64,000 nt of DNA from Tupaia tana (taxonomy: Eukaryota > Chordata > Mammalia > Scandentia > Tupaiidae). Location of the stretch: assembly GCA_026018925.1 (NCBI GenBank), contig JAKSZU010000050.1, positions 930,001 through 994,000 of the forward strand, read 5' to 3'. Each line of letters opens with the position of its first letter. The stretch's first letter is position 1. The notes under the pieces were generated by a model. That model was not told where the DNA came from. It did no database searches and was given only the letters and a program-made list of their open reading frames with translations. The translations under genes and the position numbers were made by a program. This document shows positions 1 through 64,000 of this stretch, in pieces.

Positions 1-168
1 CTAGGGTTAGGGTTAGGTCTATGGTTTGATTTAGGCATCATGTTAAGTTACGTTTGTACTTAGTTTGAGTGAGTAAGTTTAGGGCTACTGTTAGTTTTCG
101 GTTCAGTGTTACGGTTAGAGTAAGCGTGAGGGTCAGTTTAGGGTTCGAGTTGAGCATAAGGTGTCCGC
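1..168 (+). repeat. Representative satellite monomer
   Basis: This first monomer shows the plan shared by the rest. The first third is telomere-like, with TTAGGG at 7-12 and a TTAGGT derivative after it. The middle holds the CTACTGTTAG block and the CpG-bearing TTCGGTTC and TTACGG motifs. The last third is G-rich and ends in GTGTCCGCC at 161-169, the most C-rich and least telomere-like part. In a phase starting at base 1, the consensus divides into 28 hexamers, many of them one or two changes from TTAGGG. The window starting exactly on the chosen boundary is a coincidence of the phase used. Confidence 0.9.
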
Positions 169-3100
169 CTAGAGTTAGGGTTAGGTCTGTGGTTTGAGTT
201 AGGTTTCAGGTTAGGATAGGTTTGAACTTAGTTTGAGGGAGTAAATTTAGGGGTACTCTTAGTTTTCGGTCCAGTGTTACGGTTGGAGATAGCGTCAGGG
301 TAGGTTAGGGTTGGGGTTGAGCTTCAGGTGTCTGCCTAGGGTTAGGGTTAGGTCTATGGTTTGATTTAGGCTTCAGGTTAGGTTAGGTTTGAACTTAGTT
401 TGAGGGAGTAAGTTTAGGGCTACTGTTAGTTTTTGGTTAACTTTTACAATTGGAATAAGCGTCAGGGTCAGGTTAGGTTTGGGGTTGAGCTTAAGGTTTC
501 TGCCTAGGGTTAGGGTTAGGTCTGTGGTTTGAGTTAGGCTTCAGGTTAGGATAGGTTAGAACTTATTTTGAGGAGTAAATTTAGGGGTACGGTTAGTTTC
601 GGTTCAGTGTTATGGTTGGATATAGCATCAGGGTCAGGTTACGGTTGAGGATGCGCTTCAGGTGTCCACCTAGGTTTAGGGTTAGGTCTAAGGTTTGAGT
701 TAGGCTTCAGGTTAGGTTAGGTTTGAACTTAGTTTGAGGGAGTAAGGTTAGGGCTACTCTTAGTTTTCGGATCAGTGTTACGATTGGAGTTAGCATGAGG
801 GCAGGTTAGGGTTGGGGTTGAGCTTAAGGTGTCTTCCTAGGGTTAGGGTTAGGTCTATGATTTGATTTAGGCTTCAGGTTAGGTTAGGTTTGAACTTAGT
901 TTGAGGGAGTCAGTTTAGGGCTACTGTGAGTTTTCGCTTAACTGTTACGGTTGGAGTAAGCGTCAGGGTCAGGTTAGATTTGGGGTTGAGCTTAAGGTGT
1001 CCGCCTAGGGTTAGGGTTAGGTGTATGGTGTGATTTAGGCTTCAGGTTAGGTTAGGTTTGAACTTAGTTTGAGGGAGTAAGTTTAGGGCTACTGTTAGTT
1101 TTCGTTTAACTGTTACGGTTGGAGTAAGCGTCAGTGTCAGGTTAGGGTGGGGGTTAAACATAAGGTGTCCGCCTAGGGTTAGGGTTAGGTCTATGGTTTC
1201 ATTTAGGCTTCAGGTTAGGTTAGGATTGAACTTAGTTTGAGGGAGTAAGTTTAGGGCTACTGTTAGTTTTCGTTTCAGTGTTACGGTTGGATTTAGCCTC
1301 AGGGTCAGGTTAGGGTTGGGGTTAAGCTTAAGGTGTCCGCCGAGGGATAGGGTTAGGTGTATGGTTTGATTTAGGCTTCAGGTTAGGTTAGGTTTGAACT
1401 TAGTTTGAGGGAGTAAGTTTAGAGCTACTGTTAGTTTTCGGGAAACTGTTACTGTTGGAGTTAGCGTGAGGGCCAGGTTAGGGTTGGGGTTGAGATTAAG
1501 GTGTCCACCTAGGGTTAGGGTTAGGTGTATGGTTTGATTTAGGCTTTAGGTTAGGTTAGGTTTGAAGTTAGTTTGAGGGAGTAACTTTAGGGCTACTGTT
1601 AGTTTTCGGTTAACTGTTACGGTTGGAGTAAGCGTCACGGTCAGGTAAGGGTGGGGCTTAAGCATAAGGTGTCCGCCTAGGGTTAGGGTTAGGTCTATGG
1701 TTTCATTTACGCTTCAGGTTAGGTTAGGTTTGAACTTAGTTTGAGGGGGTACGTTTAGGGCTACTGTTAGTTTTCGGTTCAGTGTTACGGTTGGAGATAG
1801 CGTCATGGTCAAGTTTGGGTTGGGGTTGAGATTCAGGTGTCCGCCTAGGGTTAGGATTAGGTCTATGCTTTGAGTTAGGCTTCAGGTTAGGTTAGGTTTG
1901 AACTTAGTTTGAGGGAGTAAGTTTAGGCCTATTGTATTTTTCGGTTCAGTGTTACGGTTGAATTTACCCTCAGGGTCAGGTTAGGGTTGGGGTCACGCTT
2001 AAGGTGTCCGCCTAGGGTTAGGGTTAGGTCTATTGTTTGAGTTAGGCTTCAGGTTAGGTTAGGTTTGAACTTAGTTTGAGGGAGTAAGTTTAGGGCTACT
2101 GTTAGTTTTCGGTTCAGTGTTACGGTTGGAGTTAGAGTGAGGGTCAGGTTAGGGTTGGGTTGAGCTTAAGGTGTCTGCCTAGGGTAAGGGTTAGGTCTAT
2201 GGTTTGAATTAGGCTTCAGGTTAGGTTAGGTTTGAACTTAGTTTGAGGGAGTAAGTTTAGGGCTACTGTTAGTTTTCGGGTAACTGTTACTGTTGGAGTT
2301 AGCGTCAGGTCCAGGTTAGGTTTGGTGTTGAGCTTAAGGTGTCCGCCTAGGGTTAGGGTTATGTGTATGGTTTGATTTAGGCTTCAGCTTAGGTTAGGTT
2401 TGAACTTAGTTTGAGGGAGTAAGTTTAGGGCTACTGTTAGTTTTCGTTTAACTGTTACGGTTGGAATAAGCGTCAGGGTCAGGTTAGGGTGGGGGTTAAG
2501 CATAAGGTGTCCGCCTAGGGTTAGGGTTAGGTCTATGGTTTCATTTAGGCTTCAGGTTAGGTTAGGATTGAACTTAGTTTGAGGGAGTAAGTTTAGGGCT
2601 ACTGTTAGTTTTCGGTTCAGTGTTACGGTTGGAGTTAGCGTGAGGGTCAGGTTAGGTTTGGGGTTGAGGTTAAGGTGTCCGCCTAGGGTTAGGGTTATGT
2701 CTGTGGATAGAGTTAGTCTTCACGTTAGGTTAGGTTTGAACTTAGTTTGAAGGTGTTAGTTTAGGGTTACTGTTAGTTTTCGGTTCAGCGTTACGGTTGG
2801 AGAGAGAGTCATGGTCAAGTTAGGGTTGGGATTAAGATTCAGGTGTCCGCCTAGGGTTAGGGTTAGGTCAATGGTTTGAGTTAGGCTTCAGGTTAGGTTA
2901 GGTTTGAACTTAGTTTGAGTTAGTAAGTTTAGGCCTATTTTATTTTTCGGTTCAGTGATAAGCTTGAATTTAGCCTCAGGGTCAGGTTAGGGTTGGGGTT
3001 AAGCTTAAGGTGTCCGCCTAGGGTTAGGGTTAGGTCTGTGGTTTGAGTTAGGCTTCAGGTTAGGTTAGGTTTGAACTTAGTTTGAGAGAGTAAGTTTAGG

Positions 3101-3869
3101 GCTACTCTTAGTTTTCAGGTAACTGTTACGATTGAAGTTGGCGTCAGGGCCAGGTTATGTTTGGGGTTGAGCTTAAGGTGTCCGCCTGGGGTTACGGTTA
3201 GGTGTATGGTTCGATTTAGGCTTCAGGTTAGGTTAGGTTTGAACTTAGTTTGAGGGAGTAAGTTTAGGGCTACTGTTAGTTTTCTGTTCAGTATTATGGT
3301 TGGAGTTAGCCTCAGGGTCTGGTTAGGTTTGGGGTTGAGCTTAAGGTGTCCGCGTAGTGTTAGGGTTAGGTGTATGGTTTGATTTAGTCTTCAGGTTAGG
3401 TTAGGATTGAACTTAGTTTGAGGGTGTAAGTTTAGGGCTACTGTTAGTTTTTCGGGTAACTGTTACAGTTGGAATTAGCGTCAAGGCCAGTTTAGGGTTG
3501 AGGTTGAGCTTAAGGTGTCCGCCTAGGGTTAGGGTTAGGTGTATGGTTTGATTTAGGCTTCAGGTTAGGTTGGGTTTGAAGTTAGTTTGAGGGAGTAAGT
3601 TTAGGGCTACTGTTAGTTTTCGTTTAACTGTTACGGTTGGAGAAAGCGTCAGGGTCAGGTTAGGGTATGGGATAAGAATAAGGTGTCCGTCTAGGGTTAG
3701 GGTTAGGTCTATGATTTGATTTAGGCTTCAGGTTAGGTTAGCTTTGAACTTGGTTTGAGGGAGTCAGTTTAGGGCTTCTGTTAGTTTTCTGTTCAGTATT
3801 ATGGTTGGAGTTAGCGTCAGGGTCAGGTTAGGGTTGGGGTTGAGCTTAAGTTGTCCGCCTAGGGATAGG

Positions 3870-4200
3870 GTTAGGTCTGTGGTTTGAGTTAGGCTTCAGG
3901 TTAGATTAGGATTGAACTTAGTTTGCGGGAGTAAGTTTAGGGCTACTCTTAGTTTTCGGGTAACAGTTACTGTTGGAGTTAGTGTCAGGGCCATGTTAGG
4001 GTTGGGGTTGAGTTTAAGGTGTCCGCCTAGGGTTAGGGTTAGGTCTATGGTTTCATTTAGGCTTCAGGTAAGGTTAGGATTGAACTTAGTTCGAGGGAGT
4101 AAGTTTAGGGCTACTGGTAGTTTTCGGTTCAGTGTTACAGTTGGAGATAGCGTCAGGGTCAGGTTATGGTTGGGGTTGAGCTTCAGGTGTCCGCCTAGGG
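3870..4200 (+). repeat. Three-monomer cassette, copy 1 of 4
   Basis: The monomers carry in order: CGGGTAAC with TTACTGTTGG and TTAGTGTCAGG; then a TTTCATTT monomer with the unusual TTCAGGTAAGG and CTACTGGTAG or CTACTGGTAGT; then GGAGATAGCG with GGTTATGGTTGGGG. The same combination is found near 5886-6216, 8930-9201 and 10047-10377. The anchor TTCAGGTAAGG moves by 2016 bp (12 monomers), then 2985 bp (18 monomers less 39 bp). The total from copy 1 to copy 4 is 6177 bp (37 monomers less 39 bp). The missing 39 bp is the deletion at 8899-9027. Confidence 0.8.
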
Positions 4201-4889
4201 TTAGGGATAGGTCTATGGTTTGAGTTAGGCTTCAGGTTAGGTTAGGTTTGAACTTAGTTTGAGGGAGTAAGTTTAGGGCTACTGTTAGTTTTCGGTTCAG
4301 TGTTATGGTGGGACTTAGCGTGAGGGTCAAGTTAGGGTTGGGGTTTAGCTTAAGGTGTCCGCCTAGGGTTAGGGTTAGGTGTATGGTTTCATTTAGGCTT
4401 CAGGTTAGGTTAGGTTTGAACTTAGTTTGAGGGAGTAAGTTTTGGGCTACTGTTAGTTTTCGGTTAACTGTTACAGTTGGAGTAAGCGTCAGGGTAAGGT
4501 TAGGTTTGGGGTTGAAGTTAAGGTGTCCGCCTAGGGTTAGGGTTAGGTGTATGGTTTGATTTAGGCTTCAGGTTAGGTTAGGTTTGAACTTAGTTTGAGG
4601 GAGTAAGTTTAGGGCTACTGTTAGTTTTCGGTTCAGTATTATGGTTGGAGTTAGCGTCAGGGTCAGGTTAGGTTTGGAGTTGAGCTTAAGGTGTCCGCCT
4701 AGGGTTAGCGTTAGGTCTGTGGTTTGATTTAGGCTTCAGGTTAGGTTACGTTTCAACTTAGTTTGAGTGAGTAAGTTTAGGGCTACTGTTAGTTTTCGGT
4801 TCAGTGTTACGGTTGTAGATAGCGTCAGGGTCAGGTTAGGGTTGGGGTTGAGCTTCAGTTGTCCGCCTATTGTTAGGGTTAGGTCTATG

Positions 4890-5877
4890 ATTTGAGTTAG
4901 GCTTCAGGTTAGGTTAGGTTTGAACTTAGTTTGAGCGAGTAAGTTTAGGGCTACTCTGAGTTTTCGGTTCACTGATATGGTTGGAGTTAGCCTGGAGTTC
5001 AGGTTAGGGTTGGGGTTCAGCTTAAGGTGTCCGCCTAGGGTTAGGGTTAGGTGTATGGTTTGATTTAGACTTCAGGTTATGTTAGGTTTGAACTTAGTTT
5101 GAGGGAGTAAGTTTAGGACTACTGTTAGTTTTCGGGAAACTGTTATGGTTGCAGTTAGCGTCAGGGCCAGGTTAGGGTTGGGGTTGAGATTAAGGTGTCC
5201 ACCTAGGGTTTGGTTTAGGTGTATGGTTTGATTTAGGCTTCAGGTTATGTTAGGGTTTAAGTTAGTTTGAGGGAGTAAGTTTAGGGTTACTCTTAGCTTT
5301 CGGTTAACTGTTACAGTTGGAGTAAGCATCAGGGTCAGAGTAGGGTGGGGGTTAAGCATAAGGTGTCCGCCTAGGGTTAGGGTTAGGTCTACGATTTGAT
5401 TTAGGCTTCAGGTTAGGTTAAGATTGAACTTAGTTTGAGGGAGTCAGTTTAGGGCTACTGTTAGTTTTCGGTTAACTGTTACGGTTGGAGTAAGCGTCGG
5501 GGTCAGGTTAGGTTTGGGGTTGAGCTTAAGGTGTCCGCCTAGGGTTAGGGTTAGGTCTATGGTTTCATTTAGGCTTCAGGTTAGGTTAGGTTTGAACTTA
5601 GTTTGAGGGAGTAAGTTTAGGGCTACTGTTAGTTTTCGGTTGAGTGTTACGGTTGGATTTAGCCTCAGGGTCAGGTTAGGGTTGGGGTTAAGCTTCAGGT
5701 GTCCGCCTAGGGTTAGGGTTAGGTCTATTGTTTGAGTTAGGCTTCAGGTTAGGTTAGGTTTGAACTTAGTTTGAGTGAGTAAGTTTAGGGCTACAGTTAA
5801 TTTTTGGTTCAGTGTTACGTTTGGTGTTAGCGTGAGGGTCCGGTTAGGGTTGGGGTTGAGCTTAAGGTGTCCGCCTA
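4890..5877 (+). repeat. 12-monomer-offset duplication, left copy
   Basis: This segment of nearly six monomers recurs at 6906-7893 with an offset of exactly 2016 bp (12 x 168). It carries rare markers found in both copies, such as CTCTGAGTTTTCGG, TTCACTGATATGG and CCTGGAGTTCAGG. I noticed one difference inside the pair (CGTCAGGGCC here, CGTCATGGCC in the other copy). Similarity ends at about 5877, where this copy reads CCGCCTATGG. Confidence 0.9.
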
Positions 5878-6905
5878 TGGTTAGGGTTAGGTCTGTGGTT
5901 TGAGTTAGACTTCAGGTTAGGTTAGGTTTGAACTTAGTTTGAGGGAGTAAGTTTAGGTCTACTCTTAGTTTACGGGTAACTGTTACTGTTGGAGTTAGTG
6001 TCAGGGCCAGGTTAGGGTGGGGGTTGAGCTTAAGGTGTCCGCCTAGGGTTTGGGTTAGGTTTATGGTTTCATTTAGGCTTCAGGTAAGGTTAGGATTGAA
6101 CTTAGTTTCAGGGAGAAAGTTTAGGGCTACTGGTAGTATTCGGTTCAGTGTTACGGTTGGAGATAGCGTCAGGGTCAGATTATGGTTGGGGTTGAGCTTC
6201 AGGTGTCCGCCTAGAGTTAGGGTTAGGTCTATGGTTTGAGTTAGGCATCAGGTTAGGTTAGGTTTGAACTTAGTTTGAGGGTGTAAGTTTAGGGTTACTG
6301 TTAATTTTCGGTTCAGTGTTACGGCTGGACTTAGCGTGAGGGTCAGGTTAGGGTTGGGGTTGAGCTTAAGGTGTCCGCCTAGGGTTAGGGTTAGGTGTAT
6401 GGTTTGATTTACGCCTCAGGTTAGGTTATGTTTGAACTTAGTTTGAGAGAGTCAGTTTAGGGCTACTGTTAGTTTTCGGGTAACTGTTACGATTGGAGTT
6501 AGCGTCAGGGCCAGGTTATGTTTGGGGTTGAGCTTAAGGTGTCCGCCTAGGGTTAGGGTTAGGTGTATTGTTCGATTTAGGCTTCAGGTTAGATTAGGTT
6601 TGAACTTAGTTTGAGGGAGTAAGTTTAGTGCTACTGTTAGTTTTCGGGAAACTGTTACGGTTGGAGTTAACGTCAGGGCCAGGTTAGGGTTGGGGTTGAG
6701 CTTAAGGTGTCCGCCTAGGGTTAGGGTTAGGTGTATGTTTTGATTTAGGCTTCAGGTTAGGTTAGGTTTGAACTTAGTTTGAGGGAGTAAGTTTAGGGCT
6801 ACTGTTAGTTTTCGGTTAAGTGTTACGGTTGGAGTAAGCGTCAGGGTCAGGTTATGGTTGGGGTTGAGCTTCAGGTGTCCGCCTAGGGTTAGGGTTAGGT
6901 CTATG

Positions 6906-7893
6906 GTTTGAGTTAGGCTTCAGGTTAGGTTAGGTTTGAACTTAGTTTGAGCGAGTAAGTTTAGGGCTACTCTGAGTTTTCGGTTCACTGATATGGTTGG
7001 AGTTAGCCTGGAGTTCAGGTTAGGGTTGGGGTTCAGCTTAAGGTGTCCGCCTAGGGTTAGGGTTAGGTGTATGGTTTGATTTAGACTTCAGGTTATGTTA
7101 GGTTTGAACTTAGTTTGAGGGAGTAAGTTTAGGACTACTGTTAGTTTTCGGGAAACTGTTATGGTTGCAGTTAGCGTCATGGCCAGGTTAGGGTTGGGGT
7201 TGAGATTAAGGTGTCCACCTAGGGTTTGGTTTAGGTGTATGGTTTGATTTAGGCTTCAGGTTATGTTAGGGTTTAAGTTAGTTTGAGGGAGTAAGTTTAG
7301 GGTTACTCTTAGCTTTCGGTTAACTGTTACAGTTGGAGTAAGCATCAGGGTCAGAGTAGGGTGGGGGTTAAGCATAAGGTGTCCGCCTAGGGTTAGGGTT
7401 AGGTCTACGATTTGATTTAGGCTTCAGGTTAGGTTAAGATTGAACTTAGTTTGAGGGAGTCAGTTTAGGGCTACTGTTAGTTTTCGGTTAACTGTTACGG
7501 TTGGAGTAAGCGTCGGGGTCAGGTTAGGTTTGGGGTTGAGCTTAAGGTGTCCGCCTAGGGTTAGGGTTAGGTCTATGGTTTCATTTAGGCTTCAGGTTAG
7601 GTTAGGTTTGAACTTAGTTTGAGGGAGTAAGTTTAGGGCTACTGTTAGTTTTCGGTTGAGTGTTACGGTTGGATTTAGCCTCAGGGTCAGGTTAGGGTTG
7701 GGGTTAAGCTTCAGGTGTCCGCCTAGGGTTAGGGTTAGGTCTATTGTTTGAGTTAGGCTTCAGGTTAGGTTAGGTTTGAACTTAGTTTGAGTGAGTAAGT
7801 TTAGGGCTACAGTTAATTTTTGGTTCAGTGTTACGTTTGGTGTTAGCGTGAGGGTCCGGTTAGGGTTGGGGTTGAGCTTAAGGTGTCCGCCTA
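6906..7893 (+). repeat. 12-monomer-offset duplication, right copy
   Basis: This is the near-identical partner of 4890-5877. The flanks show how it joined. The sequence just left of it (6717-6905) and its first bases continue at 7893-8116 as a second copy, offset by 1176 bp (7 x 168). The block therefore looks inserted or converted into the middle of a pre-existing run, with the run resuming on its other side. Confidence 0.88.
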
Positions 7894-8116
7894 GGGTTAG
7901 GGTTAGGTGTATGTTTTGATTTAGGCTTCAGGTTAGGTTAGGTTTGAACTTAGTTTGAGGGAGTAAGTTTAGGGCTACTGTTAGTTTTCGGTTAAGTGTT
8001 ACGGTTGGAGTAAGCGTCAGGGTCAGGTTATGGTTGGGGTTGAGCTTCAGGTGTCCGCCTAGGGTTAGGGTTAGGTCTATGGTTTGAGTTAGGCTTCAGG
8101 TTAGGTTAGGTTTGAA
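7879..8116 (+). repeat. 7-monomer-offset duplication of 6703-6940
   Basis: Both copies carry the unusual TGTATGTTTTGATT, then GGTTAAGTGTTACGG, GGAGTAAGCG and GGTTATGGTTGGGG in the same order. The offset is 1176 bp, seven monomers. They diverge at about 6950 and 8126, where one reads GAGCGAG and the other GAGGGAG. Confidence 0.85.
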
Positions 8117-8898
8117 CTTAGTTTGAGGGAGTAAGTTTAGGGCTACTGTTAGTTTTCGGGAAACTGTTACGGTTGGAATTAGCGTCAGGACAAGGTTAGG
8201 TTTGGGGTTGAGCTTAAGGTGTCCGCCTAGGGTTAGGGTTAGGTGTGTGGTTTGATTTAGGCTTCAGGTTAGGTTAGGTTTGAACTTAGTTTGAGGGAGT
8301 AAGTTTAGGGCTACTGTTAGTTTTCGGTTCAGTGTTATGGTTGGAGTTAGCGTGAGGGTCAGGTTAGGGTTGGGGTTGAGCTTAAGGTGACCGCCTAGGG
8401 TTAGGGTTAGGTCTGTTGTTTGAGTTAGACTTCAGGTTAGGTTAGGTTTGAACTTAGTTTGAAGGAGTAAGTTTAGAGCTACTGTTAGTTTTCGGTTCAG
8501 TGTTACGGTTGGAGATAGCGTCAGGGTCAAGTTAGGGTTGGGGTTGACATTCAAGTGTCCGCCTAGGGTTAGGGTTATGTCTATGGTTTGAGTTAGTCTT
8601 CAGGTAAGGTTAGGATTGAACTTAGTTTGAGAGAGTAAGTTTAGGGCTACAGTTAGTTTTCGGTTCAGTGTTACGGTTGTACTTAGCGTGAGGGTCAGGT
8701 TAGGGTTGGGGTGGAGCTTAAGCTGTCCGCCTAGAGTTAGCGTTAGGTCTATGGTTTGAGTTAGGCTTCAGGTTAGGTTAGGTTTGAACTTAGTTTGAGG
8801 GAGTAAGTTTAGGGCTACCGTTAGTTTTCGGTTAACTGTTACGGTTGGAGTAAGCGTCAGGGTCAGGTTAGGGTTGGGGTTAAGCTTAAGGTGTCCGC

Positions 8899-9027
8899 CT
8901 AGGGTTAGGGTTAGGTCTATTGTTTGAGTTAGTAAGTTTAGGGCTACTCTTAGTTTTCGGGTAACTGTTACTGTTGGAGTTAGTGTCAGGTCCAGGTTAG
9001 GTTTGGGGTTGAGCTTAAGGTGTCCGC
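8899..9027 (+). repeat. Short 129-bp monomer with a 39-bp internal deletion
   Basis: The boundary-to-boundary distance is 129 bp instead of 168. The sequence passes from TTTGAGTTAG straight to TAAGTTTAGGG at about 8930. The 39 bp that normally lie between, holding the TTCAGGTTAGG and TGAACTTAG blocks, are missing. The left part matches the GTCTATTG subtype. The right part matches the CGGGTAAC/TTACTG subtype of the three-monomer cassette. The junction therefore looks like a short-homology deletion or an out-of-register join between two subtypes. Confidence 0.9.
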
Positions 9028-10046
9028 CAAGGGTTTGGGTTAGGTCTATGGTTTCATTTAGGCTTCAGGTAAGGTTAGGATTGAACTTAGTTTCATGGAG
9101 AAAGTTTAGGGCTACTGGTAGTTTTCGGTTCAGTGTTACGGTTGGAGATAGCGTCAGGGTCAGGTTATGGTTGGGGTTGAGCTTCAGGTGTCCGCCTAGA
9201 GTTAGGGTTAGGTGTATGGTTTGATTTAGGCTTCAGGTAAGGTTAGGATTGAACTTAGTTTGAGGGAGTAAGTTTAGGGCTACTGTTAGTTTTCGGGTAA
9301 CTGTTAGGATTGGAGTTAGCGTCAGGGCCAGGTTATGGTTGGGGTTGAGCTTAAGGTGTCCGCCTAGGGTTACGGTTAGGTGTATGGTTTGATTTAGGCT
9401 TCAGGTTAGGTTATGTTTGAACTTAGTTTGAGGGAGTAAGTTTAGGGCTACTGTTATTTTTCGGTTAACTGTTACGGTTGGAGTAAACATCAGGGTCAGG
9501 TTAGGTTTGGGGTTGAGCTTAAGGTGTCCGCTTAGGGTTAGCGTTAGATGTATGGTTTGAGTTAGGCTTCAGGTTAGGTTAGGTTTGAACTTAGTTTGAG
9601 GGTGTAAGTTTAGGGCTACTGTTAGTTTTTCGGGTAACTGATACCGTTGGAATTAGCGTCAGGCCCTGGTTAGTGTTGGGGTAGAGCTTAAGGTGTCCGC
9701 GTAGGGTTAGGGTTAGGTGTATGGCTTGATTTAGGCTTCAGGTTAGGTTATGGTTGAACTTAGTTTGAGGGAGTAAGTTTAGGGCTACTGTTAGTTTTCG
9801 GTTAACTGTTACAGTTGGAGTAAGCATCAGGGTCAGGTTAGGTTTGGGTTGAAGTTAAGGTGTCCGCCTAGGGTTAGGGTTAGTTGTATGGTTTGATTTA
9901 GGCTTCAGCTTAGGTTAGGTTTGAACATAGTTTGACGGAGTAAGTTTAGGGCTACTGATAGTTTTTGGTTCAGTGTTACGTTTGGAGTTAGCGTGAGGGT
10001 CCGGTTAGGGTTGGGGTTGAGCTTAAGGTGTCCGCCTAGGGTTAGG

Positions 10047-10377
10047 GTTAGGTCTGTGGTTTGAGTGAGGCTTCAGGTTAGGTTAGGTTTGAACTTAGTT
10101 TGAGGGAGTAAGTTTAGGGCTACTCTTAGTTTTCGGGTAACTGTTACTGTTGGAGTTAGTGTCAGGGCCAGGTTAGGGTTGGGGTTGAGCTTACGGTGTC
10201 CCCCTAGGGTTAGGGTTAGGTCTATGGTTTCATTTAGGCTTCAGGTAAGGTTAGGATTGAACTTAGTTTGAGGGAGTAAGTTTAGGGCTACTGGTAGTTT
10301 TCGGTTCAGTGTTACAGTTGGAGATAGCGTCAGGGTCAGGTTATGGTTGGGGTTGAGCTTCAGGTATCCGCCTAGTG
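10047..10377 (+). repeat. Three-monomer cassette, copy 4 of 4
   Basis: It has the same order of subtype markers as 3870-4200: CGGGTAAC with TTACTG, TTTCATTT with TTCAGGTAAGG and CTGGTAG, then GGAGATAGCG with GGTTATGG. Copies 1 and 4 resemble each other more than copies 2 and 3. Copies 2 and 3 share GGGTTTGGGTTAGG and GAGAAAGTTTAGG. Confidence 0.75.
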
Positions 10378-12950
10378 TTAGGGTTAGGTCTATGGTTTGA
10401 GTTAGGCTTCAGGTTGGGTTAGGTTTGAACTTAGTTTGAGGGAGTAAGTTTAGGGCTACTGTTAGTTTTCGGTTCAGTGTTACGGTGGGACTTAGCGTGA
10501 GGGTCAGGTTAGGGTTGGGGTTTAGCTTAAGGTGTCCGCCTAGGGTTAGTGTTAGGTGTATGGTTTGATTTAGACTTCAGGTTAGGTTAGGTTTGAACTT
10601 AGTTTGAGGGAGTAAATTTAGGGCTACTGTTAGTTTTCAGGTAACTGTTACGATTGGAGTTGGCGTCAGGGCCAGGTTATGTTTGTGGTTGAGATTAAGG
10701 TGTCCGACTAGGGTTACGGTTAGGTGTATGGTTTGATTTAGGCTTCAGGTTAGTTTATGTTTTAACTTAGTTTGAGGGAGTAAGTTTAGGGCTACTGTTA
10801 GTTTTCGGTTAACTGTTACGGTTGGAGTAAGCGTCAGGGTCAGGTTAGGTTTGGGGTTGAGCTTAAGGTGTCCACCTAGGGTTAGGGTTAGGTCTATGAT
10901 TTGAGTTAGGCTTCAGGTTAGGTTAGGTTTGAACTTAGTTTGAGCGAGTAAGTTTGGGGATACTCTTAGTTTTCGGTTCAGTGATATGGTTGGAATTAGC
11001 CTGGAGGTCAGGTTAGGGTTGGGGTTCAGCTTCAGGTGTCAGCCTAGGGTTAGGTTTAGGTGTATGGTTTGATTTAGGCTTCAGGTTAGGTTAGGTTTGA
11101 ACTTAGTTTGAGAGAGTAAGTTTAGGGCTACTCTTAGTTTTCGGGTAACTGTTACGATTGGAGTTGGCGTCAGGGCCAGGTTATGTTTGGGGTTGAGCTT
11201 AAGGTGTCCGCCTAGGGTTACGGTTAGGTGAATGGTTCGATTTAGGCTTCAGGTTAGGTTAGGTTTGAACTTAGTTTGAGGGAGTAAGTTTAGGGCTACT
11301 GTTAGTTTTCTGTTCAGTATTATGGTTGGAGTTAGCGTCAGGGTCTGGTTAGGGTTGGGGTTAGCTTGAGGTGTCCACCTAGGGTTAGGGTTAGGTCTAT
11401 GGTTTGAGTTAGGCTTCAGGTTAGGTTAGGTTTGAACTTAGTTTGAGGGAGTAAGTTTAGGGCTACTGTTAGTTTTCGGTTCAGTATTATGGTTGGAGTT
11501 AGCGTCAGGGTCAGGTTAGGGTTGGGGTTAGCTTGAGGTGTCCGCCTCTGGTTAGGGTTAGGTCCATGGTTTGATTTAGGCTCCAGGTTAGGTTACGTTT
11601 GAACTTAGTTTGAGTGAGTAAGTTTAGGACTACTGTTAGTTTTCGGTTCAGTGTTACGGTTGGAGTTAGCGTCAGGGTCAAGTTAGGGTTGGAGTGGAGC
11701 TTAAGGTGTCCGCCTAGGGTTTGGGTTAGGTCTGTGGTTTGATTTAGGCTTCAGGTTAGGTTACGTTTGAGCTTAGTTTGAGTGAGTAAGTTTAGGGCTA
11801 CTGTTAGTTTTCGGTTTAGTGTTACGGGTGGAGTAAGCGTCAGGGTCAGGTTAGGTTTGGGGTTGAGCTTAAGGTGTCCGCCTAGGGTTAGGGTTAGGAC
11901 TATGGTTTCATTTAGGCTTCAGGTTAGGTTAGGATTGAACTTAGTTTGAGGGAGTAAGTTTAGGGCTACTGTTAGTTTTTGGTTCAGTGTTACATTTGGA
12001 GATTGCGTCAGGGTCAGGTTAGGGTTGGGGTTGAGCTTCAGGTGTCCGCCTATTGTTATTGTTAGGTCGATGATTTGAGTTAGGCTTCAGGTTAGGTTAG
12101 GTTTGAACTTAGTTTGAGCGAGTAGGTTTAGGGCTACTCTTAGTTTTCGGTTCAGTGATATGGTTGGAGTTAGCCTGGAGGTCAGGTTAGGGTTGGGGTT
12201 GAGCTTAAGGTGTCCGCCTAGGGTTAGGGTTAGGTGTATGGTTTGATTTAGGCTTCAGGTTAGGTTAGGTTTGAACTTAGTTTGAGGGAGTAAGTTTAGG
12301 GCTACTGTTAGTTTTCGGGTAACTGTTACGGTTGGAGTTAGCGTCAGGGCCAGGTTAGGGTTGGGGTTGAGCTTAAGGTGTCCGCCTAGGGTTAGGGTTA
12401 GGAATATGGTTTCATTTAGGCTTCAGGTTAGGTTAGGATTGAACTTAGTTTGAGGGAGTAAGTTTAGGGCTACTGTAAGTTTTCGGTTCAGTGTTACGGT
12501 TGGATTTAACCTCAGGGTCAGGTTAGGGTTGGGGTTAAGCTTAAGGTGTCCGCCTAGGGTTAGGGTTAGTTCTATTGTTTGATTTAGGCTTCAGGTTAGG
12601 TTAGGTTTGAACTTAGTTTGAGGGAGTAAGTTTAGGGCTACTGTTAGTTTTTGGTTCAGTGTTACATTTGGAGTTAGCGTGAGTGTTCGGTTAGGGTTGG
12701 GGTTGAGCTTAAGGTGTCCGCCTAGGGTTAGGGTTAGGTCTATGATTTGAGTTAGGCTTCAGGTTAGGTTAGGTTTGAACTTAGTTTGCGCGAGTAAGTT
12801 TAGGGCTACTCTTAGTTTTCGGTTCAGTGATATGGTTGGAGTTAGCCTGGAGGTCAGGTTAGGGTTGGGGTTGAGCTTAAGGTGTCCGCCTAGGGATAGG
12901 GTTAGGTGTATGGTTTGATTTAGTCTTCAGGTTAGGTTAGGTTTGAAGTT

Positions 12951-12966
12951 AGTTTCAGGAAGTTTA
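12951..12966 (+). repeat. Diagnostic 4-bp-short variant of the monomer centre
   Basis: The usual centre, TTTGAGGGAGTAAGTTT, is replaced by TTTCAGGAAGTTT, which is four bases shorter. The same variant is found at 30407-30422, 37453-37468 and 50709-50724. The single origin is inferred from the shared compound change. It marks one monomer lineage spread over 38 kb. Confidence 0.85.
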
Positions 12967-15677
12967 GGGCTACTGTTAGTTTTCGGTTAACTGTTACAGT
13001 TGGAGTAAGCGTCAGGGTCAGGTTAGGGTGGGGGTTAAGCATAAGGTGTCCGCCTAGGGTTAGGGTTAGTCTATGGTTTCTTTTAGGCTTCAGGTTAGGT
13101 TAGGATTGAACTTAGATTGAGGGACTAAGTTTAGGGCTACTGTTAGTTTTCGGTTCAGTGTTACGGTTGGAGATAGTGTCAGGGTCAAGTTAGGGTTGGG
13201 GTTGAGATTCAGGTGTCCGCCTAGGGCTAGGGTTAGGTGTATGGTTTGAGTTAGGCTTCAGGTTAGGTTAGGTTTGAACTTAGTTTGAGGCAGTAAGTTT
13301 AGGCCTATTGTATTTTTCGGTTCAGTGTTACGGTTGGATTAAGCCTCAGGGTTAGGTTAGGGTTGGGGTTAAGCTTAAGGTGTCCGCCTAGGGTTAGGGT
13401 TAGGTGTATGGTTTGATTTAGGCTTCAGGTTACGTTAGGTTTGAAGTTAGTTTGAGGGAGTAAGTTTAGGGCTACTGTTAGTTTTCGGTTCAGTGTTACC
13501 GTTGGAGTTAGCGTGAGGGTCCGGTTAGGGTTGGTGTTGAGCTTAAGGTGTCCGCCTAGGGTTAGGGTTAGGTCTGTGGTTTGAGTTAGGCTTCAGGTTA
13601 GGTTAGGTTTGAACTTAGTTTGAGGGAGTAAATTTAGGGCTACTGTTAGTTTTCGGTTCAGTGTTACGGTTGGAGTTAGCGTGAGGGTCTGGTTAGGGTT
13701 GGGTTTGAACTTCAGGTGTCCGCCTAGGGTTAGGGTTAGGTGTATGGTTTGATTTAGGCTTCAGGTTAGATTAGGTTTGAACTTAGTTTGAGGGAGTAAG
13801 TTTAGGGCTACTGTTAGTTTTCGGTTCAGTGTTACAGTTGGAGATAGCGTCAGGGTCAGGTTAGGGTTGGGGTTGATCTTCAGGTGTCCGCCTATTGTTA
13901 GGTTTAGGTCTATGATTTGAGTTAGGCTTCAGGTTATGTTAGGTTTGAACTTAGTTTGAGCGAGTAAGTTTAGGGCTACTCTTAGTTTTCGGTTCAGTGA
14001 TATGGTTGGAGTTAGCCTGGAGGTCAGGTTAGTGTTGGGGTTGAGCTTACGGTGTCCGCCTAGGGTTAGGGTTAGGTGTATGGTTTGAGTTAGGCTTCAG
14101 GTTAGGTTAGGTTTGAAGTTAGTTTGAGGGAGTAAGTTTAGGGCTACTGTTAGTTTTCGGTTAACTGTTACAGTTGGAGTAAGCGTCAGGGTCAGGTTAG
14201 GGTGGGGGTTAAGCATAAGGTGTCCGCCTAGGGTTAGAGTTAGGTCTATGATTTGATTTAGGCTTCAGGTTAGGTTAGGTTTGAACTTAGTTTGAGGGAA
14301 TCAGTTTAGGGCTACTGTTAGTTTTCGGTTAACTGTTACAGTTGGAGTAAGCGTCAGGGTCAGGTTAGGGTGGGGGTTAAGCATAAGGTGTCCGCCTAGG
14401 GTTAGGGTTAGGTCTATGGTTTCATTTAGGCTTCAGGTTAGGTTAGGATTGAACCTAGTTTGAGGGACTAAGTTTAGGGCTACTGTTAGTTTTCGGTTCA
14501 GTGTTATGGTTGGAGATAGCGTCAGGGTCAAGTTAGGGTTGGGGTTGAGATTCAGGTGTCCGCCTATGGCTAGGGTTAGGTCTATGGTTTGAGTTAGGCT
14601 TCAGGTTAGGTTAGGTTTGAACTTAGTTTGAGGGAGTAAGTTTAGGCCTATTGTATTTTTCTGTTCAGTTTTACGGTTGGATTTAGCCTCAGGGTCAGGT
14701 TAGGGTTGGGGTTAAGCTTAAGCTGTCCGCCTAAGGTTAGGGTTAGGTGTATGGTTTGATTTATGCCTCAGGTTAGGTTAGGTTTGAACTTAGTTTGAGG
14801 GAGTAAGTTTAGGGCTACTGTTAGTTTTCGTTTAAGTGTTACGGTTGGAGTAAGCGTCAGAGTTAGGTTAGGGTGGGGGTTAAGCATAAGGTGTCCGCCT
14901 CGGGTTAGGGTTAGGTCTATGGTTTGAGTTAGGCTTCAGGTTAGGTTAGGTTTGAAGTTAGTTTGAGGGAGTAAGTTTAGGGCTACTGTTAGTTTTCGGT
15001 TAACTGTTACAGTTGGAGTAAGCGTCAGGGTCAGGGTAGGGTGGGGGTTAAGCATAAGGTGTCCGCCTAGGGTTAGAGTTAGGTCTATTGTTTGAGTTAG
15101 GCTTCAGGTTAGGTTAGGTTTGAACTTAGTTTGAGGGAGTAAGTTTAGGCCTACTGTTAGTTTTCGGTTCAGTGTTACGGTTGGAGTTAGCGTGAGGGTC
15201 AGGTTAGGGTTGGGGTTGAGCTTAAGGTGTCCGCCTAGGGTTAGGGTTAAGGGTATGGTTTGATTTTGGCTTCTGGTTAGGATAGGTTTGAACTTAGTTT
15301 GAGGGAGTAAGTTTAGGGCTACTGTTAGTTTTCTGGTAACTGTTACAGTTGGAGTTAGCGTCAGGGTCAGGTTAGGGTTGGGGTTGAGCTTAAGGTTTCC
15401 ACCTAGTGTTAGGGTTAGGTGTATGGTTTGATTTAGGCTTCAGGTTAGGTTACGTTTGAGCTTAGTTTGAGTGAGTAAGTTTAGGGCTACTGTTAGTTTT
15501 CGGTTAAGTGTTACGGATGGAGATAGCGTCAGGGTCAGGTTAGGGTTGGGGTTGAGCTTCAGGTGTCCGACTATTGTTAGGGTTAGGTCTATGATTTGAG
15601 TTAGGCTTCAGGTTAGGTTAGGTTTGAACTTAGTTTGAGCGAGTAAGTTTAGGGCTACTCTTAGTTTTCGGTTCAGT

Positions 15678-18600
15678 GATATGGTTGGAGTTAGCCTGGA
15701 GGTCAGGTTAGGGTTGGGGTTGAGCTTATGGTGTCCGCCTAGGGTTAGGGTGAGGTGTATGGTTTGATTTAGGCTTCAGGTTAGGTTAGGTTTGAACTTA
15801 GTTTGAGGGAGTAAGTTTAGGGCTATTGTTAGTTTTCGGGAAACTGTTACGGTTGGAGTAAGCGTCAGGGTCAGGTTAGGTTTGGGGTTGAGCTTAAGGT
15901 GTCCGCCTAGGGTTAGGTTTAGGTGTATGGTTTGATTTAGGCTTCAGGTTAGGTTAGGTTTGAACTTAGTTTGAGGGAGTAAGTTTAGGGCTACTGTTAG
16001 TTTTCGTTTAACTGTTACGGTTGGAGTAAGCGTCAGGGTCAGGTTAGGGTGGGGGTTAAGCATAAGGTGTCCGCCTAGCGTTAGGGTTAGGTCTATGGTT
16101 TCATTTAGGCTTCAGTTTAGGTTAGGATTGAACTTAGTTTGAGGCAGTAAGTTTAGGGCTACTGTTAGTTTTGGGTTAAGTGTTACGGTTGGAGTAAGCG
16201 TCAGGGTTAGGTTAGGGTGGGGGCTAAGCATAAGGTGTCCGCCTAGGGTTAGGGTTAGGTTTATGGTTTGATTTAGGCTTCAGGTTAGGTTATGTTTGAA
16301 CTTAGTTTGAGGGAGTAAGTTTAGGGTTACTGTTAGTTTTCGTTTAACTGTTACGGTTGGAGAAAGCGTCAGGGTTAGGTTAGGTTGGGGGTTAAGCATA
16401 AGGGGTCCGCCTAGGGTTAGGGTTACGACTATGGTTTCATTTAGGCTTCAGGTTAGGTTAGGATTGAACTTAGTTTGAGGGAGAAAGTTTAGGGCTACTG
16501 TTAGTTTTCGGTTCAGTGTTACGGTTGGATTTAACCTCAGGGTCAGGTTAGGGTTGGGGTTAAACTTAAGGTGTCCGCCTAGGGTTAGGGTTAGGTCTAT
16601 TGTTTGATTTAGGCTTCAGGTTAGGTTAGGTTTGAACTTAGTTTGAGGGAGTAAGTTTAGGGCTACTGTTAGTTTTTGGTTCAGTGTTACATTTGGAGTT
16701 AGCGTGAGTGTCCGGTTAGGGTTGGGGTTGAGCTTAAGGTGTCCGCCTAGGGTTAGGATTAGGTCTGTGTTTTGAGATAGGCTTCAGGTTAGGTTAGGTT
16801 TGAACTTAGTTTGAGTGAGTATGTTTATGGCTACTCTTAGTTTTCGGTTCAGTGATATGGTTGGAGTTAGCCTGGAGGTCAGGTTAGGGTTGGTGTTGAG
16901 CTTAAGGTGTCCGCCTAGGGTTAGGGTTAGGTCTATGGTTTCATTTAGGCTTCAGGTTATGTTAGGTTTGAACTTAGTTTGAGGGAGTAAGTTTAGGGCT
17001 ACTCTTAGTTTTCATTTAAGTGTTACGGTTGGAGTAAGCGTCAGGGTTAGGTTAGGGTGGGGGTTAAGCATAAGGTGTCCGCCTAGGGTTATTGTTAGGT
17101 CTATGGTTTCATTTAGGCTTTAGGTTAGGTTAGGATTGAACTTAGTTTGAGGCAGTAAGTTTAGGGCTACTGTTAGTTTTCGGTTCAGTGTTACGGTTGT
17201 AGTTAGCGTGAGGGTCAGGTTAGGGTTGGGTTTGAACTTCAGGTGTCCGCCTAGGGTTAGGGTTAGGTCTATGGTTTGAGTTAGGCTTCAGGTTAGGTTA
17301 GGTTTGAACTTAGTCTGAGGGAGTAAGATTAGGGCTACTGTTAGTTTTCGGTTCAGTGTTACGGTTGGAGTTAGCGTGAGGGTCAGGTTAGGGTTGGGGT
17401 TGAACTTAAGGTGTCCACCTAGGGTTAGGGTTAGGTGTATGGTTTGATTTTGGCTTCTGGTTAGGTTAGTTTTGAACTTAGTTTGAGGGAGTAAGTTTAG
17501 GGCTACTGTTACTTTTTGTTTAAGTGTTACGGTTGGAGTAAGCGTCAGGGTTAGGTTAGGGTGGGGGTTAAGCATAAGGTGTCCACCTAGGGTTACTGTT
17601 AGGTCTATGGTTTCATTTAGGCTTTAGGTTAGGTTAGGATTGAACTTAGTTCGCGGGAGTAAGTTTAGGGCTACTGTTAGTTTTCGGTTCAGTGTTACGG
17701 TTGGAGATAGCGTGAGGGTTAGGTTAGGGTTGGAGCGGAGCTTAAGGTGTCCGCCTATGGTTGGTGTTAGGTCTGTGGTTTGATTAAGGCTTCAGGTTAG
17801 GTTACGTTTGAACTTAGTTTGAGGGAGTAAGTTTAGGGCTACTGTTTGTTTTCGGTTCAGGGTTACGGTTGGAGATAGCGTGAGGGTCAGGTTCGGGTTG
17901 GGGTTGAGCTTCAGGTGTCCGACTATTGTTAGGGTTAGGTCTATGATTTGAGTTAGGCTTCAGGTTATGTTAGGTTTGAACTTAGTTTGAGCGAGTAAGT
18001 TTAGGGCTACTCTTAGTTTTCGGTTCAGTGATATGGTTGGAGTTAGCCTGGAGGTCAGGTTAGGGTTGGGGTTGAGCTTAAGGTGTCCGCCTAGGGTTAG
18101 GGTTAGGTGTATGGTTTGATTTAGGCTTCAGGTTAGGTTAGGTTTGAACTTAGTTTGAGGGAGTAAGTTTAGGGCTACTGTTAGTTTTCGGGAAACTGTT
18201 ACGGTTGGAGTTAGCGTCAGGGCCAGGATAGGGTTGGGGTTGAGATTAAGGTGTCCGCCTAGTGTTAGGCTTAGGTGTATGGTTTGATTTAGGCTTCAGG
18301 TTAGGTTAGGTTTGAAGTTAGTTTGAGGGAGTAAGTTTAGGGCTACTGTTAGTTTTCGGTTAACTGTTACAGTTGGAGTAAGCGTCAGGGTCAGGGTAGG
18401 GTGGAGGTTAAGCATAAGGTGTCCGCCTAGGGTTAGGGTTAGGTCTATGATTTGATTTAGGCTTCAGGTTAGGTTAGGTTTGAACTTAGTTTGAGGGAGT
18501 CAGTTTAGGGCTACTGTTAGTTTTCGGTTAACTGTTACGGTTGGAATAAGCGTCAGGGTCAGGTTAGGTTTGGGGTTGAGCTTAAGGTGTCCGCCTAGGG

Positions 18601-19210
18601 TTAGGGTTAGGTGTATGGTTTGATTTAGGCTTCAGGTTAGGTTAGGTTTGAACTTAGTTTGAGGGAGTAAGTTTAGGGCTACTGTTAGTTTTCGTTTAAC
18701 GGTTACGGTTGGAGTTAGCGTCAGGGTCAGGTTAGGGTTGGGGTTAGCTTGAGGTGTCCGCCTAGGGTTAGGGTTAGGTCCATGGTTTGATTTAGGCTCC
18801 AGGTTAGGTTACGTTTGAACTTAGTTTGAGTGAGTAAGTTTAGGACTACTGTTAGTTTTCGGTTCAGTGTTACGGTTGGAGATAGCGTCAGGGTAAGGTT
18901 AGGTTTGGGGTTAGCTTGAGGTGTCCGCCTTGGGTTAGCTTTAGGTCCATGGTTTGATTTAGGCTCCAGGTTAGGTTATGTTTGAACTTAGTTTGAGTGA
19001 GTAAGTTTAGGGCTACTGTTAGTTTTAGGTTCAGTGTTACGGTTGGAGATAGCGTCAGGGTCAGGTTAGGGTTGGGGTTGAGCTTCAGGTGTCCGCCTAT
19101 TGTTAGGGTTAGGTCTATGATTTGAGTTAGGCTTCAGGTTAGGTTAGGTATGAACTTAGTTTGAGCGAGTAAGTTTAGGGCTACTCTTAGTTTTCGGTTC
19201 AGTGATATGG
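15678..19210 (+). repeat. Local 7-monomer (about 1176-bp) higher-order periodicity
   Basis: The marker GATATGG, found in one monomer subtype, lies at 15678, 16854, 18030 and 19204, at spacings of 1176, 1176 and 1174 bp (7 monomers each). The copies at 22058, 23234, 24410 and 25584 in the second 6-kb unit preserve this. Spacings of 1174 and 1170 bp also occur at 10983-12157 and 12829-13999. Elsewhere the spacing is irregular but near whole numbers of monomers (4, 5, 8, 10, 11, 12, 13, 17, 19). Confidence 0.8.
17945..18605 (+). repeat. Recurring four-monomer cassette (GATATGG type first)
   Basis: Four subtypes follow in fixed order: a monomer with GAGCGAG, GTGATATGG and CCTGGAGG; one with CGGGAAACTG and GTTGAGATTAAGG; one with TTTGAAGTTAG, TTACAGTTGG and GGGTTAAGCATAAGG; and one with GATTTGATTT and GGGAGTCAG. 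The same or nearly the same order starts near 4890, 6906, 19120, 24325, 25500, 28013, 35060, 41270, 58213 and 61740. A mix of independent subtypes would not give this order, so it is a remnant of an older higher-order unit. Confidence 0.82.
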
Positions 19211-20426
19211 TTGGAGTTAGACTGGAGGTCAGGTTAGGGTTGGGGTTGTGCTTAAGGTGTTCGCCTAGGGTTAGGGTTCGGTGTATGGTTTGATTTAGGC
19301 TTCAGGTTAGGTTAGGTTTGAACTTAGTTTGAGGGAGTAAGTTTAGGGCTACTGTTAGTATTTGGGAAACGGTTACCGTTGGAGTTAGCGTGAGGGCCAG
19401 GTTAGGGTAGGGGTTGAGATTAAGGTGTCCGCCTAGGGTTAGGGATAGGTGTATGGTTTGATTTAGGCTTCAGGTTAGGTTAGGTTTAAAGTTAGTTTGA
19501 GGGTGTAAGTTTAGGGCTACTGTTAGTTTTCGGTTAACTGTTACAGTTGGAGTAAGTGTCAGGATCAGGATAGGGTGGGGGTTAAGCATAAGGTGTCCGC
19601 CTAGGGTTAGGGTTAGGTCTATGATTTGATTTAGGCTTCAGGTTAGGTTAGGTTTGAACTTAGTTTGAGGGAGTCAGTTTAGGGCTACTGTTAGTTTTCG
19701 GTTAACTGTTATGGTTGGAATAAGCGTCAGGGTCAGGTTAGGTTTGGGGTTGAGCTTAAGGTGTCAGCCTAGGGTTAGGGTTAGGTGTATGGTTTGATTT
19801 AGGCTTCAGGTTAGGTTAGGTTTGAACTTAGTTTGAGGGAGTAAGTTTAGGGCTACTGTTAGTTTTCGTTTAACTGTTACGGTTGGAGTAAGCGTCAGGG
19901 TCAGGTTAGGGTGGGGGTTAAGCATAAGGTGTCCGCCTAGGGTTAGGGTTAGGTCTATGGTTTCATATTGGCTTCAGGTTAGGTTAGGATTGAACTTAGT
20001 TTGAGGGAGTAAGTTTAGGGCTACTGTTAGTTTTCTGTTCAGTGTTACGGTTGGGGATAGCGTCAGGGTTATGTTAGGGTTGGGGTTGAGCTTCAGGTGT
20101 CCGCCTAGGGTTAGGGTTAGGTCGATGGTTTGAGTTAGACTTCAGGTTAGGTTAGGTTTGAACTTAGTTTGAGGGAGTAAGTTTAGGGCTACTGTTAGTT
20201 TTCGGGTAACTGTTACGGTTGGAGTTAGCATCACGGCCAGGTTAGGGTTGGGGTTGAGCTTAAGGTGTCCGCCTAGGGTTAGGGATAAGTGTACGGTTTG
20301 ATTTGGGCTTCAGGTTAGGTTATGTTTGAACTTAGTTTGAGGGAGTAAGTTTAGGGTTACTGTTAGTTTTCGGTTAACTGTTACAGTTGGAGTAAGCGTC
20401 AGGGTCAGGTTAGGTTTGGGGTTGAA

Positions 20427-23400
20427 GTTAAGGTGTCCGCCTAGGGTTAGGGTTAGGTCTATGGTTTCATTTAGGCTTCAGGTTAGGTTAGGATTGAACC
20501 TAGTTTGAGGGACTAAGTTTAGGGCTACTGTTAGTTTTCGGTTCAGTGTTATGGTTGGAGATAGCGTCAGGGTCAAGTTAGGGTTGGGGTTGAGATTCAG
20601 GTGTCCGCCTATGGCTAGGGTTAGGTCTATGGTTTGAGTTAGGCTTCAGGTTAGGTTAGGTTTGAACTTAGTTTGAGGGAGTAAGTTTAGGCCTATTGTA
20701 TTTTTCTGTTCAGTTTTACGGTTGGATTTAGCCTCAGGGTCAGGTTAGGGTTGGGGTTAAGCTTAAGCTGTCCGCCTAAGGTTAGGGTTAGGTGTATGGT
20801 TTGATTTATGCCTCAGGTTAGGTTAGGTTTGAACTTAGTTTGAGGGAGTAAGTTTAGGGCTACTGTTAGTTTTCGTTTAAGTGTTACGGTTGGAGTAAGC
20901 GTCAGAGTTAGGTTAGGGTGGGGGTTAAGCATAAGGTGTCCGCCTCGGGTTAGGGTTAGGTCTATGGTTTGAGTTAGGCTTCAGGTTAGGTTAGGTTTGA
21001 AGTTAGTTTGAGGGAGTAAGTTTAGGGCTACTGTTAGTTTTCGGTTAACTGTTACAGTTGGAGTAAGCGTCAGGGTCAGGGTAGGGTGGGGGTTAAGCAT
21101 AAGGTGTCCGCCTAGGGTTAGAGTTAGGTCTATGATTTGATTTAGGCTTCAGGTTAGGTTAGGTTTGAACTTAGTTTGAGGGAGTCAGTTTAGGGCTACT
21201 GATAGTTTTCGGTTAACTGTTACGGTTGGAGTAAGCGTCAGGGTCAGGTTAGGTTTGGGGTTGAGCTTAAGGTGTTCCCCTAGGGTTAGGGTTAGGTGTA
21301 TGGTTTGATTTAGGCTTCAGGTTAGGTTAGGTTTGAACTTAGTTTGAGGGAGTAAGTTTAGGGCTACTGTTAATTTTCGTTTAAGTGTTACGGTTGGAGT
21401 AAGCGTCAGGGTTAGGTTAGGGTGGGGTTAAGCATGAGGTGTCCGCCTAGGGTTAGGGTTAGGTCTATGGTTTGAGTTAGGCTTCAGGTTAGGTTAGGTT
21501 TGAACTTAGTCTGAGGGAGTAAAATTAGGGCTACTGTTAGTTTTCGGTTCAGTGTTACGGTTGGAGTTAGCGTGAGGGTCAGGTTAGGGTTGGGGTTGAG
21601 CTTAAGGTGTCCGCCTAGGGTTAGGGTTAAGGGTATGGTTTGATTTTGGCTTCTGGTTAGGATAGGTTTGAACTTAGTTTGAGGGAGTAAGTTTAGGGCT
21701 ACTGTTAGTTTTCTGGTAACTGTTACAGTTGGAGTTAGCGTCAGGGTCAGGTTAGGGTTGGGGTTGAGCTTAAGGTTTCCACCTAGTGTTAGGGTTAGGT
21801 GTATGGTTTGATTTAGGCTTCAGGTTAGGTTACGTTTGAGCTTAGTTTGAGTGAGTAAGTTTAGGGCTACTGTTAGTTTTCGGTTAAGTGTTACGGATGG
21901 AGATAGCGTCAGGGTCAGGTTAGGGTTGGGGTTGAGCTTCAGGTGTCCGACTATTGTTAGGGTTAGGTCTATGATTTGAGTTAGGCTTCAGGTTAGGTTA
22001 GGTTTGAACTTAGTTTGAGCGAGTAAGTTTAGGGCTACTCTTAGTTTTCGGTTCAGTGATATGGTTGGAGTTAGCCTGGAGGTCAGGTTAGGGTTGGGGT
22101 TGAGCTTATGGTGTCCGCCTAGGGTTAGGGTGAGGTGTATGGTTTGATTTAGGCTTCAGGTTAGGTTAGGTTTGAACTTAGTTTGAGGGAGTAAGTTTAG
22201 GGCTATTGTTAGTTTTCGGGAAACTGTTACGGTTGGAGTAAGCGTCAGGGTCAGGTTAGGTTTGGGGTTGAGCTTAAGGTGTCCGCCTAGGGTTAGGGTT
22301 AGGTGTATGGTTTGATTTAGGCTTCAGGTTAGGTTAGGTTTGAACTTAGTTTGAGGGAGTAAGTTTAGGGCTACTGTTAGTTTTCGTTTAACTGTTACGG
22401 TTGGAGTAAGCGTCAGGGTCAGGTTAGGGTGGGGGTTAAGCATAAGGTGTCCGCCTAGCGTTAGGGTTAGGTCTATGGTTTCATTTAGGCTTCAGTTTAG
22501 GTTAGGATTGAACTTAGTTTGAGGCAGTAAGTTTAGGGCTACTGTTAGTTTTGGGTTAAGTGTTACGGTTGGAGTAAGCGTCAGGGTTAGGTTAGGGTGG
22601 GGGCTAAGCATAAGGTGTCCGCCTAGGGTTAGGGTTAGGTTTATGGTTTGATTTAGGCTTCAGGTTAGGTTATGTTTGAACTTAGTTTGAGGGAGTAAGT
22701 TTAGGGTTACTGTTAGTTTTCGTTTAACTGTTACGGTTGGAGAAAGCGTCAGGGTTAGGTTAGGTTGGGGGTTAAGCATAAGGGGTCCGCCTAGGGTTAG
22801 GGTTACGACTATGGTTTCATTTAGGCTTCAGGTTAGGTTAGGATTGAACTTAGTTTGAGGGAGAAAGTTTAGGGCTACTGTTAGTTTTCGGTTCAGTGTT
22901 ACGGTTGGATTTAACCTCAGGGTCAGGTTAGGGTTGGGGTTAAACTTAAGGTGTCCGCCTAGGGTTAGGGTTAGGTCTATTGTTTGATTTAGGCTTCAGG
23001 TTAGGTTAGGTTTGAACTTAGTTTGAGGGAGTAAGTTTAGGGCTACTGTTAGTTTTTGGTTCAGTGTTACATTTGGAGTTAGCGTGAGTGTCCGGTTAGG
23101 GTTGGGGTTGAGCTTAAGGTGTCCGCCTAGGGTTAGGATTAGGTCTGTGTTTTGAGATAGGCTTCAGGTTAGGTTAGGTTTGAACTTAGTTTGAGTGAGT
23201 ATGTTTATGGCTACTCTTAGTTTTCGGTTCAGTGATATGGTTGGAGTTAGCCTGGAGGTCAGGTTAGGGTTGGTGTTGAGCTTAAGGTGTCCGCCTAGGG
23301 TTAGGGTTAGGTCTATGGTTTCATTTAGGCTTCAGGTTATGTTAGGTTTGAACTTAGTTTGAGGGAGTAAGTTTAGGGCTACTCTTAGTTTTCATTTAAG

Positions 23401-26400
23401 TGTTACGTTTGGAGTAAGCGTCAGGGTTAGGTTAGGGTGGGGGTTAAGCATAAGGTGTCCGCCTAGGGTTATTGTTAGGTCTATGGTTTCATTTAGGCTT
23501 TAGGTTAGGTTAGGATTGAACTTAGTTTGAGGCAGTAAGTTTAGGGCTACTGTTAGTTTTCGGTTCAGTGTTACGGTTGTAGTTAGCGTGAGGGTCAGGT
23601 TAGGGTTGGGTTTGAACTTCAGGTGTCCGCCTAGGGTTAGGGTTAGGTCTATGGTTTGAGTTAGGCTTCAGGTTAGGTTAGGTTTGAACTTAGTCTGAGG
23701 GAGTAAGATTAGGGCTACTGTTAGTTTTCGGTTCAGTGTTACGGTTGGAGTTAGCGTGAGGGTCAGGTTAGGGTTGGGGTTGAACTTAAGGTGTCCACCT
23801 AGGGTTAGGGTTAGGTGTATGGTTTGATTTTGGCTTCTGGTTAGGTTAGTTTTGAACTTAGTTTGAGGGAGTAAGTTTAGGGCTACTGTTACTTTTTGTT
23901 TAAGTGTTACGGTTGGAGTAAGCGTCAGGGTTAGGTTAGGGTGGGGGTTAAGCATAAGGTGTCCACCTAGGGTTACTGTTAGGTCTATGGTTTCATTTAG
24001 GCTTTAGGTTAGGTTAGGATTGAACTTAGTTCGCGGGAGTAAGTTTAGGGCTACTGTTAGTTTTCGGTTCAGTGTTACGGTTGGAGATAGCGTGAGGGTT
24101 AGGTTAGGGTTGGAGCGGAGCTTAAGGTGTCCGCCTATGGTTGGTGTTAGGTCTGTGGTTTGATTAAGGCTTCAGGTTAGGTTACGTTTGAACTTAGTTT
24201 GAGGGAGTAAGTTTAGGGCTACTGTTTGTTTTCGGTTCAGGGTTACGGTTGGAGATAGCGTGAGGGTCAGGTTCGGGTTGGGGTTGAGCTTCAGGTGTCC
24301 GACTATTGTTAGGGTTAGGTCTATGATTTGAGTTAGGCTTCAGGTTATGTTAGGTTTGAACTTAGTTTGAGCGAGTAAGTTTAGGGCTACTCTTAGTTTT
24401 CGGTTCAGTGATATGGTTGGAGTTAGCCTGGAGGTCAGGTTAGGGTTGGGGTTGAGCTTAAGGTGTCCGCCTAGGGTTAGGGTTAGGTGTATGGTTTGAT
24501 TTAGGCTTCAGGTTAGGTTAGGTTTGAACTTAGTTTGAGGGAGTAAGTTTAGGGCTACTGTTAGTTTTCGGGAAACTGTTACGGTTGGAGTTAGCGTCAG
24601 GGCCAGGATAGGGTTGGGGTTGAGATTAAGGTGTCCGCCTAGTGTTAGGCTTAGGTGTATGGTTTGATTTAGGCTTCAGGTTAGGTTAGGTTTGAAGTTA
24701 GTTTGAGGGAGTAAGTTTAGGGCTACTGTTAGTTTTCGGTTAACTGTTACAGTTGGAGTAAGCGTCAGGGTCAGGGTAGGGTGGAGGTTAAGCATAAGGT
24801 GTCCGCCTAGGGTTAGGGTTAGGTCTATGATTTGATTTAGGCTTCAGGTTAGGTTAGGTTTGAACTTAGTTTGAGGGAGTCAGTTTAGGGCTACTGTTAG
24901 TTTTCGGTTAACTGTTACGGTTGGAATAAGCGTCAGGGTCAGGTTAGGTTTGGGGTTGAGCTTAAGGTGTCCGCCTAGGGTTAGGGTTAGGTGTATGGTT
25001 TGATTTAGGCTTCAGGTTAGGTTAGGTTTGAACTTAGTTTGAGGGAGTAAGTTTAGGGCTACTGTTAGTTTTCGTTTAACGGTTACGGTTGGAGTTAGCG
25101 TCAGGGTCAGGTTAGGGTTGGGGTTAGCTTGAGGTGTCCGCCTAGGGTTAGGGTTAGGTCCATGGTTTGATTTAGGCTCCAGGTTAGGTTACGTTTGAAC
25201 TTAGTTTGAGTGAGTAAGTTTAGGACTACTGTTAGTTTTCGGTTCAGTGTTACGGTTGGAGATAGCGTCAGGGTAAGGTTAGGTTTGGGGTTAGCTTGAG
25301 GTGTCCGCCTTGGGTTAGCTTTAGGTCCATGGTTTGATTTAGGCTCCAGGTTAGGTTATGTTTGAACTTAGTTTGAGTGAGTAAGTTTAGGGCTACTGTT
25401 AGTTTTAGGTTCAGTGTTACGGTTGGAGATAGCGTCAGGGTCAGGTTAGGGTTGGGGTTGAGCTTCAGGTGTCCGCCTATTGTTAGGGTTAGGTCTATGA
25501 TTTGAGTTAGGCTTCAGGTTAGGTTAGGTATGAACTTAGTTTGAGCGAGTAAGTTTAGGGCTACTCTTAGTTTTCGGTTCAGTGATATGGTTGGAGTTAG
25601 ACTGGAGGTCAGGTTAGGGTTGGGGTTGTGCTTAAGGTGTTCGCCTAGGGTTAGGGTTCGGTGTATGGTTTGATTTAGGCTTCAGGTTAGGTTAGGTTTG
25701 AACTTAGTTTGAGGGAGTAAGTTTAGGGCTACTGTTAGTATTTGGGAAACGGTTACCGTTGGAGTTAGCGTGAGGGCCAGGTTAGGGTAGGGGTTGAGAT
25801 TAAGGTGTCCGCCTAGGGTTAGGGATAGGTGTATGGTTTGATTTAGGCTTCAGGTTAGGTTAGGTTTAAAGTTAGTTTGAGGGTGTAAGTTTAGGGCTAC
25901 TGTTAGTTTTCGGTTAACTGTTACAGTTGGAGTAAGTGTCAGGATCAGGATAGGGTGGGGGTTAAGCATAAGGTGTCCGCCTAGGGTTAGGGTTAGGTCT
26001 ATGATTTGATTTAGGCTTCAGGTTAGGTTAGGTTTGAACTTAGTTTGAGGGAGTCAGTTTAGGGCTACTGTTAGTTTTCGGTTAACTGTTATGGTTGGAA
26101 TAAGCGTCAGGGTCAGGTTAGGTTTGGGGTTGAGCTTAAGGTGTCAGCCTAGGGTTAGGGTTAGGTGTATGGTTTGATTTAGGCTTCAGGTTAGGTTAGG
26201 TTTGAACTTAGTTTGAGGGAGTAAGTTTAGGGCTACTGTTAGTTTTCGTTTAACTGTTACGGTTGGAGTAAGCGTCAGGGTCAGGTTAGGGTGGGGGTTA
26301 AGCATAAGGTGTCCGCCTAGGGTTAGGGTTAGGTCTATGGTTTCATATTGGCTTCAGGTTAGGTTAGGATTGAACTTAGTTTGAGGGAGTAAGTTTAGGG

Positions 26401-26806
26401 CTACTGTTAGTTTTCTGTTCAGTGTTACGGTTGGGGATAGCGTCAGGGTTATGTTAGGGTTGGGGTTGAGCTTCAGGTGTCCGCCTAGGGTTAGGGTTAG
26501 GTCTATGGTTTGAGTTAGACTTCAGGTTAAGTTAGGTTTGAACTTAGTTTGAGGGAGTAAGTTTAGGGCTACTGTTAGTTTTCGGGTAACTGTTACGGTT
26601 GGAGTTAGCATCACGGCCAGGTTAGGGTTGGGGTTGAGCTTAAGGTGTCCGCCTAGGGTTAGGGATAAGTGTACGGTTTGATTTGGGCTTCAGGTTAGGT
26701 TATGTTTGAACTTAGTTTGAGGGAGTAAGTTTAGGGTTACTGTTAGTTTTCGGTTAACTGTTACAGTTGGAGTAAGCGTCAGGGTCAGGTTAGGTTTGGG
26801 GTTGAA
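20427..26806 (+). repeat. 6-kb higher-order unit, second copy (38 monomers)
   Basis: This is a direct tandem copy of 14382-20426. It is longer by about 335 bp (two monomers) around 21130-21465. The flanking monomer at 21467-21620 also differs from its counterpart at 15087-15240: TCTGAGGGAG and AAAATTAGGG here, TTTGAGGGAG and AAGTTTAGGC there. The size difference is therefore not one clean indel. After about 26838 the match to the first unit stops (GTGTATGGTTTG here, GTCTATGGTTTC at 20457), which defines the right end. Confidence 0.93.
21130..21465 (+). repeat. Two-monomer length difference between the 6-kb units
   Basis: These two monomers have no counterpart at the matching place in the first unit (near 15087). 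They carry GATTTGATTT with GGGAGTCAG, then GGTGTTCCCC and TTAATTTTCG. Either they were gained by the second unit after duplication, or they were lost from the first by a two-monomer unequal exchange. The direction cannot be decided here. Confidence 0.75.
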
Positions 26807-27353
26807 GTTAAGGTGTCCGCCTAGGGTTAGGGTTAGGTGTATGGTTTGATTTAGGCTTCAGGTTAGGTTAGGTTTGAAGTTAGTTTGAGGGAGTAAGTTT
26901 AGGGCTACTGTTAGTTTTCGGTTCAGTATTATGGTTGGAGTTAGCGTCAGGGTCAGGTTAGGGTTGGGGTTAGTTTGAGGTGTCCGCCTAGGGTTAGGGT
27001 TAGGTCCATGGTTTGATTTAGGCTCCAGGTTAGGTTTGGTTTGAACTTAGTTTGAGTGAGTAAGTTTAGGGATATTGTTAGTTTTCGGTTCAGTGTTAAG
27101 GTTGGAGATAGCGTCAGGGTCAGGTTAGGGTTGGGGTTGAGCTTCAGGTGTCCGCCTATTGTTAGGGTTAGGTCTATGATTTGAGTTAGGCTTCAGGTTA
27201 GGTTATGTTTGAACTTAGTTTGAGCGAGTAAGTTTAGGGCAACTCTTAGTTTTCGGTTCAGTGATATGGTTGGAGTTAGCCTGGAGGTCAGGTTAGGGTT
27301 GGGGTTGAGCTTAAGGTGTCCGCCTAGGGTTAGGGTTAGGTGTATGGTTTGAT
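25820..27353 (+). repeat. Block repeated at 31692-33224 (35 monomers away)
   Basis: The offset is 5872 bp, falling to 5871 after a one-base shortening of a G run (GGGGGTTAAG here, GGGGTTAAG near 31830). Shared rare markers are GGTTTAAAGTTAG, TTTCATATTGG, GGTTTGGTTTGAAC and GGGCAACTC. The block spans the right end of the second 6-kb unit, so it was copied after that tandem duplication formed. It ends at about 27353, where this copy reads GATTTTGGC and the other GATTTAGGC. Confidence 0.85.
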
Positions 27354-29419
27354 TTTGGCTTTTGGTTAGGTTAGGTTTGAACTTAGTTTGAGGGAGTAAG
27401 TTTAGGGCTACTGTTAGTTTTCTGGTAACTGTTACGGTTGGAGTAAGCGTCAGGGTCAGGTTAGGGTTGGGGTTGAGCTTAAGGTTTCGGCCTAGTGTTA
27501 GGGTTAGGTGTATGGTTTGATTTAGGCTTCAGGTTAGGTTAGGTTTGAACTTAGTTTGAGGGAGTAAGTTTAGGGCTACTGTTAGTTTTCGGTTCAGTAT
27601 TATGGTTGGAGTTAGCGTCAGGGTCAGGTTAGGTTTGGGGTTAGCTTGAGGTGTCCGCCTAGGGTTAGGGTTAGGTCCATGGTTTGATTTAGGCTCCAGG
27701 TTAGGTTACGTTTGAACTTAGTTTGAGTGAGTAAGTTTAGGACTACTGTTAGTTTTCGGTTCAGTGTTACGGTTGGAGATAGCGTCAGGGTCAGGTTAGG
27801 GTTGGGGTTGAGCTTCAGGTGTCCGCCTAGGGTTAGGGTTAGGTCTCTGGTTTGATTTAGGCTTCAGGTTAGGTTACGTTTGAACTTAGTTTGAGTGAGT
27901 AAGTTTAGGGCTACTGTTAGTTTTCGGTTTAGTGTTACGGTTGGAGATAGCGTCTGGGTCAGGTTAGGGTTGGTGTTGAGCTTCAGGTGTCCGACTATTG
28001 TTAGGGTTAGGTCTATGATTTGAGTTAGGCTTCAGGTTAGGTTAGGTTTGAACTTAGTTTGAGCGAGTAAGTTTAGGGCTACTCTTAGTTTTCGGTTCAG
28101 TGATATGGTTTGAGTTAGCCTGGATGTCAGGTTAGGGTTGGGGTTGAGCTTAAGGTGTCCGCCTAGGGTTAGGGTTAGGTGTATGGTTTGATTTAGGCTT
28201 CAGGTTATGTTAGGTTTGAACTTAGTTTGAAGGAGTAAGTTTAGGGCTACTGTTAGTTTTCGGGAAATTGTTACGGTTGGAGTTAGCGTCAGGGCCAGGT
28301 TAGGGTTGGGGTTGAGATTAAGGTGTCCGCCTAGTGTTAGGGTTAGGTGTATGGTTTGATTTAGGCTTCAGGTTAGGTTAGGTTTGAAGTTAGTTTGAGG
28401 GAGTAAGTTTAGGGCTACTGTTAATTTTCGGTTAACTGTTACAGTTGGAGTAAGCGTCAGGGTCAGGGTAGGGTGGGGGTTAAACATAAGGTGTCGGCCT
28501 AGGGTTAGGGTTAGGTCTATGATTTGATTTAGGCTTCAGGTTAGGTTAGGTTTGAACTTAGTTTGAGGGAGTCAGTTTAGGGCTACTGTTAGTTTTCGGT
28601 TAACTGTTACGGTTGGAGTAAGCGTCAGGGTCAGTTTAGGTTTGGGGTTGAGCTTAAGGTGTCCGCCTAGGTTTAGGGTTAGGTCTATTGTTAGATTTAC
28701 GCTTCAGGTTAGGTGAGGTTTGAACTTAGTTTAAGGGAGTAAGTTTAGGGCTACTGTTAGTTTTCGGTTCTGTGTTATGGTTGGAGCTAGCGTGAGGGTC
28801 AGGTTAGTGTTGGGTTTGAACTTCAGGTGTCTGCCTAGGGTTAGGGTTAGGTCTATGGTTTGAGTTAGGCTTCAGGTTAGGTTAGGTTTGAACTTAGTCT
28901 GAGGGAGTAAAATTAGGGCTATTGTTAGTTTTCGGTTCAGTGTTACGGTTGGAGTTAGCGTGAGGGTCAGGTTAGGGTTGGGGTTGAGCTTAAGGTGTCC
29001 GCCTAGGGTTAGGGTTAGGTGTATGGTTTGATTTTGGCTTCTGGTTAGGTTAGGTTTGAACTTAGTTTGAGGAAGTAAGTTTAGGGCTACTGTTAGTTTT
29101 CTGGTAACTATTACGGTTGGAGTTAGCATCAGGGACAGGTTAGGGTTGGGGTTGAGCTTAAGGTTTCCGCCTAGTGTTAGGGTTAGGTGTATGGTTTGAT
29201 TTAGGCTTCAGGTTAGGTTAGGTTTAAAGTTAGTTTGAGGGAGTAAGTTTAGGGCTACTGTTAGTTTTCGGTTAACTGTTACAGTTGGAGTAAGCGTCAG
29301 GGTCAGGTTAGGGTGGGGGTTAAGCGTAAGGTGTCCGCCTAGGGTTAGGGTTAGGTGTATGGTTTGATGTAGGCTTCAGGTAAGGTTAGGTTTGAACTTA
29401 ATTTGAGGGAGTAAGTTTA

Positions 29420-30735
29420 GGGCTACTGTTAGTTTTCGTTTAACTGTTACGGTTGGAGTAAGCGTCAGGGTCAGGTTATGGTGGGGGTTAAGCATGAGGT
29501 GTCCGCCTAGGGTTAGGGTTAGGTCTATGGTTTCATTTAGGCTTCAGGTTAGGTTAGGATTGAACTTAGTTTGAGGGAGTAAGTTTAGGGCTACTGGAAG
29601 TTTTCAGTTCAGTGTTACGGTTGGATTTACCCTCAGGGTCAGGTTAGGGTTGGGGTTAAGCTTAAGTTGTCCGCCTAGGGTTAGGGTTAGGTCTATGGTT
29701 TCATTTAGGCTTCAGGTTAGGTTAGGTTTGTACTTAGTCTGAGGGAGTAAGACTAGTGCTACTGTTAGTTTTCGGTTCAGTGTTACGGTTGGAGTTAGCG
29801 TGAGGGTCAGGTTAGGGTTGGGGTTGAGCTTAAGGTGTCCACCTAGGGTTAGGGTTAGGTGTATGGTTTTATTTTGGCTTCTGGTTAGGTTAGGTTTGAA
29901 CTTAGTTTGAGGGAGTAAGTTTAGGGCTACTGTTAGTTTTCGGGTAACTGTTACGGTTGGAGTTAGCGTCAGGGTCAGGTTTGTGTTGGGATTGAGCTTA
30001 AGGTGTCCGCCTAGTGTTAGGGTTAGGTGTATGGTTTGATTTAGGCTTCAGGTTAGGTTAGGTTTGAACTTAGTTTGAGGGAGTAAGTTTAGGGCTACTG
30101 TTAGTTTTCGGTTCAGTATTATGGTTGGAGTTAGCGTCAGGGTCAGGTTAGGTTTGGGGTTAGCTTGAGGTGTCCGCCTAGGGTTAGGGTTAGGTACATG
30201 GTTAGATTTAGGCTCCAGGTTAGCTTATGTTTGAACTTAGTTTGAGCGAGTAAGTTTAGGGCTACTCTTAGTTTAGGGTTCAGTGATATGGTTGGAGTTA
30301 GCCTGGAGGTCAGGTTAGGGTTGGGGTTGAGCTTAAGGTGTCCGCCTAGGGTTAGGGTTAGGTGTATGTTTTGATTTAGGCTTCTGGTTAGGTTAGGTTT
30401 GAAGTTAATTTCAGGAAGTTTAGGGCTACTGTTAGTTTTCGGTTAACTGTTACAGTTGGAGTAAGCGTCAGGGTCAGGTTAGGGGGGGGGTTAAGCATAA
30501 GGAATCCGCCTAGGGTTAGGGTTAGGTCTATGGTTTCATTTAGGCTTCAGGTTAGGTTAGGATTGAACTTAGTTTGAGGGAGTAAGTTTAGGGCTACTGT
30601 TAGTTTGCGGTTCAGTGTTACGGTTGGAGATAGCGTCAGGGTCAAGTTAGGGTTGGGGTTGAGATTCAGGTGTCCGCCTAGGGCAAGGGTTAGGTCTATG
30701 GTTTGAGTTAGGCTTCAGGTTAGGTTAGGTTTGAA
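29420..30735 (+). repeat. Block repeated at 36466-37780 (42 monomers away)
   Basis: Both copies share GGTTTGTACTTAG, AAGACTAGTGC, GGTTTGTGTTGGG, a nine-G run and the rare boundary GGAATCCGCC in the same order, at an offset of 7046 bp. They diverge at the right edge, where this copy reads TTTGAACTTAG followed by CCTATTG and the other TTTGAAGTTAG. Confidence 0.87.
30482..30490 (+). repeat. Nine-G run (copies at 37528 and 50784)
   Basis: The common sequence GGGTGGGGG has lost its T by a T-to-G change, giving nine consecutive G. The same run occurs at 37528-37536 and 50784-50792. All three follow the 4-bp-short monomer centre, so they descend from one ancestral monomer pair. The run has no evident function, but it is a likely place for sequencing-length error. 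Confidence 0.85.
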
Positions 30736-30795
30736 CTTAGTTTGAGGGAGTAAGTTTAGGCCTATTGTATTTTTCTGTTCAGTGTTACCGTTGGA

Positions 30796-31716
30796 TTTAG
30801 CCTCAGGGTCAGGTTAGGGTTGGGGTTAAGCTTAAGGTGTCCGCCTAGGGTTAGGGTTAGGTGTATGGTTTGATTTAGGCTTCAGGTTAGGTTAGGTTTG
30901 AACTTAGTTGGAGGGAGTAAGTTTAGGGCTACTGTTAGTTTTCGTTTAAGTGTTACGGTTGGAGTAAGCGTCAGGGTTAGGTTAGGGTGGGGGTTAAGCA
31001 TAAGGTGTCCGCCTAGGGTTAGGGTTAGGTCTATGGTTTCATTTAGGCTTTAGGTTAGGTTAGGATTGAACTTAGTTTGAGGGAGTAAGTTTAGGGCTAC
31101 TGTTACTTTTTGGTTCAGTGTTATGGTTGGATATAACCTCAGGGTCAGGTTAGGGTAGGGGTTAAGCTTAAGGTGTCTGCCTAGGGTTAGGGTTAGGTCT
31201 ATTGTTAGATTTACGCTTCAGGTTAGGTGAGGTTTGAACTTAGTTTAAGGGAGTAAGTTTAGGGCTACTGTTAGTTTTCGGTTCTGTGTTATGGTTGGAG
31301 CTAGCGTGAGGGTCAGGTTAGGGTTGGGGTTGAGCTTAAGGTGTCCGCCTAGGGTTAGGGTTAGGTGTATGGTTTGAGTTAGGCTTCAGGTTAGGTTAGG
31401 TTTGAACTTAGTCTGAGGGAGTAAAATTAGGGCTATTGTTAGTTTTCGGTTCAGTATTACATTTGGAGTTAGCGTGAGGGTCAGGTTAGGGTTGGGGTTG
31501 AGCTTAAGGTGTCCGCCTAGGGTTAGGGTTACGTGTATGCTTTGATTTTGGCTTCTGGTTAGGTTAGGTTTGAACTTAGTTTGAGGAAGTAAGTTTAGGG
31601 CTACTGTTAGTTTTCTGGTAACTATTACGGTTGGAGTTAGCATCAGGGACAGGTTAGGGTTGGGGTTGAGCTTAAGGTTTCCGCCTAGTGTTAGGGTTAG
31701 GTGTATGGTTTGATTT
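30796..31716 (+). repeat. Block repeated at 33650-34570 (17 monomers away)
   Basis: The offset is 2854 bp. Shared markers are CTTAGTTGGAGGG, TTACTTTTTGG, GTCTATTGTTAG, GGTGAGGTTTG and TTTAAGGGAG. The part holding GTCTATTGTTAG also occurs at 28681, so this segment has at least three relatives. Confidence 0.85.
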
Positions 31717-32450
31717 AGGCTTCAGGTTAGGTTAGGTTTAAAGTTAGTTTGAGGGAGTAAGTTTAGGGCTACTGTTAGTTTTCGGTTAACTGTTACAGTT
31801 GGAGTAAGCGTCAGGGTCAGGATAGGGTGGGGTTAAGCATAAGGTGTCCGCCTAGGGTTAGGGTTAGGTCTATGATTTGATTTAGGCTTCAGGTTAGGTT
31901 AGGTTTGAACTTAGTTTGAGGGAGTCAGTTTAGGGCTACTGTTAGTTTTCGGTTAACTGTTATGGTTGGAATTAGCGTCAGGGTCAGGTTAGGTTTGGGG
32001 TTGAGCTTAAGGTGTCAGCCTAGGGTTAGGGTTAGGTGTATGGTTTGATTTAGGCTTCAGGTTAGGTTAGGTTTGAACTTAGTTTGAGGGAGTAAGTTTA
32101 GGGCTACTGTTAGTTTTCGTTTAACTGTTACGGTTGGAGTAAGCGTCAGGGTCAGGTTAGGGTGGGGGTTAAGCGTAAGGTGTCCGCCTAGGGTTAGGGT
32201 TAGGTCTATGGTTTCATATTGGCTTCAGGTTAGGTTAGGATTGAACTTAGTTTGAGGGAGTAAGTTTAGGGCTACTGTTAGTTTTCGGTTCAGTGTTATG
32301 GTTGGGGATAGCGTCAGGGTCATGTTAGGGTTGGGGTTGAGCTTCAGGTGTCCGCCTAGGGTTAGGGTTAGGTCTATGGTTTGAGTTAGACTTCAGGTTA
32401 GGTTAGGTTTGAACTTAGTTTGAGGGAGTAAGTTTAGGGCTACTGTTAGT

Positions 32451-33465
32451 TTTCGGGTAACTGTTACGGTTGGAGTTAGCGTCACGGCCAGGTTAGGCTT
32501 GGGGTTGAACTTAAGGTGTCCGCCTAGGGTTAGGGTTAAGTGTACGGTTTGATTTGGGCTTCAGGTTAGGTTATGTTTGAACTTAGTTTGAGGGAGTAAG
32601 TTTAGGGTTACTGTTAGTTTTCGGTTAACTGTTACAGTTGGAGTAAGCGTCAGGGTCAGGTTAGGTTTGGGGTTGAAGTTAAGGTGTCCGCCTAGGGTTA
32701 GGGTTAGGTGTATGGTTTGATTTAGGCTTCAGGTTAGGTTAGGTTTGAAGTTAGTTTGAGGGAGTAAGTTTAGGGCTACTGTTAGTTTTCGGTTCAGTAT
32801 TATGGTTGGAGTTAGCGTCAGGGTCAGGTTAGGGTTGGGGTTAGCTTGAGGTGTCCGCCTAGGGTTAGGGTTAGGTCCATGGTTTGATTTAGGCTCCAGG
32901 TTAGGTTTGGTTTGAACTTAGTTTGAGTGAGTAAGTTTAGGGATACTGTTAGTTTTCGGTTCAGTGTTAAGGTTGGAGATAGCGTCAGGGTCAGGTTAGG
33001 GTTGGGGTTGAGCTTCAGGTGTCCGCCTATTGTTAGGGTTAGGTCTATGATTTGAGTTAGGCTTCAGGTTAGGTTATGTTTGAACTTAGTTTGAGCGAGT
33101 AAGTTTAGGGCAACTCTTAGTTTTCGGTTCAGTGATATGGTTGGAGTTAGCCTGGAGGTCAGGTTAGGGTTGGGGTTGAGCTTAAGGTGTCCGCCTAGGG
33201 TTAGGGTTAGGTGTATGGTTTGATTTAGGCTTCAGGTTAGGTTAGGTTTGAACTTAGTTTGAGGGAGTAAGTTTAGGGCTACTATTAGTTTTCTTTTAAC
33301 TGTTACGGTTGGAGTAAGCGTCAGGGTCAGGTTATGGTGGGGGTTAAGCATGAGGTGTCCACCTAGGGTTAGGGTTAGGTCTATGGTTTCATTTATGCTT
33401 CAGGTTAGGTTAGGATTGAACTTAGTTTGAGGGAGTAAGTTTAGGGCTACTGTAAGTTTTCGGTT
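32451..33465 (+). repeat. Block repeated at 35641-36655 (19 monomers away)
   Basis: The offset is 3190 bp. Both copies show GTCACGGCCA, GGGTTAAGTGTA, GGTTTGGTTTGAAC, GTTAAGGTTGG and TTTATGCTTC in order. The left part of the first copy is itself shared with 26580-27353. Confidence 0.83.
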
Positions 33466-36400
33466 CAGTGTTACGGTTGGGGATAGCGTCAGGGTCATGT
33501 TAGGGTTGGGGTTGAGCTTCAGGTGTCCGCCTAGGGTTAGGGTTAGGTCTATGGTTTGAGTTAGACTTCAGGTTAGGTTAGGTTTGAACTTAGTTTGATG
33601 GAGTAAGTTTAGGTCTACTGTTAGTTTTCGGTTCAGTGTTACGGTTGGATTTAGCCTCAGGGTCAGGTTAGGGTAGGGGTTAAGCTTAAGGTGTCCGCCT
33701 AGGGTTAGGGTTAGGTGTATGGTTTGATTTAGGCTTCAGGTTAGGTTAGGTTTGAACTTAGTTGGAGGGAGTAAGTTTAGGGCTACTGTAAGTTTTCGTT
33801 TAAGTGTTACGGTTGGAGTAAGCGTCAGGGTTAGGTTAGGGTGGGGGTTAAGCATAAGGTGTCCGCCTAGGGTTAGGGTTAGGTCTATGGTTTCATTTAG
33901 GCTTTAGGTTAGGTTAGGATTGAACTTAGTTTGAGGGAGTAAGTTTAGGGCTACTGTTACTTTTTGGTTCAGTGTTACGGTTGGATTTAACCTCAGGGTC
34001 AGGTTAGGATTGGGGTTAAGCTTAAGGTGTCTGCCTAGGGTTAGGGTTAGGTCTATTGTTAGATTTAGGCTTCAGGTTAGGTGAGGTTTGAACTTAGTTT
34101 AAGGGAGTAAGTTTAGGGCTACTGTTAGTTTTCGGTTCAGTGTTATGGTTGGAGTTAGCGTGAGGGTCAGGTTAGTGTTGGGTTTGAACTTCAGGTGTCC
34201 GCCTAGGGTTAGGGTTAGGTCTATGGTTTGAGTTAGGCTTCAGGTTAGGTTAGGTTTAAACTTAGTTTGAGGGAGTAAAATTAGGGCTATTGTTAGTTTT
34301 CGGTTCAGTGTTACGGTTGGAGTTAGCGTGAGGGTCAGGTTAGGGTTGGGGTTGAGCTTAAGGTGTCCGCCTAGGGTTAGGGTTAGGTGTATGGTTTGAT
34401 TTTGGCTTCTGGTTAGGTTAGGTTTGAACTTAGTTTGAGGAAGTAAGTTTAGGTCTACTGTTAGTTTTCTGGTAACTATTACGGTTGGAGTTAGCGTCAG
34501 GGACAGGTTAGGGTTGGGGTTGAGCTTAAGGTTTCCGCCTAGTGTTAGGGTTAGGTGTATGGTTTGACTTAGGCTTCAGGTTAGGTTAGGTTTGAACTTA
34601 GATTGAGGGAGTAAGTTTAGGGCTACTGTTAGTTTTCGGTTCAGTATTATGGTTGGAGTTAGCGTCAGGGTCAGGTTAGGGTTGGGGTTAGCTTGAGGTG
34701 TCCGCCTAGGGTTAGGGTTAGGTCCATGGTTTGATTTAGGCTCCAGGTTAGGTTACGTTTGAACTTAGTTTCAGTGAGTAAGTTTAGGACTACTGTTAGT
34801 TTTCGGTTCAGTGTTACGGTTGGAGATAGTGTCAGGGTCAGGTTAGGTTTGGGGTTGGGCTTCAGGTGTCCACCTAGGGTTAGGGTTAGGTCTCTGGTTT
34901 GATTTAGGCTTCAGGTTAGGTTACGTTTGAACTTAGTTTGAGTGAGTAAGTTTAGGGCTACTGTTAGTTTTCGGTTTAGTGTTACGGTTGGAGATAGCGT
35001 CAGGGTCAGGTTAGGTTTGGGGTTGAGCTTCAGGTGTCCGACTATTGTTAGGGTTAGGTCTATGATTTGAGTTAGGCTTCAGGTTAGTTTCGGTTTGAAC
35101 TCAGTTTGAGCGAGTAAGTTTAGGGCTACTCTTAGTTTTCGGTTCAGTGATATGGTTGGAGTTAGCCTGGAGGTCAGGTTAGGGTTGGGGTTGAGCTTAA
35201 GGTGTCCGCCTAGGGTTAGGGTTAGGTGTATGGTTTGATTTAGGCTTCAGGTTAGGTTAGGTTTGAACTTAGTTTGAGGGAGTAAGTTTAGGGCTACTGT
35301 TAGTTTTCGGGAAACTGTTACGGTTGGAGTTAGCGTCAGGGCCAGGATAGGGTTGCGGTTGAGATTAAGGTGTCCGCCTAGTGTTAGGGTTAGGTGTATG
35401 GTTTGATTTAGGCTTCAGGTTAGGTTAGGTTTGAACTTAGTTTGAGGGAGTAAGTTTAGGGCTACTGTTAGTTTTCTGTTAACTGTTACAGTTGGAGTAA
35501 GCGTCAGGGTCAGGGTAGGGTGGGGGTTAAGCATAAGGTGTCCGCCTAGGGTTAGGGTTAGGTCTATGATTTGATTTAGGCTTCAGGTTAGGTTAGGTTT
35601 GAACTTAGTAAGAGGGAGTCAGTTTAGGGCTACTGTTAGTTTTCGGGTAACTGTTACGGTTGGAGTTATCGTCACGGCCATGTTAGTGTTGGGGTTGAGC
35701 TTAAGGTGTCCGCCTAGGGTTAGGGTTAAGTGTATGGTTTGATTTAGGCTTCAGGTTAGGTTATGTTTGAACTTAGTTTGAGGGAGTAAGTTTAGGGTTA
35801 CTGTTAGTTTTCGGTTAACTGTTACAGTTGGAGTAAGCGTCAGGGTCAGGTTAGGTTTGGGGTTGAAGTTAAGGTGTCCGCCTAGGGTTAGGGTTAGGTG
35901 TATGGTTTGATTTAGGCTTCAGGTTAGGTTAGGTTTGAAGTTAGTTTGAGGGAGTAAGTTTAGGGCTACTGTTAGTTTTCGGTTCAGTATTATGGTTGGA
36001 GTTAGCGTCAGGGTCAGGTTAGGGTTGGGGTTAGCTTGAGGTGTCCGCCTAGGGTTAGGGTTAGGTCCATGGTTTGATTTAGGCTCCAGGTTAGGTTTGG
36101 TTTGAACTTAGTTTGAGTGAGTAAGTTTAGGGATACTGTTAGTTTTCGGTTCAGTGTTAAGGTTGGAGATAGCGTCAGGGTCAGGTTAGGGTTGGGGTTG
36201 AGCTTCAGGTGTCCGCCTATTGTTAGGGTTAGGTCTATGATTTGAGTTAGGCTTCAGGTTAGGTTATGTTTGAACTTAGTTTGAGCGAGTAAGTTTAGGG
36301 CTACTCTTAGTTTTCGGTTCAGTGATATGGTTGGAGTTAGCCTGGAGGTCAGGTTAGGGTTGGGGTTGAGCTTAAGGTGTCCGCCTAGGGTTAGGGTTAG

Positions 36401-37769
36401 GTGTATGGTTTGATTTAGGCTTCAGGTTAGGTTAGGTTTGAACTTAGTTTGAGGGAGTAAGTTTAGGGCTACTGTTAGTTTTCGTTTAACTGTTACGGTT
36501 GGAGTAAGCGTCAGGGTCAGGTTATGGTGGGGGTTAAGCATGAGGTGTCCGCCTAGGGTTAGGGTTAGGTCTATGGTTTCATTTATGCTTCAGGTTAGGT
36601 TAGGATTGAACTTAGTTTGAGGGAGTAAGTTTAGGGCTACTGTAAGTTTTCACTTCAGTGTTACGGTTGGATTTAGCCTTAGGGTCAGGTTAGGGTTGGG
36701 GTTAAGCTTAAGTTGTCCGCCTAGGGTTAGGGTTAGTTCTATGGTTTCATTTAGGCTTCAGGTTAGGTTAGGTTTGTACTTAGTCTGAGGGAGTAAGACT
36801 AGTGCTACTGTTAGTTTTCGGTTCAGTGTTACGGTTGGAGTTAGCATGAGGGTCAGGTTAGGGTTGGGGTTGAGCTTAAGGTGTCCACCTAGGGTTAGGG
36901 TTAGGTGTATGGTTTTATTTTGGCTTCTGGTTAGGTTAGGTTTGAACTTAGTTTGAGGGAGTAAGTTTAGGGCTACTGTTAGTTTTCGGGTAACTGTTAC
37001 GGTTGGAGTTAGCGTCAGGGTCAGGTTTGTGTTGGGATTGAGCTTAAGGTGTCCGCCTAGTGTTAGGGTTAGGTGTATGGTTTGATTTAGGCTTCAGGTT
37101 AGGTTAGGTTTGAACTTAGTTTGAGGGAGTAAGTTTAGGGCTACTGTTAGTTTTCGGTTCAGTATTATGGTTGGAGTTAGCGTCAGGGTCAGGTTAGGTT
37201 TGGGGTTAGCTTGAGGTGTCCGCCTAGGGTTAGGGTTAGGTACATGGTTTGATTTAGGCTCCAGGTTAGCTTATGTTTGAACTTAGTTTGAGCGAGTAAG
37301 TTTAGGGCTACTCTTAGTTTAGGGTTCAGTGATATGGTTGGAGTTAGCCTGGAGGTCAGGTTAGGGTTGGGGTTGAGCTTAAGGTGTCCGCCTAGGGTTA
37401 GGGTTAGGTGTATGGTTTGATTTAGGCTTCTGGTTAGGTTAGGTTTGAAGTTAATTTCAGGAAGTTTAGGGCTACTGTTAGTTTTCGGTTAACTGTTACA
37501 GTTGGAGTAAGCGTCAGGGTCAGGTTAGGGGGGGGGTTAAGCATAAGGAATCCGCCTAGGGTTAGGGTTAGGTCTATGGTTTCATTTAGGCTTCAGGTTA
37601 CGTTAGGATTGAACTTAGTTTGAGGGAGTAAGTTTAGGGCTACTGTTAGTTTGCGATTCAGTGTTACGGTTGGAGATAGCGTCAGGGTCAAGTTAGGGTT
37701 GGGGTTGAGATTCAGGTGTCTGCCTAGGGCTAGGGTTAGGTCTATGGTTTGAGTTAGGCTTCAGGTTAG

Positions 37770-39235
37770 GTTAGGTTTGAAGTTAGTTTGAGGGAGTAAG
37801 TTTAGGGCTACTGTTAGTTTTCTGTTAACTGTTACAGTTGGAGTAAGCGTCAGGGTCAGGGTAGGGTGGGGGTTAAGCATAAGGTGTCCGCCTATCGTTA
37901 GGGTTAGGTCTATGATTTGATTTAGGCTTCAGGTTAGGTTAGGTTTGAACTTAGTTTGAGGGAGTCAGTTTAGGGCTACTGTTAGTTTTCGGGTAACTGT
38001 TACTGTTGGAGTAAGCGTCAGGGTCTGGTTAGGTTTGGGGTTGAGCTTAAGGTGTCCGCCTAGGGTTAGGGTTAGGTGTATGGTTTGATTTAGGCTTCAG
38101 GTTATGTTAGGTTTGCACTTAGTTTGAGGGAGTAAGTTTAGGGCTACTGTTAGTTTTCGTTTAACTGTTACGGTTGGAGTAAGCGTCAGGGTCAGGTTAG
38201 GGTGGGGGTTAAGCATAAGGTGTCCGCCTAGGGTTAGGGTTAGGTCTATGGTTTCATTTTGGCTTCAGGTTAGGTTAGGATTGAACTTAGTTTGAGGGAG
38301 TAAGTTTAGGGCTACTGTTAGTTTTCGGTTCAGTGTTACGTTTGGAGTTAGCGTGAGGGTCCTTTTAGGGTTTGTGTTGAGCTTAAGGTGTCCGCCTAGG
38401 GTTAGGGTTAGGTCTGTGGTTTGAGTTAGGCTTCAGGTTAGGTTAGGTTTGAACTTAGTTTGAGGGAGTAAGTTTAGGGCTACTGTTAGTTTTCGGCTCA
38501 GTGTTACGGTGGGAGTTAGCGTGAGGGTCAGGTTAGGGTTGGGTTTGAACTTCCGGTGTCCGCCTAGGGTTAGGGTTAGGTGTATGGTTTGATTTAGGCT
38601 TCAGGTTAGGTTAGGTTTGAACTTAGTTTGAGGCAGTAAGTTTAGGGCTACTGTTAGTTTTCGGTTAAGTGTTACGGTTGGAGTAAGCGTCAGGGTCAGG
38701 TTAGGTTTGGGGTTGAGCTTAAGGTGTCCGCCAAGGGTTAGGGTTAGGTGTACGGTTTGATTTAGGCTTCAGGTTAGGTTACGTTTGAACTTAGTTTGAG
38801 GGAGCAAGTTTAGGGCTACTGTTAGTTTTCGGTTCAGTGTTACGGTTGGAGATAGCGTCAGGGTCAGGTTAGGGTTGGGGTTGAGCTTCAGGTGTCCGCC
38901 TAGTGTTAGGGTTAGGTGTATGGTTTGATTTAGGCTTCAGGTTAGGTTAGGTTTGAAGTTAGTTTGAGGGAGTAAGTTTAGGGCTACTGTTAGTTTTCGG
39001 TTCAGTATTATGGTTTGAGTTAGCGTCAGGGTCAGGTTAGGGTTGGGGTTAGCTTGAGGTGTCCGCCTAGGGTTAGGGTTAGGTCCATGGTTTGATTTAG
39101 GCTCCTGGTTAGGTTTGGTTTGAACTTAGTTTGAGTGAGTAAGTTTAGGGCTACTGTTAGTTTTCGGTTCAGTGTTACGTTTGGAGATAGCGTCAGGGTC
39201 AGGTTAGCGTTGGAGTGTAGCTTAAGGTGTCCGCC
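37770..39235 (+). repeat. Block with CCTATCGTTA marker, first of four copies
   Basis: The rare boundary CCTATCGTTA occurs at 37891, 41751, 58697 and 62223. The first two copies match from about 37770/41630 to about 39235/43095 at an offset of 3860 bp (23 monomers). They share GGTTTGCACTTAG, GTCCTTTTAGGG, AACTTCCGGTG and GGAGCAAG. At 38361-38380 this copy reads AGGGTTTGTG, as does the third copy. The second and fourth read AGGGTTGGTG, so single markers assort differently among the four. Confidence 0.88.
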
Positions 39236-39274
39236 TAGGGTTAGGGTTAGGTCCATGGTTTGATTTAGGCTTCA

Positions 39275-40629
39275 GGTTAGGTTACGTTTGAACTTAGTTT
39301 GAGTGAGTAAGTTTAGGGCTACTGTTAGTTTTCGGTTCAGTGTTACGGTTGGAGATAGCGTCAGGGTCAGGTTAGGGTTGGGGTTGAGCTTCAGGTGTCC
39401 GCCTATTGTTAGGGTTAGGTCTATGATTTGAGTTAGGCTTCAAGTTAGGTTATGTTTGAACTTAGTTTGAGCGAGTAAGTTTAGGGCTACTCTTAGTTTT
39501 CGGTTCAGTGATATGGTTGGAGTTAGCCTGGAGGTCAGGTTAGGGTTGGGGTTGAGCTTAAGCTGTCCTCCTAGGGTTAGGGTTATGTGTATGTTTTGAC
39601 ATAGGCTTCAGGTGAGGTTAGGTTTGAACTTAGTTTGAGGGAGTAAGTTTAGGGCTACTGTTAGTTTTCGTTTAACTGTTACGGTTGGAGTAAGCGTCAG
39701 GGTCAGGTTAGGTTGGGGGTTAAGCATGAGGTGTCCACCTAGGGTAAGGGTTAGGTCTATGGTTTCATTTAGGCTTCAGGTTAGGTTAGGTTTGAACTTA
39801 GTTTGAGGGAGTAAGTTTAGGGCTACTGTTAGTTTTCGGTTCAGTGTTACGGTTGGAGTTAGCGTGAGGGTCAGGTTAGTGTTGGGTTTGAACTTCAGGT
39901 GTCCGCCTAGGGTTAGGGTTAGGTCTATGGTTTGAGTTAGGCTTCAGGTTAGGTTAGGTTTGAACTTAGTCTGAGGGAGTAAAATTAGGCCTACTGTTAT
40001 TTTTCGGTTCAGTGTTACGGTTGGAGTTAGCGTGAGGGTCAGGTTAGGGTTGGGGTTGGGCTTAAGGTGTCCGCCTAGGGTTAGGGTTAGGTGTATGGTT
40101 TGATTTAGGCTTCAGGTTAGGTTAGGTTTGAACTTAGTTTGAGGGAGTAAGTTTAGGGCTACTGTTAGTTTTCGGGAAACTGTTACGGTTGGAGTTAGCC
40201 TCAGGGCCAGGTTAGGGTTGGGGTTGAGCTTCAGGTGTCCGCCTAGGGTAAGGGTTAGGTCTATGTTTGAGTTAGGCTTCAGGTTAGGTTAGGTTTGAAG
40301 TTAGTTTGTGGGAGTAAGTTTAGGGCTACTGTTAGTTTTCGGTTAACTGTTACAGTTGGACTAAGCGTCAGGGTCAGGTTAGGGTGGGGGTTAAGCATAA
40401 GGTTTCCGCCTAGGGTTAGGGTTAGGTCTATGGTTTCATTTAGGCTTCAGGTTAGGTTAGGATTGAACTTAGTTTGAGGGAGTAAGTTTAGGGCTACTGT
40501 TAGTTTTCGGTTCAGTGTTCCGGTTGGATTTAGCCTCATGGTCAGGTTAGGGTTGGGGTTAAGCTTAAGGTGTCCGCCTAGTGTTAGGGTTAGGCGTATG
40601 GTTTCATTTAGGCTTCAGGTTAGGTTAGG
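39275..40629 (+). repeat. Block repeated at 54878-56232 (93 monomers away)
   Basis: The offset is 15603 bp. Shared rare markers are TTCAAGTTAGG, AGCTGTCCTCC, TTTTGACATAGG, GGTCTATGTTTGAG and AGTTTGTGGGAG. Near-identical 60-codon open frames at 40295-40477 and 55898-56080 only reflect this duplication. I noticed one difference in that frame (AAGTTTAGGG against AAGTTCAGGG). Confidence 0.87.
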
Positions 40630-40910
40630 TATGAACTTAGTTTGAGGGAGTAAGTTTAGGGCTACTGTTATTTTTCGGTTCAGTATTATGGTTGGAGTTA
40701 GCGTCAGGGTCAGGTTAGGGTTGGGGTTAGCTTGAGGTGTCCGCCTAGGGTTAGGGTTAGGTCTATGGTTTCATTTAGGCTTCAGGTTAGGTTAGGATTG
40801 AACCTAGTTTGAGGGACTAAGTTTAGGGCTACTGTTAGTTTTCGGTTCAGTGTTATGGTTGGAGTTAGCGTCAGGTTCAGGTTAGGGTTGGGGTTAGCTT
40901 GAGGTGTCCG

Positions 40911-43900
40911 CCTCTGGTTAGGGTTAGGTCCATGGTTTGATTTAGGCTCCAGGTTAGGTTACGTTTGAACTTAGTTTGAGTGAGTAAGTTTAGGACTACT
41001 GTTAGTTTTCGGTTCAGTGTTACGGTTGGAGATAGCGTCAGGGTAAGGTTAGGGTTGGGGTTGTGCTTCAGGTGTCCACCTAGGGTTAGGGTTAGGTCTC
41101 TGGTTTGATTTAGGCTTCAGGTTAGGTTACGTTTGAACTTAGTTTGAGTGAGTAAGTTTAGGGCTACTGTTAGTTTTCGGTTTAGTGTTACGGTTGGAGA
41201 TAGCGTCAGGGTCAGGTTAGGTTTGGGGTTGAGCTTCAGGTGTCCGACTATTGTTAGGGTTAGGTCTATGATTTGAGTTCGGCTTCAGGTTAGGTTAGGT
41301 TTGAACTCAGTTTGAGCGAGTAAGTTTAGGGCTACTCTTAGTTTTCGGTTCAGTGATATGGTTGGAGTTAGCCTGGAGGTCAGGTTAGGGTTGGGGTTGA
41401 GCTTAAGGTGTCCGCCTAGGGTTAGGGTTAGCTGTATGGTTTGATTTAGGCTTCAGGTTAGGTTAGGTTTGAACTTAGTTTGAGGGAGTAAGTTTAGGGC
41501 TACTCTTAGTTTTCGGGAAACTGTTACGGTTGGAGTTAGCGTCAGGGCCAGGATAGGGTTGCGGTTGAGATTCAGGTGTCCGCCTAGTGTTAGGGTTAGG
41601 TGTATGGTTTGATTTAGGATTCAGGTTAGGTTAGGTTTGAAGTTAGTTTGAGGGAGTAAGTTTAGGGCTACTGTTAGTTTTCTGTTAACTGTTACAGTTG
41701 GAGTAAGCGTCAGGGTCAGGGTAGGGTGGGGGTTAAGCATAAGGTGTCCGCCTATCGTTAGGGTTAGGTCTATGATTTGATTTAGGCTTCAGGTTAGGTT
41801 AGGTTTGAACTTAGTTTGAGGGAGTCAGTTTAGGGCTACTGTTAGTTTTCGGGTAACTGTTACTGTTGGAGTAAGCGTCAGGGTCTGGTTAGGTTTGGGG
41901 TTGAGCTTAAGGTGTCCGCCTAGGGTTAGGGTTAGGTGTATGGTTTGATTTAGGCTTCAGGTTATGTTAGGTTTGCACTTAGTTTGAGGGAGTAAGTTTA
42001 GGGCTACTGTTAGTTTTCGTTTAACTGTTACGGTTGGAGTAAGCGTCAGGGTCAGGTTAGGGTGGGGGTTAAGCATAAGGTGTCCGCCTAGGGTTAGGGT
42101 TAGGTCTATGGTTTCATTTTGGCTTCAGGTTAGGTTAGGATTGAACTTAGTTTGAGGGAGTAAGTTTAGGGCTACTGTTAGTTTTCGGTTCAGTGTTACG
42201 TTTGGAGTTAGCGTGAGGGTCCTTTTAGGGTTGGTGTTGAGCTTAAGGTGTCCGCCTAGGGTTAGGGTTAGGTCTGTGGTTTGAGTTAGGCTTCAGGTTA
42301 GGTTAGGTTTGAACTTAGTTTGAGGGAGTAAGTTTAGGGCTACTGTTAGTTTTCGGCTCAGTGTTACGGTGGGAGTTAGCGTGAGGGTCAGGTTAGGGTT
42401 GGGTTTGAACTTCCGGTGTCCGCCTAGGGTTAGGGTTAGGTGTATGGTTTGATTTAGGCTTCAGGTTAGGTTAGGTTTGAACTTAGTTTGAGGCAGTAAG
42501 TTTAGGGCTACTGTTAGTTTTCGGTTAAGTGTTACGGTTGGAGTAAGCGTCAGGGTCAGGTTAGGTTTGGGGTTGAGCTTAAGGTGTCCGCCTAGGGTTA
42601 GGGTTAGGTGTACGGTTTGATTTAGGCTTCAGGTTAGGTTAGGTTTGAACTTAGTTTGAGGGAGCAAGTTTAGGGCTACTGTTAGTTTTCGGTTCAGTGT
42701 TACGGTTGGAGATAGCGTCAGGGTCAGGTTAGGGTTGGGTTTGAGCTTCAGGTGTCCGCCTAGTGTTAGGGTTAGGTGTATGGTTTGATTTAGGCTTCAG
42801 GTTAGGTTAGGTTTGAAGTTAGTTTGAGGGAGTAAGTTTAGGGCTACTGTTAGTTTTCGGTTCAGTATTATGGTTTGAGTTAGCGTCAGGGTCAGGTTAG
42901 GGTTGGGGTTAGCTTGAGGTGTCCGCCTAGGGTTAGGGTTAGGTCCATGGTTTGATTTAGGCTCCTGGTTAGGTTTGGTTTGAACTTAGTTTGAGTGAGT
43001 AAGTTTAGGGCTACTGTTAGTTTTCGGTTCAGTGTTACGGTTGGAGATAGCGTCAGGGTCAGGTTAGCGTTGGAGTGTAGCTTAAGGTGTCCGCCTAGGG
43101 TTAGGGTTAGGTCCGTGGTTTGATTTAGGCTCCAGGTTAGGTTACGTTTGAACTTAGTTTGAGTGAGTAAGTTTAGGACTATTGTTAGTTTTCGGTTCAG
43201 TGTTACGGTTGGAGATAGCGTCAGGGTCAGGTTAGGGTTGGGGTTGAGCTTCAGGTGTCCGCCTAGGGTTAGGGTTAGGTCTCTGGTTTGATTTAGGCTT
43301 CAGGTTAGGTTACGTTTGAACTTAGTTTGAGTGAGTAAGTTTAGGGCTACTGTTAGTTTTCGGTTTAGTGTTACGGTTGGAGATAGCGTCAGGGTCAGGT
43401 TAGGGTTGGGTTTGAACTTCAGGTGTCCGCCTAGTTTTAGGGTTAGGTGTATGGTTTGTTTTAGGCTTCAGGTTAGGTTAGGTTTGAACTTAGTTTGAGG
43501 GAGTAAGTTTAGGGCTACTGTTAATTTTCGTTTAACTGTTACGGTTGGAGTAAGCGTCAGGGTTAGGTTATGGTGGGGTTTAAGCATAAGGTGTCCGCCT
43601 AGGTTTAGGGTTAGGACTATGGTTTCATTTAGGCTTCAGGTTAGGTTAGGATTGAACTTAGTTTGAGGGAGTAAGTTTAGGGCTACTGTTAGTTTTCGGT
43701 TCAGTGTTATGGTTGGATTTAACCTCAGGGTCAGGTTAGGGTTGGGGTTAAGCTTAAGGTGTCCGCCTAGGGTTAGGGTTAGGTCTATTGTTTGATTTAG
43801 GCTTCAGGTTAGGTTAGGTTTGAACTTAGTTTGAGGGAGTAAGTTTAGGGCTACTGTTAGTTTTTGGTTCAGTGTTACATTTGGAGTTAGCGTGAGTGTC

Positions 43901-44390
43901 CGGTTAGGGTTGGGGTTGAGCTGAAGGTGTCCGCCTAGGGTTAGGGTTAGGTCTGTGGTTTGAGATAGGCTTCAGGTTAGGTTAGGTTTGAACTTAGTTT
44001 GAGTGAGTAAGTTTATGGCTACTGTTAGTTTTCGGTTTAGTGTTACGGTTGGAGATTGCGTCAGGGTCAGGTTAGGGTTGGGGTTGAGCTTCAGGTGTCC
44101 GCCTATTGTTAGTGTTAGGTCTATGATTTGAGTTAGGCTTCAGGTTAGGTTAGGTTTGAACTTAGTATGAGCGAGTAGGTTTAGGGCTACTCTTAGTTTT
44201 CGGTTCAGTGATATGGTTGGAGTTAGCCTGGAGGTCAGGTTAGGGTTGGGGTTGAGCTTAAGGTGTCCGCCTAGGGTTAGGGTTAGGTCTATGGTTTCAT
44301 TTAGGCTTCAGGTTAGGTTAGGATTGAACCTAGTTTGAGGGACTAAGTTTAGGGCTACTGTTAGTTTTCGGTTCAGTGTTATGGTTGGAG
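40911..44390 (+). repeat. 21-monomer higher-order unit, isolated copy
   Basis: This segment matches 57857-61336 at an offset of 16946 bp, starting from the rare boundary CCTCTGGTTA at 40911 and 57857. The marker TGAACCTAG occurs 3526 bp apart at both ends (40799 and 44325). This is the same period as the tandem copies at the right edge. Its left flank (40741-40910) already has the junction sequence found between those two tandem units near 61213-61382. It was therefore probably once part of a tandem run. Confidence 0.87.
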
Positions 44391-46745
44391 ATAGCGTCAG
44401 GGTCAAGTTAGGGTTGGGGTTGAGATTCAGGTGTCCGCCTATGGCTAGGGTTAGGTCTATGGTTTGAGTTAGGCTTCAGGTTAGGTTAGGTTTGAACTTA
44501 GTTTGACGGAGTAAGTTTAGGCCTATTGTATTTTTCGGTTCAGTGTTACGGTTGGATTTAGCCTCAGGGTTGGTTAGGGTTGGGGTTAAGCTTAAGGTGT
44601 CCGCCTAGGGTTAGGGTTAGGTGTATGGTTTGATTTAGGCTTCAGGTTAGGTTCGGTTTGAACTTAGTTTGAGGGAGTAAGTTTAGGGCTACTGTTAGTT
44701 TTCGTTTAAGTGTTACGGTTGGAGTAAGCGTCAGGGTTAGGTTAGGGTGGGGGTTAAGCATAAGGTGTCCGCCTAGGGTTAGGGTTAGGTCTATGGTTTG
44801 AGTTAGGCTTCAGGTTAGGTTAGGTTTGAACTTAGTCTGAGGGAGTAAAATTAGGGCTACGGTTAGTTTTCGGTTCAGTGTTACGGTTGGAGTTAGCGTG
44901 AGGGTCTGGTTAGGGTTGGGGTTGAGCTTAAGGTGTCCGCCTAGGGTTAGGGTTAAGGGTATGGTTTGATTTTGGCTTCTGGTTAGGTTAGGTTTGAACT
45001 TAGTTTGAGTGAGTAAGTTTAGGGCTACTGTTAGTTTTCCGTTCAGTATTATGGTTGGAGTTAGCGTCAGGGTCAGGTTAGGGTTGGGGTTAGCTTGAGG
45101 TGTCCGCCTCTGGTTAGGGTTAGGTCCATGGTTTGATTTAGGCTCCAGGTTAGGTTACGTTTGAACTTAGTTTGAGTGAGTAAGTTTAGGACTACTGTTA
45201 GTTTTCGGTTCAGTGTTACGGTTGGAGATAGCGTCAGGGTCAGGTTAGGGTTGGAGTGGAGCTTAAGGTGTCCGCCTAGGGTTAGGGTTAGGTCTGTGGT
45301 TTGATTTAGGCTTCAGGTTAGGTTACGTTTGAGCTTAGTTTGAGTGAGTAAGTTTAGGGCTACTGTTAGTTTTCGGTTTAGTGTTACGGATGGAGATAGC
45401 GTCAGGGTCAGGTTAGGTTTGGGGTTGAGCTTCAGGTGTCCGACTATTGTTAGGGTTAGGTCTATGATTTGAGTTAGGCTTCAGGTTAGGTTAGGTTTGA
45501 ACTTAGTTTGAGCGAGTAAGTTTAGGGCTACTCTTAGTTTTCGGTTCAGTGATATGGTTGGAGTTAGCCTGGAGGTCAGGTTAGGGTTGGGATTGAGCTT
45601 ATGGTGTCCGCCTAGGGTTAGGGTGAGGTGTATGGTTTGATTTAGGCTTCAGGTTAGTTTAGGTTTGAACTTAGTTTGAGGGAGTAAGTTTAAGGCTACT
45701 GTTAGTTTTCGGGAAACTGTTACGGTTGGAGTTAGCGTCAGGGCCAGGTTTGGGTTGGGGTTAAGCATAAGGTGTCCGCCTAGGGTTAGGGTTAGGTCTA
45801 TGATTTGATTTAGGCTTCAGGTTAGGTTAGGTTTGAAATTAGTTTGAGGGAGTCAGTTTAGGGCTACTGTTATTTTTCGGTTAACTGTTACGGTTGGATT
45901 AAGCGTCAGGGTCAGGTTAGGTTTGGGGTTGAGCTTAAGGTGTCCGCCTAGGGTTAGAGTTAGGTGTATGGTTTGATTTAGGCTTCAGGTTAGGTTAGGT
46001 TTGAACTTAGTTTGAGGCAGTAAGTTTAGGGCTACTGTTAGTTTTCGGTTAAGTGTTACGGTTGGAGTAAGCGTCAGGGTCAGGTTAGGTTTGGGGTTGA
46101 GCTTAAGGTGTCCGCCTAGGGTTAGGGTTAGGTGTACGGTTTGATTTAGGCTTCAGGTTAGGTTACGTTTGAGCTTAGTTTGAGTGAGTAAGTTTAGGGC
46201 TACTGTTAGTTTTCGGTTTAGTGTTACGGATGGAGATAGCGTCAGGGTCAGGTTAGGTTTGGGGTTGAGCTTCAGGTGTCCGACTATTGTTAGGGTTAGG
46301 TCTATGATTTGAGTTAGGCTTCAGGTTAGGTTAGGTTTGAACTTAGTTTGAGCGAGTAAGTTTAGGGCTACTCTTAGTTTTCGGTTCAGTGATATGGTTG
46401 GAGTTAGCCTGGAGGTCAGGTTAGGGTTGGGATTGAGCTTATGGTGTCCGCCTAGGGTTAGGGTGAGGTGTATGGTTTGATTTAGGCTTCAGGTTAGTTT
46501 AGGTTTGAACTTAGTTTGAGGGAGTAAGTTTAAGGCTACTGTTAGTTTTCGGGAAACTGTTACGGTTGGAGTTAGCGTCAGGGCCAGGTTTGGGTTGGGG
46601 TTAAGCATAAGGTGTCCGCCTAGGGTTAGGGTTAGGTCTATGATTTGATTTAGGCTTCAGGTTAGGTTAGGTTTGAAATTAGTTTGAGGGAGTCAGTTTA
46701 GGGCTACTGTTATTTTTCGGTTAACTGTTACGGTTGGATTAAGCG
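42550..46745 (+). repeat. 4196-bp higher-order unit, first copy (25 monomers)
   Basis: This unit is followed directly by a second copy at 46746-50212. Markers such as GGAGCAAG, TTAGCGTTGGAG, CCTAGTTTTAGG and GAGCTGAAGG recur 4196 bp apart. The unit contains a further duplication of its last part (45301-45956 repeated at 46141-46796). Its left portion, to 44390, is also the 21-monomer unit shared with the right end of the window. Confidence 0.92.
45301..45956 (+). repeat. Perfect 5-monomer tandem duplication, left copy
   Basis: This sequence is repeated at 46141-46796, exactly 840 bp (5 x 168) away. Comparing the rows base by base, I saw no difference over the 656 bp. The first difference comes at the right end (GGTTAGAGTT here, GGTTAGGGTT at the end of the other copy). 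It is the clearest sign of a very recent exchange in the window. Confidence 0.93.
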
Positions 46746-46796
46746 TCAGGGTCAGGTTAGGTTTGGGGTTGAGCTTAAGGTGTCCGCCTAGGGTTA
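46141..46796 (+). repeat. Perfect 5-monomer tandem duplication, right copy
   Basis: This is the partner of 45301-45956. Its right end coincides with the start of the second 4196-bp unit (46746 onward). The 5-monomer copy and the 25-monomer junction therefore share a breakpoint neighbourhood. Confidence 0.92.
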
Positions 46797-49700
46797 GGGT
46801 TAGGTGTACGGTTTGATTTAGGCTTCAGGTTAGGTTAGGTTTGAACTTAGTTTGAGGGAGCAAGTTTAGGGCTACTGTTAGTTTTCGGTTCAGTGTTACG
46901 GTTGGAGATAGCGTCAGGGTCAGGTTAGGGTTGGGTTTGAGCTTCAGGTGTCCGCCTAGTGTTAGGGTTAGGTGTATGGTTTGATTTAGGCTTCAGGTTA
47001 GGTTAGGTTTGAAGTTAGTTTGAGGGAGTAAGTTTAGGGCTACTGTTAGTTTTCGGTTCAGTATTATGGTTTGAGTTAGCGTCAGGGTCAGGTTAGGGTT
47101 GGGGTTAGCTTGAGGTGTCCGCCTAGGGTTAGGGTTAGGTCCATGGTTTGATTTAGGCTCCTGGTTAGGTTTGGTTTGAACTTAGTTTGAGTGAGTAAGT
47201 TTAGGGCTACTGTTAGTTTTCGGTTCAGTGTTACGGTTGGAGATAGCGTCAGGGTCAGGTTAGCGTTGGAGTGTAGCTTAAGGTGTCCGCCTAGGGTTAG
47301 GGTTAGGTCCGTGGTTTGATTTAGGCTCCAGGTTAGGTTACGTTTGAACTTAGTTTGAGTGAGTAAGTTTAGGACTATTGTTAGTTTTCGGTTCAGTGTT
47401 ACGGTTGGAGATAGCGTCAGGGTCAGGTTAGGGTTGGGGTTGAGCTTCAGGTGTCCGCCTAGGGTTAGGGTTAGGTCTCTGGTTTGATTTAGGCTTCAGG
47501 TTAGGTTACGTTTGAACTTAGTTTGAGTGAGTAAGTTTAGGGCTACTGTTAGTTTTCGGTTTAGTGTTACGGTTGGAGATAGCGTCAGGGTCAGGTTAGG
47601 GTTGGGTTTGAACTTCAGGTGTCCGCCTAGTTTTAGGGTTAGGTGTATGGTTTGTTTTAGGCTTCAGGTTAGGTTAGGTTTGAACTTAGTTTGAGGGAGT
47701 AAGTTTAGGGCTACTGTTAATTTTCGTTTAACTGTTACGGTTGGAGTAAGCGTCAGGGTTAGGTTATGGTGGGGTTTAAGCATAAGGTGTCCGCCTAGGT
47801 TTAGGGTTAGGACTATGGTTTCATTTAGGCTTCAGGTTAGGTTAGGATTGAACTTAGTTTGAGGGAGTAAGTTTAGGGCTACTGTTAGTTTTCGGTTCAG
47901 TGTTATGGTTGGATTTAACCTCAGGGTCAGGTTAGGGTTGGGGTTAAGCTTAAGGTGTCCGCCTAGGGTTAGGGTTAGGTCTATTGTTTGATTTAGGCTT
48001 CAGGTTAGGTTAGGTTTGAACTTAGTTTGAGGGAGTAAGTTTAGGGCTACTGTTAGTTTTTGGTTCAGTGTTACATTTGGAGTTAGCGTGAGTGTCCGGT
48101 TAGGGTTGGGGTTGAGCTGAAGGTGTCCGCCTAGGGTTAGGGTTAGGTCTGTGGTTTGAGATAGGCTTCAGGTTAGGTTAGGTTTGAACTTAGTTTGAGT
48201 GAGTAAGTTTATGGCTACTGTTAGTTTTCAGTTTAGTGTTACGGTTGGAGATTGCGTCAGGGTCAGGTTAGGGTTGGGGTTGAGCTTCAGGTGTCCGCCT
48301 ATTGTTAGTGTTAGGTCTATGATTTGAGTTAGGCTTCAGGTTAGGTTAGGTTTGAACTTAGTATGAGCGAGTAGGTTTAGGGCTACTCTTAGTTTTCGGT
48401 TCAGTGATATGGTTGGAGTTAGCCTGGAGGTCAGGTTAGGGTTGGGGTTGAGCTTAAGGTGTCCGCCTAGGGTTAGGGTTAGGTCTATGGTTTCATTTAG
48501 GCTTCAGGTTAGGTTAGGATTGAACCTAGTTTGAGGGACTAAGTTTAGGGCTACTGTTAGTTTTCGGTTCAGTGTTATGGTTGGAGATAGCGTCAGGGTC
48601 AAGTTAGGGTTGGGGTTGAGATTCAGGTGTCCGCCTATGGCTAGGGTTAGGTCTATGGTTTGAGTTAGGCTTCAGGTTAGGTTAGGTTTGAACTTAGTTT
48701 GACGGAGTAAGTTTAGGCCTATTGTATTTTTCGGTTCAGTGTTACGGTTGGATTTAGCCTCAGGGTTGGTTAGGTTTGGGGTTAAGCTTAAGGTGTCCGC
48801 CTAGGGTTAGGGTTAGGTGTATGGTTTGATTTAGGCTTCAGGTTAGGTTCGGTTTGAACTTAGTTTGAGGGAGTAAGTTTAGGGCTACTGTTAGTTTTCG
48901 TTTAAGTGTTACGGTTGGAGTAAGCGTCAGGGTTAGGTTAGGGTGGGGGTTAAGCATAAGGTGTCCGCCTAGGGTTAGGGTTAGGTCTATGGTTTGAGTT
49001 AGGCTTCAGGTTAGGTTAGGTTTGAACTTAGTCTGAGGGAGTAAAATTAGGGCTACGGTTAGTTTTCGGTTCAGTGTTACGGTTGGAGTTAGCGTGAGGG
49101 TCTGGTTAGGGTTGGGGTTGAGCTTAAGGTGTCCGCCTAGGGTTAGGGTTAAGGGTATGGTTTGATTTTGGCTTCTGGTTAGGTTAGGTTTGAACTTAGT
49201 TTGAGTGAGTAAGTTTAGGGCTACTGTTAGTTTTCCGTTCAGTATTATGGTTGGAGTTAGCGTCAGGGTCAGGTTAGGGTTGGGGTTAGCTTGAGGTGTC
49301 CGCCTCTGGTTAGGGTTAGGTCCATGGTTTGATTTAGGCTCCAGGTTAGGTTACGTTTGAACTTAGTTTGAGTGAGTAAGTTTAGGACTACTGTTAGTTT
49401 TCGGTTCAGTGTTACGGTTGGAGATAGCGTCAGGGTCAGGTTAGGGTTGGAGTGGAGCTTAAGGTGTCCGCCTAGGGTTAGGGTTAGGTCTGTGGTTTGA
49501 TTTAGGCTTCAGGTTAGGTTACGTTTGAGCTTAGTTTGAGTGAGTAAGTTTAGGGCTACTGTTAGTTTTCGGTTTAGTGTTACGGATGGAGATAGCGTCA
49601 GGGTCAGGTTAGGTTTGGGGTTGAGCTTCAGGTGTCCGACTATTGTTAGGGTTAGGTCTATGATTTGAGTTAGGCTTCAGGTTAGGTTAGGTTTGAACTT

Positions 49701-50212
49701 AGTTTGAGCGAGTAAGTTTAGGGCTACTCTTAGTTTTCGGTTCAGTGATATGGTTGGAGTTAGCCTGGAGGTCAGGTTAGGGTTGGGATTGAGCTTATGG
49801 TGTCCGCCTAGGGTTAGGGTGAGGTGTATGGTTTGATTTAGGCTTCAGGTTAGTTTAGGTTTGAACTTAGTTTGAGGGAGTAAGTTTAAGGCTACTGTTA
49901 GTTTTCGGGAAACTGTTACGGTTGGAGTTAGCGTCAGGGCCAGGTTTGGGTTGGGGTTAAGCATAAGGTGTCCGCCTAGGGTTAGGGTTAGGTCTATGAT
50001 TTGATTTAGGCTTCAGGTTAGGTTAGGTTTGAAATTAGTTTGAGGGAGTCAGTTTAGGGCTACTGTTATTTTTCGGTTAACTGTTACGGTTGGATTAAGC
50101 GTCAGGGTCAGGTTAGGTTTGGGGTTGAGCTTAAGGTGTCCGCCTAGGGTTAGAGTTAGGTGTATGGTTTGATTTAGGCTTCAGGTTAGGTTAGGTTTGA
50201 ACTTAGTTTGAG
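46746..50212 (+). repeat. 4196-bp higher-order unit, second copy (partial)
   Basis: It repeats 42550-46016 at a constant offset of 4196 bp with very few differences, for example TTTTCAGTTTAG near 48230 against TTTTCGGTTTAG near 44034. It stops at about 50212, where GAGGGAG replaces GAGGCAG. The last 0.7 kb of the first unit, including the 5-monomer copy, is absent. Confidence 0.92.
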
Positions 50213-53200
50213 GGAGTAAGTTTAGGGCTACTGTTAGTTTTCGGTTCAGTGTTACGGTTGGATTTAACCTAAGGGTCAGGTTAGGGTTGGGGTTAAGCTT
50301 AAGGTGTCCGCCTAGGGTTAGGGTTAGGTCTATTGTTTGATATAGGCTTCAGGTTAGGTTAGGTTTGAAATTAGTTTGAGGGAGTAAGTTTAGGGCTACT
50401 GTTAGTTTTTGGTTCAGTGTTACATTTGGAGTTAGCGTGAGTGTCCGGTTAGTGTTGGGGTTGAGCTTAAGGTGTCCGCCTAGGGTTAGGGTTAGGTCTG
50501 TGGTTTGAGATAGGCTTCAGGTTAGCTTAGGTTTGAACTTAGTTTGAGTGAGTAAGTTTATGGCTACTCTTAGTTTTTGGTTCAGTGATATGGTTGGAGT
50601 TAGCCTGGAGGTCAGGTTAGGGTTGGGGTTGAGCTTAAGGTGTCCGCCTAGGGTTAGGGTTAGGTGTATGGTTTGATTTAGGCTTCAGGTTAGGTTAGGT
50701 TTGAAGTTAGTTTCAGGAAGTTTAGGGCTACTGTTAGTTTTCGGTTAACTGTTACAGTTGGAGTAAGCGTCAGGGTCAGGTTAGGGGGGGGGTTAAGCAT
50801 AAGGTGTCCGCCTATGGTTAGGATTAGGTCTATGGTTTCATTTAGGCTTCAGGTTAGGTTAGGATTGAACTTAGTTTGAGGGACTAAGTTTAGGGCTACT
50901 GTTAGTTTTCGGTTCAGTGTTACGGTTGGAGATAGCGTCAGGGTCAAGTTAGGGTTGGGGTTGAGATTCAGGTGTCCTCCTAGGGCTAGGGTTAGGTCTA
51001 TGGTTTGAGTTAGGCTTCAGGTTAGGTTAGGTTTGAACTTAGTTTGAGGGAGTAAGTTTAGGCCTATTGTATTTTTCGCTTCAGTGTTACGGTTGGATTT
51101 AGCCTCAGGGTCAGGTTAGGGTTGGGGTTAAGCTTAAGGTGTCTGCCTAGGGTTAGGGTTAGGTGTATGGTTTGATTTAGGCTTCAGGTTATGTTAGGTT
51201 TGAACTTAGTCTGAGGGAGTAAAATTAGGGCAACTGTTAGTTTTCGGTTCAGTGTTACAGTGGGAGTTAGCGTGAGGGTCAGGTTAGGGTTGGGGTTGAG
51301 CTTAAGGTTTCCGCCTAGGGTTAGGTTTAGGTGTATGGTTTGATTTTGGCTTCTGGTTAGGTTAGGTTTGAACTTAGTTTGAGGGAGTAAGTTTAGGGCT
51401 ACTGTTAGTTTTCTGGTAACTGTTACGGTTGGAGTTAGCATCAGGGTCAGGTTAGGGTTGGGATTGAGCTTAAGGTTTCCGCCTAGTGTTAGGGTTAGGT
51501 GTATGGTTTGATTTAGGCTTCAGGTTAGGTTAGGTTTGAACTTAGTTTGACGGAGTAAGTTTAGGGCTACTGTTAGTTTTCGGTTCAGTATTATGGTTGG
51601 AGTTAGCGTCAGGGTCAGGTTAGGGTTGGGGTTAGCTTGAGGTGTCCGCCTAGGGTTAGGGTTAGGTCCATGGTTTGATTTAGGCTCCAGGTTAGGTTAC
51701 GTTTGAACTTAGTTTGAGTGAGTAAGTTTAGGACTACTCTTAGTTTTCGGTTCAGTGTTACGGTTGGAGATAGCGTCAGGGTCAGGTTAGGGTTGGAGTT
51801 GAGCTTAAGGTGTTCGCCTAGGGTTAGGGTTAGGTCTATGATTTGAGTTAGGCTTCAGGTTAGGTTACATTTGAACTTAGTTTGAGCGAGTAAGTTTAGG
51901 GCTACTCTTAGTTTTCGGTTCAGTGATATGGTTGGAGTTAGCCTGGAGGTCAGGTTAGGGTTGGGGTTGAGCTTCAGGTGTCCGCCTAGGGTTAGGGTTA
52001 GGTGTATGGTTTGATTTAGGCTTCAGGTTAGGTTAGGTTTGAACTTAGTTTGAGGGAGTAAGTTTAGGGCTACTGTTAGTTTTCGGTTAACTGTTACGGT
52101 TGGAGTTAGCGTAAGGGCCAGGTTAGGGTTGGGGTTGAGATTAAGGTGTCCGCCTTGGGTTAGGGTTAGGTGTATGGTTTGATTTAGGCTTCAGGTTAGG
52201 TTAGGTTTGAAGTTAGTTTGAGGGAGTAAGTTTAGGGCTACTGTTAGTTTTCGGTTAACTGTTACAGTTGGAGTAAGCGTCAGGGCCAGGTTAGGGTTGG
52301 GGTTGAGATTAAGGTGTCCGCCTAGTGTTAGGGTTAGGTGTATGGTTTGATTTAGGCTTCAGGTTAGGTTAGGTTTGAAGTTAGTTTGAGGGAGTAAGTT
52401 TAGGACTACTGTTAGTTTTCGGTTAACTGTTACAGTTGGAGTAAGCGTCAGGGTCATGGTAGGGTGGGGGTTAAGCATAAGGTGTCCGCCTAGGGTTAGG
52501 GTTAGGTCTATGGTTTCATTTAGGCTTCAGGTTAGGTTAGGATTGAACTTAGTTTGAGGGAGTAAGTTTAGGGCTACTGTTAGTTTTCGGTTCAGTGTTA
52601 CGTTTGGACTTAGCGTGAATGTCCGGTTAGGGTTGGTGTTGAGCTTAAGGTGTCCGCCTAGGGTTAGGTTTAGGTCTGTGGATTGAGTTAGGCTTCAGGT
52701 TAGGTTAGGTTTGAACTTAGTTTGAGGAAGTCAGGTTAGGGCTACACTTAGTTTTCGGTTCAGTGTTACAGTGGGAGTTAGCGTGAGGGTCAGGTTATGG
52801 TTGGGTTTGAACTTCAGGTGTCCGCCTAGGGTTAGGGTTAGGTGTATGGTTTGAGTTAGGCTTCAGGTTAGGTTAGGTTTGAACTTAGTTTGAGGGAGTA
52901 AGTTTAGGGCTACTGTTAGTTTTCGGTTAAGTGTTACGGTTGGAGTAAGCTTCAGGGTCAGGTTAGGTTTGGGGTTGAGCTTAAGGTGTCCGCCTAGGGT
53001 TAGGTTTAGGTGTATGGTTTGATTAAGGCTTCAGGTTAGGTTAGGTTTGAACTTAGTTTGAGGGAGTAAGTTTAGGGCTACTGTTAGTTTTCGGATCAGT
53101 GTTACGGTTGGATTTAGCCTCAGGGTCAGGTTAGGGTTGGGTTTAAGCTTAAGGTGTCCGCCTAGGGTTAGGGTTAGTTCTATTGTTTGAGTTAGGCTTC

Positions 53201-53699
53201 AGGTTAGGTTAGGTTTGAACTTAGTTTGAGGGAGACAGTTTAGTGCTACTGTTAGTTTTCGTTTAACTGTTACGGTTGGAGTAAGCGTCAGGGTCAGGTT
53301 AAGGTGGAGGTTAAGCATAAGTTGTCCGCCTATGGTTAGGGTTATTTCTATGGTTTCATTTAGGCTTCAGGTTAGGTTAGGATTGAACTTAGTTTGACGA
53401 GTAAGTTTAGGGCTACTGTTAGTTTTCGGTTCAATGTTACGTTTGGAGTTAGTGTGAGGGTCCGGTTAGGGTTGGGGTTGAGCTTAAGGTGTCGGCCTAG
53501 GGTTCGGTTTAGGTCTGTGGTTTGAGATAGGCTTCAGATTAGGTTAAGTTTGAACTTAGTTTGAGGGAGTAAATTTAGTGCTACTGTTAATTTTCGGTTC
53601 AGTGTTACGGTTGGAGATAGCGTCAGGGTCAGGTTAGGGTTGGGGTTGAGCTTCAGGTGTCCGCCTAGGGTTAGGGTTAGGTCTATGGTTTGAGTTAGG
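50213..53699 (+). repeat. Satellite monomers without a long near-identical copy
   Basis: About 21 monomers of several subtypes. Short blocks resemble 16500-16900 (TTACATTTGGAG, GTGTCCGG) and 30360-30740 (the 4-bp-short centre at 50709 and nine G at 50784). The segment 51180-51480 resembles 28872-29130. I found no copy longer than about 1 kb. No gene is present. Confidence 0.8.
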
Positions 53700-54576
53700 C
53701 TTCAGGTTAGGTTAGGTTTGAACTTAGTATGAGCGAGTAGGTTTAGGGCTACTCTTAGTTTTCGGTTCAGTGATATGGTTGGAGTTAGCCTGGAGGTCAG
53801 GTTAGGTTTGGGGTTGAGCTTAAGGTGTCCGCCTAGGGTTAGGGTTAGGTCTATGGTTTCATTTAGGCTTCAGGTTAGGTTAGGATTGAACCTAGTTTGA
53901 GGGACTAAGTTTAGGGCTACTGTTAGTTTTCGGTTCAGTGTTATGGTTGGAGATAGCGTCAGGGTCAAGTTAGGGTTGGGGTTGAGATTCAGGTGTCCGC
54001 CTATGGCTAGGGTTAGGTCTATGGTTTGAGTTAGGCTTCAGGTTAGGTTAGGTTTGAACTTAGTTTGACGGAGTAAGTTTAGGCCTATTGTATTTTTCGG
54101 TTCAGTGTTACGGTTGGTTTTAGCCTCAGGGTTGGTTAGGGTTGGGGTTAAGCTTAAGGTGTCCACCTAGGGTTAGGGTTAGGTGTATGGTTTGATTTAG
54201 GCTTCAGGTTAGGTTCGGTTTGAACTTAGTTTGAGGGAGTAAGTTTAGGGCTACTGTTAGTTTTCGTTTAAGTGTTACGGTTGGAGTAAGCGTCAGGGTT
54301 AGGTTAGGGTGGGGGTTAAGCATAAGGTGTCCGCCTAGGGTTAGGGTTAGGTCTATGGTTTGAGTTAGGCTTCAGGTTAGGTTAGGTTTGAACTTAGTCT
54401 GAGGGAGTAAAATTAGGGCTACGGTTAGTTTTCGGTTCAGTGTTACGGTTGGAGTTAGCGTGAGGGTCTGGTTAGGGTTGGGGTTGAGCTTAAGGTGTCC
54501 GCCTAGGGTTAGGGTTAAGGGTATGGTTTGATTTTGGCTTCTGGTTAGGTTAGGTTTGAACTTAGTTTGAGGGAGT
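53700..54576 (+). repeat. Block copied from the 48334-49210 type
   Basis: The offset is 5366 bp (32 monomers less 10 bp). Shared markers are TTAGTATGAGCG, TGAACCTAG, TTTGACGGAG, CAGGGTTGGTTAGG and AAAATTAGGG. At about 54570 this copy changes to two monomers with TTCTGGTAAC and GGTTTCCACC. Those resemble 21700-21800 instead, and the earlier type then resumes with TTTTCCGTTCAG. Confidence 0.83.
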
Positions 54577-57500
54577 AAGTTTAGGGCTACTGTTAGTTTT
54601 CTGGTAACTGTTACAGTTGGAGTTAGCGTCAGGGTCAGGTTAGGGTTGGGGTTGAGCTTAAGGTTTCCACCTAGTGTTAGGGTTAGGTGTATGGTTTGAT
54701 TTAGGCTTCAGGTTAGGTTAGGTTTGAACTTAGTTTGAGGGAGTAAGTTTAGGGCTACTGTTAGTTTTCCGTTCAGTATTATGGTTGGAGTTAGCGTCAG
54801 GGTCAGGTTAGGGTTGGGGTTAGCTTGAGGTGTCCGCCTCTGGTTAGGGTTAGGTCCATGGTTTGATTTAGGCTCCAGGTTAGGTTACGTTTGAACTTAG
54901 TTTGAGTGAGTAAGTTTAGGGCTACTGTTAGTTTTCGGTTCAGTGTTACGGTTGGAGATAGCGTCAGGGTCAGGTTAGGGTTGGGGTTGAGCTTCAGGTG
55001 TCCGCCTATTGTTAGGGTTAGGTCTATGATTTGAGTTAGGCTTCAAGTTAGGTTATGTTTGAACTTAGTTTGAGCGAGTAAGTTTAGGGCTACTCTTAGT
55101 TTTCGGTTCAGTGATATGTTTGGAGTTAGCCTGGAGGTCAGGTTAGGGTTGGGGTTGAGCTTAAGCTGTCCTCCTAGGGTTAGGGTTATGTGTATGTTTT
55201 GACATAGGCTTCAGGTGAGGTTAGGTTTGAACTTAGTTTGAGGGAGTAAGTTTAGGGCTACTGTTAGTTTTCGTTTAACTGTTACGGTTGGAGTAAGCGT
55301 CAGGGTCAGGTTAGGTTGGGGGTTAAGCATGAGGTGTCCACCTAGGGTAAGGGTTAGGTCTATGGTTTCATTTAGGCTTCAGGTTAGGTTAGGTTTGAAC
55401 TTAGTTTGAGGGAGTAAGTTTAGGGCTACTGTTAGTTTTCGGTTCAGTGTTACGGTTGGAGTTAGCGTGAGGGTCAGGTTAGTGTTGGGTTTGAACTTCA
55501 GGTGTCCGCCTAGGGTTAGGGTTAGGTCTATGGTTTGAGTTAGGCTTCAGGTTAGGTTAGGTTTGAACTTAGTCTGAGGGAGTAAAATTAGGCCTACTGT
55601 TATTTTTCGGTTCAGTGTTACGGTTGGAGTTAGCGTGAGGGTCAGGTTAGGGTTGGGGTTGGGCTTAAGGTGTCCGCCTAGGGTTAGGGTTAGGTGTATG
55701 GTTTGATTTAGGCTTCAGGTTAGGTTAGGTTTGAACTTAGTTTGAGGGAGTAAGTTTAGGGCTACTGTTAGTTTTCGGGAAACTGTTACGGTTGGAGTTA
55801 GCCTCAGGGCCAGGTTAGGGTTGGGGTTGAGCTTCAGGTGTCCGCCTAGGGTAAGGGTTAGGTCTATGTTTGAGTTAGGCTTCAGGTTAGGTTAGGTTTG
55901 AAGTTAGTTTGTGGGAGTAAGTTCAGGGCTACTGTTAGTTTTCGGTTAACTGTTACAGTTGGACTAAGCGTCAGGGTCAGGTTAGGGTGGGGGTTAAGCA
56001 TAAGGTTTCCGCCTAGGGTTAGGGTTAGGTCTATGGTTTCATTTAGGCTTCAGGTTAGGTTAGGATTGAACTTAGTTTGAGGGAGTAAGTTTAGGGCTAC
56101 TGTTAGTTTTCGGTTCAGTGTTCCGGTTGGATTTAGCCTCATGGTCAGGTTAGGGTTGGGGTTAAGCTTAAGGTGTCCGCCTAGTGTTAGGGTTAGGTGT
56201 ATGGTTTCATTTAGGCTTCAGGTTAGGTTAGGATTGAATTTAGTTTGAGGGAGTAAGTTTAGGGCTACTGTTAGTTTTCGGTTCAGTGTTACGGTTGGAG
56301 ATAGCGTCAGGGTCAAGTTAGGGTTGGGGTTGAGATTCAGGTGTCCGCCTAGGGCTAGGGTTAGGTCTATATTTGAGTTAGGCTTCAGGTTAGGTTAGGT
56401 TTGAACTTAGTTTGAGGGAGTAAGTTTAGGCCTATTGTATTTTTCTGTTCAGTGTTACCGTTGGATTTAGCCTCACGGTCAGGTTAGGGTTGGGGTTAAG
56501 CTTAAGGTGTCCGCCTAGGGTTAGGTTTAGGTGTATGGTTTGATTTAGGCTTCAGGTTAGGTTAGGTTTAAACTTAGTTTGAGGGAGTAAGTTTAGGGCT
56601 ACTGTTAGTTTTCGTTTAAGTGTTACGGTTGGAGTAAGCGTCAGGGTTAGGTTAGGGTGGGGGTTAAGCATAAGGTGTCCGCCTAGGGTTAGGGTTAGGT
56701 CTATGGTTTCATTTAGGCTTTAGGTTAGGTTAGGATTGAACTTAGTTTGAGGGAGTAAGTTTAGGGCTACTGTTAGTTTTCGGTTCAGTGTTACGGTTGG
56801 AGTTAGCGTGAGGGTTAGGTTAGTGTTGGGTTTGAACTTCAGGTGTCCGCCTAGGGATAGGGTTAGGTCTATGGTTTGAGTTAGGCTTCAGGTTAGGTTA
56901 GGTTTGAACTTAGTCTGAGGGAGTAAGTTTAGGGCTACTGTTAGTTTTCGGTTCAGTGTTACGGTTGGAGTTAGCGTGAGGGTCAGGTTAGTGTTGGGTT
57001 TGAACTTCAGGTGTCCGCCTAGTTTTAGGTTTAGGTGTATGGTTTGATTTAGGCTTCAGGTTAGGTTAGGTTTGAACTTAGTTTGAGGGAGTAAGTTTAG
57101 GGCTACTGTTAATTTTCGTTTAACTGTTACGGTTGGAGTAAGCGTCAGGGTTAGGTTATGGTGGGGTTTAAGCATAAGGTGTCCGCCTAGGTTTAGTGTT
57201 AGGACTATGGTTTCATTTAGGCTTCAGGTTAGGTTAGGATTGAACTTAGTTTGAGGGAGTAAGTTTAGGGCTACTGTTAGTTTTCGGTTCAGTGTTATGG
57301 TTGGATTTAACCTCAGGGTCAGGTTAGGGTTGGGGTTAAGCTTAAGGTGTCCGCCTAGGGTTAGGGTTAGGTCTATTGTTTGATTTAGGCTTCAGGTTAG
57401 GTTAGGTTTGAACTTAGTTTGAGGGAGTAAGTTTAGGGCTACTGTTAGTTTTTGGTTCAGTGTTACATTTGGAGTTAGCGTGAGTGTCCGGTTAGGGTTG

Positions 57501-57856
57501 GGGTTGAGCTGAAGGGGTCCGCCTAGGGTTAGGGTTAGGTCTGTGGTTTGAGATAGGCTTCATGTTAGGTTAGGTTTGAACTTAGTTTGAGGAAGTAAGT
57601 TTAGGGCTACTGTTAGTTTTCTGGTAACTATTACGGTTGGAGTTAGCGTCAGGGACAGGTTAGGGTTGGGGTTGAGCTTAAGGTTTCCGCCTAGTGTTAG
57701 TGTTAGGTGTATGGTTTGATTTAGGCTTCAGGTTAGGTTAGGTATGAACTTAGTTTGAGGGAGTAAGTTTAGGGCTACTGTTATTTTTCGGTTCAGTATT
57801 ATGGTTGGAGTTAGCGTCAGGGTCAGGTTAGGGTTGGGGTTAGCTTGAGGTGTCCG
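54577..57856 (+). repeat. Patchwork of blocks from several upstream types
   Basis: From left to right: two monomers of the 21.7-kb type; 54878-56232, the partner of 39275-40629; 56230-56775, matching 30560-31105 (offset 25670 bp, with CTATTGTATTTTTC and GTTACCGTTGG); about 57010-57560, matching 43422-43972 (offset 13588 bp, CCTAGTTTTAGG); about 57580-57720, like 34435-34560 (GAGGAAG, GGTAACTATTACGG); then a monomer matching 40590-40745. No gene is present. Confidence 0.8.
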
Positions 57857-60800
57857 CCTCTGGTTAGGGTTAGGTCCATGGTTTGATTTAGGCTCCAGGT
57901 TAGGTTACGTTTGAACTTAGTTTGAGTGAGTAAGTTTAGGACTACTGTTAGTTTTCGGTTCAGTGTTACGGTTGGAGATAGCGTCAGGGTAAGGTTAGGG
58001 TTGGGGTTGTGCTTCAGGTGTCCACCTAGGGTTAGGGTTAGGTCTCTGGTTTGATTTAGGCTTCAGGTTAGGTTACGTTTGAACTTAGTTTGAGTGAGTA
58101 AGTGTAGGGCTACTGTTAGTTTTCGGTTTAGTGTTACGGTTGGAGATAGCGTCAGGGTCAGGTTAGGTTTGGGGTTGAGCTTCAGGTGTCCGACTATTGT
58201 TAGGGTTAGGTCTATGATTTGAGTTAGGCTTCAGGTTAGGTTAGGTTTGAACTCAGTTTGAGCGAGTAAGTTTAGGGCTACTCTTAGTTTTCGGTTTAGT
58301 GATATGGTTGGAGTTAGCCTGGAGGTCAGGTTAGGGTTGGGGTTGAGCTTAAGGTGTCCGCCTAGGGTTAGGGTTAGGTGTATGGTTTGATTTAGGCTTC
58401 AGGTTAGGTTAGGTTTGAACTTAGTTTGAGGGAGTAAGTTTAGGGCTACTCTTAGTTTTCGGGAAACTGTTACGGTTGGAGTTAGCGTCAGGGCCAGGAT
58501 AGGGTTGCGGTTGAGATTCAGGTGTCCGCCTAGTGTTAGGGTTAGGTGTATGGTTTGATTTAGGATTCAGGTTAGGTTAGGTTTGAAGTTAGTTTGAGGG
58601 AGTAAGTTTAGGGCTACTGTTAGTTTTCTGTTAACTGTTACAGTTGGAGTAAGCGTCAGGGTCAGGGTAGGGTGGGGGTTAAGCATAAGGTGTCCGCCTA
58701 TCGTTAGGGTTAGGTCTATGATTTGATTTAGGCTTCAGGTTAGGTTAGGTTTGAACTTAGTTTGAGGGAGTCAGTTTAGGGCTACTGTTAGTTTTCGGGT
58801 AACTGTTACTGTTGGAGTAAGCGTCAGGGTCTGGTTAGGTTTGGGGTTGAGCTTAAGGTGTCCGCCTAGGGTTAGGGTTAGGTGTATGGTTTGATTTAGG
58901 CTTCAGGTTATGTTAGGTTTGCACTTAGTTTGAGGGAGTAATTTTAGGGCTACTGTTAGTTTTCGTTTAACTGTTACGGTTGGAGTAAGCGTCAGGGTCA
59001 GGTTAGGGTGGGGGTTAAGCATAAGGTGTCCGCCTAGGGTTAGGGTTAGGTCTATGGTTTCATTTTGGCTTCAGGTTAGGTTAGGATTGAACTTAGTTTG
59101 AGGGAGTAAGTTTAGGGCTACTGTTAGTTTTCGGTTCAGTGTTACGTTTGGAGTTAGCGTGAGGGTCCTTTTAGGGTTTGTGTTGAGCTTAAGGTGTCCG
59201 CCTAGGGTTAGGGTTAGGTCTGTGGTTTGAGTTAGGCTTCAGGTTAGGTTAGGTTTGAACTTAGTTTGAGGGAGTAAGTTTAGGGCTACTGTTAGTTTTC
59301 GGCTCAGTGTTACGGTGGGAGTTAGCGTGAGGGTCAGGTTAGGGTTGGGTTTGAACTTCCGGTGTCCGCCTAGGGTTAGGGTTAGGTGTATGGTTTGATT
59401 TAGGCTTCAGGTTAGGTTAGGTTTGAACTTAGTTTGAGGCAGTAAGTTTAGGGCTACTGTTAGTTTTCGGTTAAGTGTTACGGTTGGAGTAAGCGTCAGG
59501 GTCAGGTTAGGTTTGGGGTTGAGCTTAAGGTGTCCGCCTAGGGTTAGGGTTAGGTGTACGGTTTGATTTAGGCTTCAGGTTAGGTTAGGTTTGAACTTAG
59601 TTTGAGGGAGCAAGTTTAGGGCTACTGTTAGTTTTCGGTTCAGTGTTACGGTTGGAGATAGCGTCAGGGTCAGGTTAGGGTTGGGTTTGAGCTTCAGGTG
59701 TCCGCCTAGTGTTAGGGTTAGGTGTATGGTTTGATTTAGGCTTCAGGTTAGGTTAGGTTTGAAGTTAGTTTGAGGGAGTAAGTTTAGGGCTACTGTTAGT
59801 TTTCGGTTCAGTATTATGGTTTGAGTTAGCGTCAGGGTCAGGTTAGGGTTGGGGTTAGCTTGAGGTGTCCGCCTAGGGTTAGGGTTAGGTCCATGGTTTG
59901 ATTTAGGCTCCTGGTTAGGTTTGGTTTGAACTTAGTTTGAGTGAGTAAGTTTAGGGCTACTGTTAGTTTTCGGTTCAGTGTTACGGTTGGAGATAGCGTC
60001 AGGGTCAGGTTAGCGTTGGAGTGTAGCTTAAGGTGTCCGCCTAGGGTTAGGGTTAGGTCCGTGGTTTGATTTAGGCTCCAGGTTAGGTTACGTTTGAACT
60101 TAGTTTGAGTGAGTAAGTTTAGGACTATTGTTAGTTTTCGGTTCAGTGTTACGGTTGGAGATAGCGTCAGGGTCAGGTTAGGGTTGGGGTTGAGCTTCAG
60201 GTGTCCGCCTAGGGTTAGGGTTAGGTCTCTGGTTTGATTTAGGCTTCAGGTTAGGTTACGTTTGAACTTAGTTTGAGTGAGTAAGTTTAGGGCTACTGTT
60301 AGTTTTCGGTTTAGTGTTACGGTTGGAGATAGCGTCAGGGTCAGGTTAGGGTTGGGTTTGAACTTCAGGTGTCCGCCTAGTTTTAGGGTTAGGTGTATGG
60401 TTTGTTTTAGGCTTCAGGTTAGGTTAGGTTTGAACTTAGTTTGAGGGAGTAAGTTTAGGGCTACTGTTAATTTTCGTTTAACTGTTACGGTTGGAGTAAG
60501 CGTCAGGGTTAGGTTATGGTGGGGTTTAAGCATAAGGTGTCCGCCTAGGTTTAGGGTTAGGACTATGGTTTCATTTAGGCTTCAGGTTAGGTTAGGATTG
60601 AACTTAGTTTGAGGGAGTAAGTTTAGGGCTACTGTTAGTTTTCGGTTCAGTGTTATGGTTGGATTTAACCTCAGGGTCAGGTTAGGGTTGGGGTTAAGCT
60701 TAAGGTGTCCGCCTAGGGTTAGGGTTAGGTCTATTGTTTGATTTAGGCTTCAGGTTAGGTTAGGTTTGAACTTAGTTTGAGGGAGTAAGTTTAGGGCTAC

Positions 60801-61382
60801 TGTTAGTTTTTGGTTCAGTGTTACATTTGGAGTTAGCGTGAGTGTCCGGTTAGGGTTGGGGTTGAGCTGAAGGTGTCCGCCTAGGGTTAGGGTTAGGTCT
60901 GTGGTTTGAGATAGGCTTCAGGTTAGGTTAGGTTTGAACTTAGTTTGAGTGAGTAAGTTTATGGCTACTGTTAGTTTTCGGTTTAGTGTTACGGTTGGAG
61001 ATTGCGTCAGGGTCAGGTTAGGGTTGGGGTTGAGCTTCAGGTGTCCGCCTATTGTTAGTGTTAGGTCTATGATTTGAGTTAGGCTTCAGGTTAGGTTAGG
61101 TTTGAACTTAGTATGAGCGAGTAGGTTTAGGGCTACTCTTAGTTTTCGGTTCAGTGATATGGTTGGAGTTAGCCTGGAGGTCAGGTTAGGGTTGGGGTTG
61201 AGCTTAAGGTGTCCGCCTAGGGTTAGGGTTAGGTCTATGGTTTCATTTAGGCTTCAGGTTAGGTTAGGATTGAACCTAGTTTGAGGGACTAAGTTTAGGG
61301 CTACTGTTAGTTTTCGGTTCAGTGTTATGGTTGGAGTTAGCGTCAGGGTCAGGTTAGGGTTGGGGTTAGCTTGAGGTGTCCG
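57857..61382 (+). repeat. 3526-bp higher-order unit, first tandem copy (21 monomers)
   Basis: It runs from CCTCTGGTTA at 57857 to the next CCTCTGGTTA at 61383. Inside are the CCTATCGTTA, GTCCTTTTAGGG, AACTTCCGGTG, GGAGCAAG, TTAGCGTTGGAG and CCTAGTTTTAGG markers in the same order as at 40911-44390. The unit ends by passing from a TGAACCTAG monomer into GGAGTTAGCG and GGTTAGCTTGAGG, the junction with the next copy. Confidence 0.92.
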
Positions 61383-64000
61383 CCTCTGGTTAGGGTTAGG
61401 TCCATGGTTTGATTTAGGCTCCAGGTTAGGTTACGTTTGAACTTAGTTTGAGTGAGTAAGTTTAGGACTACTGTTAGTTTTCGGTTCAGTGTTACGGTTG
61501 GAGATAGCGTCAGGGTAAGGTTAGGGTTGGGGTTGTGCTTCAGGTGTCCACCTAGGGTTAGGGTTAGGTCTCTGGTTTGATTTAGGCTTCAGGTTAGGTT
61601 ACGTTTGAACTTAGTTTGAGTGAGTAAGTGTAGGGCTACTGTTAGTTTTCGGTTTAGTGTTACGGTTGGAGATAGCGTCAGGGTCAGGTTAGGTTTGGGG
61701 TTGAGCTTCAGGTGTCCGACTATTGTTAGGGTTAGGTCTATGATTTGAGTTAGGCTTCAGGTTAGGTTAGGTTTGAACTCAGTTTGAGCGAGTAAGTTTA
61801 GGGCTACTCTTAGTTTTCGGTTCAGTGATATGGTTGGAGTTAGCCTGGAGGTCAGGTTAGGGTTGGGGTTGAGCTTAAGGTGTCCGCCTAGGGTTAGGGT
61901 TAGGTGTATGGTTTGATTTAGGCTTCAGGTTAGGTTAGGTTTGAACTTAGTTTGAGGGAGTAAGTTTAGGGCTACTCTTAGTTTTCGGGAAACTGTTACG
62001 GTTGGAGTTAGCGTCAGGGCCAGGATAGGGTTGCGGTTGAGATTCAGGTGTCCGCCTAGTGTTAGGGTTAGGTGTATGGTTTGATTTAGGATTCAGGTTA
62101 GGTTAGGTTTGAAGTTAGTTTGAGGGAGTAAGTTTAGGGCTACTGTTAGTTTTCTGTTAACTGTTACAGTTGGAGTAAGCGTCAGGGTCAGGGTAGGGTG
62201 GGGGTTAAGCATAAGGTGTCCGCCTATCGTTAGGGTTAGGTCTATGATTTGATTTAGGCTTCAGGTTAGGTTAGGTTTGAACTTAGTTTGAGGGAGTCAG
62301 TTTAGGGCTACTGTTAGTTTTCGGGTAACTGTTACTGTTGGAGTAAGCGTCAGGGTCTGGTTAGGTTTGGGGTTGAGCTTAAGGTGTCCGCCTAGGGTTA
62401 GGGTTAGGTGTATGGTTTGATTTAGGCTTCAGGTTATGTTAGGTTTGCACTTAGTTTGAGGGAGTAAGTTTAGGGCTACTGTTAGTTTTCGTTTAACTGT
62501 TACGGTTGGAGTAAGCGTCAGGGTCAGGTTAGGGTGGGGGTTAAGCATAAGTTGTCCGCCTAGGGTTAGGGTTAGGTCTATGGTTTCATTTTGGCTTCAG
62601 GTTAGGTTAGGATTGAACTTAGTTTGAGGGAGTAAGTTTAGGGCTACTGTTAGTTTTCGGTTCAGTGTTACGTTTGGAGTTAGCGTGAGGGTCCTTTTAG
62701 GGTTGGTGTTGAGCTTAAGGTGTCCGCCTAGGGTTAGGGTTAGGTCTGTGGTTTGAGTTAGGCTTCAGGTTAGGTTAGGTTTGAACTTAGTTTGAGGGAG
62801 TAAGTTTAGGGCTACTGTTAGTTTTCGGCTCAGTGTTACGGTGGGAGTTAGCGTGAGGGTCAGGTTAGGGTTGGGTTTGAACTTCCGGTGTCCGCCTAGG
62901 GTTAGGGTTAGGTGTATGGTTTGATTTAGGCTTCAGGTTAGGTTAGGTTTGAACTTAGTTTGAGGCAGTAAGTTTAGGGCTACTGTTAGTTTTCGGTTAA
63001 GTGTTACGGTTGGAGTAAGCGTCAGGGTCAGGTTAGGTTTGGGGTTGAGCTTAAGGTGTCCGCCTAGGGTTAGGGTTAGGTGTACGGTTTGATTTAGGCT
63101 TCAGGTTAGGTTAGGTTTGAACTTAGTTTGAGGGAGCAAGTTTAGGGCTACTGTTAGTTTTCGGTTCAGTGTTACGGTTGGAGATAGCGTCAGGGTCAGG
63201 TTAGGGTTGGGTTTGAGCTTCAGGTGTCCGCCTAGTGTTAGGGTTAGGTGTATGGTTTGATTTAGGCTTCAGGTTAGGTTAGGTTTGAAGTTAGTTTGAG
63301 GGAGTAAGTTTAGGGCTACTGTTAGTTTTCGGTTCAGTATTATGGTTTGAGTTAGCGTCAGGGTCAGGTTAGGGTTGGGGTTAGCTTGAGGTGTCCGCCT
63401 AGGGTTAGGGTTAGGTCCATGGTTTGATTTAGGCTCCTGGTTAGGTTTGGTTTGAACTTAGTTTGAGTGAGTAAGTTTAGGGCTACTGTTAGTTTTCGGT
63501 TCAGTGTTACGGTTGGAGATAGCGTCAGGGTCAGGTTAGCGTTGGAGTGTAGCTTAAGGTGTCCGCCTAGGGTTAGGGTTAGGTCCGTGGTTTGATTTAG
63601 GCTCCAGGTTAGGTTACGTTTGAACTTAGTTTGAGTGAGTAAGTTTAGGACTATTGTTAGTTTTCGGTTCAGTGTTACGGTTGGAGATAGCGTCAGGGTC
63701 AGGTTAGGGTTGGGGTTGAGCTTCAGGTGTCCGCCTAGGGTTAGGGTTAGGTCTATGGTTTCATTTAGGCTTCAGGTTAGGTTACGTTTGAACTTAGTTT
63801 GAGTGAGTAAGTTTAGGGCTACTGTTAGTTTTCGGTTTAGAGTTACGGTTGGAGATAGCGTCAGGGTCAGGTTAGGGTTGGGTTTGAACTTCAGGTGTCC
63901 GCCTAGTTTTAGGGTTAGGTGTATGGTTTGTTTTAGGCTTCAGGTTAGGTTAGGTTTGAACTTAGTTTGAGGGAGTAAGTTTAGGGCTACTGTTAATTTT
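61383..64000 (+). repeat. 3526-bp higher-order unit, second tandem copy, cut by window end
   Basis: It repeats 57857-60474 at a 3526-bp offset. I noticed roughly eight single-base differences over 2.6 kb, for example AAGTTGTCC near 62550 against AAGGTGTCC near 59025, and GTCTATGGTTTCATTT near 63750 against GTCTCTGGTTTGATTT near 60223. It and its left junction also match 40741-43528. If the unit is complete, it would end about 900 bp beyond the window. Confidence 0.9.

Follow-up and report, generated by a model that had tools for sequence, protein, structure and literature searches.

The 64-kb window, meaning the whole stretch of DNA that was analysed, very probably consists of a satellite that descends from the vertebrate telomere repeat, lies at least partly at chromosome ends and passed through three successive stages (types I, II and III) before it was amplified. 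If so, bulk satellite DNA can arise from telomere DNA in a mammal. Satellite birth is seldom observed, since rapid replacement makes the parent sequences vanish. Here the parent sequence (TTAGGG) is known exactly, so that a direction can be assigned to the substitutions and slips that led to a satellite of nucleosome-length units and tens of megabases. With three stages in one genome, satellite birth, the formation of a doublet and the binding of shelterin to decaying telomere DNA become directly testable.

The array and its match to the telomere repeat

The window is taken from positions 930,001–994,000 of contig C653 (1.47 Mb), in an assembly of 2.95 Gb and 1198 contigs. Globin exons show that the genome belongs to a placental mammal; a tRNA-like SINE raised the weaker suspicion of a colugo, on which a karyotype paper (PMC2386441) and a second paper (PMC9141288) are not decisive. 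A single 168-bp unit fills it head-to-tail from position 1 to position 64,000, the + strand being G-rich. TRF gives a period of 168 across 1–8932 and 8922–64,000, and monomer-by-monomer alignment resolves 382 monomers, whose mean identity to the consensus is 0.935; of these, 326 measure exactly 168 bp. The first monomer (1–168, + strand) opens at the CTAGGG boundary that starts the column numbering 1–168, and the last (63,903–64,000, + strand) is truncated by the window edge. Both methods place the sole large internal register break of the window at a short monomer of 129 bp (8899–9027, + strand). Positions 1–17 (+ strand) are telomere-like; this block reads CTAGGGTTAGGGTTAGG in the consensus and includes two YTAGGGTTR sites that overlap, and 305 of 380 monomers preserve its core, TAGGGTTAGGGTTAGG, unaltered. 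Six additional sampled places on the same contig carry this satellite too, in unchanged orientation.

The window is 45 % GC and strongly G/T-rich (GC skew about 0.54), and its self identity is 0.48 at period 6 against 0.81 at period 168. The repeat unit of the array is 168 bp, not the (TTAGGG)n hexamer, and the array is not a heterochromatic ITS. No regular higher-order repeat was found in the window, where identity is nearly flat over monomer lags 1–119 (mean 0.893; best lag 38, 0.905). Of 380 window monomers, 73 % are at least 98 % identical to another monomer of the window. Best partners most often lie 38 monomers apart (59/380), and near-identical partners with this commonest spacing point to irregular segmental duplication. 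Outside the window, at C337:264418–269119 and C708:521720–524087, the satellite shows a higher-order spacing of 2334 bp, an expanded TTAGGG stretch recurring at each interval. Variation among window monomers is transversion-rich, with a ti/tv of 0.45 for 1332 rare differences and 0.72 for 74 singletons. The relic units described below give 0.70, a value that alignment slips may inflate, and non-CpG sites in 8 SINE copies of the same genome give 1.2 (88 differences) for comparison.

The first-pass annotation had read the consensus as 28 hexamers in the CTAGGG phase and counted by hand about 106 of 168 matches to a TTAGGG array; computed on the consensus, the number is exactly 106, and the five other phases yield 85, 48, 20, 22 and 53. 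The hexamers it named as best preserved (1–3, 6, 8, 14, 19, 21 and 22) each have five or six matches. The dinucleotide-shuffle check that it had proposed was run, every null being scored as the best of six phases: 106 compares with a mean of 64.5 ± 3.9 and a maximum of 85 in 5000 shuffles (z 10.5). Mononucleotide shuffles, scored likewise, give 63.3 ± 3.3. Shuffle means of about 63–64.5 of 168 put the chance level at about 38 %, slightly higher than the one third that had been guessed. Hexamers 9–13 and the last had been described as the most drifted, which holds only in part: allowing two 1-bp deletions and two 1-bp insertions raises the lattice matches of the consensus to 122/168, and part of the apparent drift in hexamers 9–13 and 23–28 is therefore a one-base phase slip.

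When the hexamer is chosen freely in ungapped comparison, TTAGGT is best (109) and TTAGGG reaches 106; in free fits of unit lengths 4–12, only 6 and its multiple 12 stand out. Gapped scoring places TTAGGG at the top among all 4-, 5- and 6-mers and filtered 7-mers (92; next 70), against a null of −54 ± 16.5 with a maximum of −2 in 1000. The unit fits the telomere repeat lattice beyond composition.

Relic arrays and the order of types

One (TTAGGG)6 place led to C231:54.13 Mb, within a contig of 70.6 Mb, where an array of period 168 (11.3 copies, 77 % matches) comes after a long inverted degenerate CCCTAA block. This inverted locus (C231:54127917–54135289) has at least 5.3 kb of degenerate CCCTAA followed by about 1.9 kb in TTAGGG orientation, an order opposite to that of a simple telomere–telomere fusion. 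The relic unit agrees with the window unit at 135 of 168 positions, ungapped, in one of the 28 in-phase registers; the runner-up registers, with 109 and 108, are shifts by 78 and 90. A genome search with a relic 33-mer returned 12 places at 9 loci, all within contigs of at least 44 Mb. All nine loci were read, and the six with a 168-bp period supplied 65 aligned units; the loci at C531 69.07, C864 174.6 and C320 11.39 Mb, mainly of period 6 and in pieces of 22–149 bp, were left out of the unit count.

The pooled relic consensus has 147 of 168 positions on the TTAGGG lattice, and its agreement with the window unit (136) compares with a maximum of 115 in 3000 hexamer-order shuffles, each scored as the best of 28 registers. 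At sites where the two differ, the TTAGGG base is kept by the relic at 26, by the window type at 1 and by neither at 5. Excluding the 33 searched columns, as a guard against bias from a TTAGGG-rich search word, still leaves 19 for the relic against 1 for the window. The pooled relic and the window type have 15 off-lattice states in common, and four other type I loci agree at 161–165 of 168 positions with the relic consensus from the first locus.

The paired slips of the relic consensus occur twice, at a distance of 90 bp (a deletion at 45 and again at 135, an inserted G at 73 and again at 163), and the halves of the relic unit agree at 130/168 positions. A weak trace persists in the modern unit, whose lag-78 identity of 94/168 is reached by 6 of 5000 hexamer-order permutations at lag 78 and, with the best of 13 lags scored, by 97 of 5000. 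Arrays of period 78 (25.4 copies) and period 77 (3.5 copies) occur at C531 156.6 Mb. Judged from these sequences, the 168-bp unit is a doublet in which 15 hexamers (90 bp) are joined to 13 (78 bp), and not a single block of 28. The first-pass annotation had proposed that a stretch of true telomere repeat was frozen as a 168-bp unit, diverged and was then amplified. Telomeric origin, divergence and later amplification are upheld by the ordered relics; the single 28-hexamer freeze is not, since halves that share the same one-base slips 90 bp apart imply that the 28 hexamers were not frozen in one step.

Three types can be distinguished. Type I (C231 54.13 and 56.03, C531 156.6 and 160.0, C642 88.84 Mb) has 147–149 lattice matches and 0 of 26 later changes, type II (C309 58.27 and 99.2, C975 152.2 Mb) has 135–138 matches and 6–7 of the changes, and type III (the window and 8 other stretches) has 121–123 matches and 24–26 of the changes, so that the series has gaps. 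As the 26 sites are differences between the pooled relic and the window, this choice fixes in advance the values of 0 for type I and 26 for the window, and only the type II value is informative; type II was not used on its own to define direction. A second search pattern matched 12 places, of which 10 were read as 10 stretches, 2 of type II and 8 of the modern type. The two type II loci were found by a word containing 2 of the 26 states (columns 1 and 36), and further states common to the three type II loci (columns 58, 88 and 89) lie outside that word.

A tree of 18 locus-consensus rows, rooted with the pure TTAGGG lattice, joins types II and III with support 99 and type III with support 100, and singles out no type II locus as closest to type III. 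In a unit-level tree 25 modern monomers of the window and 9 of C275 form one clade (support 1.0) among the relic units, and type II is not cleanly separated. Identity between units within an array is 0.78–0.89 in types I and II (at most 0.82 in 7 of 8 loci) against 0.875–0.90 in type III, which would fit most relics being older and having ceased to be homogenised. Among window monomers, variant bases show no lean back to TTAGGG (383/1672, against 557 expected at one third). Types I and II look like intermediate forms between telomere repeat and satellite that survive in the same genome.

Chromosome placement, possible function and alternative histories

Arrays lie at or close to the ends of some chromosomes, adjacent to the telomere. 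C275 (86.1 Mb) has a subtelomeric minisatellite followed by nearly 2 kb of degenerate telomere repeats, which run unbroken into the 168-bp array at its first monomer; the final 2 kb of the contig, 312 kb beyond the junction, are again satellite in telomere orientation, the span having been read at its two ends. Intermediates had been predicted beside the telomere of the same chromosome, a prediction that fails at this junction, where the first nine monomers already carry 21–24 of the 26 changes; the intermediates are located in chromosome interiors. C608 starts with a satellite of about 310 bp, carries the 168-bp satellite in 7 of 7 readable stretches from 200 kb on, and has in its last 5.6 kb a pure TTAGGG run (1 kb read), with an N stretch between satellite and run. 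Four of 28 sampled termini, from 14 chromosome-size contigs, are 168-bp satellite, three in telomere orientation and one, the left end of C297, in the opposite orientation. The C608 array and a subterminal array on C753 have telomere orientation, and subterminal arrays on C1086 and C309 the opposite.

Compared by eye, the first 50 bases of the right-end sample of C1086 match, as reverse complement, a part of the minisatellite in the proximal flank of C275 (C275:85781920–85787919). This likeness suggests that some end pieces were placed backwards in the assembly, and scaffold ends may be misplaced in places. A genome search for satellite-to-telomere joins, using GTCCGCCTAGGG followed by three TTAGGG, found 3 places, none of them a telomere join: on reading, two had two extra hexamers inside arrays and the third was a short monomer with extra hexamers. 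Separately, the tandem satellite of about 310 bp was seen at three contig starts (C608:1–2000, C220:1–400 and C753:1–400); it is a candidate centromeric satellite.

The word TTAGGCTTCAGGTTAGGTTA has 241,472 exact occurrences in the assembly. It is carried by 49 % of sampled monomers (59/120), by 61 % in the window and by 73 % at the first 100 places on C33, rates which convert the word count to about 330,000–490,000 monomers, or 55–83 Mb and 1.9–2.8 % of the assembly.

A second tandem repeat, of about 215 bp, was observed in the readable part of C508:9001–13000. Its units are 209–227 bp long with 63 % GC, a CpG observed/expected ratio of 0.68 and (CCCTAA) runs. Read along the TTAGGG strand, the telomere run is preceded by direct repeats of AGGTCAAAGGTCA, 22 of them in 2.5 kb, and CCGGAAGT and CACGTG motifs are also present. 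The AGGTCAAAGGTCAAAGGTCA direct repeats within it are presumably nuclear-receptor motifs, and the whole looks like a promoter-type repeat feeding into telomere DNA. At C309:733337–736372 the 168-bp satellite is interspersed with relatives of this repeat (about 78–88 % identical) and with a telomere-like run of 0.55 kb.

YTAGGGTTR, taken here to be the TRF1/TRF2 site, occurs 2.08 times per monomer in the window, always on one strand. The relic consensus unit has 9 such sites, the modern one 3. The search for selection on TRF-type sites gave no signal: the longest unchanged block is 18 against a null mean of 19.4 (P 0.59), and for conservation columns 1–17 come 42nd among 152 windows. Selection on these sites was rejected on both counts; the loss of sites and the unremarkable block length give no sign that binding sites have been kept by selection.

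Descent from telomere DNA has to be weighed against other accounts of the same data. A G/T-rich satellite could resemble TTAGGG through composition and dinucleotides alone, and the strong G/T richness of the window does lead to an expected baseline of 64/168; however, 0 of 5000 dinucleotide shuffles rise above 85, the gapped score lies far above its null maximum, and relics that share the register and are richer in TTAGGG are present in the genome. Chance resemblance is already refuted by the shuffle test and the relics, and its probability is practically nil. The direction could also be the reverse, the interior type I arrays being old satellite copies converted towards TTAGGG by telomere sequence, so that the satellite would predate its likeness to the telomere. 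The four other loci agree closely with the first, conversion would need to have erased the same 26 states while sparing the same 15, and doublet symmetry is stronger in the relics than in the modern type; even though the first type I array adjoins long degenerate telomere runs, where conversion could occur, this direction is very improbable.

Two further accounts give the satellite or its ancestors an active part at chromosome ends. It is unlikely that the satellite is a working chromosome-end part, whose remaining TRF-type sites or TCAGGG pairs would attract telomere proteins or nuclear receptors and so permit ends to be maintained by recombination: the unchanged block does not exceed the chance length, the sites became fewer from relic to modern unit and the first block is poorly placed in the conservation ranking, against which stand the density of YTAGGGTTR sites on a single strand and 160 occurrences of GTCAGGGTCA in the window. 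Additionally in its favour, TCAGGG variants are described as binding NR2C/F receptors and promoting telomere recombination in ALT cells (PMC6410037). The position of AGGTCAAAGGTCAAAGGTCA upstream of a (TTAGGG) run in the units read of the 215-bp repeat, the interleaving on C309 and the TCAGGGTCAGG pair present in the modern monomer together raise an ALT-like reading, improbable as a history of this lineage, in which telomere DNA was copied with the assistance of nuclear receptors, linked with repeats that bind receptors and carried into subtelomeres and chromosome interiors, where it became a satellite possibly still assisting end recombination.

In the preferred reading, stepwise descent from the telomere repeat, degenerate (TTAGGG)n DNA would first have gained a marked segment of about 78/90 bp. 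Its 90-bp and 78-bp versions would have formed the 168-bp doublet, and short arrays of this doublet would have spread as type I, with about 87 % TTAGGG. One lineage would then have gathered 6–7 of 26 further substitutions (type II), and a descendant with all 26 (type III, as in the window) would have been amplified to arrays of at least a megabase, of which many lie on small contigs and some at the ends of chromosomes. Of this explanation, the parts taken directly from the assembly are the series of sequences, the doublet and the arrays at some chromosome ends. Counting against it are the small share of sampled termini with satellite, the mixed orientations, the possible misplacement of scaffold ends, the lack of graded forms at the C275 junction, the gaps in the series and the variant bases that do not lean towards TTAGGG. 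Amplification would be ordinary satellite growth by unequal exchange and segmental duplication, exchange between repeats being the probable mechanism. Degenerate TTAGGG at human 2q14 is described as binding TRF1 and TRF2 (PMC6410037), and shelterin binding to the satellite may by analogy be possible. The role of the satellite is probably that of inert terminal heterochromatin, terminal at least in part, which spaces the telomere from genes.

Comparison with known systems

The FA-SAT satellite of the cat has a 483-bp unit that contains telomere-like hexamers, and it and the 168-bp satellite are both major mammalian satellites. Compared by description, FA-SAT is GC-rich with a CpG island (PMC6379292), whereas the 168-bp satellite is 45 % GC. 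Telomeric-repeat DNA in satellite amounts is known as het-ITS from the Chinese hamster and others (PMC6410037). As presented in that source, het-ITS are blocks of the telomeric repeat; here, in contrast, a 168-bp unit overwrites the hexamer, is 63 % TTAGGG in phase and has its own subfamily history. The telomere-similar arrays of potato (Tek and Jiang 2004, cited in PMC3276127) are likewise described as megabase tandem arrays from telomere-like sequence, but in a plant and at centromeres.

Degenerate telomere DNA is also described from human subtelomeres (PMC8122249, PMC6410037), and the junction block on C275 is similar. In those accounts, however, the human degenerate TTAGGG stretches separate two subtelomeric domains and are not a fixed-length satellite unit. 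Mouse TLC is described as a tandem satellite between telomere and centromeric satellite (PMC12597820), an arrangement comparable to the order of 310-bp satellite, 168-bp satellite and telomere run on C608. At 6–60 kb per chromosome in the same source, TLC stays, by description, far below the megabases seen here. Among the matches listed from the open-licence literature, no title names a 168-bp TTAGGG-derived mammalian satellite. What sets the present case apart from these known kinds is a nucleosome-length unit that overwrote the hexamer, together with ordered stages in one mammal genome.
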